The notes below the pieces were generated by a model. The model had not been told where the DNA came from. It worked only from the letters and a program-made list of their open reading frames with translations, and did no database searches. The position numbers and the translations under genes are program-made. A stretch of DNA of 64,000 nt from Ruegeria sp. SCSIO 43209 (GTDB lineage Bacteria; Pseudomonadota; Alphaproteobacteria; Rhodobacterales; Rhodobacteraceae), in the NCBI RefSeq assembly GCF_019904295.1, contig NZ_CP065362.1, forward strand, positions 124,001 through 188,000, read 5' to 3'. This document shows, piece after piece, positions 1-64,000 of the stretch; position 1 is the first letter of the stretch, and every line of letters starts with the position of its first letter.

Positions 1-247
1 CATCCGCCGGTGCTGTGGCGACTTCGACTGCGCCGGGGAAAGGACCACCACCGCCGCCGGGCTTGTTCACAACAGCTGCCGGTACCCCGTACATCGCCTG
101 AAATTCATCTGCGATCATTCTGGTCAGGACATCTTCAAGATCACCCGGAGGCCAAGGAACCACAAAGGATACCGGCTTTTCGGGGTATTCTGCCAAAGCG
201 GCCGTTGCAGAGGCGGCCATCACGGCTGCCGCAATAAACTTTTTCAT
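1..247 (-). CDS. TctC-family tripartite tricarboxylate transporter substrate-binding protein (partial, 3' end outside window)
   Basis: Only the first 82 codons lie in the window; the gene runs off the left edge. The product starts with a typical signal peptide (Met-Lys-Lys, then an Ala-rich stretch ending Ala-Leu-Ala at about residue 19) and continues with Tyr-Pro-Glu-Lys-Pro and a VVPWPPGD segment, a pattern typical of the first strand of TctC (Bug) periplasmic receptors. A later NKPGGGG stretch is also typical. These receptors deliver carboxylates to TctAB membrane subunits, which are not visible here. An RBS (GGAGGTG in its own direction, 252-258) supports the start. It is divergent from the IclR gene. 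Substrate is not predictable. Confidence 0.85.
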   Translation of the reverse strand, partial: MKKFIAAAVMAASATAALAEYPEKPVSFVVPWPPGDLEDVLTRMIADEFQAMYGVPAAVVNKPGGGGGPFPGAVEVATAPAD

Positions 248-265
248 TTACACCTCCCAGTGTAT

Positions 266-282
266 GGTTCATTATTTGAACC
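266..282. promoter_or_regulatory. 17-bp inverted repeat, candidate IclR-type operator
   Basis: GGTTCA-TTATT-TGAACC is a perfect inverted repeat (6-bp arms, 5-bp spacer) between the divergent tctC-like gene and the IclR gene. The size and symmetry fit operators of IclR-family proteins such as PcaR. A second looser inverted repeat, TTAACAA/TTGTTAA, lies at 286-292/306-312. Binding by the adjacent regulator is inferred. Confidence 0.5.
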
Positions 283-356
283 GTGTTAACAATAATAATC
301 TTGCTTTGTTAAGTTCATTCTGTCAAGGATAACATCAACGTAAGGAGGCAAAACAC

Positions 357-1136
357 ATGGGTGCCGCACTTAATGCGCTAAAAATGCTGGACTTATTCTC
401 AAACACGATGGCCGAAATTGGCCTGAGTCAGGCCGCGCGCCTGTCAGGGTTGAATAAGGCGACAGCCCTGCGTCACCTACGAGCGCTTGAAGAATTCGGG
501 TTGATCGAACAAAACCCGCAGTCAAAGACCTATACCATCGGACCAGCTGCGCTGCGGCTTGCGGCACTGCGCGAGATTGCCAAACCCGGCCTTGAAGGCG
601 CGCGCCAAAAAATGCACTTGGCCATGCAGGAGGTTGGCGAAAGCCTGCACCTAACGCTGCTGGAACAGGGCAGCCTGCAAACCGCCATCGTGGTTGAGAC
701 AACCAAGCACAGCGTTCGCGTCAGCCTTGATCCAAGCGAGATAATCCCGGTCAACGCGACTGCGGCGGGTCTATGTATGCTCAGCTTTGGCCCACCTTTC
801 CTGCTGGATCGTCTGGATCAGGAAGCGCAGGTACGTTTCACCGAATCCACCCTGACAGACCCGGATCTGATCAAGGAAAAAGTTGCTCTGATCCAGCGGG
901 CTGGCTGGGCCAACAGCAACGGCAGCTACGAAGAAGGTGTTTTTGGTTTTGCAACGCCAATCTTTGGCATCGATCAAATCGCCCTTGGAACCATTTCGAT
1001 CGCCGTGCCCGAGATTAGAGCCACTTATGAGCGCCTGCCCTTGATCCTGAAATCCCTTCAATCCCTCTCGCGCGATCTGACCGCAAATTTCGGCGGCCAA
1101 ATGCCCGAGGCCTTTCCAACCGAGTTCCACCCATGA
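357..1136 (+). CDS. IclR-family transcriptional regulator
   Basis: The 259-residue product has the usual IclR length and layout. A winged HTH occupies roughly residues 15-60 (LSQAARLSGLNKATALRHL followed by an ALEEFGLI wing approach), and a GAF-like effector domain follows. The C-terminal part contains an NSNGSYEEGVFGFATPIF segment, matching the conserved ligand pocket region of the family. The start at 357 has a strong RBS, AAGGAGG at 341-347. It is divergent from the TctC-like receptor and 31 bp upstream of the aminotransferase, so it probably controls uptake and first-step metabolism of one substrate, perhaps through the inverted repeat at 266-282. The effector is unknown. Confidence 0.9.
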   Translation: MGAALNALKMLDLFSNTMAEIGLSQAARLSGLNKATALRHLRALEEFGLIEQNPQSKTYTIGPAALRLAALREIAKPGLEGARQKMHLAMQEVGESLHLTLLEQGSLQTAIVVETTKHSVRVSLDPSEIIPVNATAAGLCMLSFGPPFLLDRLDQEAQVRFTESTLTDPDLIKEKVALIQRAGWANSNGSYEEGVFGFATPIFGIDQIALGTISIAVPEIRATYERLPLILKSLQSLSRDLTANFGGQMPEAFPTEFHP

Positions 1137-1167
1137 GCGAAAGTGGACAACCCCGGAGAACCGCAAC

Positions 1168-2520
1168 ATGAAAGACTCCAACTTTCTTAAGGAGAACAAC
1201 GCCCGCCATTTTTGGCATCCGATGGCGCACCCGGCTGACAGCCGGAACAACCCTCCGACCATTCTGACCGGCGGGGAAGGAGTTAGCATCATCGATGTGG
1301 ACGGGCACAAGGCCATCGACGCCGTGGGTGGCCTTTGGAACGTCAATCTGGGCTATTCCTGCGATCCGGTGAAACAGGCGATCACTGATCAACTAAATGC
1401 GCTGCCGTATTATTCGACCTTCCGGGGTACGAGCAACGACAAGGCGATCGAGCTGTCTTACGAACTGGCGCAGTTCTTTGCCCCTGACGGGCTGACACGC
1501 GCCTTTTTCACCTCGGGCGGATCGGATTCTGTGGAAATCGCACTAAAGCTTGCGCGTCAGTTCCACAAAGTTCGGGGTGAGCCTGGTCGCACCAAGTTCA
1601 TCAGCCTTAAGCAAGGATACCACGGCACCCATTTCGCTGCCGCTTCGGTTAACGGCAATCAGAAGTTCCGCGCCGTGTATGAACCCATGATGCCAGGCTG
1701 TTTTCATGTGCCTGCGCCTTGGACCTATCGCAACCCGTTTGACGAAACCGACCCTGAACGCCTGGCTCAGCTTTGCGTCAAAGCGCTTGAAGCCGAGATT
1801 GCGTTCCAAGGGGCCAACACGGTTGCCGCCTTCATCATGGAGCCGATTTTGGGCGCTGGCGGTGTAATTCCGCCGCACAAAAGCTTTATGCCCATGGTGC
1901 GTGAGGTTTGTTCGAAGAACGGTATTCTGCTGATCTCAGACGAAATCATCACGGCGTTTGGTCGAACCGGTAGTGAAAGCGGAGCGAGACATTGGGGCGT
2001 CCAGCCTGACATCATGACGACAGCCAAGGCGATCACCAATGGTTATTTCCCGTTTGGCGCCGCTATGATCTCGGGGGCAGTTGCCGAGGTATTTGAAAAT
2101 GACACAACCGGGTTGGCATCCGTTGATCAGGGATACACCTATTCCGGTCACCCCGTCGGCGCGGCGGCGGCACTGGCGGCTCTTTCAGAAATCAATCGTC
2201 TGCGGATTTGGGAAAACGCTGCAGCACGCGGGGATGAGCTGTTCGAGGGCTTGAAGAAACTGGCTGAAAAGCACGAGGTGATCGGTGACGTACGAGGGGG
2301 CGAGGGCCTTATGTGCGCGCTGGAGCTGGTCTCGGACCGCGCAAGCAAGGCGCCGATTGCCAAACAACTGCCAATACAGGTGCAAAAGGCAGCTTATGAG
2401 GATGGTGTGATGGTGCGCGTATCTGGCAACAACATCATCATTTCGCCACCTCTGATTGTCACATCCGACGATGTTGCGAAGATCCTGTCAGCGCTGGATA
2501 CAGGATTGTCGAGTTTGTAG
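1168..2520 (+). CDS. class III PLP-dependent (omega) aminotransferase
   Basis: This 450-residue protein is a fold-type I class III aminotransferase. Family signatures include FTSGGSDSVEIALKLAR for PLP phosphate binding, SDEIITAFGRTG carrying the Asp that contacts the pyridine nitrogen, and the Schiff-base lysine in TTAKAITNGYFP (Lys287). Length and motifs fit omega-amino acid:pyruvate and amine:pyruvate transaminases. It is probably co-transcribed with the IclR gene. The neighbouring hpa operon suggests one possible role, oxidation of an aromatic amine to an aldehyde feeding 4-hydroxyphenylacetate breakdown. The separate IclR/TctC context argues equally for another amine or beta-amino acid. 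The true substrate is open. Confidence 0.88.
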   Translation: MKDSNFLKENNARHFWHPMAHPADSRNNPPTILTGGEGVSIIDVDGHKAIDAVGGLWNVNLGYSCDPVKQAITDQLNALPYYSTFRGTSNDKAIELSYELAQFFAPDGLTRAFFTSGGSDSVEIALKLARQFHKVRGEPGRTKFISLKQGYHGTHFAAASVNGNQKFRAVYEPMMPGCFHVPAPWTYRNPFDETDPERLAQLCVKALEAEIAFQGANTVAAFIMEPILGAGGVIPPHKSFMPMVREVCSKNGILLISDEIITAFGRTGSESGARHWGVQPDIMTTAKAITNGYFPFGAAMISGAVAEVFENDTTGLASVDQGYTYSGHPVGAAAALAALSEINRLRIWENAAARGDELFEGLKKLAEKHEVIGDVRGGEGLMCALELVSDRASKAPIAKQLPIQVQKAAYEDGVMVRVSGNNIIISPPLIVTSDDVAKILSALDTGLSSL

Positions 2521-2530
2521 TTGTCGCGCA

Positions 2531-2556
2531 GACCCCGCTTGCCAACTGGCGGGGTC
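2531..2556. terminator. hairpin between convergent aminotransferase and hpaR
   Basis: An 8-bp perfect stem GACCCCGC/GCGGGGTC (2531-2538 and 2549-2556) with a 10-nt loop lies just after the aminotransferase stop and reaches the hpaR stop codon. No strong T-run follows on either side. It is likely a shared terminator for the two converging genes. Confidence 0.55.
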
Positions 2557-2995
2557 AAACCTTAACAGCTTGCAGCTCTTCAAGCAGGTCCAGTAGCTCA
2601 TCAAGCTTCTCTCGCCCCATCTGCGCCTCAATACTATTTGAAATGGCCAATGACGCTTGCAGGTTGTCTTTCAAAATCTGCCGACCCGCATCAGTAATCA
2701 TCACCATCGTCCGCCTTTTATCCTGGCTGTCCTGACGGCGCGTGACCTGTCCATCGGCTTCCATGCTGCGCAATATTCGCGTCAGGCTGGGCAGCAACAG
2801 ACAAGCTTCTTTGGCGATAGCGCTTTGCTCGACCTCGCCAAGCTCATCCAGTACGCGCAGGACGCGCCATTTTTGCTCGGATATCTGTATATCCTGCAGC
2901 ATGTCCCTGATGGGGGCCATGATCGTTTCGCGGGCGCGCAATAATGCAATGGGAAGCGACCTTGAGGTGCTCTTGGTATGGCTTTGAGTGTTCAT
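2555..2995 (-). CDS. hpaR: MarR-family regulator of homoprotocatechuate degradation, HpaR
   Basis: The 146-residue product matches HpaR closely in pattern: an N-terminal RSLPIALLRARETIMAPIRDML segment, a MarR winged helix with SLTRILRSMEADGQVTRR recognition region, then the DKRRTMVMITDAG wing. HpaR is known in enteric bacteria as the repressor of the hpa meta-cleavage operon, relieved by pathway substrates. The ATG at 2995 is preferred over an upstream in-frame start (3058) because it has an AGAAGG-like RBS and begins the conserved region. It is divergent from hpaF, so the 105-bp gap should hold its operator. Assignment is strong from family resemblance plus context. Confidence 0.92.
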   Translation of the reverse strand: MNTQSHTKSTSRSLPIALLRARETIMAPIRDMLQDIQISEQKWRVLRVLDELGEVEQSAIAKEACLLLPSLTRILRSMEADGQVTRRQDSQDKRRTMVMITDAGRQILKDNLQASLAISNSIEAQMGREKLDELLDLLEELQAVKV

Positions 2996-3048
2996 GCCGC
3001 CTTCTAGTGTGCTGCCCCAGGAAATGCAAAGATTAACAACGCAACTTC

Positions 3049-3087
3049 TTGACGACATAAGCTCATAAAGGTAAACATGTTAATTAA
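3049..3087 (+). promoter_or_regulatory. candidate hpa operon promoter with HpaR-like operator
   Basis: A -35-like TTGACG (3049-3054) and a -10-like TAAACA (3072-3077) are separated by 17 bp. The palindromes AACATGTT (3074-3081) and TTAATTAA (3080-3087) overlap or follow the -10. This arrangement would let a MarR-type repressor block hpaF transcription. The promoter is inferred from spacing and context only. Confidence 0.4.
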
Positions 3088-3100
3088 TAACGGAGGAATC

Positions 3101-3484
3101 ATGCCGCATTTTCACGTCGAATATTCCGGGAATCTGGAAGACAGGATCGACATGGGCGGTCTGTGCGATTGCATCCGTGCAACGGCCGCTGAGGTTGACA
3201 CCTTTCCGCTAGCAGGCATTCGCGTCCGAGCGATCCGTGTTGATCACTATGCCATCGCAGACGGAAATCCAAAGCATGGGTTCATCGATATCTCGATCCG
3301 GCTGCGGGCCGGTCGTTCGCAGGCCGACAAGAAGGACGCAACGCAGCGCATCTTCGAGGCGGCCCGAACCTATCTGGAGCCCGCCATGAGCCAGCATTCC
3401 ATCGCGCTGTCGCTTGAGATGCGCGACATCGATCCCGACCTCTCCCCCAAAACCGGCACGATCCGCGACCATCTGGAGGCCTGA
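3101..3484 (+). CDS. hpaF: 5-carboxymethyl-2-hydroxymuconate delta-isomerase
   Basis: The 127-residue protein belongs to the tautomerase-fold CHM isomerase family, which isomerises the diacid made after ring cleavage and semialdehyde oxidation. It begins Met-Pro-His-Phe; after Met removal Pro becomes the N-terminal catalytic base, as in known HpaF. Other family features are GIRVRAIRVDHYAIADG and the HGFIDISIRLRAGR strand. An in-frame ATG lies 24 bp upstream, but only the 3101 start has a GGAGG RBS (3092-3096) and places Pro at position 2. It is the first gene of the operon, 2 bp before hpaE. Confidence 0.93.
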   Translation: MPHFHVEYSGNLEDRIDMGGLCDCIRATAAEVDTFPLAGIRVRAIRVDHYAIADGNPKHGFIDISIRLRAGRSQADKKDATQRIFEAARTYLEPAMSQHSIALSLEMRDIDPDLSPKTGTIRDHLEA

Positions 3485-3486
3485 CC

Positions 3487-4998
3487 ATGAGTGACCTGCG
3501 CAAGAATATTGAACGGCTTGATGGTTTCCTTGCCCGTTTCAAGAGGACTGGGATAAAGAACCGGATCGCAGGAGAAGATCAAGATGGGTCAGCAGGGGTG
3601 TTTCAGTCGATCTCTCCGGTGGATAAATCGGTGATCTGCGACGTTGCCCATGGCACGGCGGAAGATATCGATACGGCGGCACAGGCCGCGCATAATGCCT
3701 TTGCAGACTGGCGCGACATGCCCGCTACGGAGCGCCGCCGGATATTGCTTAAAGTTGCAGATGGCATTGAGGCAAGAGCCGAAGAGATCGCGCTGTGCGA
3801 ATGCTGGGATACCGGCCAGACCCTGCGCTTTATGTCCAAAGCCGCCCTGCGAGGGGCTGAGAATTTCCGCTATTTCGCCGATCAGGTGGTTCAGGCGCGG
3901 GATGGTCAACACCTGAAATCACCGACACTGATGAACATAACCACCCGCGTCCCAATCGGGCCCGTTGGTGTCATCACGCCGTGGAACACCCCGTTCATGC
4001 TGTCGACATGGAAGATCGCTCCGGCACTGGCCGCTGGCTGTACGGTCGTCCACAAACCGGCTGAAGATTCACCGCTGTCTGCGCGGCTATTGGTAGAAAT
4101 CGCGGAAGAAGCCGGTCTGCCCAAGGGTGTGCTGAACACTGTCAACGGTTTTGGTCCAGACGCAGGTAAGCGGCTGACCGAACATCAATTGATCAAAGCC
4201 ATTGCCTTTGTCGGTGAAAGCCGTACGGGCAGCATCATTACCAAGCAAGGCGCAGATACGCTGAAACGGATGCATCTGGAGTTGGGCGGTAAGAACCCGG
4301 TCATCGTCTTTGACGACGCCGACATGGATCGCGCGCTGGATGCGGTGATCTTCATGATCTATTCGATCAACGGCGAACGTTGCACGTCTTCTTCGCGGTT
4401 GCTGGTACAAGATACAATCAAGGAAGAGTTCGAAGCCAAGCTGATCGAGCGCGTGAACAATATCAAAGTCGGCCACCCGTTGGACCCTGCAACCGAGATT
4501 GGCCCTCTTGTAACGGAAGAACATTACAACAAGGTCACTTCATACTTCGGCATCGCCAAGGAAGACGGCGCGACCGTCGCGGCCGGTGGCGTCAAGGTGG
4601 GCGAAGAGGGGTACTTCGTACGGCCCACCCTGTTTACTAACGCTAACAATCAAATGCGCATCGCACGCGAGGAAATCTTTGGCCCTGTCCTGACCGTGAT
4701 CCCGTTCTCGACTGAGGAGGAGGCGCTGCAGATCGCAAATGACACGCAATATGGTCTGACCGGCTATGTCTGGACCAACGATCTGACCCGTGCGTTACGT
4801 TTCACGGACAAGCTTGAGGCCGGAATGATCTGGGTGAACTCGGAAAACGTGCGCCATCTGCCCACACCGTTTGGCGGGGTCAAAGCATCCGGTATCGGGC
4901 GCGACGGCGGCGACTGGAGCTTTGAGTTCTACATGGAACAAAAGCATGTCGGCTTTGCCACAGGCCAGCACAAGATCATGCAGTTGGGTAAGCTATAG
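3487..4998 (+). CDS. hpaE: 5-carboxymethyl-2-hydroxymuconate semialdehyde dehydrogenase
   Basis: This is a 503-residue aldehyde dehydrogenase. It oxidises the ring-cleavage semialdehyde to the diacid with NAD. Family motifs are present: the PWNTPFMLSTWKIAPALAAG cofactor region, LELGGKNP with the general-base Glu265, and GERCTSSSR with nucleophile Cys299. The closing GGVKASGIGRDGGDWSFEFYME segment is typical of HpaE. Position between hpaF and hpaD in an operon supports the specific assignment over a generic dehydrogenase. Confidence 0.93.
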   Translation: MSDLRKNIERLDGFLARFKRTGIKNRIAGEDQDGSAGVFQSISPVDKSVICDVAHGTAEDIDTAAQAAHNAFADWRDMPATERRRILLKVADGIEARAEEIALCECWDTGQTLRFMSKAALRGAENFRYFADQVVQARDGQHLKSPTLMNITTRVPIGPVGVITPWNTPFMLSTWKIAPALAAGCTVVHKPAEDSPLSARLLVEIAEEAGLPKGVLNTVNGFGPDAGKRLTEHQLIKAIAFVGESRTGSIITKQGADTLKRMHLELGGKNPVIVFDDADMDRALDAVIFMIYSINGERCTSSSRLLVQDTIKEEFEAKLIERVNNIKVGHPLDPATEIGPLVTEEHYNKVTSYFGIAKEDGATVAAGGVKVGEEGYFVRPTLFTNANNQMRIAREEIFGPVLTVIPFSTEEEALQIANDTQYGLTGYVWTNDLTRALRFTDKLEAGMIWVNSENVRHLPTPFGGVKASGIGRDGGDWSFEFYMEQKHVGFATGQHKIMQLGKL

Positions 4999-5049
4999 CG
5001 GCCCCTCAGACGACAATCGCGCGAAAAACCTTAACTCCAGGAGGAGACC

Positions 5050-5901
5050 ATGGGAGAAATCGTTCTTGCCGCCAAAATGACCCATGTGCCGACTCTGCTC
5101 ATGTCCGAGCAGGAAGGCCCGGTTAAAGGCAAACGTCAGCCCGCCATTGATGGCCACCGCGAGATCGCGCGCCGCGCCAAAGCACTGGGGGCGACCACGG
5201 TGATCATCTGTGACACCCATTGGGTGATCAATGCCGGGTTCCACATCAACGCCAATGAGAAGTTCGAAGGCCTGTTCACGTCGAACGAGTTCCCGCAATT
5301 CATTCAGGACCTGCCCTATTCCTATGAGGGCAATCCTGAAATGGGTGATGCCATCGCAAAGATCGCGTCGGACAAAGGCGTCTACACTTTAGCGCATCAC
5401 TTGGACAGTCTCGAACTGGAATACGGTACGCTGGTCCCGATGCGCTTCATGAGCCGCGAGCATGATATGAAAGTCGTCTCAGTCGCGGCCTGGGCCACGG
5501 TGCATAGCCATGACGAAAGCCGGGTAATTGGTGAGGCCATTCGTGAAGCGGTTGAGGCTAGCAATGAAAAGGTGCTGTTGGTCGCGTCAGGCTCGTTGTC
5601 GCACAAGATCTGGGCGAACAAGGATTATGCCGCCAATAACGGCACTTTCACCATCAGCTCGGAATTCAACCGTCAGATGGACTTGCATGTGCTTGAGATG
5701 TGGAAGAACGGCGACCACGCCACGTTCCTGAAAATGCTGGGCGACTATGCCTATTTCTGCTGCGGCGAAGGCTCGATGCATGACACGTCGATGCTCTACG
5801 GAGCGTTGGGTTGGGACGCCTATGACAAAAAATGCGAGGTTGTGACCGAGTATTTCCCAAGTTCCGGCACTGGTCAGACCAACGTCATCTTCCCCGTTTA
5901 A
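5050..5901 (+). CDS. hpaD: 3,4-dihydroxyphenylacetate 2,3-dioxygenase, LigB-superfamily (type III extradiol)
   Basis: The 283-residue protein resembles enterobacterial HpaD throughout, for example KMTHVPTLLMSEQ near the N-terminus, IDGHREIARR, THWVINAGFHIN, GTLVPMRFM, LVASGSLSHKIW and the C-terminal FPSSGTGQTNVIFP. It is a cupin-unrelated LigB-type non-haem Fe(II) enzyme that opens homoprotocatechuate to 5-carboxymethyl-2-hydroxymuconate semialdehyde. His12 and the His in CDTHW are probable metal or active-site residues. RBS AGGAGG lies just upstream of the start. The next gene encodes a second, unrelated enzyme for the same reaction. Confidence 0.92.
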   Translation: MGEIVLAAKMTHVPTLLMSEQEGPVKGKRQPAIDGHREIARRAKALGATTVIICDTHWVINAGFHINANEKFEGLFTSNEFPQFIQDLPYSYEGNPEMGDAIAKIASDKGVYTLAHHLDSLELEYGTLVPMRFMSREHDMKVVSVAAWATVHSHDESRVIGEAIREAVEASNEKVLLVASGSLSHKIWANKDYAANNGTFTISSEFNRQMDLHVLEMWKNGDHATFLKMLGDYAYFCCGEGSMHDTSMLYGALGWDAYDKKCEVVTEYFPSSGTGQTNVIFPV

Positions 5902-5913
5902 CAGGAGGTTTCA

Positions 5914-6897
5914 ATGCCCGTTCCAGCCCCCAACCTGTACCCCGACTTCAACACGATCCGGCTGAGCCATGTTTGCCTGAACGTCAGCGATCTTGTTGCT
6001 TCGCGCAAATTCTACTCGGAGATTCTGGGTTTGCAGGTCTCGGACGAAAGCGACACACATGTCTACCTGCGCGCTATGGAGGAACGTGGACATCACTGTG
6101 TGATCCTGCAGAAATCCGATCAGCCGGGCACCGTTGAAGTCATGGGTTTCAAAACCTTCGACGAAGAGGATCTGGATCGGGCCGAGGCGTATTTTCAATC
6201 CAAAGGCCGACCGACCTCATGGGTTGATCGCCCCTATCAGGGCCGGACTCTGTTAACCTCGGACAATTTGGGCATACCGCTGGAGTTCTATCACAAGATG
6301 GATCGCCTGGAGCCGATCCATCAGAAATACGCGCTCTATCGTGGTGTGAAACCGCTGCGGATCGATCACTTCAACTGCTTCTCAACCAATGTCGATGACA
6401 GTGTCGCATTCTACAGTGATTTCGGGTTCCGCGTGACCGAGTATACGGAAGACGAAGACAGCAAGAAACTGTGGGCCGCGTGGATGCACCGCAAGGGTGG
6501 GGTGCATGATATGGCCTTCACCAATGGCAAAGGCCCACGGATGCACCACGTGGCCTTCTGGGTGCCAACACCGCTGAACATCATCGATCTGCTCGATCTA
6601 ATGGCCACCACCGGCTATGTGGACAACATCGAACGCGGCCCGGGGCGACATGGTATTTCGAATGCTTTCTTCCTGTATATTCTCGATCCGGACGGACACC
6701 GGATTGAGATTTATTGCTCGGATTATCAGACCGTTGATCCCGATCTGGAGCCGATCAAATGGGACCTGAAGGACCCGCAGCGTCAGACGCTCTGGGGCGC
6801 TCCGGCGCCGCGCAGTTGGTTTGAACACGGCACATCCTTTGTCGGTGTGGATGTAAACGAGCCAGACCTGTCTGCGTCTCCCATCATCGCACCGTAA
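5914..6897 (+). CDS. homoprotocatechuate 2,3-dioxygenase, vicinal-oxygen-chelate type (type I extradiol)
   Basis: The 327-residue product has the two-barrel glyoxalase/VOC architecture of the HPCD enzymes of Brevibacterium fuscum and MndD of Arthrobacter. Shared segments include LRIDHFN, AAWMHRKGGVHDMAFT, GPRMHHVAFW and IERGPGRHGISNAFFLYILDPDGHRIEIY. The predicted 2-His-1-carboxylate metal site is His152, His212 and Glu265, at equivalent spacing to the characterised enzyme. It is somewhat shorter at the C-terminus than the approximately 365-residue actinobacterial proteins. It sits 12 bp after hpaD with RBS AGGAGG. The product would be the same as that of HpaD, so the two are redundant or differ in metal, oxygen or substrate preference. 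Confidence 0.88.
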   Translation: MPVPAPNLYPDFNTIRLSHVCLNVSDLVASRKFYSEILGLQVSDESDTHVYLRAMEERGHHCVILQKSDQPGTVEVMGFKTFDEEDLDRAEAYFQSKGRPTSWVDRPYQGRTLLTSDNLGIPLEFYHKMDRLEPIHQKYALYRGVKPLRIDHFNCFSTNVDDSVAFYSDFGFRVTEYTEDEDSKKLWAAWMHRKGGVHDMAFTNGKGPRMHHVAFWVPTPLNIIDLLDLMATTGYVDNIERGPGRHGISNAFFLYILDPDGHRIEIYCSDYQTVDPDLEPIKWDLKDPQRQTLWGAPAPRSWFEHGTSFVGVDVNEPDLSASPIIAP

Positions 6898-6960
6898 GCA
6901 AAGTATGCTTGATTTAAAACATCTTAGTATGGGCGGGTTCCATAACGCCGAGGAGGCCTG

Positions 6961-7815
6961 ATGCGCATTGCAACCTACACTGCCAACGGTGAAACATTTT
7001 TTGGTGCGATCACTGATGAAGGCGCGGTCGCACTAAACAGCGAGTTTGCCGAGTTCAAAAGCCTCTACGAGGTTGTCGCCGCAGGGGCGTTTGGCCAATT
7101 GATCAAGGCTGCTGAGGGAAAGCCGGTAACCCATACGGATTTTACCTTTGAGATGGTGATGCCGGATGTCCGTCGCATTCTGTGCGTTGGTGTGAACTTT
7201 CCAGATCGCAACGCGGAATACAAAGATGGCAGTGCCCAGCCGAAATACATGTCGCTGTTTCCGCGCTTCGCCAGTGGATTTACCGGCCATAATCGCCCTC
7301 TGATCCGCCCGCCCGAAAATCACACGCTGGATTACGAGGGTGAAGTGGCCATCGTGATCGGCAAAGCAGGCCGCCGGATTTCGCAGGACGATGCTTATGG
7401 CCATATCGCAGCCTTGACCCTGTGCAACGAAGGGACAATCCGCGATTGGGTTCGGCACGCCAAGTTCAACGTCACGCAAGGCAAGAACTGGGACAATTCG
7501 GGTGCCATCGGCCCTTGGCTGGTCCCGTTCACTGATGCCGCGCAACTGGATGGCGCCCACATTCAGACCCACGTGAATGGTGAGTTGCGTCAGGACGATA
7601 CGTTGAACCGAATGATGTTTCCGATCCGGCGCGAGATTGAATACATATCAACCTTTATGACGCTTCAACCGGGCGATATCATCGTTACCGGCACCCCAAC
7701 CGGCGCAGGTGCACGATTTGATCCGCCAAAATACTTGGCTCCCGGCGATGTGGTTGAGATATCCGTCGATGGGATAGGCACCCTGCGCAACACCATCGAG
7801 GATGAGCAGATATGA
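6961..7815 (+). CDS. hpaG: FAH-family 5-oxopent-3-ene-1,2,5-tricarboxylate decarboxylase / HHDD isomerase-type enzyme, single-domain HpaG
   Basis: The 284-residue protein has the fumarylacetoacetate-hydrolase fold. Its N-terminal cap is followed by RILCVGVNFPDRNAEY, the metal-binding LDYEGEVAIVIGK segment, and PGDIIVTGTPTGAG. In the hpa pathway FAH-family HpaG removes CO2 and isomerises the product. Enterobacterial HpaG is a fusion of two such domains (about 430 residues); here only one copy is present and no second copy is visible nearby. RBS GAGGAGG precedes the ATG. It overlaps hpaH by 4 bp. The exact step (decarboxylase, isomerase or both) is inferred. Confidence 0.82.
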   Translation: MRIATYTANGETFFGAITDEGAVALNSEFAEFKSLYEVVAAGAFGQLIKAAEGKPVTHTDFTFEMVMPDVRRILCVGVNFPDRNAEYKDGSAQPKYMSLFPRFASGFTGHNRPLIRPPENHTLDYEGEVAIVIGKAGRRISQDDAYGHIAALTLCNEGTIRDWVRHAKFNVTQGKNWDNSGAIGPWLVPFTDAAQLDGAHIQTHVNGELRQDDTLNRMMFPIRREIEYISTFMTLQPGDIIVTGTPTGAGARFDPPKYLAPGDVVEISVDGIGTLRNTIEDEQI

Positions 7816-8612
7816 CCCCTGAAGACCATGCGCGCGCTGCCGCCGATCTGCTGAACGCGGAAAGGACGCGACAGCAGATCGGTCTACTGACATTGGGGTA
7901 TCCCGAAATGGCGATGGATGACGCTTATGAAGTGCAGAATGCCATCTATCGTGCCAAATTGGCGGAAGGGCGCAAGGTCATCGGCTGGAAGATCGGGCTG
8001 ACCTCGAAAGCGATGCAATATGCGTTGAATATCGACATTCCTGATAGTGGTATCCTGTTTGACAACATGGCCTTTGAAAATGGCGGGACCGTTCCCGCAG
8101 GTCGTTTCATCCAACCCCGGATCGAAGCCGAGATCGCCTTTGTCATGAAGGAGGACATTGGTGGCGCGGATGTGAATCGCGATCAGGTTTTGCAAGCGAC
8201 CGACTATGTTACTCCGTCCATTGAAATCCTCGACACTCGTATAAAGCGGGCAGACCCTGGGACTGGAAAGTCACGCACTGTATTCGACACGATCAGCGAC
8301 AATGCCGCAAATGCCGGCATTGTACTAGGGGCGGAACGCCACCCAGCGGATGCGTTTGACCTGCGATGGGTAGGGGCCCTAACCTTCCGCAACGGTGAAA
8401 TCGAGGAAACCGGCCTGGGTGCGGGCGTATTGAATGATCCGGTCGAAAGTGTGGTCTGGTTGGCCCGTCGCATGGCGCAATACGGCCAGAGCATTGAACC
8501 CGGCCACGTGATCCTGTCCGGCAGCTTCATTCGCCCGATCGAATGCCCATCGGGTGCGGAAATCCACGCCGATTTCGGATCGTTCGGATCCGTCGACATC
8601 AATTTTGCCTAA
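7812..8612 (+). CDS. hpaH: 2-oxo-hept-4-ene-1,7-dioate hydratase
   Basis: The 266-residue protein belongs to the hydratase/4-oxalocrotonate decarboxylase branch of the FAH fold and resembles HpaH. Indicative segments are GWKIGLTSKAMQ, the metal-ligand region RIEAEIAFVMKEDI, and PGHVILSGSFIRPI near the C-terminus. It adds water to the C4 double bond to give 4-hydroxy-2-oxoheptanedioate, the substrate of HpaI. The ATGA overlap with hpaG indicates translational coupling. Confidence 0.92.
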   Translation: MTPEDHARAAADLLNAERTRQQIGLLTLGYPEMAMDDAYEVQNAIYRAKLAEGRKVIGWKIGLTSKAMQYALNIDIPDSGILFDNMAFENGGTVPAGRFIQPRIEAEIAFVMKEDIGGADVNRDQVLQATDYVTPSIEILDTRIKRADPGTGKSRTVFDTISDNAANAGIVLGAERHPADAFDLRWVGALTFRNGEIEETGLGAGVLNDPVESVVWLARRMAQYGQSIEPGHVILSGSFIRPIECPSGAEIHADFGSFGSVDINFA

Positions 8613-8624
8613 AGGAGCAGCGAC

Positions 8625-9683
8625 ATGCCCGCACCAAAGAACACCTTTAAGGCCGCATTAAAGGCTGGAAAGCCTCAGGTCGGGTGCTGGATCGGAATGG
8701 CCGACGCATATGCAGCAGAAATTTCCGCGACCGCAGGGTTCGATTGGTTGTTGGTCGATGGCGAACACGCACCAAACGACCTGCGCTCGACCCTTGAACA
8801 GGTGCGAGTGATCGAAAGTTCGGGCAGCGCGCCAGTCGCACGTCTACCGATTGGTGAGACATGGATGATCAAGCAATATCTCGACGCGGGTGTTCAGAGT
8901 ATTCTGGTGCCGATGGTCGAAAGCGCTGATCAGGCGCGCGAACTGGTGCGAGCGGTGCAATACCCCCCACGCGGCGTCCGAGGTGTGGGATCATCCCTTG
9001 CGCGGGCTTCGCAATTTGCCAAAATCCCGGACTACCTCGATACGGCGGATGAGCAGATTTGTCTGCTGGTACAGGTAGAGAACAACGCGGGCATGGCCGC
9101 TCTGGACGACATTCTGACGGTTGATGGAGTAGACGGAGTTTTTATCGGACCTGCAGATCTGGCCGCCGACATGGGTCATATCGGCAACGCCGGGCATCCA
9201 GATGTTGTGGAGGCCATTGAAGACGCGCTGACCCGCATCGTCGCGGTAGGTAAAGCCGCGGGTATCCTAACACTGGACCCAGCAACGCAGCGTAGGTGTC
9301 TTGAGATCGGCGTGACCTTTCTGGCCACTGAAATTGACGTCACCCTTTTCGCAAAAAGCATGCGCGCAAAAGCGCAAAACGGCCTCGCGCTTTTGCCGCG
9401 ACAAAACGCTATCGGATCGGCGACAACAGAAAATGCTAGCAAGTACTTACAGCAATTGTGCAAACATTGGTCACATAAGGGACAGGTCGAGTTCGATGCA
9501 AATACTGGAACCGTTTTTTTTGACAGTGGCAATGCCGTCGAACTAAAGGCGACGCCAGTAGCACTGGAAGTTCGCGCCTCGGCGCAGCCACGCGATGACC
9601 TGGACAGTTGGAAGACAGTGATTTCCGATCACCTAAAACGGTTTGCCTTTCGCGAAGAGTTTGAACTGAACTGGGATGACTAG
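8625..9683 (+). CDS. hpaI: 4-hydroxy-2-oxoheptanedioate aldolase fused to a C-terminal DUF2218-like domain
   Basis: Residues 1 to about 255 form an HpcH/HpaI class II aldolase, with DWLLVDGEHAPND (catalytic His region), VQVENNAGM (metal-ligand Glu) and GVFIGPADLAADMG (metal-ligand Asp). It cleaves the hydrated intermediate to pyruvate and succinate semialdehyde. Ordinary HpaI has about 262-267 residues; this reading frame continues without a stop to 352. Residues about 266-352 read as a DUF2218-like domain: ASKYLQQLCKHWSHK, then a strand region, then a C-terminal SDHLKRFAFREEFELNW. RBS AAGGAG at 8612-8617. The role of the added domain is unknown. Confidence 0.88.
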   Translation: MPAPKNTFKAALKAGKPQVGCWIGMADAYAAEISATAGFDWLLVDGEHAPNDLRSTLEQVRVIESSGSAPVARLPIGETWMIKQYLDAGVQSILVPMVESADQARELVRAVQYPPRGVRGVGSSLARASQFAKIPDYLDTADEQICLLVQVENNAGMAALDDILTVDGVDGVFIGPADLAADMGHIGNAGHPDVVEAIEDALTRIVAVGKAAGILTLDPATQRRCLEIGVTFLATEIDVTLFAKSMRAKAQNGLALLPRQNAIGSATTENASKYLQQLCKHWSHKGQVEFDANTGTVFFDSGNAVELKATPVALEVRASAQPRDDLDSWKTVISDHLKRFAFREEFELNWDD

Positions 9684-9710
9684 CGACTTTTGCTAAGCTG
9701 GATATCGCAG

Positions 9711-9744
9711 AAAAACAAAGAGGCCCTTCAGGAACTTTGTTTTT
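9711..9744. terminator. bidirectional terminator after hpa operon, originally also of tRNA-Pro
   Basis: A 10-bp stem AAAAACAAAG/CTTTGTTTTT (9711-9720, 9735-9744) gives an A-tract/T-run on either strand. It ends the hpa operon and abuts the 57-bp tRNA-derived repeat. Before integration it would have lain directly downstream of the minus-strand tRNA-Pro. Confidence 0.7.
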
Positions 9745-9800
9745 GGTCGGAGTGAGAGGATTCGAACCTCCGACCCCTGCCTCCCGAAGACAGTGCTCTA
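9744..9800. repeat. attL, 57-bp copy of the tRNA-Pro 3' part
   Basis: It is identical to 30406-30462, then diverges (AGTTATC here, CCAGGCT at the right copy). It contains the T arm and most of the anticodon arm of tRNA-Pro but no 5' half, so it is not a functional tRNA. The length fits a tyrosine-recombinase attachment site within a tRNA gene. Confidence 0.92.
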
Positions 9801-9854
9801 AGTTATCAGGAGCATGCATTCGATATCAGATTGTTCGGTAACACTATGGAAAGC

Positions 9855-9860
9855 TTGACA
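9855..9860 (+). promoter_or_regulatory. candidate -35 box of the integrase promoter
   Basis: A consensus TTGACA lies between attL and the integrase. No good -10 is seen at 17 bp; the region at 9878-9883 is poor. The promoter assignment is therefore tentative. Confidence 0.25.
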
Positions 9861-9907
9861 TTTTATACTTCATTGGTTCTCAAGGGTGATTAGGGGATAT
9901 CATGAAC

Positions 9908-9930
9908 GGTGCTGCCCCGGTGCTGCCCCG
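9908..9930. repeat. tandem 11-bp repeats near left end, candidate integrase arm sites
   Basis: Two head-to-tail copies of GTGCTGCCCCG (9909-9919, 9920-9930) preceded by G. The same double repeat recurs in the same orientation at 30319-30341 near the right end. The copies lie between attL and the preferred integrase start, where integrase binding could also repress its own gene. Confidence 0.6.
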
Positions 9931-9940
9931 AGGGAGAAAC

Positions 9941-11197
9941 ATGAAAACCGAAAAGCGAAGATTAACCGATGCTTTGGTCCGCTCTATCAACCCAACGGAA
10001 ACTCGCTCGGAGTTTGTCATTTGGGATACTGACGTAACTGGTTTTGCGCTTAGAGTTCGGGGCAAGAGCATGTCCTACGTCGTGGCATACCGTCCTGTAG
10101 GGCAAGGGCGTGCCGCCAACATGAAACGGTTTAAGATCGGTTCGCCCAATTCAATAACGAATGTCAAAGAGGCCCGGCGCATGGCCCTCGCTGTTCTAGG
10201 CCGGGTTGCTACCGGAGTGGACCCGAACGCTGAACGTGCAGAAGAAAAGCGTCGTACGCGCTCAACAGTGAAAGAAATGCTGGACCGCTACGACGAACAC
10301 CTTGAACGCCGGGATTACGTGACCCGCACCGATGTCATCAGCCTACTCAGGCGACGGTTAAGGCCAATGCTTGGCCGCGAAATATCGGAAATCAAAGCAT
10401 GGGAGTATGCGGAGATCATCGAACGTCTCGATAAGAAAAGCGGAGGCACTGCAGGCGGCACTTTCCGGACTCGTTGCTCGACTTTCTTGAACTGGTGTAC
10501 ATTCGATGCTCGGGTATTGGAAGTTAACCCCTTAGCTGGATATCGCCGCCGTCGCGACACCCGATCAGAGCGCGTAAAGAAGTCCGAGATGGGGCGAGCA
10601 CTCTCCGACGCGGAGATTTGCACGATCTGGCAAACTGCGGACACGAAAATGTCTTTCGGTCGATTAGTGCGGTTTCTGATATTGACCGGGTGCCGTCGAA
10701 ACGAAGGCGCGAAGCTTCTTTGGGACATGGTTGATCTGGATGAATGTCGGATAGAAATGCCGGCGACTTTCACCAAGCAGGCGAGAGGACACACGGTTTA
10801 CGTATCCGACGAGTTGGCAAAAATGCTGGTTCCGCTCAAGGAAAACAGAGTCGTGTCCGATTTCGTGTTTCCTTCTCCACGAACCGGCGGCCCGATGTCC
10901 GGTTGGAGTAAAATTATGGATCCCGGTGACAAGCGAACTGCCGGCGGATCAAAACCCGGTGCGCCAGGCTTTGTAATTCGTTGCGGAGTTCAATTCACTT
11001 TTCACGACTTGCGACGCACATTTAGAACAGGATTGTCCCGCCTCAATGTCGATACGGAAATCGCCGAGTTAGCGCTGGGGCACGCCCGGTCTGATCTGGA
11101 GGCACGTTACAACCGGGATGACTGTGAGGCGGGTTTGCGAAGCGCGTTTCAAACTTGGGGGCAACACGTGGACCGCATCGTGACGCTTGGTAATTAA
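9941..11197 (+). CDS. tyrosine site-specific recombinase (phage/island integrase)
   Basis: With the start at 9941 the protein has 418 residues. The N-terminal DUF4102-like arm-binding region contains FVIWDTDVTGFALRVRGKSM, followed by a SAM-like core-binding domain and the catalytic domain. Catalytic residues read as Arg252 (TGCRRNE), His355 and Arg358 (FHDLRRTF), His381 (LGHAR) and nucleophile Tyr390. An upstream in-frame ATG at 9902 would translate through the tandem repeats; the 9941 ATG has the RBS GAGGGAG. It presumably integrates the element at tRNA-Pro. Confidence 0.93.
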   Translation: MKTEKRRLTDALVRSINPTETRSEFVIWDTDVTGFALRVRGKSMSYVVAYRPVGQGRAANMKRFKIGSPNSITNVKEARRMALAVLGRVATGVDPNAERAEEKRRTRSTVKEMLDRYDEHLERRDYVTRTDVISLLRRRLRPMLGREISEIKAWEYAEIIERLDKKSGGTAGGTFRTRCSTFLNWCTFDARVLEVNPLAGYRRRRDTRSERVKKSEMGRALSDAEICTIWQTADTKMSFGRLVRFLILTGCRRNEGAKLLWDMVDLDECRIEMPATFTKQARGHTVYVSDELAKMLVPLKENRVVSDFVFPSPRTGGPMSGWSKIMDPGDKRTAGGSKPGAPGFVIRCGVQFTFHDLRRTFRTGLSRLNVDTEIAELALGHARSDLEARYNRDDCEAGLRSAFQTWGQHVDRIVTLGN

Positions 11198-11221
11198 CTT
11201 CAGCAACTTAGCATCTTAAAC

Positions 11222-11304
11222 TGACATACATCTGACATACATCGTTGAAAATAAACGATAAAAATTGTTTTTACATTGACGCATAAGCACGCAAAAGCTA
11301 TTAA
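11222..11304 (+). promoter_or_regulatory. promoter with tandem and inverted repeats upstream of the excisionase-like gene
   Basis: TTGACG (11276-11281) and TATTAA (11299-11304) are separated by exactly 17 bp. Upstream lie a tandem direct repeat TGACATACATC (11222-11232, 11233-11243) and an inverted repeat ATCGTT-N7-AACGAT (11241-11259). Together they look like a regulated early promoter driving the rightward gene set from 11425. Function is inferred. Confidence 0.5.
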
Positions 11305-11424
11305 ATAGTAGATAACCTTGCCCCCGCCGCAATGGAACGGTCGGAACGGTGTAACGGATGGGATGCGGCAGCAAGGTCTTACCTGAAACGAGCGCACAAA
11401 GTGCGAGCGAAGAGGAAAGACCGC

Positions 11425-11646
11425 ATGCTTGACTGCAATTCGTCACCTGAAATTCTTGATCTACAATCACTGCCGATCTCAGCGTTCGTTACGAGAGCGC
11501 AATTGGCTCCGTTTTTGGGCTTCTCGCTGCCGACTTTGAATAGATGGGCAAGCGAAGGAAAGGGGCCGCGTATCACTTATCTGGAGAACCGGCCCCGGTA
11601 CCGTGTCAGTGACGTTTTGGCATGGATTGAGGAGGGGCGGAAATGA
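11425..11646 (+). CDS. AlpA-like / excisionase-type HTH protein
   Basis: The 73-residue protein contains a MerR/AlpA-like winged helix: FVTRAQLAPFLGFSLPTLNRWASEGKGPRITYLENRPRYR is followed by VSDVLAWIEE. This layout (initial HTH, charged wing, tryptophan-containing last helix) is typical of small directionality factors or regulators in integrative elements. The start at 11425 is chosen for its GAGGAAAG RBS and conserved onset; a longer frame opens at 11332. It overlaps the next gene by ATGA (11643-11646). Confidence 0.75.
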   Translation: MLDCNSSPEILDLQSLPISAFVTRAQLAPFLGFSLPTLNRWASEGKGPRITYLENRPRYRVSDVLAWIEEGRK

Positions 11647-13043
11647 ATACTCGTCTCAATCCTCTCGCCGGTCGTTACTTCAACGACCCTACACTGGCGG
11701 CTTCGGTTTCGTCGCTTGCTGAGGTATTCGCCCCGCCAACGGCCAACGAGCAATACGCATGGGCCCGGGCGAGCAATGAGCGTGCCGAAGGGCAGCGACT
11801 GGCAGATTTGTGGGCCGCTGCGGGCGACGATTTTGACAAGCAAGGCGCGGCAGTGGGTCAATGGAACCCGAACCAGTCTTACTACGCTGTGGACACCGCT
11901 GACGCGACGACGCGCCGCGGTCAAGACATTGCCGCCGAGACTTCTCGTATGAATAACGACGCTGACAATGTTGCGGCGCTAGAAGAAGCAAAGCTGGCCG
12001 CTTTGATTGGCCTCGGCGATACAGTATTGGAACACGGCGAAGCGATGGTAGGCATATCTCCGGAGGTCGCCGAAGCCTTGAATATTCCGGCTTTCCCATC
12101 CCAAACTGGCGAAGCGCTCGGCGCCCCAGCTCCCTTGCCGTCAGAAGACGAAGTCGAGGCGCGGTTGTTTGAGGAAGCCATTCGCGACGGTCTGTTTGAT
12201 ACCCAAGACTTGCTGGAAGAACGCCGGAGCGACGTCAATGTCGAAACGATCGAGACGCCAGACGGGCCTCGCATCGCAACCCGAGCAGATGCGATCGGCC
12301 AAGCCCCACACATAAATCGAGGCACCCAAGCCGCTCCGGAACTGGAGACTTATCGCACCCCGGACGGTCAGACCGGTACGGCCGAGTTTGATGTTGAACA
12401 ACGACGTTGGGTCGATACGCAGACTCGAAGAGTTCTGCCAGAGGGTACCGTCACCGGCAAAATCAGCGATACGTCAGAAGGTTTCGGAGCGACAACTTCG
12501 AACGTCACGCGAGGGAATGCGATCATTGCAGAGGCCCAATATGGGCTCGAAAGAGTTAGTGCGTTCCGCGAACTCTTGGAACAGAACCCCGGCATTATGG
12601 GAATCCCGGGTATGATCCGTGGTCTTGCACAGGATGTGGTCGCCGCGGCGGACGAGGCCGGTGCAGCGTTTGGAACGATCGATTCCGTCGACGAGGCCCG
12701 AGCGCTGGCCGCTCGAATTGGGGCTTCGGGTGACTACGATCCGGCCTTCGCACAGGCAGCCGCTTATGCGTTGGAGATGGCATATCTACAGGCCAAGGCC
12801 CAAGACCCGGGCGGCGAGGTTAACGTCCGCGAATTGGAGCGGCAAATTGGCCTTTATGACGGCGGCATCGCGGGCAACTCAAAAGTTCTTGCAGTGCTGG
12901 ATGCTCTGGAGCCGCAATTGCATGACCGGATGGCATACGGCGCGCAGCTACGCGGTGAAACGGCTCCAACAGCAGCAGCCGACACGGGTTCACCTCAGTC
13001 TTTGAGTGACGCCGATCTATTCCGAAAATACGGTTTGGAGTGA
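11643..13043 (+). CDS. phage virion/ejection-like hypothetical protein
   Basis: The 466-residue product is acidic, rich in Ala, Gln and Glu, with long helical stretches (residues about 30-150 and 280-440) and no signal peptide or catalytic motif that I recognise. A short QSLSDADLFRKYGLE C-terminal tail follows a low-complexity linker. The gene lies 3 bp before a 1063-codon gene with a phage-ejection-like N-terminus and is coupled to the excisionase-like gene upstream. This gene pairing and composition resemble internal virion/ejection proteins of podoviruses. The assignment rests on composition and neighbour only. Confidence 0.45.
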   Translation: MNTRLNPLAGRYFNDPTLAASVSSLAEVFAPPTANEQYAWARASNERAEGQRLADLWAAAGDDFDKQGAAVGQWNPNQSYYAVDTADATTRRGQDIAAETSRMNNDADNVAALEEAKLAALIGLGDTVLEHGEAMVGISPEVAEALNIPAFPSQTGEALGAPAPLPSEDEVEARLFEEAIRDGLFDTQDLLEERRSDVNVETIETPDGPRIATRADAIGQAPHINRGTQAAPELETYRTPDGQTGTAEFDVEQRRWVDTQTRRVLPEGTVTGKISDTSEGFGATTSNVTRGNAIIAEAQYGLERVSAFRELLEQNPGIMGIPGMIRGLAQDVVAAADEAGAAFGTIDSVDEARALAARIGASGDYDPAFAQAAAYALEMAYLQAKAQDPGGEVNVRELERQIGLYDGGIAGNSKVLAVLDALEPQLHDRMAYGAQLRGETAPTAAADTGSPQSLSDADLFRKYGLE

Positions 13044-13046
13044 GAT

Positions 13047-16000
13047 ATGGCTACCTATGAGCAGCTGATGCAAGCGGCCCGTCAAGCAGATGCGGCCGGG
13101 GACAGTGCAGGAGCGAGAAGGTTCCTTGAAATCGCTGGTTCGATGCTCGGATCAAGCGACGCAACACCCGTATTACCGCAATCAGCACCGCCAAAGCGAC
13201 GCCTTCCAGAGGGCAGCAGTGTCCTCATGGAAGATGACAAGGGAGGTGTCGTCTACGAGACGCCAAACGGGAACCGTGGATACACATCGCCCGGTTATTC
13301 GACCATAGATCCGGTGAAAATTGACGAAATCCTTGATGGGCAAGCTGCCGGGATCGACCGAGACACACTCGAAGCGATCATGGTCGATTATGTCGAACCA
13401 ATTGTGCGCTACCCGACCCTAGCTATTGAAGGGGCGGCGGAAGGTGCTGGCAATCTCGCCGGGGTATTCGGGGATGCGCTAAACGCTTCTTCAATGTTGC
13501 CCAATCTCTTGCCGGGGACCCAAGGCAGTCGTCCAGTATCGCAAATCAAGAGTGACCCGAATGCGTCCGCATTCGAGCAAGGATTTGCCAGCAGCATAAC
13601 TTCTCTGCCTGGAATTGGGGACGCGATTGATTATCTGACCGATCCAGTGGAGACAGACGAGGGTACAATCGTGCCCCGTGGTGGTGGTCAGAATATCAAT
13701 CATGTGGCAGGAGAAACCGTCGATACTGCGCTTGGATCACTCTTTGAAATCGATCGTAACGGTCCACTTGAACCGCGTAATCGCGGAGAGCGCTACACCC
13801 GCAGGGTATTCGAGGAAATCGGTACGTCCGTTGGTCCTCTAGCACTCGGCACATACCTTGCGAAACGTGGAACCGGCGCGATCAGCCGTGCCGCTTCAAA
13901 AGTGGCGAACAAGGAAGTCGCGATGGCTGCGACAGCGGGTACCGGCGCGCAGACTGCAAACGAGATTGCCACTTCGGATGGAAAGGGCACATCGGTGTCT
14001 GACTTAGCTGGTTCCGTTGCCGGTTCTGCGGGAGTTCCGTTGGCCAACGCCTTAACCAGGCCACTCCGGAGAATTGCCGCCAGTGTAACCAGCCCACGGG
14101 TTGCAGACGATGCAGCGCGCCAAATGATAGCCGAAGACGTGATAGACGCCTCAACATCCGTCAATCATACTGGTCAACCCGTCGATACGTCAGATCTAGC
14201 CGATAAGCTGCGAACCAAGACCGAGCTGGAAAAGACCGTTCCGGGCTATCAGGCAAGTATCGGGGAGCGCACTGGTGATATCGGCCTCCAGACTTTCGCG
14301 GAGGATACGTCCGCGAACTATGCCGGAGCTCAGAACCGGCGTCTTAGAGACAACAACGCAGCCGTGAACGCCCGTGTCGATGAACTGGCACCATCCGGCG
14401 ATCCCGCGCGCTTCCGAACCAATTTGGACCAAGGCATCGAGGCAGCACTAACAGATTCCATGCAAGCCGCCGAAAATGCACAGCGCCGTTTCGACGAAGC
14501 GTTGCAAGCCGTCACGCCAGAAATGACCGCTGCGGGGCGTGGCGCTGCTATCCGGGGTGAACTTCAAAATGCCCGTGACGCCGCATTGCAGGAAGTTTCT
14601 GATCTGATGCAAAGGGCCGAGAGTTCCGGCGAACTGGTGAACCTTTCGAAGCTGCGGCAACGATTTGATGATCTGACAGCGCGGCTAGAAAGCGAAGAAT
14701 TGAACGCGGCTCGCCGTTTCATGCCGGATGAGGTGCAAACGGTTCACGAACTGGCACCGCCCTCCGCTGATGAAACCGATGAATTGGTCGGGTTGATCAT
14801 GTCAGACGGTGCGGACGGATCGCCGGTCATGGGACCGGCCTCTCAGGTTGGCAGCGTCCGATCAGGATTGGCCGAAGCAAGGCGCAGCCCATCCACGACC
14901 CCCCAGCAAAGGCGCATGCTCTCTACCTATGAGAACGAAGCAGAGAATTTCCTGCGGGATGAGCTTAGCGGCGAGAGCATGGAGGCGCTCGACGAAGCCA
15001 GGCGTTTGCGGGCCGATGCTGGGCGCCGTTTTGAAGAACCGGATGCGATCGGGCGCACACTGGCGGAAACAGGCCGCGGCACGAGCGCAACGGATCTGCG
15101 GGGCTACCAGCTTCCGGATGAGGCAGTGCCCGGCCGGTTTGTACGCGCCAATGCGGGCGATACGGACTTTCAGCGTTTGATGGCAGAAGCCGGTGATGCG
15201 CCGGAAGTACGTCGAGCGCTTCAAGATCAACTCGTCGCAGAAGCGCAGCGGCGTGGTGCATTGAAATCTCCAGAGGCTCTGTCTCGGTTCTTGGCCGACT
15301 ACAATGTACAGCTTGAGCAATTCCCGGAAACACGCCGAGCACTCGAAGAGGCAGGCGCGTCGAGCAATATGTTGGATAAAGCCACAAAGAATGCCGAAAC
15401 GCTTCGGCGAGATATCACACCCGGGGGCAAGGCTCCGGAAGGCCAATATACCCGATTTGCACCAGAAGATGCCGTCGGCAGTATCAACAACCTGGTCCGC
15501 GGCTCTGACAGCGGCGGTGTCGCCGATCGAACGCGCCAGCTGATCCAACGTGCCGGAGGCACCGAGAAAGCGCGTCAGGACCTCAGAGCGGGTTTCTGGC
15601 AGTGGATCGACAGTAGCGGCGGGGGCTCCGGAAAAGGACGCTTCTCAGCGACTCTTGAAGGCGAACCGCGCTGGAACGCGAAGGCGATGGTCAACAATCT
15701 CAATGACCCGAAGGTGAGAGAAGTTGCCAAAGAACTTTGGCCCGGCGAGGAATTCCGCTCTTTCGAAGTGATTGAAGACATTTTCCGGCAACTGGAGGCC
15801 GCAACACCCGGTCGAACAGCCGCAGCCGGCCGATCTGGCACAGCTCAGTCTATGGCGCGGTTAGAGGCTCAGAGGGGCGCTGCGACCACAGCGAGACGAG
15901 CGTCTGCAGATATCCGGGCGGTTGGTCAGGGACGTATGGCGGTGCCTGTCGCACTCACTGGATGGGTTGCCGACGGCTTGCGCAATTTGAGTGTGAAAAC

Positions 16001-16238
16001 ACGTCGTATCGCGCTTGAAAAGCTCACGGCATCAGTCGCCAACGACCCGGATCTGCTCGCCAACATCCTGGAAGAATTCAACCCTGCAGAGATGGCATAT
16101 TCGAGCCGCTTGATCACACAGAGATACGGTGTGCGGGCGTCTCAGGTTCTCGAAGTGCTTCGGCAGATCAACGAGACGCACCCGGACAACGTCGCCTCCG
16201 ATGAAGACGAACTGCTCGATCTCATCCTCGCGGATTGA
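13047..16238 (+). CDS. large phage ejection-protein-like (internal virion) protein
   Basis: This 1063-residue protein begins YEQLMQAARQADAAGDSAGARRFLEIA, a helical motif I recognise at the N-terminus of many phage internal virion or DNA-ejection proteins and large polyvalent proteins. Next comes a glycine/alanine-rich, partly hydrophobic region (about residues 115-170 and 255-340) that could insert in membrane. Residues about 400-800 are long heptad-like helices with many Ala, Glu and Arg. No lytic transglycosylase motif was recognised. The start has a weak RBS (GGAGTGAGAT) and follows the previous gene by 3 bp. No capsid or tail genes accompany it. Confidence 0.5.
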   Translation: MATYEQLMQAARQADAAGDSAGARRFLEIAGSMLGSSDATPVLPQSAPPKRRLPEGSSVLMEDDKGGVVYETPNGNRGYTSPGYSTIDPVKIDEILDGQAAGIDRDTLEAIMVDYVEPIVRYPTLAIEGAAEGAGNLAGVFGDALNASSMLPNLLPGTQGSRPVSQIKSDPNASAFEQGFASSITSLPGIGDAIDYLTDPVETDEGTIVPRGGGQNINHVAGETVDTALGSLFEIDRNGPLEPRNRGERYTRRVFEEIGTSVGPLALGTYLAKRGTGAISRAASKVANKEVAMAATAGTGAQTANEIATSDGKGTSVSDLAGSVAGSAGVPLANALTRPLRRIAASVTSPRVADDAARQMIAEDVIDASTSVNHTGQPVDTSDLADKLRTKTELEKTVPGYQASIGERTGDIGLQTFAEDTSANYAGAQNRRLRDNNAAVNARVDELAPSGDPARFRTNLDQGIEAALTDSMQAAENAQRRFDEALQAVTPEMTAAGRGAAIRGELQNARDAALQEVSDLMQRAESSGELVNLSKLRQRFDDLTARLESEELNAARRFMPDEVQTVHELAPPSADETDELVGLIMSDGADGSPVMGPASQVGSVRSGLAEARRSPSTTPQQRRMLSTYENEAENFLRDELSGESMEALDEARRLRADAGRRFEEPDAIGRTLAETGRGTSATDLRGYQLPDEAVPGRFVRANAGDTDFQRLMAEAGDAPEVRRALQDQLVAEAQRRGALKSPEALSRFLADYNVQLEQFPETRRALEEAGASSNMLDKATKNAETLRRDITPGGKAPEGQYTRFAPEDAVGSINNLVRGSDSGGVADRTRQLIQRAGGTEKARQDLRAGFWQWIDSSGGGSGKGRFSATLEGEPRWNAKAMVNNLNDPKVREVAKELWPGEEFRSFEVIEDIFRQLEAATPGRTAAAGRSGTAQSMARLEAQRGAATTARRASADIRAVGQGRMAVPVALTGWVADGLRNLSVKTRRIALEKLTASVANDPDLLANILEEFNPAEMAYSSRLITQRYGVRASQVLEVLRQINETHPDNVASDEDELLDLILAD

Positions 16239-16272
16239 GTTTACTACAGGTAACAGATTGGAAAGGAAGACT

Positions 16273-16902
16273 ATGGGACATTTATCGATTTCCCCCATGG
16301 AATACCCGGTTATTGGCGGCTCAACACTGGCCGAGATCGTCGAACGTTTTGAGCTTGGCCCAGATGATGAAGCGTCACGCATTGAGACTTGGCGCGGGTT
16401 CGCTGAAATAGCTTTGAGGGGTGAGGCGGAAAGGTCTGGGGCAAAGCCGACAGCAGACCTTGGCCCATTACACAAACTCGGCCATGAAGCGTTGGTCTCG
16501 ATCATCGGAGAATGCCTCCGGCTCGCTTGGGAAAGCCATAAACCGCGGCGGAAACGTAAACGCGGCATCGATATCGCGCTCTGCTTGTTCGTGGTCTTTC
16601 TGGTCGTCGAGGAACGCAAGCTATACCCAGGAGCCAGCGACAATCGCGTTTTCACAAACCTGGCCCAGTTATTAGGTCCCGGGATCGAACCGGACACGAT
16701 ACGGGGCGCGTATAAGCGCGGCCTCCATGTCTATTCCACTTTCTACCGACGCGAAGACGACGCCTCAATTCTCGCGCTCGCCCATCTAAGAGAAACGTTT
16801 TTCGACGAGTTCTGGAACGCGCACAAGAGTTCCGAGAAATACCGGGAAGATCGTGCTTTTTGTCAAAACTCCGGACGCCGAAAACAGTGGTGGGAACAAT
16901 GA
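16273..16902 (+). CDS. hypothetical protein of the element, 209 residues
   Basis: I do not recognise this family. The start at 16273 has the RBS GAAAGGAAGA. The protein has a central basic patch (KPRRKRKRG, about residue 95) followed by a hydrophobic helix (IALCLFVVFLVV) and a C-terminal charged region with LRETFFDEFWNAH. The single hydrophobic segment could be a membrane anchor or a buried helix. The gene lies between the ejection-like gene and a small HTH gene, 34 bp and 12 bp away. It may be regulatory, but nothing in the sequence proves it. Confidence 0.6.
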   Translation: MGHLSISPMEYPVIGGSTLAEIVERFELGPDDEASRIETWRGFAEIALRGEAERSGAKPTADLGPLHKLGHEALVSIIGECLRLAWESHKPRRKRKRGIDIALCLFVVFLVVEERKLYPGASDNRVFTNLAQLLGPGIEPDTIRGAYKRGLHVYSTFYRREDDASILALAHLRETFFDEFWNAHKSSEKYREDRAFCQNSGRRKQWWEQ

Positions 16903-16914
16903 ATGGAGATTCGA

Positions 16915-17151
16915 ATGGCAGAGGTGCGAAACGCAGTTATCCCTTGGCAAGAATGCCAGTTTGTATCACCAAGAAATGCGAGCCGCATTCTCGGGCTTCG
17001 ACAAGGCGCGCTCAATGACCGGATTCGAGCGGGTGAGCTAGAAGCGAAAAGACTACCCGGTGGTCAGCAAATCGTAATCTCAGTCGAGAGCGTAACTCGT
17101 CTGGTAGAACGGTCCGAGGCCGTCCAGCTGACCGCCCGAAATGAGGCATAG
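16915..17151 (+). CDS. small HTH DNA-binding protein
   Basis: The 78-residue protein reads as an excisionase/MerR-like HTH: FVSPRNASRILGLRQGALNDRI, then AGELEAKRLPGGQQIVISVESVTRLVER as wing and closing helix. A GGAGATTCG stretch precedes the ATG at 16915; an ATG four codons earlier (16903) is also possible. It is immediately upstream of the primase-helicase and could control replication or gene expression of the element. Confidence 0.6.
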   Translation: MAEVRNAVIPWQECQFVSPRNASRILGLRQGALNDRIRAGELEAKRLPGGQQIVISVESVTRLVERSEAVQLTARNEA

Positions 17152-17256
17152 CGTCAAAGAAAGACGCGCTCTTTCAGGCTTGTCGTCAAAAACAACTAGG
17201 GAACAAAGAAAAGGCGTGTCGCGTCGTTACCGCGAGCACGCCAGAAAGGTTTTATC

Positions 17257-19902
17257 GTGCAGGAACAATACAATACCGACGCCTTAGAAGCAAGCGCGTT
17301 TCCGATTTCTTATACCATTGTCGAGAACGCTCAAGGGGCTCTAACCAAGACCTATGAGGCTGATGAAACTGGTACGCCTAGAGCGGCCCACAGAGGCGCA
17401 CTGTCACGTGGTATCGCTCGTTTGGAGAGCTCTTCGGGATCGGTAAACGATCATTTGGAACAGTTTGAAAACGTCCTGATCGATCTCAAAGCCAGTGAAG
17501 CGATTGTCACCGGCGTGCCCATTCTCGATGGGCTCGAATGGCGCTTGGGTACGAAAGCTGATGTCGAGAACGGCGAAGCCGAGATATCCCGTTCATCGAA
17601 CTGCTTCGTCGCACTGCCCGCCCCTTCGCTCATGTGCCTGGATTTGGACACAAAGACTTATCCGGATGCTATTCACCAGAGAATATCAGAAGTGGGCGGC
17701 GTGAAGGCCGTGTTACAGTCCGTCTTCACCGGCTTTCAGGGAGCCGGTTGCCTTAGCCGACCTTCCGCTTCCACTGGTATTGAAAACCCTCTCACAGGGC
17801 ACGAAACTGGATCAGCTGGCGAACACCTATACTTTGTCGCGGCGGATGGCTCCGACGTCAGCGACTTTGCTCAAAGGCTGCATGACAGACTTGTATTGTC
17901 CGGTTGGGGATGGGGTGAAGTTTCGAAGTCAGGGCGCGTGATGACGCGGACGCTGATTGATCGATCGGCCACTTCCCCTTTCAGGGTTGTGTATGAAGCG
18001 GATGCCATCCTTCGCGACATGCTTGAGTATAAGCAACCCCGCCGTGCGACTGTTTCCGACGGCGGTTTGTTAGACACAAGTGCTTTGACTGGTTTGAACG
18101 ACGCAGAGACAGCAGCGCTCAAAGAAACCGAAGCCGCGATCAAAGACAGCAAGAAGGCCGAGGCCGCTGCTGTACGTCAGGAATGGAAAGAAGAGAGGCT
18201 CCGCTTGTCAGCAAGAGAACGTCCTGATTCTGCCAGAGCGGCGAACGAGATGGAACGCGCAGTCGAGAGCGATGAGCTGTCCGGTGAATTCGAGATCCAA
18301 TTCGATGATGGCACGTGTGCGACCGTGTCGGAGATACTGGCTAACAGAAAAGCGTTCCACAAAAGGACATGTGCCGATCCTATGGAGCCAGACTATGGCG
18401 GAGGGAACAACATAGCTATTTTGTACACGGATCATCCTGCCCGGGTCTGGAGCCAGGCACACGGCGGTGTTGATTACCGCCTTGTCCGTACAGAGCACGA
18501 TTTCTTCGAGCCGCTTCCAATTGAGCAACTCACAAGCGATGAGGCGATCCAAGAGATGTTCTCCGAGGGCGCTTCGAGTCAACGTGTTAATCACAGAAAG
18601 TTCCCCGATCTAAAGGGGGTCCGAACGATCCGTGACATCGGCCCGATCCCAAGACGCCAGCACCTAATTAAACCCCGATTGCCGTTGGCGGATGTTGTGC
18701 AGTGTATTGGTGAACCGGGTGTATCCAAATCGGCATTTGCGTTGAGAGACGCTCTTCTGGTCGCGTCTGGTTGCCCTGAGAAGTTGGGTATCGACCCGAT
18801 CGAAGAAGTGCACATTTCGGGTCCAGCGCTAATCTATAATGCGGAGGACAGCCGTGATGAGATGGATCGACGCCTTACCTCGATAATGCGCCACCACAGA
18901 ATCGAAGAAACTCAACACGATATTATTCTTTGGTCCGGATTGGATCATGGGAGCTTAAAGCTTCTACACCGGCCCAGAGATCGAGGGCCGCTCGTGCCTT
19001 CACCTGATGTAGACGAGTTGAAGCAGATTATCCGAGAACACAACGTGAAGCTGGTTTACCTTGACCCCCAAGTTGGTTTGGCGTCCGGGGCCCATGAAAA
19101 TCACAGCGAAGACATGGATGCTGTGTTTCAGACGCTCGCAGAGATCGCGTCCGACTGCAAGATCACCATTGTTGTCATCCACCATACAGCCAAACATACG
19201 CGCGACGCGAAGGGTGATATGGGCGCCGGTCGCGGCTCTTTCGCGGCTGTTGCGAAGGTACGTAGCGCCTTTACTCTGGTCAATGTCACCGGCACAGGAG
19301 ACGAAAAAGATTGGGGTGTCACGGAAGAAGACCAGTTAATTCGCCTCGACTACGCAAAGGTGTCTCACTCGCGCAAGCCCACAAAACCGCAGGTATTCAA
19401 ACGAGCATCAATTTTGGTTGGAAACGGCGAAGGTTATGCGGAGGGCGATGCTCTGCCGATTGATGAGTTTATGAAGCTGCCGCATCAGGAGAGGCATCGC
19501 ATCGAAGGTGACTATGCCCCGGTTCTTGAAGCTGTTGATCTAAGCAAATTGAAAGCCGCTGCCGCGATCAAGAGATCTAATGAAGACGACGCAATTCAAG
19601 TACGAGTTCGCGAGATAGCGCTAGAAGCTCTGCAGGGCAGCGATGTCGTAACGGTTTCACAGGTCGCCGGATATCTCGGAGAGCGGTTTCTATCGGATGG
19701 CATAACACAATCTGCGAGCCGTCGTGCAGTCGATCCTAAGTTGAGGATAGCGATAGCTGGGGGCGTGCGAACCGTCCGTGACGGGCTGAACGGCGTGTTG
19801 CAGCTCGAAGAGCAAAAGACCCGTCGAGGTGGAAAGCCCTCCCTCTGCTTGACTTGGACTCCGGACGTTCTGTCCGCAGATGAGGGCGGCGCGCATGGGT
19901 GA
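17257..19902 (+). CDS. primase-polymerase / RepA-like helicase fusion, replication protein of the element
   Basis: The 881-residue protein starts at GTG 17257 after an AGAAAGG RBS. Its N-terminal third resembles an archaeo-eukaryotic primase: CLDLDTK at 129-133 fits the metal-binding motif I, a SAGEHLYFVA segment fits motif II, and an RTLIDRS segment could be motif III. A RecA-like ATPase follows. Its Walker A reads GEPGVSKS (485-492, Lys491), with Ser in place of the usual Gly before Lys, and a LVYLDPQ Walker B and VIHHTAK motif follow. It probably initiates element replication with the adjacent iteron region. The primase call is less certain than the ATPase call. Confidence 0.7.
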   Translation: MQEQYNTDALEASAFPISYTIVENAQGALTKTYEADETGTPRAAHRGALSRGIARLESSSGSVNDHLEQFENVLIDLKASEAIVTGVPILDGLEWRLGTKADVENGEAEISRSSNCFVALPAPSLMCLDLDTKTYPDAIHQRISEVGGVKAVLQSVFTGFQGAGCLSRPSASTGIENPLTGHETGSAGEHLYFVAADGSDVSDFAQRLHDRLVLSGWGWGEVSKSGRVMTRTLIDRSATSPFRVVYEADAILRDMLEYKQPRRATVSDGGLLDTSALTGLNDAETAALKETEAAIKDSKKAEAAAVRQEWKEERLRLSARERPDSARAANEMERAVESDELSGEFEIQFDDGTCATVSEILANRKAFHKRTCADPMEPDYGGGNNIAILYTDHPARVWSQAHGGVDYRLVRTEHDFFEPLPIEQLTSDEAIQEMFSEGASSQRVNHRKFPDLKGVRTIRDIGPIPRRQHLIKPRLPLADVVQCIGEPGVSKSAFALRDALLVASGCPEKLGIDPIEEVHISGPALIYNAEDSRDEMDRRLTSIMRHHRIEETQHDIILWSGLDHGSLKLLHRPRDRGPLVPSPDVDELKQIIREHNVKLVYLDPQVGLASGAHENHSEDMDAVFQTLAEIASDCKITIVVIHHTAKHTRDAKGDMGAGRGSFAAVAKVRSAFTLVNVTGTGDEKDWGVTEEDQLIRLDYAKVSHSRKPTKPQVFKRASILVGNGEGYAEGDALPIDEFMKLPHQERHRIEGDYAPVLEAVDLSKLKAAAAIKRSNEDDAIQVRVREIALEALQGSDVVTVSQVAGYLGERFLSDGITQSASRRAVDPKLRIAIAGGVRTVRDGLNGVLQLEEQKTRRGGKPSLCLTWTPDVLSADEGGAHG

Positions 19903-19964
19903 TATAGGGTTTGAGACCAAGCGAGTTCGATACTTTGTGCCGATGCGCGCTAATCGGGTTGTAG

Positions 19965-20158
19965 CAATTTACGTCAATGGTAGTCCTGAACGTAGATTGC
20001 TTTTTACTATATATTTCAATATGTTGGCCGAAATTGTATGCCAATTGACGTTGATCCGCGATGTTAGTTGTAAATTGGTGTCATTTTTTCGTTTAAAAAC
20101 AGCCAACTACACAATTGACGCAATTTACCCCCTACGGGGGGAACGGGCATGTAAATTG
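19965..20158. repeat. CAATTKAC iteron cluster, candidate replication origin
   Basis: Six copies of CAATT(T/G)AC occur in 194 bp: forward at 19965, 20042, 20112 and 20121, and reverse (GTAAATTG) at 20070 and 20151. An AT-rich stretch lies at about 19999-20031, and no convincing gene is present between 19903 and 20237. Location directly after the primase-helicase gene fits an origin recognised by it. The function is inferred. Confidence 0.55.
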
Positions 20159-20237
20159 CCCGGCCCCCAACCCGGGTGTTTCGTGAACAACAAGACAAAA
20201 TGTCCGGTTTTCGCTACTCCATGCGGGGGTACTTAAA

Positions 20238-20810
20238 ATGTCGCTAACGAAGAAACAGCGAGATTTTCTAAACAGCGCGCATTTCAAGGAAGCTCGAATG
20301 CGGGGCTTGAAGAACGCATGGGCGAAACAAGCTAACGGTCCCAAGTGCGGAGCGAAGACTCGCGCAGATGGTGCACCTTGCAGAAAGCCGGTTGCCGAGG
20401 AAGGGCAACGGTGCCGCCTTCATGGTGGCGCAACGCCCAAGGGTAAAAACTGGCATCGCCGGCAGTTCCCGAAAAAGGGCGCCCCGCTCTCGAAGCTACA
20501 AAAGAAACTCAGCGAATTGAAAAGACGGGACGGGAAAGCCGAAGAACGCCGGGCCGCGATGTCGCCGGAGGAACGCGCTACGCATGAAAAGAGGCGCAAA
20601 GCGAACCGACCAGGAACGCCGACGGAACGGCAACAAGCCCGAGACGGCCGAAAAGCCAAAAAGCTGATTGATGATCTCCGGCAAAACAAAAAACCCGACA
20701 GTGGTGAGATCAGCAAGTTGGAGGCACATATCCGAAAGCTGGAAGGCCAGGCTCAAAAACTGAAACTCGACCAATACGACGAAGACGAACTGCCAGAGGT
20801 GTTTAAATGA
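20238..20810 (+). CDS. HGGxSTG-type phage/element protein
   Basis: The 190-residue protein is very basic. Residues about 35-70 carry CGAKTRADGAPCRKP, then GQRCRLHGGATPKG: a four-element Cys/His motif typical of the HGGxSTG family found in phages and islands, here with HGGATPKG. The rest is a charged, helical, probably coiled-coil tail (KLQKKLSELKRRD and KLEAHIRKLEGQAQKL). It overlaps the next gene by ATGA. Family function is not established; nucleic-acid binding through the Cys/His knuckle is likely. Confidence 0.65.
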   Translation: MSLTKKQRDFLNSAHFKEARMRGLKNAWAKQANGPKCGAKTRADGAPCRKPVAEEGQRCRLHGGATPKGKNWHRRQFPKKGAPLSKLQKKLSELKRRDGKAEERRAAMSPEERATHEKRRKANRPGTPTERQQARDGRKAKKLIDDLRQNKKPDSGEISKLEAHIRKLEGQAQKLKLDQYDEDELPEVFK

Positions 20811-21115
20811 CCGACAGAGACGATATCACGCCCGAGGAGGCGCTGACCCGGACGCAGGTGCGGATCAAGACAGAGGGCCTTGAAGCGGCTACAGACGCCG
20901 CCTTACAGCTCCTGAGAGACCCGAAAGCACCCGCACAGGCCAAGAGCGCCACGATCAACGCCATATACCGCGCATCGGGCCTCTTTGGCCGCACAGATGA
21001 CGAAACACAGCCAGAGCCTCATGAGATGACGCCTGAACAGCTTCAACGGCATATTCGCAACATGGAGCGGTCATTACGGACCGCGGCGACTGGCGCTGAT
21101 GGAGTGTTTTCGTAG
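20807..21115 (+). CDS. small helical protein, possibly small-terminase-like
   Basis: The 102-residue protein is acidic and helical. Its EGLEAATDAALQLLRDPKAPAQAKSATINAIYRASGL segment resembles the helical repeats near the N-terminus of some phage small terminase subunits and related island proteins. It is translationally coupled (ATGA) to the HGGxSTG gene. If it were TerS-like it could direct packaging into a helper phage, but no large terminase is present and the resemblance is weak. Confidence 0.4.
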   Translation: MTDRDDITPEEALTRTQVRIKTEGLEAATDAALQLLRDPKAPAQAKSATINAIYRASGLFGRTDDETQPEPHEMTPEQLQRHIRNMERSLRTAATGADGVFS

Positions 21116-21223
21116 CTCAAGCGGAATGAACCCTCAGCAGACAACTAGCTTACTGCGGCCTTTCGCTCGTACGGTCACTCACGAACCGCATATTCGGGGC
21201 GTTCAAAACCAAGCGGTAATTGG

Positions 21224-21266
21224 CAGGTGAGCGGCCGAAGCAGTCTTTGCGCCTGCCGCTCATCTG
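21224..21266. other. large imperfect hairpin downstream of the rightward gene set
   Basis: CAGGTGAGCGGC (21224-21235) and GCCGCTCATCTG (21255-21266) pair at 11 of 12 positions around a 19-nt loop. It lies in the 21116-21294 gap between convergent genes. There is no T-run, so it may be an mRNA end structure rather than a classic terminator. Confidence 0.35.
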
Positions 21267-21294
21267 GTCTCGAAGCCTTAGGGACGCTGAGCCA

Positions 21295-22128
21295 TTATAC
21301 TATCGCGGTGGGCATCGACTGCGCTTCCCCGACCGATGTCAAATCTCTCGTTAGTTCCCGGCCAAGATAGCTCCGGTAGCCATCAGGTTTCCCCAAGGTT
21401 CGGGGTTTTGTCAATGCAAGCGGTCGCAAGCCAAAGCCATCGGCTATGGCGAGTTGAATATCGCCGTCGATTGTACGGCTTTCTTTATTTGATATGCGAT
21501 CTTCAATTACGTAGCGAGGTGCACGTGCAATAGGGCGGCCCGGTACTGCCTCACCGGCAAAGGCGTCCGAAATTTCATGCATTAGCGCTGCTCTATCGTC
21601 CCCAAGATATACAAAGTCGTGAACTTTTAAGTCTTGGTGACCTGTTAGCCGAAACTCAAACACACCCTGAATTAGTTCTGGGCGCAAAACGAAAATCTCC
21701 AATCGCCGCTTGTTGTGGCAATAGCCAAACAACGCCACTTCAAAAAGCGATTTATGCTCTGCTACCAAACTGTATTCTCGGAATGTCAGTTTCAAATACG
21801 CTAAAACCTGACGGGCGATGTCCTCGATTGAGGGAATATAGGACGTTTCCGATGTGAGATTTGATAGTAACATCGACAAACCAAGATAGGCGTTTTGCCC
21901 CATAAGCGTGCTGCCTGCAAAGCAGTAGCCAAGCGTATGAACGAAATAGGTCTCACTAAAAAATCCATCCGTTTCAGGCCGTCGGCAGATTATCGGAAGC
22001 GATAAGATTTTCACCGCATCGGTAATGAGCTGACGACCGCGTTCCCCGGACACGCAGCTGTCGGCAGCGGCCCAGAGAGATGGATTATTGTCAATTTCAT
22101 CGTTACGCCAAATGGCAATCGCAGTCAT
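21295..22128 (-). CDS. proteasome-beta/Ntn-hydrolase-like protein
   Basis: The start at 22128 has an AAAGGAGAG RBS and makes Thr residue 2, so removal of Met exposes an N-terminal Thr. In mature numbering, Thr1, Asp22 in LWAAADSCVS, Lys39 in TDAVKILSL and the glycine in GYCFAGSTLMGQ follow the order and approximate spacing of proteasome beta/HslV catalytic elements (Thr1, Asp17, Lys33, Gly47). The protein has 277 residues, longer than HslV, with a C-terminal extension of about 80 residues. I recall similar hypotheticals in proteobacteria without assigned function. It may be a self-contained Ntn hydrolase; activity is inferred. Confidence 0.55.
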   Translation of the reverse strand: MTAIAIWRNDEIDNNPSLWAAADSCVSGERGRQLITDAVKILSLPIICRRPETDGFFSETYFVHTLGYCFAGSTLMGQNAYLGLSMLLSNLTSETSYIPSIEDIARQVLAYLKLTFREYSLVAEHKSLFEVALFGYCHNKRRLEIFVLRPELIQGVFEFRLTGHQDLKVHDFVYLGDDRAALMHEISDAFAGEAVPGRPIARAPRYVIEDRISNKESRTIDGDIQLAIADGFGLRPLALTKPRTLGKPDGYRSYLGRELTRDLTSVGEAQSMPTAIV

Positions 22129-22155
22129 GGCCTCTCCTTTGCCTCGATCAAGCAA

Positions 22156-22570
22156 CCAGAAAACCCGTCAAGCCACAACCGAGGAACAACAATCGGTGAG
22201 CGAACTTTTCAAATGAAGCTGTCGGAGTGGGCAAGGAGCGAATAAGCTGAATGATCGCAGCGGGCTAGATGCGGCCATACCCTGCGATGCCTCTGATTGG
22301 TCGAATGAACCCAATGCCGCCATTACGGTCGAATTAGGATGATACTAGCGCACTGGACAGCTAGGGCTCTGAACCAAACCTTGTCAGTTCGCACTTGCTT
22401 AGGAATAAGTCGTTTGCTGCACGAAGCGCCAACAACTACTCTTTGAGCATAGCTCATTGAAAGTGGTGCCTTGAATTTCTGCATGGGAGGAAAGGACTAT
22501 CAGTCCACCTCAGAACTCAGCATCAAGGCGGAGCATCCAATGAGGCGATGTCGAGGCCGATGAAATCCGG
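22156..22570. other. non-coding gap in cargo region
   Basis: About 415 bp with no convincing ORF, RBS or clear repeat on either strand. It probably contains the promoter of the Ntn-hydrolase-like gene and decayed sequence. Confidence 0.5.
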
Positions 22571-23344
22571 CTATTGGAGCTCTTCCATAATTCGGTCGTA
22601 AAGGGTTTGATATTCAGCGTGGATCTCAGCCTTTTCGAGCCTATGGACAACGCCAGGGTGCAATTTGCTTCCTATGGGAAGTGGATCAAGAACTGGGTCT
22701 GCACCTCGCGTCCACGAATCATCGTTTTTCAGTTCCCACTTTCGGATCAACCAAGCCAACATGTCTGCCATTTGAAGAGCCGGATAGTCGTTATCGGAAG
22801 CAAACTCGGGAAGGCTGCATGAGAAGCCGGAGTCATAGGATGAATACCAGCCTTCAAGTGCGTTCCAATTTTCGAGTAGCTTCTTCGCCTCAGTCCTATC
22901 GTCAAAAACGGGTGTTAACGGACCTGTAACCCCAAGTTGCTCACCCATAACAACGATCCCAGCCAGTGATCTTTGGAATGCAAAGGAGTATGGGTTGCGA
23001 ATTAGTCTCTTGAACTTCTTCGCATGCTTTATGTGGCTCATAGGCCACTTGATCGCTTCCACGGCCGTCTTGTGATCTTCCAGATTGAACGACAATGCGC
23101 AAGTGAAGCAATCGGCACTTTCGAACGCATGATAGAAGCTAACGAACAAGTCGACCTGAGCCTCCGAGCGCATAATCTCACTCGCTTTAAAAACTTCCCC
23201 CCGATCACTTGGTATAAGGGGAAGAAGTTTATTCCAGTTAGCTACTGCGTCGCACTCCGCATTTGTCTGGTCATTGAAAATAACCCCCGCTAGGACGAAT
23301 TTTCGATTGCAGATGCTTTCGTCGAAATAAACCTTCCAGCTCAT
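22571..23344 (-). CDS. DUF3800 family protein
   Basis: The 257-residue protein begins WKVYFDESICNRKFVLAGVIF, the characteristic YxDES motif of DUF3800, and ends its core with YPALQMADMLAWLIRKWE. The conserved acidic residues (Asp8, Glu9 and the Asp of QMAD) are arranged as in an RNase H-like fold. DUF3800 proteins are common on mobile elements and near restriction or defence genes. The ATG overlaps the stop of a 51-codon ORF upstream (ATGA), indicating a two-gene unit. Confidence 0.8.
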   Translation of the reverse strand: MSWKVYFDESICNRKFVLAGVIFNDQTNAECDAVANWNKLLPLIPSDRGEVFKASEIMRSEAQVDLFVSFYHAFESADCFTCALSFNLEDHKTAVEAIKWPMSHIKHAKKFKRLIRNPYSFAFQRSLAGIVVMGEQLGVTGPLTPVFDDRTEAKKLLENWNALEGWYSSYDSGFSCSLPEFASDNDYPALQMADMLAWLIRKWELKNDDSWTRGADPVLDPLPIGSKLHPGVVHRLEKAEIHAEYQTLYDRIMEELQ

Positions 23345-23496
23345 CGGACACGCCGGTTTGCGCAGTAGATTACCCGATCCGCGAGGTTGTCGGCAATTGT
23401 GCGATCACCGCTTCTTACTTGCGGGCAAATTTCGTAGCGAAAGTCTTTGATGTCGTGATCGCGAAACTTAATTGCATCGCCTAGAGGTCTCTTCAT
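23341..23496 (-). CDS. 51-residue hypothetical protein translationally coupled to the DUF3800 gene
   Basis: An ATG at 23496 opens a 51-codon frame ending in a TGA that overlaps the DUF3800 start by 4 bp. The product is basic (MKRPLGDAIKFRDHDIKDFRYE near the start, and a CANRRVR C-terminus). The upstream RBS is weak (GGGGGCAC). The overlap is the main evidence for expression. It could be a leader or a partner protein; I do not recognise a family. Confidence 0.45.
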   Translation of the reverse strand: MKRPLGDAIKFRDHDIKDFRYEICPQVRSGDRTIADNLADRVIYCANRRVR

Positions 23497-23744
23497 TCCG
23501 AGTGCCCCCGTCCTTGAATAAACACTGCTAATAGTTGATTATTTTGTATCGCGGTAACTTGTGCGTCAACGACGGCTTAAGTTGGGCCGCGATGCAGCGA
23601 TGAAAAAAAATGGTATCCGCGGTAGGTCGTTCGCGAAACTTTGCAATGTTTGTTTGCTGCGCACAGCAATCATTGGTGGCGACTTGTACTGCGACCACTG
23701 CGCAAGACGGTTATTTGGCTATATCTGTCTTCTACGAAATAAGG

Positions 23745-24284
23745 CTATTCGTTTCGCAAAACCCGATAAACCGAAGCCCGCCCAATCCCAAGCGACTTGG
23801 CTATCTCCGTCGCGCCCAAGCCCTGTGCATGCATCTCAGCGACCTGTTCACGGTCTATCGTTGCTCTACGCCCCTTGTAGACGCCCTTGGCCTTTGCACG
23901 CGCGATACCTTCGGCCTGCCGTTTGCGGATCATGGATCGTTCGAATTCGGCAAAGGCGCCCATCAGATGCAGCTGCAGCTTTGAGAGCGGATCGTCCGCA
24001 TCGGGTGAGAAGCGCAGCCGCTCTTGCATGAATTCAACCGTGACGCCCTTGTCGTTTAGTTCGTCAACAATGCTCTTAAGGTCGCGCAGATCCCGGGCCA
24101 AGCGATCGAGGCTGTGAACAATCACCTCATCGCCTTCCCGGGCAAAGTCGATCAAGTCTCGAAGCGCTGGCCGATCCCTGTTCGCTCCACTCAGTTTCTC
24201 TTCAAAGATCTTCTCGCACCCCTCCAACTCTTGCCGGTCCAAGTTCTGATCTGTTGTGCTTACTCTGCGATAACCGATTTTCAT
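23745..24284 (-). CDS. serine recombinase (resolvase/invertase)
   Basis: The 179-residue product is a complete small serine recombinase: MKIGYRRVSTTDQNLDRQ carries the nucleophilic Ser9, HSLDRLARDLRDL forms the active-site Arg cluster, and an E-helix (FAEFERSMIRKRQAEGIARAKAKG) leads to a C-terminal HTH (GATEIAKSLGIGRASVYRVL). An ATG two codons upstream (24290) is equally possible. No transposase or terminal inverted repeats were found beside it, so it is more likely an orphan resolvase or invertase than part of a Tn3-type transposon. Confidence 0.9.
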   Translation of the reverse strand: MKIGYRRVSTTDQNLDRQELEGCEKIFEEKLSGANRDRPALRDLIDFAREGDEVIVHSLDRLARDLRDLKSIVDELNDKGVTVEFMQERLRFSPDADDPLSKLQLHLMGAFAEFERSMIRKRQAEGIARAKAKGVYKGRRATIDREQVAEMHAQGLGATEIAKSLGIGRASVYRVLRNE

Positions 24285-24317
24285 TTCCACACCGTGTCCC
24301 GTTTGGTTCTAGACTCG

Positions 24318-24668
24318 ATGTAAGAATCACTTCGATAATTACAAGACATTTATATGATACATTTTTAGTGTCTCACCGCTCCGTTTTGGTGGGGTGTACC
24401 CAAACGAGACCAGTGCGTAGCAACTTTTTTCAAAAAACTTTCTGCCCATGTGTACGGCGTTGTCTGCCGGTTTGTATTTAGTTGTCCGGTCTGTCGGTCA
24501 GTTCGAAGTACAAATTTCAGTAGCGTATCCGTTTGGTGGGATACAAACGCAATACAATGTCTGCTTTGTATGTCGCTGTAAGCTATTGCCAACAAACAAC
24601 AAACTACATGACTTGAAGGTTCTCATCTGTCTAAGATTCACACACAGCAACAAAATTAGGAGAACCGA
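24318..24668. other. intergenic region with related CGTTTGGTGGG repeats
   Basis: The gap between the divergent recombinase and a small ORF holds CGTTTTGGTGGG (24382-24393) and CGTTTGGTGGG (24530-24540), plus an inverted repeat GTATCC-N8-GGATAC (24525-24544). These may be recombinase or regulator sites. No gene is convincing here. Confidence 0.3.
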
Positions 24669-24917
24669 ATGCCAGAAAATGAAGAGACTTATTTCCGCCA
24701 GGCGGTTGCTGGAGCACGCGCCTTCAAAGAAACCGAAGAGACGGAATCGTCGCTAGAGTGGATCGACGATCTAGAAGGTATCGCGATCAACGGAAGTCAC
24801 GAGTACATGATCAAATCCCTCAGAGAGCTAGACAGGCTTGCAAAATCTGAGAACGAAGAGATCAGTGCGAAGGCGAAAGAGGCGCTCGAATTAGCGCTCG
24901 AATTGACCAAGGTCTAG
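24669..24917 (+). CDS. small acidic hypothetical protein
   Basis: The 82-residue protein is strongly acidic and helical, with the heptad-like tail LRELDRLAKSENEEISAKAKEALELALEL. The start has a TAGGAG RBS at 24657-24662. No family is recognised. It stands alone between the serine recombinase and a minus-strand lipoprotein gene. Confidence 0.6.
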   Translation: MPENEETYFRQAVAGARAFKETEETESSLEWIDDLEGIAINGSHEYMIKSLRELDRLAKSENEEISAKAKEALELALELTKV

Positions 24918-25055
24918 GAGGCTCCGGCTTCTCTTACAGCGTGCGGGGCCCGGGAAATTCGGACCCCGACCCCTGGGGTATAGACCAATTTTGCGCCGAA
25001 AGCCTGCGCACCGGCCGCGTAGAAAAATGTATGGATCTGGAACTTTCAAAGCTCT

Positions 25056-25301
25056 TCAGACTGCACCGCCTTTAGCGACCCTCGCCTTGTGTACCGCGAG
25101 GCTGTTTTCAAACGTGGTTATGTTGTTTACGCTTTCCTCAAAGCGCTTCTTGAAATCAAGATATTCGGAACAGCGTTTGCCGTTATCGCGACAGTCTATC
25201 ATTAGCTCTTCGCCGATCTGGTATTCCCTCGTCAGCCGTTCGTTTGTGCCCGTACAGGCTGTGAATGGTAAAAGGATTAAGATAGACAAGGCTCTCAACA
25301 T
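25056..25301 (-). CDS. small lipoprotein
   Basis: The 81-residue product begins MLRALSILILLPFTAC, a short signal peptide with lipobox LPFTAC, so it should be lipidated at Cys16. The mature part is about 66 residues and contains a Cys pair in MIDCRDNGKRC. The start has a GGAGG RBS. Small element-encoded lipoproteins with this look include superinfection- or entry-exclusion proteins, but no homology is claimed. Confidence 0.65.
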   Translation of the reverse strand: MLRALSILILLPFTACTGTNERLTREYQIGEELMIDCRDNGKRCSEYLDFKKRFEESVNNITTFENSLAVHKARVAKGGAV

Positions 25302-25721
25302 AGCATCCTCCGAAATGGGGTATTTTTCCAGTCGCGAACTATCAGGGTCCCTATTAGAGCGGGCTAAGAAAAAAAACTGCAGCAAAAACCGGGGAAAAGG
25401 AAGCAGCTTGCTCAACCGCATTGCGAAATTCCACCCAAGCTCAATTCGACCGTTTAGTTCGCCGAGCAAATAACGCCGTGTTCTTGAGTGCTAGTTCAGA
25501 CTTTCGTCACGCCCCAATAAAGGTCAGAAACGCGGACTTTAACTGCCGCTGCTCCGATGTCGGCTTTCAGATTGGCAAGGCAAAATCGGTCGATTTGGCC
25601 TTGGTCATAAACTCCGGGCAAAACTTAGGGGCCCAGCATCGCCGAGGCCCTGAAACCAGCAGCTAAGTTTGTCCATAGTCAGGATGCGACGGGCGGCCGT
25701 AACCGCCCGTGCAAAAGGCAC
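25302..25721. other. gap with a GC-rich hairpin
   Basis: About 420 bp between two minus-strand small genes. ACGGGCGG/CCGCCCGT (25689-25696, 25703-25710) forms an 8-bp hairpin just past the stop of the gene at 25722-25913, probably its transcript end. No other structure or convincing ORF was found. Confidence 0.45.
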
Positions 25722-25913
25722 TTACTTTTTGTGGACATGCGCCGAAGAAGAGCGCACAACCCGAGACACTGGGTTGTTGGAGCGGTGCGATTGCACTTGC
25801 TTACTCTGCGCATAGTGCTTCGCATAGTTCCCGCCGAGGCTTGTGGTCGCAGCCGTCGCCAAACTTACGGCAGCCTTTGCTACCGACTTACTTCCCTTTG
25901 AAAATAGACCCAT
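25722..25913 (-). CDS. small hypothetical protein, 63 residues
   Basis: The ATG at 25913 has the RBS AGGAGGAG. The product is basic, with an alanine-rich hydrophobic segment (SVAKAAVSLATAATTSLGG) and a Ser/Arg/His-rich tail. A longer frame reaches upstream to 26132 but overlaps the start of the next gene on the other strand. It may be a membrane-active or secreted small protein; function is unknown. Confidence 0.45.
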   Translation of the reverse strand: MGLFSKGSKSVAKAAVSLATAATTSLGGNYAKHYAQSKQVQSHRSNNPVSRVVRSSSAHVHKK

Positions 25914-26090
25914 TTTCTCCTCCTGGGTTAATTTGTTCGGAGGCGTCATTGCCTTCCGATAAGCCTTTTTTGCATGGGCAAGTTTGCGAGTAAGCTCCGT
26001 CACCGCTTCAGAAAATGGAGTGATCCGGAGTTGACGGGAGAGTTGGGTAATCTGAAATGGACCGGCGTGTAAAAGGAGGCTGGAACAGAG

Positions 26091-27578
26091 ATGCAGAGCT
26101 ATAGAATTGAAGGTTTCAAGGCGCGAGTTCAATGGGCGATGATGAACTTGGGTGCTGCCAGCGACATTCTCAATGATCTAGACCTGTTTCGTTTGTCTAA
26201 GACAAAGGAATTCTACAGCGCTTTGGAGTACGTAATGAAGGGATCGGTTCCGTCAGAGACATTATTCTACGACATCTGGGGTGGACGGGAACCGGTGCCC
26301 TGGCTGCTAGTAGACGCCCTGCTAGAAATCTTCCCTTCTGCTGAGAAAGAAATGTTCACGACGAAGCACCTGTCGGATTTTCATGATCTGACAGCAGAGT
26401 ATGAGTCAAAGGTTGCTCCATGGTTGCTCGCGACCGACGACGTGGCCTCGGAGCGGGGGCGTTTGGCTCGCGCCGCCAAGGAGTACTATCAGTCCGTCGA
26501 TGAAGCGCCGGAAGGAATTCCTTTAGTCGCGAAGAAAGGGTGGTTGCTCGAATGTCCGATCAGGCTCAAGGAGCCCAAGGCAGACGAACAGGCCCTTCCG
26601 AGCCTTGCAGGCGAAGTTGCTGACGTAGTCGGCTCTCCGCTTTGGCCAGGCGGACCGGACTACATGGCACTTAAGACTAAAGCGATCAAGATCCGGAAAG
26701 GGATGAAAGCAGAGATCACAAACGGCATAACTTTCAGGCTTATCGATTTCGAGGCGAAGGAAGGCATGCCAGAATTCACGTTCTCTGAGGGCTACTACTA
26801 CAATTACGTGAACACCTTGGAGGTTCTGGCGGCCGAGTTCGCTCTCCACCAGCGCTCGCCAAACACCCTAGGGAAGCGCGGATCGCCAGAACAAATCTTC
26901 CACCTGAATCAGCGCTCCGCGTTTCCGGGGGTTAACTGTCTGCTCATCGTGAAGAACTTTGAAGGCGACCGTGAGTCCACAACGACTCAGTTCATTCTTC
27001 ACGAAAGAACCCAGAATACGATGGAAGCGCAAAACACCATGCACGTAATACCTGCCGGGGGACACCAGCCTCACAGGCAAAACTACGGTACTCCGATAAC
27101 ACGGTCGATCTGGCGCACGGCCGTGCGCGAATTCATCGAAGAGTTGTTCAACAAGGAAGAGCTATCCGGGATTAATACCAGCGGGATAGATTTCTTAAAG
27201 CATCCCGATGTCGCTCCGTATGTGCGCACAATCTTTAAAACACCCGGCTGCGCTGAAATCTACTATCTTGGAATGGGCTTCGACCCCCTAACCACAAAGC
27301 CGGAAGTACTAGTCTCGATCATCATCGACTGGAAAGCCATCACTCGCGCGCGTCCGGCTCTGTCGAAAGGCAACTTTATCAAGAGTATCGAGCAAAACTA
27401 CGAAGGTGGTACGGTTCACCCGGTGCCTTTGTCTCCTGAAAATCTTGTGCGGGAAGCCAAACAGGGACGTTACGGCAAGCCAGTGTTGCCAGCGGGCGCT
27501 GCATGCATGATGCAGGCCGCCCAACCAGGCTTTTTGGAGAAGATGCTTAACCTAGACGTTGAGCGGCAGAACGATTGA
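26091..27578 (+). CDS. Nudix-domain protein with long N-terminal extension
   Basis: The 495-residue protein starts after an AGGAGG RBS. Residues about 280-460 resemble a Nudix domain: MHVIPAGGHQP (316-326) is followed by SIWRTAVREFIEELFNKEEL, in which Arg346-Glu347-x-x-Glu350-Glu351 matches the REuxEE core of the Nudix box, although the first glycine-spaced half is altered. The N-terminal 270 residues are mostly helical with a possible HTH near 30-90. The family is not recognised. Nudix-fold proteins can hydrolyse or sense nucleotides; in this cargo region a phage-response role is plausible but unproven. Confidence 0.55.
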   Translation: MQSYRIEGFKARVQWAMMNLGAASDILNDLDLFRLSKTKEFYSALEYVMKGSVPSETLFYDIWGGREPVPWLLVDALLEIFPSAEKEMFTTKHLSDFHDLTAEYESKVAPWLLATDDVASERGRLARAAKEYYQSVDEAPEGIPLVAKKGWLLECPIRLKEPKADEQALPSLAGEVADVVGSPLWPGGPDYMALKTKAIKIRKGMKAEITNGITFRLIDFEAKEGMPEFTFSEGYYYNYVNTLEVLAAEFALHQRSPNTLGKRGSPEQIFHLNQRSAFPGVNCLLIVKNFEGDRESTTTQFILHERTQNTMEAQNTMHVIPAGGHQPHRQNYGTPITRSIWRTAVREFIEELFNKEELSGINTSGIDFLKHPDVAPYVRTIFKTPGCAEIYYLGMGFDPLTTKPEVLVSIIIDWKAITRARPALSKGNFIKSIEQNYEGGTVHPVPLSPENLVREAKQGRYGKPVLPAGAACMMQAAQPGFLEKMLNLDVERQND

Positions 27579-27884
27579 TCGAAAAAGCAACTCGGCTTCA
27601 TTTGCCCACCTTTGGCAAATCGGAAGTTCGCCGTTCCGCAGCATTCAGGTCAGATATGGGTTCGTGGCAGACTTGCGGCAGTGCGGCATGGCCTTTAGGC
27701 TTTCAGATGATCATCAAATAGAATTGAGAGATTGCTTAATCCTCAACGCCTCTGAAACTGTTCGGCTGAATCAGCCCGAAACTGAGAATAACTTTCGAGA
27801 AACCCCCTCGAAATTCCCTATTTTTCTCCAAGTTTTCATCTGCGAATGATTCGCCAAGAGCAAACAGCCTAAAGGGGCGAGCAG
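27579..27884. other. non-coding gap
   Basis: About 300 bp separating two plus-strand genes, AT-richer than the flanks. No convincing ORF or strong repeat was seen. Confidence 0.45.
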
Positions 27885-28409
27885 ATGTATGTATCAACGG
27901 AGAAGTGCTTAAATCGATCGGCCAAAGAATATGCCGATGGAGCTCTGGTACTCCTTGAGACGTTCAACCGAAGTGAATCGGATGAGCGTTGCGAGGCTTC
28001 GGATTACATCTTCGATCTCTACAACTTGGGGTATGCGTTCTTTAGAATTCGCACGATGATGGCGAAAGGCCCTGACACAGTTCCGCATGACTGGTTGCTT
28101 AGACGAGAAGTTTCGCGGGCGCGGAGAAACGTTTTGGCTCGATATCCGCGCCTGTTGAACGAACGAATTGTCAATGAAGGGTTCAATGCGCTGGAAGAGC
28201 TTTTTGAGTTCACTGGAAATGTGGAGGCCCAGCCAAGGAGCGGAACCAAGACAACGGCGCTGGCAGTGTCACACTTCTTTCAGAATATTCTGCACAATAT
28301 CTTTGTAGGTTCGCGGTACGGCCTCTTGGACCTCGATCGAGCACTTGGAAAACCATCATCGGCACAAATCTCTCCGACACACGATCCTGATCAGAGGCTG
28401 CTGATATGA
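27885..28409 (+). CDS. hypothetical protein, 174 residues
   Basis: The start has a GGGGCGAG RBS. The product is helical, with ALVLLETFNRSESDERCEASDYIFDLY and a long C-terminal half. There is no signal peptide or recognised motif. It converges on the OLD-family nuclease gene, 25 bp apart. Whether the two function together cannot be told. Confidence 0.5.
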   Translation: MYVSTEKCLNRSAKEYADGALVLLETFNRSESDERCEASDYIFDLYNLGYAFFRIRTMMAKGPDTVPHDWLLRREVSRARRNVLARYPRLLNERIVNEGFNALEELFEFTGNVEAQPRSGTKTTALAVSHFFQNILHNIFVGSRYGLLDLDRALGKPSSAQISPTHDPDQRLLI

Positions 28410-28434
28410 CGTGAGTCTAAGTCACCGCTCACTA

Positions 28435-30198
28435 TCATATCTGTGATGCATCATGGGGAAGGCCGTTCGCTGCACGGATCAAGGCAGCAAGTTCGTTAAG
28501 TCGAGCCTTTAGGTCGAGCCGACTGATGTCCGCAGGTTGTTGACACACACGAAGCGCGGCCCCGACTTTGTCGCCTTTGGTGTATAGTTTGGAATCTGGG
28601 TTTTTGGGTTTTCGTCTTAAAAAGTAGAATGCATGATCGTAGGGGCCAACATCGCTCTTCTCTAGATAGATCGACGGATGGCAATCTTTTAGCGCGTTGT
28701 GCAGAGCATCAGGCTCTACATAGTTTTCGATCTCTCGGCCTTTCGTGATCCAAACAACTCCGTCGTCATTCATTTCGTTTTTGATGCGTTGAGCGGCTGG
28801 TTTGAGATGGGCACGCGCGCTGTTTTTGTCGCTGTCAATGACAATAGCGATGTTTCGATTGAGCTCTTTCAAACGAATAAACTCTTCAAGCGCATCATCA
28901 TCTGCGCTTAGGTGGCTAATCAAACCACCGCCGTAGAAGAGGATACAATAATGTGTGCCTTCCGCGAGCTCGGGTGCAACGCTCGTCAACCAATGGCGGA
29001 TGTAGATACGGTCTGAAGGCCCCTCTACCCATATCACAGCATTGGCTTGCAAAATATCTGAGGCGCGATAACCAAGTTTATCAACGATACCTCGTTTTTG
29101 TGACTGGCTTACTGCTTCTTTAACGTAGGTTTGAGTGCCGTCGTTTTCTACATGAAAAACCGAAGCACCCGGTGTATCGATAAATGCAGCCGAGTGAGTG
29201 GCAATAAAGTACTGGTTAGAAGTGTTTTCTTGAAGATAGCTAATTAACTTGCGCTGCAACAAGGGATGTAAGTGTATCTCAGGTTCCTCAATACACATGA
29301 TCTTGTGTTGGTGAATCGTACAAAATGCAGCGATCAAAATTACTTCGTGGATACCAGTGCCAAGCGAAGAGAGAGGGAGAACCTTGTTGTCGATGTGAAC
29401 AAGTAAATGCTGTCTGCTACTGGGTACTTCCAACACTGCATCAGGTTTGCCTATTACCGTTCGAACGAATGCGTTAATCTGGTCGAATGCCGCCTTCAAG
29501 TCGCGTTCATGGTGATCAGGGTTTTGAATTCCGGCGAGATGATCAATCAGACCTTTGCCCGAGAGATCATCGAAGGTTTCATCTTTGGGTCCCAACTGGC
29601 GTTTGGCGGGTATAAGCATGCTTTCAGGAAGATTTTGCTTCAATCCGGCGACGATTAGACCGATAGTTTCTGGAACCCAATGAAGTGTTGGATCGCCCCC
29701 TGTTTTATTTGCGAGAATAGTCCATAGTTCGTACCAATTACGCTGATTTACCCAACCAACTGCGTTGTCCACCTGGACTTCGTTTAGCGCCGCTGGGCAC
29801 GCGTTAGCGCCTTCGGGTTGTACCCATATATGCCCATGGAGACTCACCCGTTCTAAAATGGCCTTTAAAGTTTTAACAGGGCTAGTCATCCCCCATGGCG
29901 CAGATATCAGGCGTTCTTTAAATACGTCCAAAGCACTATCGAGAGGGATTCCGATTGCGCTTGCTAAGTGACCAGTTTTTTCTCCGCGGTATGTATTTGC
30001 CGAGGTGGAGTCAGGTTCACTGGCAGTCAACCCTTCTGAAAACGGTAGACATTCGTTCAGAAAATTCAGAATGATCGATTTGCCAGAGTTATTCTCTCCC
30101 ACAAAGAAGTTTATCTTAGAGAAGGGGCAGATGTATTGGGTCTCGGGACCGATGCCTCGATAGTATTGAACGCTTGCGCCCCGAAGAAAAACCGGCAT
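28435..30198 (-). CDS. OLD-family ATP-dependent nuclease (AAA_15 ATPase plus TOPRIM)
   Basis: The 587-residue protein has Walker A GENNSGKS (34-41), an ABC-type signature LSSLGTGIHE (277-286), Walker B MCIEEPEIHLHP (301-312) and the switch THS (334-336). A TOPRIM domain follows, with WVEGPSDR (Glu392) and VIDSD (Asp455, Asp457). This is the architecture of OLD-family nucleases, including P2 Old and GajA. No UvrD-like GajB partner is adjacent, so it is probably a stand-alone class 1-type protein. In such elements OLD proteins usually interfere with phage growth. Confidence 0.87.
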   Translation of the reverse strand: MPVFLRGASVQYYRGIGPETQYICPFSKINFFVGENNSGKSIILNFLNECLPFSEGLTASEPDSTSANTYRGEKTGHLASAIGIPLDSALDVFKERLISAPWGMTSPVKTLKAILERVSLHGHIWVQPEGANACPAALNEVQVDNAVGWVNQRNWYELWTILANKTGGDPTLHWVPETIGLIVAGLKQNLPESMLIPAKRQLGPKDETFDDLSGKGLIDHLAGIQNPDHHERDLKAAFDQINAFVRTVIGKPDAVLEVPSSRQHLLVHIDNKVLPLSSLGTGIHEVILIAAFCTIHQHKIMCIEEPEIHLHPLLQRKLISYLQENTSNQYFIATHSAAFIDTPGASVFHVENDGTQTYVKEAVSQSQKRGIVDKLGYRASDILQANAVIWVEGPSDRIYIRHWLTSVAPELAEGTHYCILFYGGGLISHLSADDDALEEFIRLKELNRNIAIVIDSDKNSARAHLKPAAQRIKNEMNDDGVVWITKGREIENYVEPDALHNALKDCHPSIYLEKSDVGPYDHAFYFLRRKPKNPDSKLYTKGDKVGAALRVCQQPADISRLDLKARLNELAALIRAANGLPHDASQI

Positions 30199-30318
30199 GA
30201 ATAAGCCCTTAGTCTAATTTAGTCGATTAGCTGCAACCTACGGATTGCCAACTCCGTGTGCAATGTGACCTGACGCGAAACAATCGAACGAAGAATCCAC
30301 AATGGCATTCAACTTTGT

Positions 30319-30341
30319 GGTGCTGCCCCGGTGCTGCCCCG
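30319..30341. repeat. tandem 11-bp repeats near right end, candidate integrase arm sites
   Basis: GTGCTGCCCCG occurs twice head to tail (30320-30330, 30331-30341), preceded by G, exactly as at 9908-9930 and in the same orientation. The pair lies 64 bp inside attR. Identity at both ends supports a role in excision or integration. Confidence 0.6.
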
Positions 30342-30405
30342 CATTGACAGACAAACCAGATTGCTCGCCAAGCAGCCCTTAAGATGTTGTAATTATTAAT
30401 AATAA

Positions 30406-30462
30406 TGGTCGGAGTGAGAGGATTCGAACCTCCGACCCCTGCCTCCCGAAGACAGTGCTCTA
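30406..30462. repeat. attR, 57-bp repeat within tRNA-Pro
   Basis: It is identical to attL at 9744-9800 and forms the 3' part of the intact tRNA-Pro gene, so integration leaves the tRNA sequence complete. Confidence 0.92.
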
Positions 30463-30482
30463 CCAGGCTGAGCTACACTCCG
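30406..30482 (-). tRNA. tRNA-Pro (anticodon CGG)
   Basis: The 77-nt minus-strand gene has acceptor CGGAGTG/CACTCCG, D arm GCTC/GAGC, anticodon stem CTGTC/GGCAG with loop TTCGGGA (anticodon CGG), T arm GGAGG-TTCGAAT-CCTCT, and an encoded 3' CCA. It is the integration site of the element, and its 3' flank is now element DNA. Confidence 0.96.
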
Positions 30483-30608
30483 ACCGTGGCGCGTGATCTA
30501 TACCTCGTCATATCGATGTGCAAGAGGGATTTTGGGCGTACACACATATGTCGTCGCTGGATTCGAGGGGTGGTTTTAACCCTTCGCCCGATCTGCGAAT
30601 TCGCTGAG

Positions 30609-31724
30609 TCACTGCAACGGATCGGTTCGATACAGTCGGATTTTTGTTCCGCCGTGATCAACGATTGGGCCGGGGGGAAGCATTGGCAATCGCGTTGCGC
30701 GGGCAAGTCCGGGTGTGGTGGTGATGATGCCGACACGCCATCGCTGGAAACGACTGGATAATACCTTGCCTAAACTGCCATAGAGCGACCGCAGGCGCTT
30801 TTCATCACCGATGCGTGCCCCATAGGGCGGATTGACGATGACCAGCCCAGCTGGGCCTTCTGGCGGCTTGATATCACTGACCGAACAGTGCTGAAATCGG
30901 GTGGCATGATCCACTTGTGCCTGTCGGGCGTTAGAGCGTGAAGCCTCGACTGCGCCTGTATTGCGATCTGAGCCAAAGAATCTCAGCTCTGTTTCGGGTT
31001 GACCGGTACGAGTGCGCATTTTTTGCCAGACAACTGGATCGAAGCTTGCCAAATCTTCGAATGCGAACTGACGTGAGCGGCCTGGGGGCAGACCAAGTGC
31101 AATTTCAGCCGCTTCGATAACGAATGTTCCAGAGCCACACATCGGGTCCAGAACCGGTTCAGACCCGTCAAACCCACACTCACGCAGGAACATCGAAGCC
31201 ATTGTTTCCCGCATCGGGGCCTTGGCGACTGCAGGCTTATGACCGCGCTTGTGCAAGAGCTCGCCGGATGTGTCGACGGAGATCGTGCATATGTCTTTTT
31301 CGATTCGTAGCAGCACGCGGACTTTGCCATCGAGTGAGATTGAGGTGCCGAGCCCCTCGGATATGGCTTGTTCGATGCGCTGTCGCGCCGCTCCTGCATG
31401 ATAGATACGAGATTTACGGCAGGTTGCTTCGACCTTCACGGGAATGTCTGGCCTGAGATAACTCGCCCACGGGAATTTTCGGGCGCGCTTGTCCAATTGC
31501 GCCAAATGCACGGCGGGGAAACTGCCCAGTCGCACCAGAACCTTGTTGGCACCGCGCAATTCCAGATTGGCGCGCCAGACTTCCGGCCAATCGCCACGGC
31601 ACACGACACCACCTGGAACGATCCTGGCGCCCGAGAATCCGCGCTCGATGGCCTCGGCACACAAAGGCGTTTCGAGCCCCGGAGTGGCAATCAGAAAAAT
31701 CTCGAATTTATCATTGTTGTCCAT
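30609..31724 (-). CDS. THUMP-domain class I RNA methyltransferase (RlmKL/RlmL N-terminal-like)
   Basis: The 371-residue protein has an N-terminal THUMP-type RNA-binding region and a SAM-dependent methyltransferase domain. Landmarks are VLDPMCGSGTFVIEAAEIALG, the SAM loop, and VIVNPPYGARIGD with the NPPY motif of N-methyltransferases. Such proteins methylate 23S rRNA guanine (RlmL m2G2445). The length corresponds to the RlmL-like part without the RlmK part found in the enteric fusion. It borders the tRNA-Pro integration site on the chromosomal side. Confidence 0.88.
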   Translation of the reverse strand: MDNNDKFEIFLIATPGLETPLCAEAIERGFSGARIVPGGVVCRGDWPEVWRANLELRGANKVLVRLGSFPAVHLAQLDKRARKFPWASYLRPDIPVKVEATCRKSRIYHAGAARQRIEQAISEGLGTSISLDGKVRVLLRIEKDICTISVDTSGELLHKRGHKPAVAKAPMRETMASMFLRECGFDGSEPVLDPMCGSGTFVIEAAEIALGLPPGRSRQFAFEDLASFDPVVWQKMRTRTGQPETELRFFGSDRNTGAVEASRSNARQAQVDHATRFQHCSVSDIKPPEGPAGLVIVNPPYGARIGDEKRLRSLYGSLGKVLSSRFQRWRVGIITTTPGLARATRLPMLPPGPIVDHGGTKIRLYRTDPLQ

Positions 31725-31941
31725 TGTGGTTGCTTACACCGGTTGATCAGCCTGTGCGACACGCAAATTAAATGGGCAAATTGTTCTGAACGACCGTAAG
31801 CTCAAAAGAATGTGACATTCCTTTTCGATTTTGGGCGGTAACAGGTTTGCGTTTGCACTCATCCCCGCGTAAAGGAGCCGTGATCGGAAATACGCCTGCG
31901 GATTCTGGTCGGATAATGGCGCTTTCGCGACCGGACAGACG

Positions 31942-31961
31942 GGAAATTTCGTGTTATTTCC
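31942..31961. promoter_or_regulatory. inverted repeat upstream of nqrA
   Basis: GGAAAT-N8-ATTTCC (31942-31947, 31956-31961) lies about 60 bp before the nqrA start in the 300-bp gap after the methyltransferase gene. It could be an operator in the nqr promoter region. No clear -35/-10 pair was identified. Confidence 0.3.
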
Positions 31962-32023
31962 TGGCATCATTGTAAGATGGCGCGCAGCAGGCGCAGGACA
32001 AAGGCTTGGAAGAACGTAGCAAC

Positions 32024-33367
32024 ATGCAAACTTTCAAACTAAAAAAAGGGTTGGATTTGCCGGTTGAAGGCGCGCCCGAACAGAAAATCCAGCCGGGGCC
32101 TGAATTCTCGTCGGTTGCCGTTCTGGGCAGTGATTATATCGGATTAAAGCCCAAGATGCTGGTGCAAGAGGGCGACGCGGTCCAGCGAGGAACGCCGTTG
32201 TTCTGCCACAAGGATGCGCCCGACGCGATGATGGTCGCGCCGCTGACCGGCAAGGTCGTGGCAATTAATCGCGGGGCGCGACGCGTATTGCAAAGCGTGG
32301 TGATAGAGGTCTCGGATGCCAATGACGCCGGCATAGACTTCTCGGGCATCGGCGATGCCGAGACTGCCGAAGGTGTTACGGCCAAGCTATGCGCGGCCGG
32401 GCTGTGGACTTCTTTCCGGACACGTCCTTATTCAAAGATGCCCGTACCAGGCTCCAAGCCTACAGCAATCTTCGTGACAGCCATGGACAGCGATCCACTG
32501 GCAGGTGATGCGGCATTGGTTATTGCGGATGCGGGCGAGGCATTTGCGGCTGGTCTCGCAGCTGTCTCAAACCTGACCGATGGCAAGACTTATCTGTGCC
32601 AGCAAGAGGGGGCATCCATCCCCGGTTCCGATCTGCCAGGTATAGAAGCGGCTGCGTTTTCCGGCCCACACCCCTCGGGCCTTGCTGGAACTCATATTCA
32701 CTTCCTTGAGCCGCTGGGAGGGGACAAGCAGGTTTGGACCATTGGCTACCAGGACGTGATCGCGATCGGTCGTCTGATGCAGACCGGTCATCTGGATACA
32801 AACATCGTGATTGCTCTGTCTGGACCGGGCGCGCGCCAACCGCGCCTGATCCGCACCGTGATGGGCGCGTCGACGGATGACCTGACCCGGGATGAAGTGA
32901 ACGTCGACGGAATCGCGCGGATCATCTCGGGGTCGATCTTGTCGGGGCAGCATGCCGATGGTCCGACCGCCTATCTGGGCCGTTTTGCGCGCCAGATCAG
33001 CATTATTCGCGAAGATCATGATCAGCACACACTGGGCTGGATTCTTCCTATGCCTTCGAAATATGCGGTACAGCCTGTTTTGGGATCGGCTTTTGCCAAG
33101 AAGCTCTATTCATTCACGTCTAACCTGAATGGTGGTCGCCGCGCGATGGTGCCGACGGGTGTATTCGAAGAGCTTATGCCCCAGGATTATCTGCCGACGC
33201 AATTGCTGCGGGCGCTATTGGTGATGGACACCGACACCGCGCAGGCGCTGGGTGCACTGGAACTGGACGAAGAAGACCTGGGCCTTGTGGGCTTTGCCTG
33301 CCCTGCGAAATATGAATATGGGCTGGCGCTGCGCGACTGCCTCACCAAGATTGAAAAGGAGGGCTGA
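32024..33367 (+). CDS. nqrA: Na+-translocating NADH:quinone reductase subunit A
   Basis: The 447-residue protein begins MQTFKLKKGLDLPVEGAPEQKI, the conserved onset of NqrA, with later GTPLFCHKDAPDAMMVAPLTGKV. NqrA is the peripheral cytoplasmic subunit that contributes to quinone binding in the Na+ pump. The start at 32024 fits the family; an in-frame TTG-type start six codons earlier is less likely. First gene of the nqrABCDEF operon. Confidence 0.95.
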   Translation: MQTFKLKKGLDLPVEGAPEQKIQPGPEFSSVAVLGSDYIGLKPKMLVQEGDAVQRGTPLFCHKDAPDAMMVAPLTGKVVAINRGARRVLQSVVIEVSDANDAGIDFSGIGDAETAEGVTAKLCAAGLWTSFRTRPYSKMPVPGSKPTAIFVTAMDSDPLAGDAALVIADAGEAFAAGLAAVSNLTDGKTYLCQQEGASIPGSDLPGIEAAAFSGPHPSGLAGTHIHFLEPLGGDKQVWTIGYQDVIAIGRLMQTGHLDTNIVIALSGPGARQPRLIRTVMGASTDDLTRDEVNVDGIARIISGSILSGQHADGPTAYLGRFARQISIIREDHDQHTLGWILPMPSKYAVQPVLGSAFAKKLYSFTSNLNGGRRAMVPTGVFEELMPQDYLPTQLLRALLVMDTDTAQALGALELDEEDLGLVGFACPAKYEYGLALRDCLTKIEKEG

Positions 33368-33372
33368 TCCAC

Positions 33373-34581
33373 ATGGGTTTGCGCAGCTTCTTCGATCGGA
33401 TCGAGCCGAACTTTACCAAGGGCGGCAAGTACGAGAAATATTTCCCCATCTACGAGATGGTGGAAAGTTTTATCTACACTCCGAAAACCGTCACGACCGT
33501 CGCGCCGCATGCGCGCTCTTACGTGGATATGAAGCGGATCATGACCTACGTCGTGATTGCTACGATCCCCGCAATCCTCTGGGGGATGTATAACACCGGC
33601 TATCAGGCAAACTCGGCCATTGCTACGTTGGGACCGGATTCGGCAACAGGCTGGCGGATTGCGATCCTGCAGGTGTTCGGCATCTCGCTGAACCCTGACA
33701 GCATTTTCGCCAATGTGATGCATGGATTGATGTATTTCCTTCCGATCTACATCACCACACTGGTTGCGGGCGGTATTTTTGAGGTCATCTTCGCCACTGT
33801 GCGCGGCCATGAGGTCAATGAGGGTTTTCTAGTAACCTCCATGCTTTACACACTGATTATGCCTGCGACAGCGCCATTGTGGCAGGTCGCGTTAGGCATC
33901 ATTTTCGGTGTCGTGATCGGTAAGGAAGTATTTGGCGGCACGGGCAAGAACTTCCTCAACCCGGCGCTGGTCGGGCGTGCTTTCCTATATTTCGCCTATC
34001 CCGCGCAAATGTCGGGGGATTCAGTCTGGACCCCGGTGGATGGATTTTCCGGTGCGACTGCATTGGGCATCTCCGCCGCTGAAGGCGTTCAGGCACTGGC
34101 GGCCGACGGGATCACCTGGGCCAATGCGTTCTTCGGGCAAATTCAGGGTAGCTTTGGAGAGACATCGACGCTGGCTTGCATGATCGGCCTGGCCTTCCTG
34201 CTGACGACCAAGATTGCCAATTATCGCCTGATTGTGGGCTGTCTTGCGGGCACGATAGGCTTCACGCTTCTGCTGAATCTGATCGGATCGGACACAAATC
34301 CGATGTTCGCGATGCCTTGGTACTGGCATATCGTGCTTGGGGGCTACGCCTTTGGTCTGGCGTTCATGGTAACTGAGCCCGTTTCGGCCAGCCACACCAA
34401 TATGGGCCGCTACATCTATGGCGCGCTGATTGGTATCATGGTTGTGATGATCCGCGTCATTAACCCCGCTTTCCCAGAAGGTATGATGCTGGCAATCTTG
34501 TTCGGAAACGTTTTTGCGCCGCTGATCGACTATTTCGTCGTCCAGGCAAACATCAAACGGAGGGCGCGTCGCCATGTCTGA
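33373..34581 (+). CDS. nqrB: Na+-NQR subunit B
   Basis: The 402-residue polytopic membrane protein carries covalent FMN and riboflavin. The flavinylation motif is seen as DGFSGATALG with FMN-acceptor Thr229. The C-terminal half is a series of hydrophobic segments, including GTIGFTLLLNLIGSDTNPMFAMPWYWHIVLGG. It lies 5 bp after nqrA and overlaps nqrC by 8 bp. Confidence 0.96.
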   Translation: MGLRSFFDRIEPNFTKGGKYEKYFPIYEMVESFIYTPKTVTTVAPHARSYVDMKRIMTYVVIATIPAILWGMYNTGYQANSAIATLGPDSATGWRIAILQVFGISLNPDSIFANVMHGLMYFLPIYITTLVAGGIFEVIFATVRGHEVNEGFLVTSMLYTLIMPATAPLWQVALGIIFGVVIGKEVFGGTGKNFLNPALVGRAFLYFAYPAQMSGDSVWTPVDGFSGATALGISAAEGVQALAADGITWANAFFGQIQGSFGETSTLACMIGLAFLLTTKIANYRLIVGCLAGTIGFTLLLNLIGSDTNPMFAMPWYWHIVLGGYAFGLAFMVTEPVSASHTNMGRYIYGALIGIMVVMIRVINPAFPEGMMLAILFGNVFAPLIDYFVVQANIKRRARRHV

Positions 34582-35389
34582 TACGCAATCCAATGAACCC
34601 AAGGGAGCGATTGCCAAGTTTCTGGCTGCTTCGCCGGATTCGGTAGGCAAGACTATCTTTGTTGCCGTTGCCGTCTGCCTTGTAGCCTCGATGGTCGTGT
34701 CTGCTGCTGCGGTCAGCCTGCGCCCGGTGCAGGAAATCAACCGTTTGAAGGATAAGCAAGTCAACGTTCTGCAAGTTGCCGGCATCTACGAACCAGGCAT
34801 TGATGTGACCGAGGCATTCGCTGCCTTTGAGCCGCATGTACTGGAATTGTCTACAGGTGAATTCGTTGACGATCAGTTCGACGCGAGCACCTTTGATGAT
34901 ATCGCTGCTGCCAGCGATCCAGATCTGAGCGTCGCTTTGGACGATGACCCGGCTGGGATCGGGCGCAAGTCCAAGTACCGCGTGATCTATCTGCTGCGTG
35001 ATGATGCAGGCGCGCTCGACAAGGTAATCCTGCCGCTTCACGGTTATGGCCTGTGGTCCACGCTTTATGGTTTCATCGCGCTGGAAAACAACGGCAACGA
35101 TATCTACGGCCTGCAGTTCTATCAGCACGGTGAGACACCGGGCCTTGGCGCCGAGGTGGACAATCCTCGCTGGAAGGCGCTGTGGAATGGCAAAAAGCTG
35201 CGCGATGATGCAGGCGATCTGCAAATCACCGTTGCCAAGTCGCAGCCTGCGGCAGGCCCCGATTTCTATGTCGATGCGCTGGCTGGTGCCACGCTGACGT
35301 CGGTTGGTGTCGATAACCTGGTGAAATTCTGGATGGGCGACGCGGGCTACGCCCCGTTCCTGGCCAAACTGCAAGCAGGAGAGCTCTGA
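34574..35389 (+). CDS. nqrC: Na+-NQR subunit C
   Basis: The 271-residue protein has one N-terminal membrane helix ([21 protein letters not shown]) and a periplasmic FMN domain. The flavinylation motif [10 protein letters not shown] places FMN at Thr240, attached by ApbE (gene at 39700). It overlaps nqrB by 8 bp and nqrD by 1 bp, indicating coupled translation. Confidence 0.95.
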
Positions 35390-36042
35390 TGTCTCAGACC
35401 AAGAAAGAGATGCTGGTCGACCCGCTTGTCGACAACAACCCGATCACGCTGCAGGTGCTGGGCATCTGTTCGGCGCTGGCGGTGACCTCGTCACTGCAGG
35501 TTTCTATGGTGATGGCGCTGGCGGTGATCTTCGTGACCTCGTTCTCGTCTTTCTTCATCTCGTGCCTGCGCAACCAGATCCCCGGCTCAATCCGGATCAT
35601 CGTGCAGATGGTGATCATCGCCTCGCTGGTGATCCTGGTGGACCAGATCCTCAAGGCTTATGCGTTCGAGATTTCCAAAACACTGTCGGTCTTTGTCGGC
35701 TTGATCATCACCAACTGTATCGTGATGGGCCGGGCCGAAGCGTTTGCCATGAAGAACCCCCCGGTCGCGTCCTTTATCGACGGTATGGGCAACGGCATGG
35801 GCTATGGTCTGATCCTGCTGCTGGTCGGCTTCATTCGTGAGCTGTTTGGCGCCGGGTCACTGTTCGGTGTCACCATTCTGGAGACCGTCAACAACGGCGG
35901 CTGGTATGTGCCCAACGGCATGCTGCTGCTGCCGCCGTCGGCTTTCTTCATCATCGGTCTGATCATCTGGGCCTTCCGCACATGGAAGCCGAACCAGGTG
36001 GAAGAGCGTGAATACAAAATACAGCAGGTAGAGGCCCACTGA
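35389..36042 (+). CDS. nqrD: Na+-NQR subunit D
   Basis: The 217-residue integral membrane protein of the RnfE/NqrD family has six predicted hydrophobic helices and conserved [17 protein letters not shown] and [13 protein letters not shown] segments. Its Cys, with that of NqrE, binds the intramembrane 2Fe-2S centre. It overlaps nqrC and nqrE by one base each. Confidence 0.96.
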
Positions 36043-36650
36043 TGGAAGGTCTGATTTCACTGGCCGTAAAGGCCATCTTTGTCGAAAACCTTGCGCTCAG
36101 CTTCTTTCTGGGGATGTGTACCTTCATCGCTGTTTCGAAGAAGATCTCGACCGCGCTTGGTCTGGGCATCTCGGTCATGGTTGTTCAGGCCATCACTGTG
36201 CCGGCCAACAATCTACTGCTGAATTATCTGCTGAAACCAGGTGCGCTGGCCTGGGCAGGTTTCCCGGATGTGGACCTGACGTTCCTTGGACTGATCTCGT
36301 ATATCGGCGTGATCGCAGCGATGGTTCAGATCCTAGAGATGGTGCTGGATAAGTATTTCCCCCCACTCTACAACGCGCTGGGGATTTTCCTGCCGCTGAT
36401 CACAGTGAACTGCGCCATTTTGGGTGGTTCACTGTTCATGGTGGAACGTGACTACGATTTTGCCGAAGCGGCGACTTACGGTCTGTCCTCTGGCTTTGGC
36501 TGGGCTCTGGCGATTACCGCGATGGCGGGTGTTCGGGAAAAGCTGAAGTATTCGGACATTCCCGATGGTCTGCAAGGCCTGGGCATCACTTTCATCACCG
36601 CTGGACTGATGGCGATGGCCTTCATGTCCTTCTCGGGCGTGAAACTGTAA
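36042..36650 (+). CDS. nqrE: Na+-NQR subunit E
   Basis: The 202-residue membrane protein is paralogous to NqrD, beginning [27 protein letters not shown], with the conserved [15 protein letters not shown] segment. It forms the other half of the Na+ path and shares the intramembrane iron-sulfur site with NqrD. It is 10 bp upstream of nqrF. Confidence 0.96.
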
Positions 36651-36660
36651 GGAGGGCGGA

Positions 36661-37884
36661 ATGGAAACCTTTGGCTTAGGTGTAGCCCTTTTCACCGTTA
36701 TCGTTCTTGGTCTGGTTGCCATCATCATGGCGGCGCGGTCCAAGCTGGTTTCAACCGGTAACGTGAACATCACCATCAATGGTGAGAAAACAATCTCGGT
36801 TCCGGCGGGTGGCAAGCTGCTGCAGACGCTTGCCGCAGAGAAGCTATTCGTGCCCTCCGCTTGTGGTGGCGGTGGCACCTGCGCGCAATGTCGCGTGCGC
36901 GTGCATTCCGGCGGTGGCTCGATCCTGCCGACCGAGGAAAGCCATATCACCAAGCGAGAGGCGTCTTGTGGTGACCGGCTATCCTGTCAAGTTGCAGTCA
37001 AGCAGGATATGGACATCGAAGTTCCCGAAGAGGTCTTCGGCGTCAAGAAATGGGAATGCACAGTTCGCTCGAACGAGAATGTGGCGACCTTTATCAAAGC
37101 CCTGACGCTGGACCTCCCGGAAGGTGAGGATGTGAATTTCCGCGCTGGTGGTTACATCCAAATCGAAGCGCCTGCACACCAACTCGCCTATACGGATTTC
37201 GACGTAGAAGAAGAATATCGCGAGGATTGGGATCGCTTCAATCTATGGCAGTACAAATCCGTCGTCGCCGAACCGATCGAACGCGCCTATTCCATGGCAA
37301 ACTATCCGGATGAAAAAGGCATGATCATGCTGAACGTCCGCGTAGCTTCGCCCCCTCCTGGGTCCGAAGGTATCCCTCCGGGTCAGATGTCGTCGTATAT
37401 TTTCAACCTGAAACCGGGCGACAAGGTCACGATCTCAGGTCCCTTTGGCGAGTTCTTTGCTCGCGAGACAGAAAAAGAGATGGTCTTCATCGGTGGTGGT
37501 GCTGGTATGGCCCCAATGCGCAGCCATATCTTTGACCAGCTCAAACGCCTTGAAAACCGCAACCGCAAGATCAGCTTCTGGTATGGAGCGCGGTCGAAGA
37601 AAGAGATGTTCTTTGTCGAAGATTTCGACACGCTGGCCAAGGAATTCGACAATTTCGAATGGCACGTTGCGTTGTCGGACGCCCAGCCCGAGGATGACTG
37701 GAAAGGCTACACTGGCTTTATCCACAACGTTTTGTTTGAGGAATATCTGAAGAACCACCCCGCACCCGAGGATTGCGAATACTACATGTGTGGTCCGCCA
37801 ATCATGAACCAGTCGGTCATCAACATGCTGCTGGATCTGGGCGTGGACCGCGAAGACATCATGCTCGACGATTTCGGCGGATAA
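36661..37884 (+). CDS. nqrF: Na+-NQR subunit F (NADH-oxidising)
   Basis: The 407-residue protein has an N-terminal membrane helix, a plant-type 2Fe-2S ferredoxin domain ([14 protein letters not shown], later CGDRLSCQV), an FAD domain ([11 protein letters not shown]) and an NADH domain ([13 protein letters not shown] and a C-terminal CGPP motif). It admits electrons from NADH. It ends the operon before a terminator hairpin. Confidence 0.97.
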
Positions 37885-37892
37885 ACAGAATC

Positions 37893-37931
37893 GGTCGGTT
37901 CCAACCCTTGGGACCGACCATTTTCATTTTG
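37893..37931 (+). terminator. rho-independent terminator after nqrF
   Basis: GGTCGGTTCC pairs with GGACCGACC (37911-37919), with one bulged T, around an 8-nt loop and is followed by ATTTTCATTTT. Confidence 0.8.
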
Positions 37932-38017
37932 GGTCTGATGTTGGGCAGGCTGCCAATATCAACGTCTGCATTTGGCGAATTCCGCTTCATATTTTGCCGC
38001 ATTGGGCAGCAGGTCTT

Positions 38018-38797
38018 ATGTTAACCGGATGGATCAAAAGGCTTATCGCATCTCAAACACCGCCTGATCAGACGGTGAATCTGCATTCATTGGCGCCTAC
38101 AGAAAAATTCTACGCAATCGGAGACATACATGGGAGGTTGGATCTTTTACAACGGCTCCTGCCTGCGCTGGATAACGACTGTCCGGTGGTGTTTGTAGGC
38201 GACTATGTTGACCGGGGCGGATACAGCGCGCAGGTGTTGCGTCAGCTACATCACCTCGACACGAACCCCGAAACCCGGGCGATCTGCCTGAAAGGCAATC
38301 ACGAAGATATGCTGCTTGGGTTTTTGTCTGATCCAACCCGGATGGAGCGTGTCTGGCTGTATAATGGCGGTGCTCAGACTTTGGCTTCGTTTGGGCTTGC
38401 GGATATTGACCAGTCCAACCCGCAAGCCGTTGCCGAACAACTGCAGCAAGCGATGGGACAACCGCTTCTGGACTGGTTACAAGATCGGCCGCTGACCTGG
38501 ACGAGCGGGAATGTAACGGTTGTTCATGCCGCGCTTGATCCTTCGCAGCCGGTCGATCGGCAACAGGACAGAACTTGCCTTTGGGGGCATCCTCAGTTCC
38601 GCAAGAAACGCAGGAAAGACGAGCAATGGGTGGTGCATGGCCATACCATCGTCGACGAAGCTCGGGTCGAGCATGATGTCATTTCGATCGATACAGGTGC
38701 GTTCATCACCGATCAGTTGACGGCTGCGGAAATCTCGCCTGGTTCTGTCCGATTTATCTCGACAACGCACACCGGAATCGCGCGCGTATCAGCGTAA
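38018..38797 (+). CDS. metallophosphoesterase (serine/threonine phosphatase family)
   Basis: With the start at 38018 the protein has 259 residues. Calcineurin-like metal motifs are complete: GDIHGR, GDYVDRGG, GNHED, and a later VHGHT. The set matches PrpA/ApaH-like protein phosphatases. An upstream in-frame ATG (37994) would add 8 residues. The substrate is unknown. It lies between the nqr operon and a convergent CBS-domain gene. Confidence 0.88.
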   Translation: MLTGWIKRLIASQTPPDQTVNLHSLAPTEKFYAIGDIHGRLDLLQRLLPALDNDCPVVFVGDYVDRGGYSAQVLRQLHHLDTNPETRAICLKGNHEDMLLGFLSDPTRMERVWLYNGGAQTLASFGLADIDQSNPQAVAEQLQQAMGQPLLDWLQDRPLTWTSGNVTVVHAALDPSQPVDRQQDRTCLWGHPQFRKKRRKDEQWVVHGHTIVDEARVEHDVISIDTGAFITDQLTAAEISPGSVRFISTTHTGIARVSA

Positions 38798-38801
38798 GTC
38801 G

Positions 38802-39326
38802 CTAGCCGACGATCATTTGCTTCATTCTAAGTGCTTCGTATTCCAGTTCTTTCAAGCGGAAATGAACCACATCGCCAATGGTGATCACCCCGCGCAGATT
38901 TCCATCACTCAGCACGGGCATATGCCGGAACCGGCCTTCGGTCATGGTTTTCAGCACATCGTTCAGATAATCTTCGGGGCTGCAGGTTTTGACCTCGGTC
39001 GTCATCAGATCGGCCACTGATTGGGGTAGGGTCTGGCCGGGCGTTTCCGCCATACGGCGCACGATGTCACGTTCGGACAGGATACCCTGCAGGGCACCAT
39101 TTTGATCCGTCACAACAACGGCCCCGATGCGTTTTTCGCGCAAGATATCCACGACCGAGTGAATCGTGTCGTTGGGCCGCACCGAAAAAACGGCATCCCC
39201 TTTGCCTTCCATCAGTTTCGCAACCGTTGTCTGGGTATGCGACAGATTGGTCTCAACTGATTGACTGCGGGTTGTCGCCGCGGCCTTGTCGCCGCGTGTC
39301 GGAGGCTGGTAAGAGCTTGGGGCCAT
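38802..39326 (-). CDS. CBS-domain protein
   Basis: The 174-residue protein has two CBS repeats: TVAKLMEGKGDAVFSVRPNDTIHSVVDIL with VTDQNGALQGILSERDIVRR, then VADLMTTEVKTCSPEDYLNDVLKTM with VLSDGNLRGVITIGDVV. Such stand-alone CBS proteins sense adenine nucleotides. An RBS (GAGGAGACC) supports the start. It is convergent with the phosphatase gene, 4 bp apart. Confidence 0.9.
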   Translation of the reverse strand: MAPSSYQPPTRGDKAAATTRSQSVETNLSHTQTTVAKLMEGKGDAVFSVRPNDTIHSVVDILREKRIGAVVVTDQNGALQGILSERDIVRRMAETPGQTLPQSVADLMTTEVKTCSPEDYLNDVLKTMTEGRFRHMPVLSDGNLRGVITIGDVVHFRLKELEYEALRMKQMIVG

Positions 39327-39446
39327 GGGCGGTCTCCTCTTTCACCGGTATTGTCCTTACAACCTACCTTACCGCAGGGACCGGCCCTGTATAGGGTGCA
39401 ATTTCGAAAACCGGCGTAACTTGGCCACTTCAAAAGGAAATTGCTT

Positions 39447-39632
39447 GTGAGCAACCTGTATCTGACGCCACCAGTTGCCGCGCTGATATTCTTTATCGTG
39501 GTGGTCTGCGGCCATAATTTTCGCATGGCTTGGAAACAGCAACCGGAAGGTTGGCAAAAGCGCGCTTGGCTGTTTGGCGTCCCGGCAGCAATCGGGCTTT
39601 TTACATTGGCGTTTTTGCCGCTCAAGATTTGA
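39447..39632 (+). CDS. small membrane protein
   Basis: The 61-residue protein starts at GTG (39447), with RBS AAAAGGAAA; a TTG two codons upstream is also possible. Two hydrophobic helices (VAALIFFIVVVCG and AAIGLFTLAFLPL) flank a short basic loop. It precedes the apbE gene. No family is recognised. Confidence 0.6.
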   Translation: MSNLYLTPPVAALIFFIVVVCGHNFRMAWKQQPEGWQKRAWLFGVPAAIGLFTLAFLPLKI

Positions 39633-39699
39633 GGCCGGTTTGACTCTGAACAGGCTCACTGGCATATGCCGGGCAAGAACACTCCCGGGAGATTGCACC

Positions 39700-40725
39700 A
39701 TGCGCCCACTGATCGCACTGGCCTTACTTTTGACTGTTTCGGCCTGCTTGTTTGGCAAAGAGCCTGACGTGGTACGCCTGTCCGGCGAGACGATGGGCAC
39801 CACGTTCAACATCACCGCAATCGGCGATGATTTGGACGAAGCAGCGCTGGGGCAAGCGGTTCAGGAGACCCTGGCGCAGGTCAATGCCAAGATGTCCAAC
39901 TGGGACCCGAAATCCGAGGTCTCGACCTTCTCGGCCTCAGGCAGCACGGACCCCATGCAAGTGTCAGACGAATTTGCCTTCGTCATCGAGGCCGCAAATG
40001 AGGTTCACGAGAAATCCGGTGGTACGTTTGATGTTACCCTTGGTCCGCTGATCGAATTGTGGGGGTTTGGACCGCGAAAACCTGAAGACCCAATTCCGGC
40101 AGATGACGAGATCGCGACAGCGCTTGGGCAAGTGGGACAAGCGCGGTTGTTAGAATTGGATCGCGGAGCGGGCACTTTGACCAAGTCAGAGGCCGGAGTC
40201 GGAATCAACCTGTCTGCGATTGCCAAAGGCTATGGCATCGATGCGGTTGCCGCACAGCTGCGCGAGGCCGGGATCGAGAACTATATGGTCGAGATCGGTG
40301 GTGATTTGGTGACCATGGGCGAGAATGATAAAGGCGAAAGCTGGCGGATCGGGATCGAAAAACCCGAGACTGGCGCGCAATCAATCCAGTTGATCGTGCC
40401 GCTCGACAATCTGGGAATGGCGACCTCGGGTGATTACAAGAACTTCTTCGAACAGGACGGGGTGCGCTATTCGCATATCATTGACCCGACGACGGGCCGC
40501 CCGATTACTCATCGCACCACTTCGGTTACTGTTATAGCAGACAACGCCATGATGGCGGATGCGTGGGCAACGGCGATGCTGGCATTGGGTCTGGAAAAGG
40601 GTCTGGAACTGGCCGAAGAGCATAAACTTGCCGTGTTCTTCATCTCGCGGGATGTGACAAGCGGAGAAGAAGCCTATATCACCGTACAAAGCAGCGCCTT
40701 CAAGGATGCGCTGGGGACCAACTGA
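39700..40725 (+). CDS. apbE: FAD:protein FMN transferase
   Basis: The 341-residue lipoprotein begins MRPLIALALLLTVSAC with lipobox SAC (Cys16). The ApbE domain shows SGETMGTTFNIT, SKSAVGINLSAIAKGYGID-like and SGDYKNFFE segments. It transfers FMN from FAD to Thr residues of NqrB and NqrC in the periplasm. The start is favoured by a GGGAGA RBS and the signal peptide. It lies next to nqrM. Confidence 0.92.
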   Translation: MRPLIALALLLTVSACLFGKEPDVVRLSGETMGTTFNITAIGDDLDEAALGQAVQETLAQVNAKMSNWDPKSEVSTFSASGSTDPMQVSDEFAFVIEAANEVHEKSGGTFDVTLGPLIELWGFGPRKPEDPIPADDEIATALGQVGQARLLELDRGAGTLTKSEAGVGINLSAIAKGYGIDAVAAQLREAGIENYMVEIGGDLVTMGENDKGESWRIGIEKPETGAQSIQLIVPLDNLGMATSGDYKNFFEQDGVRYSHIIDPTTGRPITHRTTSVTVIADNAMMADAWATAMLALGLEKGLELAEEHKLAVFFISRDVTSGEEAYITVQSSAFKDALGTN

Positions 40726-40740
40726 CCGGTAGGAACCGCT

Positions 40741-40971
40741 ATGAGCACCTTTATTCTGGCCTTTTTCCTGTTGCTGATCGTCATGGTTGGCATGGCGCTG
40801 GGTGTGATGTTGATGGGCAAAACCATCAAAGGCAGCTGCGGTGGCCTGAACGCGATCTCGGGTGCCGATAAATGTGTGGTCTGCCAAAAGGATATCGATC
40901 CCGACAGCCCTCTGCGCGACCAGTTGCAGTGCAAGCGTGCGAAAAAGATGCTGCAACAGATGGAAGGCTAG
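40741..40971 (+). CDS. nqrM: Na+-NQR maturation protein NqrM
   Basis: The 76-residue protein has an N-terminal membrane helix (ILAFFLLLIVMVGMALGVMLMG) and a Cys-rich tail (SCGG, CVVCQKD, QCKRAKK). It matches NqrM (DUF539), required for assembly of the iron centre of NqrDE. It is 15 bp after apbE and completes the Na+-NQR maturation pair. Confidence 0.93.
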   Translation: MSTFILAFFLLLIVMVGMALGVMLMGKTIKGSCGGLNAISGADKCVVCQKDIDPDSPLRDQLQCKRAKKMLQQMEG

Positions 40972-40986
40972 GATAACCCTCTTGGC

Positions 40987-42657
40987 ATGAACAAAGCCAA
41001 GAACGTCCTCTTCATCATGTTCGACCAATTGCGCTGGGACTATCTCAGCTGCTACGGGCATCCACATCTGCATACGCCAAATATTGACCGTCTCGCCTCG
41101 ATGGGTGTGCGGTTCACGCGGGCCTACATCCAGTCTCCGATCTGCGGCAGTTCCCGTATGTCGACCTATACCGGCCGCTATGTGCATTCGCACGGCGCGT
41201 CATGGAACGGAATCCCGCTGAAAGTTGGTGAGGTCACCATGGGCGATCACTTGCGCAAGGCAGGGATGGATTGCTGGTTGGTTGGCAAGACTCATATGCG
41301 CGCAGACGCCGAGGGCATGGCTCGTTTGGGGCTTGAGCCCGACAGCCTGATCGGGGCACGCGTCGCTGAATGCGGGTTTGATGTCTTTGAGCGCGATGAC
41401 GGGATGCGCCCCGAAGGGCCGGATGGGTTTTATGACCCGGATGGCGCCAAAAGGTACAACGAGTATCTGAAAGACAAAGGCTATGAGAGTGACAACCCCT
41501 GGCACGACTTCGCCAATTCGGGGCTGGATGAAGAGGGCAATGTACTTTCGGGTTGGTTCCTGAAGAATTCGTCAGAGGCCGCGAATATCGCCGAGGAAGA
41601 CAGCGAAACGCCTTATCTCACCTCTCGCGCCATGGAGTTCATGGAAAACCATGACGGGCCGTGGTGCTGCCACCTTAGCTATATCAAACCGCATTGGCCC
41701 TATATTGTGCCGGAACCCTACGCCTCGATGTATGGTCCCGAACATATTCTGCCTGTCATTCGGTCCGAAGCTGAACGGCAGAACGCTCATCCGGTGCTGA
41801 AAGCGTTCATGGATACGAAAATCGGCCAGACCTTCTCGCGTCAGGATGTACGCGAGGCCGTGATCCCAGCCTATATGGGCCTGATCAAGCAGGCTGACGA
41901 CCAAATGGGGCGGCTGTTTGACTGGATGGATCAGACCGGACGAATGCAGGACACGATGATCGTGCTGACCTCGGATCACGGGGATTTCCTGGGCGATCAC
42001 TGGATGGGAGAGAAGACCTTCTTCCATGACGCCTCGACCAAAATGCCGCTGATCATCTTTGATCCATCGCCCGAGGCTGATGCCACACGCGGCACCACAT
42101 GCGATGCATTGGTCGAATCCATCGATCTAGCGCCCACGTTTCTGGAGATTGCAGGCGGTGAACCCGCAGGGCACATTTTGGAGGGGCATTCGTTGCTGCC
42201 CATCCTGCACGGTCAGGCCGAAAGCACTCCGCGCGATGTGGTGATTTGTGAGTACGACTACTCCGCATCCCCCATTGCGCAGACACTGAACGCCTCGGTT
42301 CGGGATGCGGTCATGTTCATGGTTGCAAACGAGAAATGGAAGCTGATCCATTGTGAAGGGGGCTATCGCCCGCTTTTGTTTGATCTGGAGAATGATCCGA
42401 ATGAGCTGACGGACCTTGGCGTAAGCGATGAGCATGCAGACATCATCGCCGAGATGTATGATCACCTGTTCACCTGGACGCGGCGCCAGTCGCAGCGCAC
42501 GACCCGGTCGGAAGAACAACTGCTAAACATGCGTGGATCAAGCCGAGGAACAGGCGTGGTGATCGGTATTTACGACGAAAACGAGATGCCGCTTGAGCTG
42601 ACCGTTAAATACCGCAACCGCAAAGCGCGACCCTTTGGGGACTACAAGACAGATTAA
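40987..42657 (+). CDS. sulfatase / phosphonate monoester hydrolase-family enzyme
   Basis: The 556-residue protein is in the alkaline phosphatase superfamily. It begins NVLFIMFDQLRWDYLSCYGHP with the metal-binding Asp, and has TSDHGDFLGDHWM as second metal motif. The formylglycine region reads Cys53-Gly-Ser-Ser-Arg57 (SPICGSSRMSTYTGRY), with Ser where the sulfatase signature CxPxR has Pro. Length and C-terminal extension resemble phosphonate monoester hydrolases. The substrate is uncertain. Confidence 0.8.
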   Translation: MNKAKNVLFIMFDQLRWDYLSCYGHPHLHTPNIDRLASMGVRFTRAYIQSPICGSSRMSTYTGRYVHSHGASWNGIPLKVGEVTMGDHLRKAGMDCWLVGKTHMRADAEGMARLGLEPDSLIGARVAECGFDVFERDDGMRPEGPDGFYDPDGAKRYNEYLKDKGYESDNPWHDFANSGLDEEGNVLSGWFLKNSSEAANIAEEDSETPYLTSRAMEFMENHDGPWCCHLSYIKPHWPYIVPEPYASMYGPEHILPVIRSEAERQNAHPVLKAFMDTKIGQTFSRQDVREAVIPAYMGLIKQADDQMGRLFDWMDQTGRMQDTMIVLTSDHGDFLGDHWMGEKTFFHDASTKMPLIIFDPSPEADATRGTTCDALVESIDLAPTFLEIAGGEPAGHILEGHSLLPILHGQAESTPRDVVICEYDYSASPIAQTLNASVRDAVMFMVANEKWKLIHCEGGYRPLLFDLENDPNELTDLGVSDEHADIIAEMYDHLFTWTRRQSQRTTRSEEQLLNMRGSSRGTGVVIGIYDENEMPLELTVKYRNRKARPFGDYKTD

Positions 42658-42743
42658 TTCTTCATTCGCGGCCCTAATGACGGTTCAACCTTGAGCGGGC
42701 AGGGGGTAGAAGACAGCAACGCCGCCTCAATCGGAGAGCTTTC

Positions 42744-44261
42744 ATGACCGCCCCAAAGCCCGTTGTCCTTTGTATCCTTGATGGTTGGGGCCTATCCGAC
42801 GACACCAAGGCCAATGCGCCTTATCTGGCAAATACGCCAACCTTTGATGCTCTCATGGCTGAAGGTCCTCATGCGCAACTGATAACGCACGGGCCGGATG
42901 TGGGTCTACCTAGTGGTCAGATGGGTAATTCCGAGGTTGGTCACACCAATATCGGGGCTGGGCGCGTGGTTGCGATGGATCTGGGGCAGATTGACCTAGC
43001 CATAGAAGACGGTTCTTTCTTTCACAATGAGGCGCTGCAGAGCTTCATCGCTAAGGTGAAAGCTGCAGGCGGGACAGCGCATCTGATGGGGCTGGTATCG
43101 GATGGGGGCGTGCACGGGCACCTGGATCACATCGTAGCTGCCGCCAAAGCGGCTACCGATGCGGGTGTGCCTGTGGCGCTACATGCGATCACCGACGGGC
43201 GCGATGTGGCCCCGAAATCGGCCTTTACCTACATCGCCGAACTCGAAGACCGGTTGCCCGATGGCGCAAAGGTCGTCACCGTCTGTGGGCGCTACTTTGC
43301 CATGGACCGCGATAATCGCTGGGTACGCGTTTCCGAGGCCTATGACGCAATAGTCAAAGGTCAGGGGCGCACCGTGGCCTCGGCCCATGAGGCCGTCGAC
43401 CATGCCTACGCCCAATCCGAAACCGACGAGTTTATCGCGCCCACGGTTCTTGCTGGTTATTCCGGTATTAAGGACGGTGATGGGTTCTTTTGCCTGAACT
43501 TCCGCGCCGACCGTGCCCGAGAAATCCTGCGGGCAATTGGGGAGCCCGGTTTTGCTGAGTTCGACAACGGTCCGCGCCCGCAGTTGTCGGCGTTACTGGG
43601 CATGGTTGAGTATTCCGATGGCCACAGCGATTATATGACGACCGTATTTCCCAAGCGGGATATCGTGAACACGCTGGGCGAATGGGTTGCTAAGCAAGGC
43701 CTGCGCCAGTTCCGGCTGGCCGAAACCGAGAAGTACCCTCATGTCACTTTCTTCCTGAACGGTGGCAAAGAGCAGCCCGAGGGTGGCGAGGATCGCTTCA
43801 TGCCCAAATCGCCCAAAGTGGCGACATATGATTTGCAGCCCGAGATGTCCTCGGCCGAAGTGACAGAAAAGTTCGTCGAGGCGATCCACGGCGGATATGA
43901 TCTGATCGTCACCAACTACGCCAATCCAGATATGGTTGGTCATACCGGTGATCTGCAAGCTGCGATTGAAGCCTGTGAAGCTGTTGATCAAGGGCTGGGG
44001 CAGGTGGTTGCAGCGCTGAAGCAGGTCGGGGGTGCGATGATTTTGACCGCAGATCACGGTAATTGTGAAATGATGGTTGACCCGGAAACGGGCGGTCCAC
44101 ATACGGCGCATACGCTGAATCCCGTGCCTGTTGTTCTGGTCGGCGGCCCCGAAGGGGCAAGCCTGCGCGATGGGCGCTTGGCCGATCTTGCTCCAACTTT
44201 GTTGCAGCTTATGGAATTGCCGAAACCCGTTGAAATGACAGGGGAAAGCTTGCTGACATGA
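42744..44261 (+). CDS. gpmI: 2,3-bisphosphoglycerate-independent phosphoglycerate mutase
   Basis: The 505-residue glycolytic enzyme shows the alkaline phosphatase-like core: CILDGWGLS, LPSGQMGNSEVGHTNIGAGR with nucleophile Ser, CGRYFAMDRDNRWVR and ILTADHGNCEMM with metal ligands. It interconverts 3- and 2-phosphoglycerate. It overlaps the next gene by ATGA. Confidence 0.97.
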   Translation: MTAPKPVVLCILDGWGLSDDTKANAPYLANTPTFDALMAEGPHAQLITHGPDVGLPSGQMGNSEVGHTNIGAGRVVAMDLGQIDLAIEDGSFFHNEALQSFIAKVKAAGGTAHLMGLVSDGGVHGHLDHIVAAAKAATDAGVPVALHAITDGRDVAPKSAFTYIAELEDRLPDGAKVVTVCGRYFAMDRDNRWVRVSEAYDAIVKGQGRTVASAHEAVDHAYAQSETDEFIAPTVLAGYSGIKDGDGFFCLNFRADRAREILRAIGEPGFAEFDNGPRPQLSALLGMVEYSDGHSDYMTTVFPKRDIVNTLGEWVAKQGLRQFRLAETEKYPHVTFFLNGGKEQPEGGEDRFMPKSPKVATYDLQPEMSSAEVTEKFVEAIHGGYDLIVTNYANPDMVGHTGDLQAAIEACEAVDQGLGQVVAALKQVGGAMILTADHGNCEMMVDPETGGPHTAHTLNPVPVVLVGGPEGASLRDGRLADLAPTLLQLMELPKPVEMTGESLLT

Positions 44262-45391
44262 GATTGCGCCCGATCGTTGCTGCAGCGCTGATTTGGGCCA
44301 CCCCTGTCGTCGCCCAAACCAGCCCGTCAAAGGCGGCACTAGAAGCGGCCGAGATGCTGGAGCAAGCCTCGATCGCGTTGACTGAGGCCGAATCTGCCCG
44401 CGACCGGGTCAAAGCTCTGACCGAAACCATAAAAGCCTACGAGGCTGGTCTGAGCGCTATGCGCGACGGCCTGCGCCGCGCGGCCTTGCGCGAGGCGCAA
44501 TTGACTGCAGAATTGCAGGTACAAGAGCAGGAGGTAGCGCAGCTGTTAGGTGTTCTGCAGACGATCGAAACCACCGCGCCTCCAGTACTTATGCTGCACC
44601 CGTCCGGCCCACTTGGGGCCGCGCGCACTGGTATGATGTTGTCCGAAGTCACGCCTGGGTTGAACGCGCAGGCTCAGGCGCTTGCAAACGAATTGCAAGA
44701 GGTACAGACACTGCGACAGCTTCAACAAAACGCTGCCAATACGCTGACCGAAGGGTTGGAGGGTGTTCAGGATGCCCGCACGCAGCTTAGTGAGGCGATA
44801 GCGGACCGGACCGATCTGCCGCGCCGTTTCGTAGAAGATCCTGTGCGTACAGCGATCCTGATATCCTCGACCGAAACGCTGGATGGGTTTGCCAGTGGGT
44901 TATCCGAGATCACCGATGGTGAGATTGAAGATACAAATGCAGATGTCTCGGGCCGGAAAGGTCAAATCGCGTTGCCCGCACAAGGGGTCATGCTGCACCG
45001 GGCGGGTGAAACGGACGCAGCGGGGGTAAGGCGCCCTGGGCTGGTGCTGGGCACGCGACCCCGCGCATTGGTCACCGCGCCAACGGCTGCCACGATCCGT
45101 TACCGCGGGCCCTTGCTGGATCTCGGGAATCTTGTGATCCTTGAACCCCAGCCCGGATTGCTATTCGTGTTCTCAGGTCTGCAAGAGGTATATGGTCTGA
45201 CCGGGGAAGTGATACCCGAGGGTACTCCGGTAGGTTTGATGCCGGGTGAAACTCCGGAAATCGGCGCTATTATGTCAACAAGCGGTGATGGCACTGGAAC
45301 TGACTGGTCAGAAACGCTCTATATAGAAGTAAGACAGGATAACAGCCCAGTGGACCCGGAATCATGGTTCCGGACGGACAAGGATGGATAA
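44258..45391 (+). CDS. murein hydrolase activator EnvC-like (M23-fold) protein
   Basis: The 377-residue protein has a signal peptide (LRPIVAAALIWATPVVAQ), a long coiled coil (about residues 25-180) and a C-terminal M23/LytM-like domain, with VLGTRPRALVTAPTAATIRYRGPL and GNLVILEPQPGLLFVFSGL. Catalytic Zn ligands are degenerate, as in EnvC-type activators that switch on amidases at division. Gene order gpmI-envC-ctpA is typical of alphaproteobacteria. Confidence 0.88.
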   Translation: MRLRPIVAAALIWATPVVAQTSPSKAALEAAEMLEQASIALTEAESARDRVKALTETIKAYEAGLSAMRDGLRRAALREAQLTAELQVQEQEVAQLLGVLQTIETTAPPVLMLHPSGPLGAARTGMMLSEVTPGLNAQAQALANELQEVQTLRQLQQNAANTLTEGLEGVQDARTQLSEAIADRTDLPRRFVEDPVRTAILISSTETLDGFASGLSEITDGEIEDTNADVSGRKGQIALPAQGVMLHRAGETDAAGVRRPGLVLGTRPRALVTAPTAATIRYRGPLLDLGNLVILEPQPGLLFVFSGLQEVYGLTGEVIPEGTPVGLMPGETPEIGAIMSTSGDGTGTDWSETLYIEVRQDNSPVDPESWFRTDKDG

Positions 45392-45397
45392 ACGAGT

Positions 45398-46741
45398 ATG
45401 AAGAAATTTGTGATGGCCGGACTGGCCGGCACCGTGGCAGGGATAGTCGCAACAACACAGATCGCAGGCCCTCTGCTTGCGCAAGAGGCCGAGAACAAGG
45501 CAAGTGTTTACGAACAACTTGATCTGTTCGGTGACATTTTCGAACGTATTCGCGCCCAGTATGTCGAAGAGGTAGAAACCGACGAGCTGATCGAGGCTGC
45601 GATTGATGGGATGCTGACCTCGCTAGACCCACATTCCAGCTACCTGTCGCCTGATGATGCCGAGCAGATGCGCGTGCAGACACGTGGCGAGTTTGGCGGG
45701 CTCGGTATCGAAGTCACGCAGGAAGAAGGCTTTGTCAAAGTTGTATCGCCCATCGATGACACCCCAGCGGATGCTGCTGGTATCGAAGCGGGCGATTTCA
45801 TCACTCATGTGGATGGCGAGAGCATTTTGGGGCTGACGCTGGATAAAGCCGTGGACCTGATGCGCGGCCCGGTGGGATCGGAAATCGTGATCACAGTCGT
45901 GCGTGAAGGCGAGCAGGAGCCATTCGACGTAACGATCGTTCGCGACACGATCAAGCTGACCGCAGTTCGTGCACGTACCGAAGGTACAAGTGTCGTGTTG
46001 CGTGTCACGACCTTCAATGACCAAACCTATCCGAACCTCAAGGAAGGACTGGAAGAACAGATCGAAGAGGCCGGAGGCATCGAAAACGTCAATGGCATCG
46101 TTCTGGATCTGCGTAACAATCCGGGCGGGCTATTGACACAGGCCATTAAGGTCTCTGACGCGTTCCTGGATGAGGGCGAAATCGTCTCGACCCGGGGTCG
46201 CAATCTCGAAGATGGTGAGCGATTCAACGCAACACCCGGCGATCTGACCGGAGGCAAGCCCATCGTTGTGCTGATCAACGGTGGTTCGGCCTCGGCGTCG
46301 GAAATTGTCGCGGGCGCCTTGCAGGATCACAATCGCGCCATCGTGGTTGGTACTAAGAGCTTCGGCAAGGGATCGGTGCAGACGGTCATGCCGCTTCGGG
46401 GTGACGGGGCTATGCGTCTGACAACCTCTCGCTACTACACGCCCTCGGGTCGTTCGATTCAGGCGCTTGGCGTCAGCCCGGACATCATCGTCGAACAACC
46501 ACGCAACAACCCGGTTGACGAGGAAGAGGAAGATACAAACACCCGCACCCGGTCCGAGGCCGATCTGCGTGGCAGCCTGAACAATGACAGCCTCAGCGAG
46601 GACGAGATTCGCCAGATCGAAGAGGATCGCGCCAAGGCCGAAGCCACCGCGGAGCTGCGGGAAGAGGATTATCAACTGGCCTATGCCATCGATATTCTCA
46701 AGGGCCTGTCCGCATTCAATCCGACTGGACCTTCACAATAA
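45398..46741 (+). CDS. ctpA: C-terminal processing peptidase (S41)
   Basis: The 447-residue exported protease starts with a signal sequence, then has a PDZ domain (EVTQEEGFVKVVSPIDDTPADAAGIEAGD) and an S41 catalytic core. Catalytic Ser lies in GGSASASEI and Lys in GTKSFGKGSVQ. A charged, acidic tail (RSEADLRGS and later) follows. It cleaves C-termini of periplasmic proteins and modulates cell-wall hydrolases. Confidence 0.95.
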   Translation: MKKFVMAGLAGTVAGIVATTQIAGPLLAQEAENKASVYEQLDLFGDIFERIRAQYVEEVETDELIEAAIDGMLTSLDPHSSYLSPDDAEQMRVQTRGEFGGLGIEVTQEEGFVKVVSPIDDTPADAAGIEAGDFITHVDGESILGLTLDKAVDLMRGPVGSEIVITVVREGEQEPFDVTIVRDTIKLTAVRARTEGTSVVLRVTTFNDQTYPNLKEGLEEQIEEAGGIENVNGIVLDLRNNPGGLLTQAIKVSDAFLDEGEIVSTRGRNLEDGERFNATPGDLTGGKPIVVLINGGSASASEIVAGALQDHNRAIVVGTKSFGKGSVQTVMPLRGDGAMRLTTSRYYTPSGRSIQALGVSPDIIVEQPRNNPVDEEEEDTNTRTRSEADLRGSLNNDSLSEDEIRQIEEDRAKAEATAELREEDYQLAYAIDILKGLSAFNPTGPSQ

Positions 46742-46747
46742 AGGATA

Positions 46748-46768
46748 GGGGCCGCCACCAGCGGCCCC
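46748..46768. terminator. hairpin between ctpA and the convergent MFS gene
   Basis: An 8-bp stem GGGGCCGC/GCGGCCCC (46748-46755, 46761-46768) with a 5-nt loop, in the 46-bp gap between convergent genes. No strong T-run. Probably a shared transcript end. Confidence 0.6.
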
Positions 46769-46787
46769 ATACTTACACCTGTACGGG

Positions 46788-48314
46788 TTACCCTTCGACC
46801 TTGTGCAGCTTTTTCTCATCCAGCATCAGCGCTAGGACGATTCCAGCAGCGACTGAGATCGTGGCGAATACAAAAGCCATATTCATTCCGGTATCAAAGG
46901 CCGCCGCAATGGCGGCCTGAACCTTTTCAGTTTCACCTGAATTCAACTTTTCAAGCACTGCTTTTGCCGAGTCTGTGTTCAGCGTTCCACCATTGATCGC
47001 TTTCTGATCAGCCTCGGACATTTTGATGCCTGACGCGGTCAATCGGGTTTTCAGGCTGGACAGGCTTGTCACATACATGACCGCCGTCGCACAGGCGACC
47101 GCGATTGCCCCATAGACGAGATGGGTCATGAAACTCAGGCCGCCAACCAGTCCGGCGCGTTCCGGCTTGACCGCGCATACAGCGGCTGTTCCCGAAGGCC
47201 CGACCGTCAGCGTTGCGCCCAAACCAATCAGCGCCATTCCGGGCAGAATCTGAAAATATCCGGTCCCGGAAGGCATGATGACAACGCTTGCCGCCCCGAC
47301 TGTGGCGCAAATATATCCCCAAAACAGCAGTCGCTTGGGCCCAAAATCGTTATACAGCGTACCCGAGACGATTGATCCGACCGCTAGCAACACCGTCAGC
47401 GGTGCCAAACCCAGCGCCGATTGGAACACAGACCATCCCAAGACTTTTTGCATATACTGCGGAAAATATAGCAGCCCGACAAAAGCTGCCGAGACGTTGA
47501 ACATATTCAGACCCAAGGTAATCAGAAACTCTCGGTTCTGCATCAACTGAGGCATTAGCAAGGGTTCCTTGACCCTCTTTTCGACTTTCGGAAACAGGAA
47601 GAACAAAACGGCGCTGACAAAAAACAGCAGCAAAAGCGGCAGCGAAGTCCAGCCCCAATCGGCACCAACATCCAAACCGTAAAGCAAGAGCAAAACTGCA
47701 AAAGAAAGGATGCCCATCCCGGCAAAGTCGATGTGTTCACCTTTCTTATGCTCGGTCTCACGCTCCATCAGCAGGATCGCAGTCGTCATCGAAATGCTGG
47801 AAAACACCACATTGGCGAGGAAAAACAACCGCCAATCACCCAGATTGACCACCGCGCCGCTAATCATCGGTCCAAAGACATTACCCGTGGTGACACCCGC
47901 CAGTATCAGCCCCATCACCAATGCGCGGTGTTCTTCTTTCGACACTTTGGTGGCTCCAAATGCCAGTGTGCAGGGCCACACGCATCCCGCCCCGATCCCC
48001 TGCAAGGCGCGTGCGCCGATCAGGTAGTCCAATCCGGGTGAGACAAAGCATAAAACCGACGCAAACAGAAAGATCGAAAGACCGATGATCATCATCTTGC
48101 GATGACCATACATGTCACCCAGGCGACCTCCGGCCACCATCGTCATGGCAAAGAACAGAGCGTAAATATTCAGAACCCACTGGGTGCTGGTGATGTCGGC
48201 GTCAAAGCTGTTTTCGATTGCCGGGACCAGCATGAGGGCACCGGTAAAATCGATCCCGATCCCGAAACCCGTCACCATCAGCGCGATGACCTTTATGATG
48301 CTGTTGCGATCCAT
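46788..48314 (-). CDS. MFS transporter, DHA2 (EmrB/QacA) family
   Basis: The 508-residue protein has about 14 hydrophobic segments. It begins IIKVIALMVTGFGIGIDFTGALMLVPAIENSF, with a GGRLGDMYGHRKMMIIGL motif A after the second helix. The family exports drugs and other hydrophobic compounds with H+. The ATG at 48314 is preferred over a TTG four codons upstream. It converges on ctpA. Confidence 0.88.
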   Translation of the reverse strand: MDRNSIIKVIALMVTGFGIGIDFTGALMLVPAIENSFDADITSTQWVLNIYALFFAMTMVAGGRLGDMYGHRKMMIIGLSIFLFASVLCFVSPGLDYLIGARALQGIGAGCVWPCTLAFGATKVSKEEHRALVMGLILAGVTTGNVFGPMISGAVVNLGDWRLFFLANVVFSSISMTTAILLMERETEHKKGEHIDFAGMGILSFAVLLLLYGLDVGADWGWTSLPLLLLFFVSAVLFFLFPKVEKRVKEPLLMPQLMQNREFLITLGLNMFNVSAAFVGLLYFPQYMQKVLGWSVFQSALGLAPLTVLLAVGSIVSGTLYNDFGPKRLLFWGYICATVGAASVVIMPSGTGYFQILPGMALIGLGATLTVGPSGTAAVCAVKPERAGLVGGLSFMTHLVYGAIAVACATAVMYVTSLSSLKTRLTASGIKMSEADQKAINGGTLNTDSAKAVLEKLNSGETEKVQAAIAAAFDTGMNMAFVFATISVAAGIVLALMLDEKKLHKVEG

Positions 48315-48377
48315 AGGCCAATCCAATGATGCACGTATGGACCTGAAAAGATAGGGACAATCCTATCGGTACTGTGG

Positions 48378-48743
48378 TCAGGTTTCGCTTTGAGATGCCT
48401 GAGAGCGGCGGAACGCGCGCTTTAACATGTCCAACTCGGCGCGCAACAAAGCGACTTCGGCCCTCAAGTCATCTGCGGCGGGTGAACCGGCGATGATGGT
48501 GAAATCCCCCAGCTTATGGCCTGTTGTTCCATCGTGAATCACGACAGTATGGACACCTTCCGACAGGGCGGCGGGCGGCACAGGGATGCGCAAGGCCCAG
48601 CCATCTGTTGCTGGTTCCAACTCAACATCAGTCAAAGGCTCACCAAGAAACAGCACCTTGATCTGAGGGGGGCTTTCGCTGGTCAAATGGCCTTCCCACA
48701 GGCCGTTTTCGAAGCGGATTGGTGTCAGGGTGGTATGAGACAT
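48378..48743 (-). CDS. conserved hypothetical protein, Rhodobacterales type
   Basis: The 121-residue protein has a beta-rich N-terminal half (FENGLWEGHLTSESPPQIKVLFLGEPL) and a coiled-coil C-terminus (DDLRAEVALLRAELDMLKRAFRR). I recognise it only as a small, widely shared marine-alphaproteobacterial hypothetical. It lies 10 bp before another hypothetical on the same strand; both follow one promoter. Confidence 0.7.
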   Translation of the reverse strand: MSHTTLTPIRFENGLWEGHLTSESPPQIKVLFLGEPLTDVELEPATDGWALRIPVPPAALSEGVHTVVIHDGTTGHKLGDFTIIAGSPAADDLRAEVALLRAELDMLKRAFRRSQASQSET

Positions 48744-48753
48744 TGAGTACCCT

Positions 48754-49515
48754 TTACAGATCAGCCCGGTGGTAACGGCAGAATGTCAGGTCACGAAACA
48801 CCACACGGTTCATCGCGGGTTGATCAATGATCAGATCCAGCCAGAGTTTTTCAATTCGACGCTCATTCACGTTCAGATGGGCCAGATCAAAATCTACAGT
48901 CGCCGCAGGTGTTGAAAGATCAAGTTCGCGCAGAACCTGCTCGGTATTTGGGCCATGCTGAATGTTCAGGCGGGCGAAGACTACGGTAGAACGCTCGTAC
49001 TCAACCAGAGTGTCGACCCGCATCAGATGCTGGCGGGACAGATTTATGGCGGCATCCGTGGGCAGATCAATGGAAAGCGACAGGAAAGATCCCTGAAAAT
49101 CAAATACCTCAACGGCCAGACTGAAAGGCGCCAAATCCTTGTCTCGCCGATTTCGGATTTGCTGCAGCCCGATCTCGACCTGGCTGCAATCGTGAAACAG
49201 GATGACCTGCCCATCCATCCGCGCCTTGCGCGGGGCCGAGGCTATACCTTTGCGGATCAGTGGCGTCCGCCACAGGTCCGGTCGCCACGACCAATCCGTT
49301 CCCAAGGGTTTTGGAAATTGGGTCGCCCCAATCAAGGGTTGGATCAGGCGAGCATCAGCTTTTTGAATTGCTTGTTCAAGTTTGCCGCGCAACCGCCGGG
49401 CGTCATCACGTTGGCGGCGAAGCTCAGGCAGTGCGAGGTGGTCAGACTGCTGCGCGGCACGCTGCCAGCGCCCCAGAGCCTTTAGTTGAATATATCGATC
49501 CAGTAATCTGCCCAT
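48754..49515 (-). CDS. DUF6478-like conserved hypothetical protein
   Basis: The 253-residue protein starts GRLLDRYIQLKALGRWQRAA and contains SWRPDLWRTPLIRKGIASAP and HDCSQVEIGLQQIRNR. It matches the Rhodobacterales DUF6478 pattern I know. The ATG at 49515 is preferred over a TTG five codons upstream. Function unknown. Confidence 0.7.
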   Translation of the reverse strand: MGRLLDRYIQLKALGRWQRAAQQSDHLALPELRRQRDDARRLRGKLEQAIQKADARLIQPLIGATQFPKPLGTDWSWRPDLWRTPLIRKGIASAPRKARMDGQVILFHDCSQVEIGLQQIRNRRDKDLAPFSLAVEVFDFQGSFLSLSIDLPTDAAINLSRQHLMRVDTLVEYERSTVVFARLNIQHGPNTEQVLRELDLSTPAATVDFDLAHLNVNERRIEKLWLDLIIDQPAMNRVVFRDLTFCRYHRADL

Positions 49516-49748
49516 CGCCCCATCTTTCAAGACAGCCCCTCTTTAGTCAAAGTCGGGGTAGGGGACAAACCAGTCTTACTTGATTAGCGGATAAATCTTC
49601 CCGAATCCTAAATGTGATCTCCTATCCAGCTGGTTTCTGCGTCGCAAAGAGCCGCCATTCTTGCAATAGCTCGGGCCGAGGCTTACCGTCGGCGCTCGGG
49701 CAATCGGCATTTGTCCCGGATCATACAGGCTCATCATGAGGCAGGGGA

Positions 49749-52700
49749 ATGGAACCCACCCTATTTTCATTCATATGGAAGCATTCGAAAAAACAGCAAT
49801 TGGTCCTGCTATTGCTGACCGTTCTGTCATTTCCGTTCCTTTACGCTTCGTTGGAGCTTCCCAAGCAGATCATCAACGACGCGATTGGTGCGCCCGCTGA
49901 CACCGTGACAGCACTTGGTATCACCGTGACACAGGTGCAGTACCTGCTGATTCTGTGCTTTGCCTTTTTGGCAACTGTCATCGCCAGTGGCGTGATGAAA
50001 ATGCGCATCAATACCATGAAAGGCATTCTCGCCGAGCGGATGTTGCGTCGCCTTCGCTTTACCTTGATCAGCCGCTCGATGCGCTTTCCCAAATCCTATT
50101 TCGCCACCACCAGCCAAGGTGAACTGGTATCGATGATCACGTCCGAGGCCGAACCCATGGGCGGGTTGATGGGAGATGCCATCGCGCAGCCCGTTTTTCA
50201 GTTCGGCCAGATGATGACGATCGTCACGTTTCTTTTCATGCAAAGCGTGTGGTTTGGTCTGGCCAGTATTGCATTGATCCCTTTGCAGGCTTGGCTGATT
50301 CCCAAATTGCAGCGTCAGATCAACCTTCTGAACAAGGATCGCATTCAGGAGGTCAGGCGGCTGAGCTCTGAGATTGGCGAAAGTGCTGCTGGTATCAGCG
50401 ATCTGCGCACCAATGGCGGCTGGCGCTATCGTCTGGCGCAATTCAGCCATCGGCTAGGAACCTTGTTCGAGATCCGCTTTAAGATCTACAACAAGAAGTT
50501 CTTCATGAAGTTCCTCAACAATCTGATCACTCAGATGACACCCTTCCTGTTCTATTCAGTGGGCGGCTATCTGGCGATCACGGGCGAGGTGACAGTAGGC
50601 GCATTGGTCGCCGCGTTGGGTGCATATAAAGACCTCAGCGGCCCTTGGAAGGATCTTCTGACCTACTACAACCAGGTACAGGACATGTCACTGCGCTGGG
50701 AAATTGTGACCGAACGGTTTGCCCCATCGAATATGATACCCGAACAGTTGTTTGAGGGCGTCCCCGAGGCGATCCCGCACCTAACCGGCGATATCGAACT
50801 GCGCAACGTGACCGTTCGTGATGATGACGGCAAGACCATACTTGAGGATATTGATCTTACCATTCCCCAAGGCGCTCGGGTTGCGATTCAGTCGAAACAC
50901 GCTTCGGAACGCAGTGCGCTTGCGCAGTTGCTGACGCGCGAAGTGCTGCCGGTTCAAGGCGAGGTTCTGATGGCTGGCCACAACCTCAACAGCCTGCATC
51001 AGGCGGTGATTGCGGCGCGGATCGGCTATGCCTATTCACGCCCTTACCTGTTCGACGGAACATTGGGTGATAACCTGCTAATGCCGCTGCGCACGCATCC
51101 TCAACACGAAAGTGGTTCATTGCAGGCCCCCTCACGCCGCCAGATCGAAGCCGTGCGCGCCGGGAACCCACCCGATTCACTGTCCGATGAATGGATCGAT
51201 CCAAGCCTCGCGGGTCTTGATGACATCGAGGATATTCGCGATTGGTGGTTCCAGCTTGTCGAAGCGATGGGCATTGATGAATTTATGTTCCGGCGCACTT
51301 TGCGCTCTCAGTTCGACCCGGAAGTACACCCGGTGCTGGCGAAAGAAATAGTCGATCTGCGAGATACCGTTGCCACACGCCTGCAAGAGCGCGGGTTGGA
51401 CAAGTATGTCTATCGGTTCGATCCTGACCAGTTCAATCCCGCCGTGCCCTTGGGCGGGAACCTGCTGTTCGCTTCACCGACGCATGATATCGCACCGGAC
51501 ATTCTGGCGGGGGACCACCGCTTTCTGTCGTTGCTTACGGGCAATGGCCTGGATGATGACGCGCTCAGCATCGCTCAGGCCGTTCTGGAAACCCTAAACC
51601 AGACTTTCGGGCGAGATGGGGCCGATCACCCATTGTTCTTGCGGCTTGGCATGTCAAAAGACATGTACCACCGTCTGCTTGATATCGAAGAGCGCCGCAA
51701 AACCAAGGGCGAAGAAGCCATCGGCGATCAGGAACGTGCGCTGCTGTTGACCGTCCCATTCATGCTGACCGCTGAACAAATCGGCCCGAGTTTCCCTGAG
51801 GAGTACAAGGACAAAATCCTTTCCATTCGTCACAGTCAGGCCGAACGGCTGCGGGGCGCTATGGGTGCGATGTTCGTGCCGGTGTCACCGGACGTCTACG
51901 TTCCCCGCCTGACAGCAATGGAAAACGCTCTGTATGGTCGGGTATCCATCATGGCTGGTGCTCATGCAGAAGAGATCGAAGATCTGGTCGCGGAGGTTCT
52001 GAACGAGGCCGGGCTGCGCCGAAGGGCCGCCGCGATCATCTACGACCTGCCGTCCGGGTTAGGTGGGAACAACCTTCCGACAGTGTTTCAGGAGCGTGCT
52101 GCCTTTTCTCGTGCCGGGATCAAACGCCCCGATATCCTGATACTCGACAAGGCACTGGCCAGCCACGACTCTGAAAGCCGCCTGCGGACTCGTCTGAAGC
52201 TGCGCGAGTTATTACCCGACTCGATTATGATCTTTATGGAGGATCATTTTGCCCATCCGGAAGCCTATGATTTGTTTGTTGAAATAAAGGACGGTCGCAT
52301 CGATGGTGTCTCACGCGTGTCCACCGATGCCGAAGACACCGGGACGGACGACCTGAGCCGGAAACTCAAGATCATTTCTTCGACCGAGTTGTTTTCACGA
52401 GTCGATGGGCGCAACCAGCGTCTTCTGGCGTTTTCGGCCCAATGGTACGAGGTCGCGGCAGGTCAAACCATTTTCGCACGTGGCCAGGCTCCCGATGCGG
52501 CGTATTTGTGTATTTCAGGTTCGGCAAGCCTGAATTGGCTGAATGAACACGGTGAAATGCGTTCGCTCTCGATAGTAGAACCCGGGCGCCTTATCGGCGA
52601 TCTTGCGATTATCACCAATGAGCCGCGACAATTGGATTTGGTGGCCCTCACGGATTGCTCGTTCCTGCGGATCGGCGCGGAGGAATTGCGTGCTGTGATT

Positions 52701-52844
52701 GAAAGTGACGCGGGCGTTGCGATGAGGCTGCTTGAAACCGTGGCCGGATACCTGTCCACGGTGTCCGAGCGGTTGCGTGACCCCAACACTCCAATTGGGG
52801 ATGACCTGCCTTCGGTAAGTGCTGAGCAAACCGATGAGCACTAA
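49749..52844 (+). CDS. ABC exporter-like protein with degenerate ATPase and C-terminal cyclic-nucleotide-binding-like domain
   Basis: The 1031-residue protein has an ABC transmembrane domain (about residues 1-330). The nucleotide-binding domain starts near 344, but where Walker A should be (381-390) it reads QSKHASERSA, without the GxxGxGKS pattern. Walker B ends in Asp800-Lys801 rather than Asp-Glu, and the signature region (LPSGLGGNNLPT) is altered. An inserted segment of about 300 residues lies between the two halves. The end (about 900-1010) has a CRP-like nucleotide-binding fold (AAGQTIFARGQAPDAAYLCISG and later LIGDLAIITNEPRQLDL). It is therefore probably not an ATP-driven transporter of ordinary kind. 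Confidence 0.85.
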   Translation: MEPTLFSFIWKHSKKQQLVLLLLTVLSFPFLYASLELPKQIINDAIGAPADTVTALGITVTQVQYLLILCFAFLATVIASGVMKMRINTMKGILAERMLRRLRFTLISRSMRFPKSYFATTSQGELVSMITSEAEPMGGLMGDAIAQPVFQFGQMMTIVTFLFMQSVWFGLASIALIPLQAWLIPKLQRQINLLNKDRIQEVRRLSSEIGESAAGISDLRTNGGWRYRLAQFSHRLGTLFEIRFKIYNKKFFMKFLNNLITQMTPFLFYSVGGYLAITGEVTVGALVAALGAYKDLSGPWKDLLTYYNQVQDMSLRWEIVTERFAPSNMIPEQLFEGVPEAIPHLTGDIELRNVTVRDDDGKTILEDIDLTIPQGARVAIQSKHASERSALAQLLTREVLPVQGEVLMAGHNLNSLHQAVIAARIGYAYSRPYLFDGTLGDNLLMPLRTHPQHESGSLQAPSRRQIEAVRAGNPPDSLSDEWIDPSLAGLDDIEDIRDWWFQLVEAMGIDEFMFRRTLRSQFDPEVHPVLAKEIVDLRDTVATRLQERGLDKYVYRFDPDQFNPAVPLGGNLLFASPTHDIAPDILAGDHRFLSLLTGNGLDDDALSIAQAVLETLNQTFGRDGADHPLFLRLGMSKDMYHRLLDIEERRKTKGEEAIGDQERALLLTVPFMLTAEQIGPSFPEEYKDKILSIRHSQAERLRGAMGAMFVPVSPDVYVPRLTAMENALYGRVSIMAGAHAEEIEDLVAEVLNEAGLRRRAAAIIYDLPSGLGGNNLPTVFQERAAFSRAGIKRPDILILDKALASHDSESRLRTRLKLRELLPDSIMIFMEDHFAHPEAYDLFVEIKDGRIDGVSRVSTDAEDTGTDDLSRKLKIISSTELFSRVDGRNQRLLAFSAQWYEVAAGQTIFARGQAPDAAYLCISGSASLNWLNEHGEMRSLSIVEPGRLIGDLAIITNEPRQLDLVALTDCSFLRIGAEELRAVIESDAGVAMRLLETVAGYLSTVSERLRDPNTPIGDDLPSVSAEQTDEH

Positions 52845-53733
52845 TGAAAGGCGGGGGGCCTATTCAAGTCATCAGCAATTGCTAGGTGCCGCCCGCAGAT
52901 ATCCCGAGATATGGCGCTTGTTGGCTGGTCTTGCGCTGGTCTCAGTGGTTGTGGTCACGCTCAATGCAATCTTGTTCGCAATCGTTGCCAGTCTTGGCTC
53001 ATCAGGATCGGCGGTCACATTCTTGAATGGATCGTCGCCAACAGCGCTCCTTATTGTGCTCTCCAGCTTTATTTTTGTCACTATTGGCGTGGCGCTGGGG
53101 GCACGACTATTTCAGCACCGGTCACTTGCCTCGGTCCTGGGCGAACAATCCATCGCAATCTGGCAGTTTTGGCGCGTTGTTCGCGCATTGCTTCTGCTGG
53201 GTGCAGTCATATTCATACTCCCCCCCTATGACCTTGGTGCACCATTGGTGGCGAACCTCGCGTTAACCAAATGGCTTTTGCTGCTTCCCTTATCCGCTGT
53301 TGCGGTGCTGATTCAGACCAGCGCCGAGGAAATCCTGTTCCGAGGCTATATGCAACAGGGCCTCGCCGCGCGGTTTCGGTCTCCGCTGATCTGGATGGGT
53401 CTGCCATCAATCTTGTTCGCAGCTGGCCACTACAGCCCCGCGACGGTCGGAGACAATGCGGTCTTGATTGCCATCTGGGCGCTGACATTTGGGCTTTTGA
53501 CCGCCGATCTGACCGCGCGAGCGGGTACGCTGGGCCCCGCCATTGCGCTGCATTTTTTCAATAACATCGCGGCTCTGCTTGTCATTTCGTTTCCCGACAA
53601 CCTTGGTGGCCTGGCCTTGTTCCATCTTCCTTATGAGGCATCGGACGCCGAAGCGTTGCGACCTTGGTTGCTAGTCGACTTTGCGCTGATGATCGTGGGG
53701 TGGCTCACCGCAAGATTGGTCCTCAGGCGCTGA
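52834..53733 (+). CDS. CPBP-family intramembrane metalloprotease (CAAX-type)
   Basis: The 299-residue polytopic membrane protein has the family motif [12 protein letters not shown] and later [10 protein letters not shown], plus HFFNN. The start at 52834 overlaps the ABC gene by 11 bp; an in-frame TTG/ATG five codons upstream is less likely. It is coupled to the ABC-like protein. The substrate is unknown. Confidence 0.85.
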
Positions 53734-53792
53734 TTGCATTTCCCGGCATTGCGTCTTATTTGACGTCAACGCCGCATTATCAAGGTTCCGAC

Positions 53793-54725
53793 ATGAACTG
53801 GATCACAAACTACGTCCGCCCCCGGATCAATTCGATCTTCTCGCGCCGCGAAGTGCCCGAAAACCTTTGGCACAAGTGTGATGAGTGTGGAACCATGCTG
53901 TTCCACCGCGAATTGGCGGAAAACCAGAATGTCTGCACCCAGTGCGACCATCACATGGCAATCACGCCGCGCGATCGGTTCCAACATCTGTTTGATGGCG
54001 GTATTTTTTCCGAGGTTGATGTCCCGGCACCGAAAGACGATCCCCTGCAGTTTCGGGATCAGAAAAAATACCCTGACCGTATGAAGGCGGCCCAGAAAAA
54101 GACCGGCGAGAAAGAAGCGATGCTGGTCGCCGTTGGCGAAATCGGCCGTACCCCGATCGTGGCAGCCGCGCAGGATTTTTCGTTCATGGGCGGATCGATG
54201 GGCATGTATGTAGGCAATGCCATCATTGCTGCAGCACAGGAGGCTGTTAGGCTACAGCGGCCCCTGATCCTGTTTTCGGCAGCCGGCGGCGCGCGGATGC
54301 AGGAAGGCATTCTGAGCCTGATGCAAATGCCGCGTACGACGGTCGCAGTGGAGATGCTTAAAGAAGCAAACCTGCCCTATATTGTTGTCCTGACCCACCC
54401 GACTACAGGCGGCGTTACAGCCTCGTACGCGATGCTGGGTGACGTTCATATTTCGGAACCCAATGCCCTAATCTGTTTCGCCGGACCCCGTGTGATCGAA
54501 CAGACCATTCGTGAGAAACTGCCCGAAGGATTCCAGCGCGCTGAATATCTGCTGGATCACGGGATGCTCGACCGAGTGACCAAACGCACCGAGATGCGGG
54601 ATGAGCTGATCACCATCACCCGAATGCTGATGAAGCAGCCCCCTGCGGTCAAAGGCGACCTTCCTGCGCCCGAGCCGGAAGAAGCCCCAACCGAGGCACC
54701 CACCGAGGACGCGGTCGAAAAATGA
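53793..54725 (+). CDS. accD: acetyl-CoA carboxylase carboxyltransferase subunit beta
   Basis: The 310-residue protein starts [27 protein letters not shown] zinc ribbon follows ([20 protein letters not shown]). Crotonase-fold motifs include [15 protein letters not shown] and [18 protein letters not shown]. It joins AccA to transfer CO2 to acetyl-CoA in fatty acid synthesis. The start at 53793 is the family start; the frame opens earlier. A Pro/Glu/Ala-rich tail follows. It overlaps folC by 4 bp. Confidence 0.97.
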
Positions 54726-55996
54726 CCTCCCCATCTTCGGATGCCATCCTAGACCGGATGATGGCGCTGCACCCCAAGATCATCGACCTGACCTTGGACA
54801 GGGTATGGCGTTTGCTGGCGGCAATAGACAATCCTCAGGTTAAGCTGCCTCCGGTCATTCATATCGCTGGGACCAATGGCAAGGGCTCGACCCAGGCCAT
54901 GATCCGGGCGGGGCTTGAAGGGGCAGGACATGCGGTCCATGCCTATACCTCACCTCATCTGGCCCGGTTTCACGAGCGAATCCGACTGGCAGGTGAGCTG
55001 ATTTCCGAACCCGACCTTACCGCCGTGCTGGATGAGTGTTACGCCGCCAATGGCGGTGAGAACATCACCTATTTTGAAATCACCACCTGCGCCGCGCTGC
55101 TGGTATTTTCCCGCACCAAAGCTGACTATACGCTGCTCGAAGTCGGGCTGGGCGGGCGGCTGGACGCCACCAACGTGATCGAACGGCCCGAGTTGACGGT
55201 CATCACCCCCGTCTCGATCGACCATGAGCAGTTCCTGGGCGACACTTTGGGCAAGATCGCCGCTGAAAAAGCCGGAATCATCAAGCCGGGCGTTCCCTGC
55301 ATCGTCGGCCCGCAGCAGGATGAGGCGCTGGAAGTCATCGAATATACCGCAGCCCGTCTGGGCGCTCCGCTATTGGTCCACGGGCAGCACTGGCATGTTC
55401 ATATTGAGAACGGTCGCCTTATTTATCAGGACGAAACCGGTTTGCGCGATCTGCCTATGCCAAACCTACTGGGTGCTCATCAGATCGAAAATGCAGGCGC
55501 GGCTCTGGCTGCGTTGCGCCACCTGCAAATGGGCGATGATGCCTACGAGGCCGCTGTGGCCAAGGCCGAATGGCCCGCGCGCATGCAGCGGCTAAAAACC
55601 GGTCCTCTGGTCGAGCAGGCCCCTCAGGCTGAGTTGTGGTTGGATGGTGGTCACAACGCGGCTGCAGGCACTGCTTTGGCCGAGGTTCTAGCCTCACTAC
55701 CAGAACGTCCCACGCATTTGATTTGTGGTATGCTGAATACCAAAGATGTCACCGGTTATCTCGCGCCATTGGCCCAAAGGGCAGACAGCCTGACGGCCGT
55801 ATCGATCCCGGGTGAGCAGAATACGCTGAGCGCGGACGAAACCGCCGCCGCTGCTGCTAAGGTGAATCTGGCCGCCACAACAGCAGACAGCGTCACAGAC
55901 GCGCTCGCCGCAATCACCGCTCAAACCCCTGATGCACGCATTCTGATCTGCGGGTCGCTTTATCTTGCGGGAAACATCCTTAGAGAAAACGCCTGA
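54722..55996 (+). CDS. folC: bifunctional dihydrofolate/folylpolyglutamate synthase
   Basis: The 424-residue protein shows Mur-ligase-fold motifs: [14 protein letters not shown] (P-loop), [29 protein letters not shown], and [10 protein letters not shown]. It adds glutamate to dihydropteroate and folates. It is translationally coupled to accD, an order common in alphaproteobacteria. Confidence 0.96.
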
Positions 55997-56039
55997 TCCT
56001 CCGCCTGATGAAAAAGATCCTGCGCCAGGGCAGCACCCC

Positions 56040-57110
56040 CTATCTGCCCCAATCCTTGTCTTGCATCTCCCGCAGGCGCGAGGCCGTACGCTCAAACTCA
56101 AAAGTTCCTTCTCCTTCGACATAGAGCATCTCGGGCTCGGCAGCGGCGGAACAAATCAGCCGAACTTTCGCCTCATAAAGCGAATCGATCAGGGTGACGA
56201 AGCGCTTGGCCTCATTGAAATTATTGCGTGACAAACGCGGGATATCTTCAAGAACCAGTACCTTCAGCGCTTCTGCGATGGCCAGGTAGTCTCCCGGACC
56301 CAACATTCGTCCGCAGAGGTCATAAAACGAGGCCCGTGCAACGCCGTTGCGAAAGGCGGGCAGGACAACTTCGCGACCCTTCACCTGAAGAGCCAGCTCT
56401 TCTGCCGGTCCACCCGACAGATCATTCCAAACCCCACGAATCTTCTCCCGCGCTTCGGGCCCGATGGGGGTGAAGTAAACCGGCGAGCCTTCAAGTCGGT
56501 TCTGCCGGTAATCCGTGGGTGAAACCAACTCCCACACTTCCAGTTGCTCTTTGATGTGCTGTATGAAAGGCAGAAAAAGCTGCCGGTTCAACCCATCCTT
56601 ATATAGATCATCCGGATGTCTGTTCGAAGTCGTAACGATAACGACACCACCCTTGTAGAGCAGATCAAACAACCGCCCCACGATCATCGCGTCGGTGATA
56701 TCGATGATCTGCATCTCATCAAAGGCCAGCACCCGCGCCGATTTGATGACTGCATCGGCTACAGGGACCAGCGCGTCCTCAACGCCGTCTTCACGCGCCT
56801 TGTGCAGACCGGAATGGATTTCCTGCATGAACGCATGAAAATGCACCCGTCGAACTGGGATTTCACCCAATGTCTCGACAAACATGTCCATCAACATCGA
56901 CTTGCCGCGCCCAACACCTCCCCAAAGATACAAACCCTTAGGTGGCGGCGGCGCTTTGCGGAAAAATCCACGCTTAACCGGTTCGGCCAAGGTTGCCCGA
57001 ATGCGCTCAAACCGGGGCAGCACAGCCTCTTGCGCGTCGTCCCGGGTCAGTGTCCCATCAGCAATAAGATCTTCATAGTGTGAAATTAGATCCGTCATGA
57101 GTTGAGCCAT
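56040..57110 (-). CDS. zapE: cell division ATPase ZapE (AFG1-like)
   Basis: The 356-residue AAA-type ATPase has Walker A GGVGRGKS (LYLWGGVGRGKSMLMD), an FHAFMQEIH segment, Walker B LAFDEMQIID and sensor region TTSNRHPDDLY. It matches the AFG1/ZapE family, which acts on the Z ring. An alternative ATG is four codons downstream (57098). Confidence 0.93.
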   Translation of the reverse strand: MAQLMTDLISHYEDLIADGTLTRDDAQEAVLPRFERIRATLAEPVKRGFFRKAPPPPKGLYLWGGVGRGKSMLMDMFVETLGEIPVRRVHFHAFMQEIHSGLHKAREDGVEDALVPVADAVIKSARVLAFDEMQIIDITDAMIVGRLFDLLYKGGVVIVTTSNRHPDDLYKDGLNRQLFLPFIQHIKEQLEVWELVSPTDYRQNRLEGSPVYFTPIGPEAREKIRGVWNDLSGGPAEELALQVKGREVVLPAFRNGVARASFYDLCGRMLGPGDYLAIAEALKVLVLEDIPRLSRNNFNEAKRFVTLIDSLYEAKVRLICSAAAEPEMLYVEGEGTFEFERTASRLREMQDKDWGR

Positions 57111-57246
57111 ACCGATCGCTTCGTGTGTTGAAAAGAAACCTTTTTTCCAGACACATCAATTTTGCTGAACTGGCGTCACAAAACTCCTGAATTGACGCGC
57201 CGAGTTGTACCGCTAACGTCTGCTGGGACCAATCTTCGGAGCCTTA

Positions 57247-58488
57247 ATGTCGCAATCCACCCGTTTGCTGAACCCGATCCTGATCGTCGGCTGTATCGTA
57301 ATTACAGTCAGTTTTGCCGTACGCGCCTCTTTTGGTGTGTTCCAGATACCGATTGCGGATGAGTTCGGCTGGCTACGCAGCGATTTTTCGATGGCGATCG
57401 CCATACAAAACCTGGCTTGGGGGATCGGCCAGCCGATCTTTGGCGCCATTGCGGAAAAGATAGGTGATCGGCGCGCCATCGTTCTGGGCGCTCTGACCTA
57501 TACGGCGGGAATGGTCCTGACGGCATGGTCCGTTACCCCGTTTGAACATCAGATGTATGCTTGGCTCGTGGGTTTCGGGATCGCTGGGACGGGGTTTGGC
57601 GTGGTCCTTGCGGTCGTAGGTCGTGCCTCATCGGATGCGAACCGCTCGATGTCATTGGCGATTGTCACCGCAGCGGGCAGTTTCGGGCAAGTCATTGGCG
57701 CACCCACAGCAGAGTGGTTGCTGACTTTCTTACCCTGGCAGCAAGTGTTTCTGATCTTTGCGGTGGCTATCCTTGCATTGATTCTGACATTGCCATTCAT
57801 GCGCGCGCCTCAGCCCATCAGCAGGACGGAGCTAGAGGAGAGTATGGGGCAGATCCTGTCCAAGGCATTCCGCGACCCGTCTTATTCGCTGATTGCGATC
57901 GGCTTTTTCAGTTGTGGCTATCAACTGGGCTTTGTCACAGCCCATTTCCCCGCCTTCGTCACCGAGATGTGCGGCCCGATCCAACCCGGTGGCTTCTTAC
58001 ATTCGATGGGGATCACCACAACTTCAGCCTTGGGGGCGATTGCGATTTCGTTGATTGGGTTGGCCAATATCGGCGGAACCCTTTTGGCCGGATGGGCTGG
58101 AAATCACTTTCCGAAGAAGTACCTGCTCGCGGCGGTTTACACCGGCCGAACGCTTGCCGCAGGTGCCTTCATCGTGTTCCCAATCACGCCCTTGTCCGTG
58201 ATCGCATTCTCGCTTGTGATGGGATCGCTCTGGTTGGCGACCGTACCGCTAACATCTGGCCTTGTCGCACATCTCTATGGCCTGCGGTACATGGGCACGC
58301 TCTACGGGATCGTATTCCTGAGCCATCAGATCGGCAGTTTTCTGGGCATCTGGTTAGGCGGGCGCATGTACGACCAATTCGGTGATTACACCATGGTTTG
58401 GTGGATCGGCGTCGCTATCGGAGCGTTCAGCGCCATCATTCACCTGCCCATCCGCGAAAATCGTTCACCAACCGGCGTGACAGCCTGA
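57247..58488 (+). CDS. MFS transporter (monocarboxylate/OFA-like)
   Basis: The 413-residue protein has twelve hydrophobic segments. A GAIAEKIGDRRAIVLG motif A follows the second helix. The SFAVRASFGVFQIPIADEFGW onset is typical of oxalate/formate- or monocarboxylate-type carriers of the major facilitator superfamily. Substrate is unknown. It ends 1 bp before a convergent HAD gene. Confidence 0.88.
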   Translation: MSQSTRLLNPILIVGCIVITVSFAVRASFGVFQIPIADEFGWLRSDFSMAIAIQNLAWGIGQPIFGAIAEKIGDRRAIVLGALTYTAGMVLTAWSVTPFEHQMYAWLVGFGIAGTGFGVVLAVVGRASSDANRSMSLAIVTAAGSFGQVIGAPTAEWLLTFLPWQQVFLIFAVAILALILTLPFMRAPQPISRTELEESMGQILSKAFRDPSYSLIAIGFFSCGYQLGFVTAHFPAFVTEMCGPIQPGGFLHSMGITTTSALGAIAISLIGLANIGGTLLAGWAGNHFPKKYLLAAVYTGRTLAAGAFIVFPITPLSVIAFSLVMGSLWLATVPLTSGLVAHLYGLRYMGTLYGIVFLSHQIGSFLGIWLGGRMYDQFGDYTMVWWIGVAIGAFSAIIHLPIRENRSPTGVTA

Positions 58489-58489
58489 G

Positions 58490-59110
58490 CTATGCGGCCT
58501 CTTCAGCGGTCAGCAGCCCCTCAGAAACCAATCGATCCGCCCAACCCTGCGGATCGATGAAGTGATGCGTTTGCCATCCGCGCGCCCTTGCTGTTTCGAT
58601 ATTCTCGATCCTGTCATCTGCAAACAAAAGCGCCGAGGGAGGGATGCCGCAATCGGCCTCAACCATTTCGTAAATTGGCATATGAGGTTTGACCGTCTTC
58701 ATCCGACCCGAGACGTATTGACGATCAAACTCATTCAGAAACGGATAAACGGTAGTGGCATAGTCAAAATTCTGAACCCCAAAATTCGTCAGGGCAAAGA
58801 CCGGGATCTTCTTGGTCCGCAACGCGCGCAGAAGTCGCGCTGAATGTGGGATCTCGGGCGCGGCCAGTTCGATCCAGTTGTCATGCCACATTCGGATTTC
58901 ATCGCGCCATTCCGGGTACTTGTCCGCCCAATTGTAAATCGTATCCGTGAAATGATGGCCCTGATCTACCAGATCATTCATCCCATGCAGATCGACCTCG
59001 TCAAACATGGCGCGACGACGATCCTCGCCGATTACCCGATCATAATAGCGCTCGGGCTGCCACTCGATCAGCACATTTCCGATGTCAAAGATGACGGCTT
59101 CAATGGCCAT
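58490..59110 (-). CDS. HAD-superfamily hydrolase
   Basis: The 206-residue protein begins AVIFDIGNVLIEW, giving the DxG(x)V variant of HAD motif I, and ends its core with LLFADDRIENIETARARGW as motif IV. FALTNFG is motif II. It is a YihX-like HAD-IA variant 3 phosphatase. The substrate is not predictable. Confidence 0.88.
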   Translation of the reverse strand: MAIEAVIFDIGNVLIEWQPERYYDRVIGEDRRRAMFDEVDLHGMNDLVDQGHHFTDTIYNWADKYPEWRDEIRMWHDNWIELAAPEIPHSARLLRALRTKKIPVFALTNFGVQNFDYATTVYPFLNEFDRQYVSGRMKTVKPHMPIYEMVEADCGIPPSALLFADDRIENIETARARGWQTHHFIDPQGWADRLVSEGLLTAEEAA

Positions 59111-59251
59111 GACTTAATCCCATACCAGTTCAATCACAACGACTGAACCAATCGCAGGTCAGAGATGCAAGCGCCAACCGCAGCGCGGCACGCGCTGCCC
59201 AGCCCAACGGAAGGATATGCATCTTTGATGCGTCTCTGACCGGCGGGAGCA

Positions 59252-59707
59252 CTACCTGCGAAGGGCAGCGCGTATCTCGCGCTCAAGCGCATCCAGAAAA
59301 CGCGAACGGTCGGCTTTGCCAAATGGTTTTCCTCCGCCACCTGTCCCCAGCGGGTTTGCCGCGCGAAGGTCCGCCATCAGATCGCGCATTGCCAATTGCT
59401 GACCGATATTGGCCGCGGTGAAAGCCTCACCACTGGGCCGAAGCACGCGTGCTTCGGCTTCAATACACTTGGCGGCCAGCGGTATATCAGAGGTAACGAC
59501 AATATCGCCGGTGCCGCAGCGTTCGGCAATCCACTTATCCGCCTCATCTGCTCCCGAGGCGACGATCACTACCTGCACCAACGGGTTGGCAGAGGGGCGT
59601 AGCCCTCCGTTTGAGACCAGAACCATCGGCACCTTGTGCCGGGTTGCCACCCGTTCAGCCTCGGCCTTGACCGGGCAGGCATCCCCGTCGATGTAAAGCG
59701 TCGTCAC
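59252..59707 (-). CDS. YaiI/YqxD (DUF188) family protein
   Basis: The 151-residue protein has the DUF188 pattern: [42 protein letters not shown] and [20 protein letters not shown]. The PIN-like fold suggests nuclease ancestry. It overlaps sthA by ATGA on the minus strand. Confidence 0.92.
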
Positions 59708-61164
59708 GCCTCTTTGACCTTTGGCGCTGACTTTGCCTTTGGCGTCGATTTGCGCACCTTGAATTCGTCCGGAATGGGCATCCGGTTAAAGGCATCCAGC
59801 CCCGCGATTTTGTAAGCTTCGGCAAGGGTCGGATAGTTGAACGTGTTCTGCACGAAGTAATCCACCGTGCCTTTCAGGTTCAGCACCGCCTGCGCGATAT
59901 GGATCAGCTCGGTTGCGCCTTCGCCGACAATCTGAACCCCTAAGACCCGGCGGGTCTTGAGCGAGAACAGCATCTTCAGCATGCCATGCTCCAACCCCAT
60001 GATGTGCCCGCGCGAGGTTTCGCGGAACCGGGCCACACCCACTTCGTAGGGAATACCACGCTCCTGCAGTTCTTCCTCGGACATCCCGCAGGTTGAGATT
60101 TCGGGGACCGAGTAGATCCCATACGGATACCAGGGGCTTTCCGGCAGGGTTGGAGTCTCCAGCGCATGACAGGCCGCGACCCGCCCTTGTTGCAACGAAG
60201 TTGAGGCCAACGACGGATGCCCGATGACGTCTCCGGTGGCATAGATATGCGGCACCGAGGTCTGATAGGTCTTGCGGTCCACGCTGATACGATTGCGATG
60301 ATCCGTTTCAATGCCAACCGCGTCCAAGTTCAGCGCCGAGGTCGCCCCCATCCGGCCGGCTGCAAACAGCAGCATCTCGGCCCGGACGTGCCGCCCATTG
60401 TCCAGCGTGATCTCAACATGGCTACCGGCGTCTTCTATTTTCTCGACGGCTGCCCCCAACCGCAGATCGACGCCATTTTCACGGATCTGATGTGTGAAAT
60501 CGTGGATCAGTGTCTTGTCGATGAAATCCAGAAACGTCTCGCGCGGTTCGATCAACGTCACCCGGACATCAAGCGCCGAGAACATAGTTGCATATTCAAC
60601 GCCGATCACGCCCGCACCGATCACGCAGAGCGAACGCGGGATTTCCTCCATCTCAAGGAAATCATCCCCATCGACGACAGTTTTGCCATTGAAAGGCACG
60701 TAATCTGGCCGGTAGGTCTTGGTGCCGGTGGCGATCAGGAATTTGGCTGCTGTCAGACGCGTGGATTCGCCTGCATCCGTAGCCACCTCGATCTCGTGTG
60801 GCCCCGTGAACGTCGCCAACCCGTTCAGCGTTTCAACATGGTTGCGGTTGAACTGATGCTCCAGCACATCGACCTCATGATCGAGTGTCATGTGCAGCCG
60901 TGCTTTCAGATCCTCGGCGCTGATCTGATCCTTGACCCGGTAGGAGCGCCCATAAAAACTGCGCTCGCGCCAGCCTGACAGGTTCAGCACCGTCTCTCGC
61001 AAGGTTTTCGATGGGATCGTTCCGGTATGAACAGAGACACCACCAAAACGATCTTTGCGGTCAATCACCAGCACCCGGCGCTGCAATTTGCCTGCCTGAA
61101 TCGCCGCCGCCCGGCCTGAAGGGCCCGAGCCGATGATGATCAGGTCATAGTCATATTTGCTCAT
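59704..61164 (-). CDS. sthA: soluble pyridine nucleotide transhydrogenase
   Basis: The 486-residue flavoprotein starts [21 protein letters not shown] (FAD site) and has [11 protein letters not shown] for NAD(P). At the usual disulfide site it reads [16 protein letters not shown], lacking the redox Cys pair, which distinguishes SthA from lipoamide dehydrogenase and mercuric reductase. It transfers hydride between NADPH and NAD. It lies 3 bp after fghA. Confidence 0.94.
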
Positions 61165-61167
61165 GCC

Positions 61168-62001
61168 TCAGTCCCCATACAGCGCTTCGGCGTGGAAGGT
61201 GATGTGATCCTCCATAAAGGTGGACACGAAATAATAGGAATGGTCATAGCCGGGCTGCAGTCGGTAAGTGGCCTGCTGGCGACGCTCGGCAATTGCCTGC
61301 GCCAGTGCCTCCGGGCGCAACAGATCCATAAACTGATCGTTTGCACCGGTGTCGATCAGGACCGGTCCGTCAAAGCCTGTGCTTTTCATCATCGCCGACG
61401 CATCATGCTTGGCCCATGCGGTCTCATCATCGCCTAAATACGCGCTGAGTTGCTTGCGACCCCAATCCGCCCCCATGGGGTTCGAGATCGGCGAGAAGGC
61501 CGAAACAGACCGGTAACGCCCGGGCAGGTTCATCGCCAGCGTTAATGCGCCATGCCCACCCATCGAATGCCCGGTGATGGCCTGACGATCAGGATCAATC
61601 GCAAAGTTCTCGGCCAGAAGGGCCGGCAGCTCTTCGGCAACATAATCCCACATGTTGAAGTGAGGCGTCCAAGGGCTTTGCGTGGCATTGACATAGAACC
61701 CTGCGCCTTGGCCAAGGTCATAGTCTTCGTGATCTGCCACGCCTTCGCCGCGTGGTGAAGTGTCGGGGAACACCAGCGCAATGCCCTGTTCGGCCGCCCA
61801 ACCCTGGGCACCCGCCTTCGTCATGGCGTTTTCATGGGTGCAGGTCAGGCCCGACAGATACCACAGAACAGGAACGGGGCCGTCCTTGGCTTCGGCCGGA
61901 AGAAAAAGGCCAAATGTCATATCACATTTGCAGGCCGAGGAAGCATGGCGATAAACGCCCTGCACACCACCAAAACAGGCATTTTCCGAAAGGGTTTCCA
62001 T
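61168..62001 (-). CDS. fghA: S-formylglutathione hydrolase
   Basis: The 277-residue alpha/beta hydrolase has the esterase D motif GHSMGGHGALTLAM with nucleophile Ser, and GYDHSYYFV with catalytic His. It hydrolyses S-formylglutathione in formaldehyde detoxification. The ATG at 62001 follows a TTG that would extend by one codon. It heads the fghA-sthA-DUF188 run. Confidence 0.94.
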   Translation of the reverse strand: METLSENACFGGVQGVYRHASSACKCDMTFGLFLPAEAKDGPVPVLWYLSGLTCTHENAMTKAGAQGWAAEQGIALVFPDTSPRGEGVADHEDYDLGQGAGFYVNATQSPWTPHFNMWDYVAEELPALLAENFAIDPDRQAITGHSMGGHGALTLAMNLPGRYRSVSAFSPISNPMGADWGRKQLSAYLGDDETAWAKHDASAMMKSTGFDGPVLIDTGANDQFMDLLRPEALAQAIAERRQQATYRLQPGYDHSYYFVSTFMEDHITFHAEALYGD

Positions 62002-62103
62002 CAAGCTGATCCTTACGTTGTGTCCGGGCCATGGCTAACGCTCTGCAGCGTCGGCGTAAAGTGCAGCCACCTCTGGAAAGCTCATTTTTCGAAAAGGTGA
62101 AGA

Positions 62104-63033
62104 TCAGAATCCGCTGACCCATCCTATCGCCAGCGGGACGGTCAGAATGCTGGCGATGGTAGATAACAGGATGGCAGCAGATGCCCGTTGCGGGGCCACA
62201 CCGTAGTGCGCGGCCAGCATGTAAACATTGCCCGCTACTGGTAAAGACGCCGCCGCGATTGCGACCATCGCCGGAAAGGCGGCAACCGGGATCAGCCAAA
62301 TCACCATTAGTGCGACGAAAAGCGGATGCAGCACCAGCTTGCAAAAGCTTAACCAACCCGCGATCTGGATGCGCTCGGCCGATTTGTCCGCCAGTGATGC
62401 CCCGATGGCAAATAACGCACCTGGCGTAGCAGCGCCGCCCAGAATCGTCAGAAAATCATTCAGAGGCACCGGTACAGGCGCTTTTAATGCAGACCAGAGC
62501 AATCCGGCGGAGATTGACAAGATCATGGGGTTTCTCAGCAGGCCAATCCCGATCAGGCGCATCGTCCCCAGGCTGAGCCGACCATCGCGGCCACCGTTGA
62601 TCAGGATCACGATCAATGAGGAAAACACAACCAGATCAACCGTCAGCACCAACATCACTGGACCTATGGCGGCTTCGGAGAATAACAGCGCAAGCATGGG
62701 CAGGCCCAGAAACCCAACATTGCCAATAGCAGCACATTGCGCCTCGACCGCGGCGGTGGGGATGTCCAGCCCTCGGAGATAAGCGATAGCCGTCGCCAGC
62801 GCATAGACGCCAGCAGTGCCGATCAGATACCCGATCACCAGCCGACCGTTGAAAATTTCGGCAAAGGGCAGGGTGGCGGCAAACCGAAATAGCATAGCCG
62901 ACAAAGCAAAGAAAAACACGAACTTGGTTAGATATGCTGTCGCCTCGGGAGGGAAAAACCGGCTGCGTCCGGCCCAGAACCCCAGGCCGATGATTGCGAA
63001 AAAGGGGAGAGTGCGCAGAAATATCTCGACCAT
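62104..63033 (-). CDS. AEC-family (auxin efflux carrier-like) transporter
   Basis: The 309-residue protein has about ten hydrophobic segments, with FFAIIGLGFWAGRSRFFPPEATAYLTKFVFFFALSAMLF at the N-terminus and the CAAIGNVGFLGLPMLALLF segment typical of AEC carriers. The substrate is unknown. It is divergent from a TetR gene that may regulate it. Confidence 0.88.
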   Translation of the reverse strand: MVEIFLRTLPFFAIIGLGFWAGRSRFFPPEATAYLTKFVFFFALSAMLFRFAATLPFAEIFNGRLVIGYLIGTAGVYALATAIAYLRGLDIPTAAVEAQCAAIGNVGFLGLPMLALLFSEAAIGPVMLVLTVDLVVFSSLIVILINGGRDGRLSLGTMRLIGIGLLRNPMILSISAGLLWSALKAPVPVPLNDFLTILGGAATPGALFAIGASLADKSAERIQIAGWLSFCKLVLHPLFVALMVIWLIPVAAFPAMVAIAAASLPVAGNVYMLAAHYGVAPQRASAAILLSTIASILTVPLAIGWVSGF

Positions 63034-63138
63034 GGCAACGTGTTAACATGGCTGGTCTGGCTCGCAAGGTTGACGCACGGTCGGCGGTACGATTGAAGCC
63101 GTAACGTTGTGCCAAAACCGCTATCGGAGTGAAAAGCG

Positions 63139-63165
63139 TTGAAACTGAACCGAACGGTTTATAGT
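63139..63165 (+). promoter_or_regulatory. candidate promoter and operator of the TetR gene
   Basis: A -35-like TTGAAA (63139-63144) and a TATAGT (63160-63165) are 15 bp apart. Between them lies an inverted repeat AACCG-AA-CGGTT (63148-63159), suitable for autoregulation by the adjacent TetR protein. Spacing is short of ideal. Confidence 0.4.
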
Positions 63166-63194
63166 GTTGCAGGATATCGCAATCCGGAGACACC

Positions 63195-63812
63195 ATGACC
63201 CAAGCCGCCACCATCCTGCGTACAGGCCGTAAATTCGACCAGGTGTTACGTGGGGCCCGAGAGGTTTTCATGGCGGATGGGTTTGAAGGTGCAAGCGTCG
63301 ATGACATCGCGCGTGCGGCGGGTGTTTCGAAGGCAACGCTATACAGCTATTTCCCCGACAAGCGACTGTTGTTCACCGAGGTTGCCCAGACCGAATGTCG
63401 CCTGATGTCCGAGCGCATCCTGTCGATGATCGATGAGACCAAGCCAGCCCGCGAGGTGCTGACGATAGCAGCCACTCAGCTTACGGCTTTTCTCGTCTCG
63501 GACTTCGCGCAACAGGTCTTTCGCATATGTGTGGCCGAACGCGACCGATTCCCCGAGCTTGGTAAAGCGTTTTATGAAGCAGGACCGAGGAACGGCCAAC
63601 GCCAGATGGCCGAATATCTGACCAAGGCAGTTGGCAAAGGTGAGTTGGCGGTTGAAGACGTCAACATCGCGGCCGAGCAGTTTTCTGAACTGTGCAAAGT
63701 CCGACTATGGGGCCGCGCGGCTTTCGGTATCCAAAATCGATTTGACCAGAACGAGATAGACGAGGTTGCATTACAGGCCGTCGACATGTTTATGGCCCGC
63801 TACGGCGTTTGA
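63195..63812 (+). CDS. TetR/AcrR-family transcriptional regulator
   Basis: The 205-residue protein has an N-terminal TetR HTH: ADGFEGASVDDIARAAGVSKATLYSYFPDKRLLF. The C-terminal domain is an effector-binding helix bundle of the AcrR type. It is divergent from the AEC transporter gene. The effector is unknown. Confidence 0.93.
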   Translation: MTQAATILRTGRKFDQVLRGAREVFMADGFEGASVDDIARAAGVSKATLYSYFPDKRLLFTEVAQTECRLMSERILSMIDETKPAREVLTIAATQLTAFLVSDFAQQVFRICVAERDRFPELGKAFYEAGPRNGQRQMAEYLTKAVGKGELAVEDVNIAAEQFSELCKVRLWGRAAFGIQNRFDQNEIDEVALQAVDMFMARYGV

Positions 63813-63862
63813 ACTGCGTAAGTTCGCCAGCGATCAATCACATTGATGGTAAGAAGTCGTGT

Positions 63863-63947
63863 TGGTGCGGGTGGAGGGACTTGAACCCCCACGCCTTGCG
63901 GCGCCAGAACCTAAATCTGGTGCGTCTACCAATTTCGCCACACCCGC
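63863..63947 (-). tRNA. tRNA-Leu (anticodon UAG)
   Basis: The 85-nt minus-strand gene has acceptor GCGGGTG/CACCCGC, anticodon stem CCAGA/TCTGG with loop TTTAGGT (anticodon TAG), a long variable arm (GCGCCGCAAGGCGT region) typical of leucine, T arm GGGGG-TTCAAGT-CCCTC, and encoded CCA. Confidence 0.96.
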
Positions 63948-64000
63948 AACCCGATGCCGAAGCACCGCGACGACGCGCTGAATAGCAAAGCTTTTGAATG

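Follow-up and report, generated by a model that had tools for sequence, protein, structure and literature searches.

The phage satellites known to us target the capsid size, terminase or late genes of their helper phages, or bring their own capsids. For the PICIs, the available sections of one account give a layout of int, alpA or another regulator, pri-rep and ori, and in some cases terS (PMC6092414), and those of another name Rpp as a protein of the proteobacterial PICIs (PMC10690885). Typical PICMIs, in the available part of their description, lie at fis and encode DUF3987/DUF5906 primases, and no terS homologue is reported there (PMC10803314). Among the matches listed from the open-access literature, the text available described no satellite with ejection genes or with an HGGxSTG-TerS pair; 'phage satellite' and 'ejection protein' occurred together in one open-access paper, the latter term, in the text available, only in the title of a reference. 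Here we describe an island of Ruegeria sp. SCSIO 43209 that carries ejection-type genes and such a pair. We interpret it, with a probability of roughly 0.68, as an integrative phage satellite of temperate RHph_N65-like podoviruses that has re-targeted TerS packaging and its own ejection proteins.

The island occupies 20.7 kb of the window (the whole 64-kb stretch of DNA analysed) and is bounded by exact 57-bp direct repeats of a tRNA-Pro gene, the sole direct-repeat family of at least 25 nt within 8-33 kb of the window. The left copy (attL, 9744..9800, no strand assigned) corresponds to the 3' part of the gene, and the right copy (attR, 30406..30462, likewise) lies inside an intact tRNA-Pro(CGG) gene at 30406-30482 on the minus strand. 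The left half encodes, all on the plus strand, a tyrosine integrase (9902..11197; PF00589, E 1.8e-14; phrog_1), an HTH_17 excisionase/AlpA-like protein, xis (11332..11646; PF12728; phrog_66, annotated 'excisionase and transcriptional regulator'), and a primase-helicase (17257..19902; AAA_25, E 1.1e-28; phrog_16593 'DNA primase', E 4.5e-37). No capsid, portal, tail or TerL family was recognised by Pfam in the 19 island ORFs or by PHROGs in the 10 left-half ORFs, and the sole packaging match in these scans linked the xis HTH weakly to the TerS family phrog_57 (E 0.006). The initial annotation, made from the sequence alone, had listed the exact att repeats, these three genes and the missing virion and large terminase genes, and the repeat and family searches agree with it on each. 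Site-specific integration with its own integrase, the absence of a complete virion gene set by Pfam and PHROGs and, at the sequence level, its own replication module (the primase-helicase plus an iteron-like stretch) are general features of phage satellites that the island displays.

We found six such elements: the SCSIO 43209 island and those of Ruegeria conchae TW15, G149, G285, G946 and L070. The integrase is 86% identical to that of TW15 and 58% to that of G149. Att repeats are also present in TW15, G149 and G946; none were found in G285 or L070, and no integrase was identified in G285. For the other elements, the check for virion genes was a BLAST comparison with reference phage proteins. 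An N65-type capsid gene was found in none of seven genomes, namely G345 and six that host satellites (the island's own among them, and G228 included), while phage controls matched in 4/4 cases; a search of the island's own genome with the N65 TerL, run without a control, gave no match. The primase was searched for in viral contigs and none was confirmed, and in searches with phrog_5880 (own genome) and phrog_9953 (genus) the controls gave no match either. Three further loci were set aside: G127, with an ejC-like C-terminal half (512 aa) and no match to the island int or hgg in 80 kb, which we read as a remnant; G629, with a 94-residue partial match and no supporting context; and G378, where a 142-aa ORF matches TerS weakly and the surrounding 40 kb showed nothing matching hgg or the ej genes. 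Separately, a 16.9-kb contig of G228 combines an integrase, a primase and a helicase with a short HGG ORF and three ejection-type genes that belong to a different phage family; we treat it as a parallel case and left it out of the six.

Between the primase-helicase and the proposed packaging genes lies a conserved non-coding stretch (19903..20237, no strand assigned) already proposed in the initial annotation as a replication origin. It holds four GTAAATTG repeats at 19965-20158, of five copies in the 64 kb, and all four are retained in TW15. In Markov simulations of the 335-bp stretch, an 8-mer reached at least four copies in 199 of 20,000 runs. Substitutions relative to TW15 fall evenly on the three codon phases (23/18/21); the corresponding counts for the primase are 73/36/188. 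The clustered repeats, the simulations and the conservation in TW15 lend modest support to this candidate origin. Upstream of the primase-helicase are two smaller plus-strand genes. One (16129..16902) has no family match in Pfam or PHROGs, and its start is probably further in, because the TW15 homologue aligns from residue 57. The other (16903..17151) encodes a second HTH_17-like protein (PF12728, E 0.0015, below the cut-off) with relatives in TW15, G149 and G285. The right half carries cargo mostly not common to TW15 (21295..28409, no strand assigned; by Pfam a DUF3800 protein, a serine resolvase and further ORFs), followed on the minus strand by an OLD/AriA/GajA-like ATPase (28435..30198; AAA_15, E 7.9e-20), for which PADLOC-DB gave AriAB (E 2.7e-21) and GajA matches and which, judged by these matches, is probably defence cargo.

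Two overlapping genes suggest how the island might be packaged. The first, hgg (20238..20810, plus strand), encodes an HGGxSTG protein, as first annotated, scoring 31.1 bits against the NCBIfam cut-off of 29 (NF041373); we propose it as a DNA-recognition partner. It has relatives in G149, G285, L070 and G946. The second, t (20807..21115, plus strand, 4-nt overlap with hgg), encodes a 102-aa small-terminase core. This protein, initially flagged as possibly TerS-like, had no useful direct family match and was recognised through related phages: it matches TerS of N65-like phages only downstream of the HTH (hhalign probability 98.25, E 2.7e-14), the roughly 55-residue DNA-binding HTH itself being missing, and the phage-only TerS profile matches the solved TerS 7joq (E 2.5e-7). 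The satellite t profile alone gave no TerS match in the PDB, and a PDB sequence search with HGG and satellite t gave nothing convincing. Among 12 phage records picked via their ejection genes, the satellite t profile matched TerS in nine and had no match in three. With an E-value limit of 0.001, the HGG profile had matches in 44 of 390 genomes, and the match covered most of the profile only in the island's own genome and G946; at 11 HGG loci inspected besides the island's own, t and ejC matches were present in G946 only. In TW15 the two genes are joined by an internal deletion that takes out most of each, which means that this strain's module is either defective or not needed.

In all five satellites with an intact pair, hgg overlaps the start of t and t lacks the HTH. 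One would expect a ring subunit that lacks the HTH to interfere with DNA recognition, and SaPIs, in the available text of PMC6893505, have both TerS and the phage-packaging blocker Ppi. The HTH-less TerS could thus be an inhibitor, a dominant-negative subunit in the helper TerS ring that blocks packaging of the helper, with the satellite packaged via a site of its own that the helper terminase recognises and HGG having another role. We regard this as unlikely, if the most serious of the alternatives, because the constant overlap, the absence of hgg from all 20 phage records searched and the similar hydrophobic-F-x C-termini of the HGG and TerS proteins suggest instead that HGG and t act jointly on the packaging motor.

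The other distinctive genes are ejB (11643..13043, 466 aa), whose start overlaps the xis stop, and the large ejC (13047..16238, 1063 aa), which follows ejB in phages too; both are on the plus strand. Direct Pfam and PHROGs scans gave no useful family match for either, a PDB sequence search gave no convincing one, and a search for ejC in annotated phages gave none. Their initial description as ejection-like was confirmed through related phages: the two proteins are homologous, near full-length, to the products of adjacent genes of temperate RHph_N65-like podoviruses. For ejB, the matches listed comprised 78 proteins, with the RHph_N65 relative annotated 'putative injection protein', and residues 1-99 of ejC share 43% identity with a podovirus ejection-block protein. 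Both genes are under purifying selection (dN/dS against TW15 0.106 for ejB and 0.132 for ejC). The ejC family is present in all six elements, at different gene positions (complete in five, with direct comparison showing a full ejC in G285, and a C-terminal relic in G946), including all three elements found only via t or hgg. A match to ejB was found in three of the six, and the phage ejB-ejC order is kept in three; N65_009, the third gene of the phage ejection block, was not found in the satellites. The RHph_N65 gene at the ejC position is of the L070 type. An ejC tree with four of the six elements requires at least three phage/satellite switches and a quick ejB tree two changes, both trees leaving out G285 and G946.

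Such proteins could also serve as weapons or shields, poisoning helper virions or blocking the entry of other phages into the host. G149 and G285 carry ejC without an ejB match, which fits this use and indicates that an incomplete ejection set is tolerated. The near full-length phage homology and the retained gene order speak against it; interference would still be compatible with them, and overall we consider this reading improbable, slightly more so than an inhibitory TerS.

That the island is simply a decayed prophage of an N65-like podovirus, retaining integrase, replication and two ejection genes, is very improbable: ejB, ejC and the TerS core do have homologues in phages with capsid and terminase genes, and single-gene decay is real in TW15 and G946, but the backbone (no BLAST match between the island and N65-type integrases, a primase only weakly similar to the N65 helicase/primase at 26% over about 200 residues, and int, xis and the hgg-t pair common to other capsid-less elements), the synteny (ejB-ejC between xis and primase, rather than after the N65_008/009 genes as in phages), the selection and the repeated switching all disfavour it. 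The initial annotation had preferred a phage satellite but allowed for mere decay should homologues lie in phages with capsid and terminase genes. For the ejection genes they mostly do; mere decay is nonetheless not indicated, given also the 0/20 phage records with hgg and the ejC in six elements, and the satellite interpretation is supported by the hgg-t pair, the shared int and xis, the six ejC elements, the switches and the selection.

For a satellite of N65-like podoviruses, we infer helper dependence, packaging and injection as follows. Helper infection or a helper prophage would activate the island, which would excise and replicate from the 19.9-20.2 kb stretch. Because ejB overlaps xis, production of the ejection proteins is probably coupled to that of the excision switch. 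HGG and the HTH-less TerS would direct the helper TerL to satellite DNA, while ejB and ejC would enter helper procapsids, replacing or joining the ejection proteins that the helper supplies, and bring satellite DNA into the cell infected next. More tentatively, at somewhat below even odds, the elements may form a new satellite family with a two-part capture device, combining a split, re-targeted TerS with ejection proteins repeatedly recruited from different podoviruses. In such a device the HTH-less TerS ring would gain new DNA recognition from the HGGxSTG protein, and ejection proteins belonging to the satellite would dress helper virions for delivery of its DNA and might alter which cells satellite DNA enters.

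Control of the injection step, if true, would add a stage to virus-on-virus parasitism and could affect the cells open to satellite DNA. The HTH-less TerS with its HGG partner suggests a specific hypothesis about the HGGxSTG family, and it offers a natural way to test whether DNA recognition by TerS can be shifted to a separate protein. An overlapping hgg-t pair plus ejC in the same element gives a search signature for satellites in Alphaproteobacteria.

Compared with RHph_N65 and related temperate podoviruses, the island shares homologues of ejB, ejC and the TerS core. The phage records differ in being 40-52 kb long, with TerL, portal, scaffold, capsid, tail and lysin genes, an unrelated integrase, a TerS with an HTH and no hgg; in the island no TerL, portal, scaffold or capsid gene was recognised upstream of ejB-ejC. 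The cfPICIs and MulchRoom/MiniFlayer are likewise satellites that encode some virion functions, in the available text of PMC10690885, but have capsid and terminase sets, whereas the island has no recognised major capsid protein, portal or TerL of its own, its share of such functions being limited to the ejection-type proteins and the TerS core. The PICMIs of Vibrionaceae resemble it as compact marine int-alpA-primase satellites (PMC10803314, available part); the island differs in its tRNA-Pro site, its AAA_25 primase-helicase (neither DUF3987 nor DUF5906 matched at E 0.1, which sets it apart from PICMIs), its TerS core and its ejection genes. PICIs and SaPIs with their own TerS share with it an integrase, an HTH/AlpA-type switch, a primase-helicase, a candidate iteron origin, a TerS-related gene, accessory genes and a tRNA-type att site, and what distinguishes the island from them is a TerS without an HTH, an HGGxSTG gene overlapping it, and ejection-type genes.

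The island (9744..30462, 20.7 kb) lies in a 4.6-Mb genome and ends in exact 57-bp repeats, the right copy of which sits inside an intact tRNA-Pro gene. Its left part, all on the plus strand, encodes a tyrosine integrase (int), an HTH_17 excisionase/AlpA-like protein (xis), two ejection-type proteins, ejB (466 aa) and ejC (1063 aa), a protein of no assigned family, a second HTH_17-like protein and a primase-helicase. A non-coding stretch follows, and then, on the same strand, an HGGxSTG protein (hgg) and t, a 102-aa small terminase (TerS) core lacking an HTH. The right part consists of cargo genes, among them those for a DUF3800 protein, a resolvase and an OLD/AriA/GajA-like ATPase (28435-30198), the last probably serving anti-phage defence.

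This island is a recurring mobile unit. Its nearest named relative that we found, in Ruegeria conchae TW15, is a 19.3-kb syntenic element integrated at the same tRNA-Pro; protein identity is 86-88% for int, ejB, ejC and primase, and the cargo is mostly different. Between window and TW15, dS was 0.36-0.72 for primase, ejC and ejB versus 1.4-1.9 for three flanking chromosomal genes, and int (saturated), xis, the protein of no assigned family and the second HTH gene were at least as diverged as these flanks; the element is thus a mosaic. Purifying selection acts on ejB, ejC and primase between the two (dN/dS 0.106, 0.132 and 0.161, respectively). In TW15 an internal deletion joins the 5' part of hgg to the 3' part of t (L023 17509-17790); the window and other elements carry intact versions.

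More distant elements share parts of this plan. In another genus, a 17.7-kb element (G149) occupies the same tRNA-Pro site and is 58% (int), 45% (xis), 41% (hgg) and 43% (t) identical to the island over the aligned parts; its ejC lies after t, not after xis as in the island, and a search of it for ejB found no match. The G946 element (15.3 kb) has 60-bp repeats at a tRNA-Tyr site. Primase-hgg-t blocks also occur in G285 and in L070, a 53.7-kb IMG/VR record (G826); att repeats were found in neither, and an integrase was identified in L070 and not in G285. The primases are modular: the island's N-terminal half matches G285, whose C-terminal half in turn matches G149, and G149's N-terminal part matches L070. 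Elsewhere (L117, G861:C12), roughly 12 kb away from a relative of the island's flanking gene, an HGG gene comes after a primase-like ORF that shares 41% identity with part of the one in L070; this is possibly a further element.

The putative ejection role of ejB and ejC is supported by their phage context, the annotation of a homologue and similarity to an ejection-associated protein. ejB had 78 protein matches, including the window's own entry, and one among annotated phages (tblastn), a 'putative injection protein' of the temperate Rhizobium podovirus RHph_N65. On viral contigs, ejB and the next large gene close a morphogenesis block ordered TerL (large terminase), portal, scaffold, capsid, tail-region genes, N65_008, N65_009, ejB and an ejC-type gene, often followed by a lysin-like gene and an integrase. 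An N65-type capsid gene lay within the examined stretch of 18 of 23 annotated phage loci (L019, on the same contig as L025, was left out), and L017's capsid gene has a match in phrog_9953 ('major head protein'). Over its first 99 residues, ejC shares 43% identity with a protein from a different podovirus contig (L005), whose gene directly precedes the portal gene and lies two genes after one that matches phrog_4287 ('DNA ejection protein'). No PDB chain convincingly matched ejB or ejC. The N-terminal motif MATYEQLM..AARxADAAGD of ejC (13047-13137) also occurs on otherwise unrelated ejection-type proteins of L005, L006 and L020, in the manner of an exchangeable address tag.

Ejection genes belong to this element type. 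Five of six elements (window, TW15, G149, L070, G285) have a complete ejC, and G946 retains a C-terminal relic of it; G285, L070 and G946 were found solely via t or hgg, so ejC in them is not a search artefact. ejB is present in the window, TW15 and L070, whose pair is 56% (ejB) and 50% (ejC-position gene) identical to that of RHph_N65. The G285 ejC resembles that of phage L041 (35% identity over about 700 residues, E 7e-100). A maximum-likelihood ejC tree of 32 sequences, in which the program flags long branches, chiefly L041 and L047, requires at least three satellite/phage changes: G149 is sister to phage L026 and L070 falls within N65-type phages (support 100/100 for each), and the window groups with TW15 and proteins of unknown context. 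Random label shuffles were as clustered as the real tree in 91 of 500 cases, so what the tree shows is repeated exchange, not a satellite clade. We infer transfer from phage to satellite.

Phage counterparts of t are 149-195 aa long, with an N-terminal part weakly to moderately similar to small-terminase families: Pfam Terminase_2 matched six of ten (one above cut-off) and PHROG TerS families four of six. Against solved small terminases, a ten-sequence phage profile matched 7joq (E 2.5e-7, over most of its length) and 6w7t (E 2.5e-4), as well as the N-terminal part of 4zc3, 3zqp and 2cmp. An account of PaP3 TerS, listing 6W7T and 7JOQ, describes the N-terminal HTH as the primary determinant of DNA binding and a ring core made of helices 4-5 and strand 1 (PMC7672466). 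In alignments, t of the window, G149, G285 and L070 starts after the phage HTH, and G946 t aligns to G149 t from residue 1. Profile comparison (hhalign, probability 98.25, E 2.7e-14) aligned satellite t with phage TerS only downstream of the HTH. P-H-E-M-T is conserved in 14 of 14 aligned satellite and phage sequences, with P-E-E-M-S in G946, and a hydrophobic-F-x C-terminus ends all ten phage proteins and four of five satellite t (L070 ends I-L-G). The satellite profile matched 16 of 19 records, which include L070 itself and several selected for t, and 9 of the 12 selected via ejection genes; the other three had no TerS match. Satellite t alone found no TerS in the PDB.

Where the pair is intact (five of five elements), hgg and t overlap by 4 or 19 nt, as judged from ORF-finder starts. 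No hgg was found in 20 phage records, the sole positive of that search being the L070 record, itself one of the query sequences. The C-termini of the five HGG proteins are VFK, VFG, VFS, IFG and IFG. The proteins have conserved Cys and His residues, with which HGG may stand in for the missing HTH of t.

Other loci combine similar parts. Another genome of the genus carries a 42-kb podovirus-like prophage (G345:C8, about 144.7-186.9 kb; L020-L022, L051) at the island's tRNA-Pro, with 51-57-bp repeats and the same flanking gene adjoining; its ejection block belongs to a different family and shares 48% identity with an ejection-type gene of the G228 element, and a search for an N65-type capsid gene found none. 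That element (L011, G228:C63, 16.9 kb) is a second kind of capsid-less stretch, with integrase, primase, helicase, three ejection-type genes (phrog_4287 and phrog_5880 matches) and a short HGG ORF; its integrase, primase and helicase have relatives in L125 and L127, where HGG is also present and no ejection match was found. In the window's own genome, two further HGG genes about 4 kb apart (G000:C1, about 2.73 Mb; L109/L110) lie inside a near-exact repeat adjoining a tRNA-Arg and an integrase resembling that of G228, perhaps a second element.

Beyond the presence of the genes, we infer the whole of the following mechanism. A helper would most likely trigger excision and replication of the satellite, HGG and the TerS core would pass its DNA to the helper's TerL, and ejB and ejC would be taken into helper procapsids and used for delivery. 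Against this stand the deletion across hgg and t in TW15, the reduction of ejC to a relic in G946, the absence of an N65-type capsid gene from all seven genomes searched, and the lack of a TerS match in three phage records and, for satellite t by itself, in the PDB.

Our search of the open-access literature turned up no account of a satellite that carries ejection genes or an HGGxSTG-TerS pair. The island lacks the defining features of cfPICIs and PICMIs that we tested; in role, it is similar to PICIs that carry a TerS of their own.
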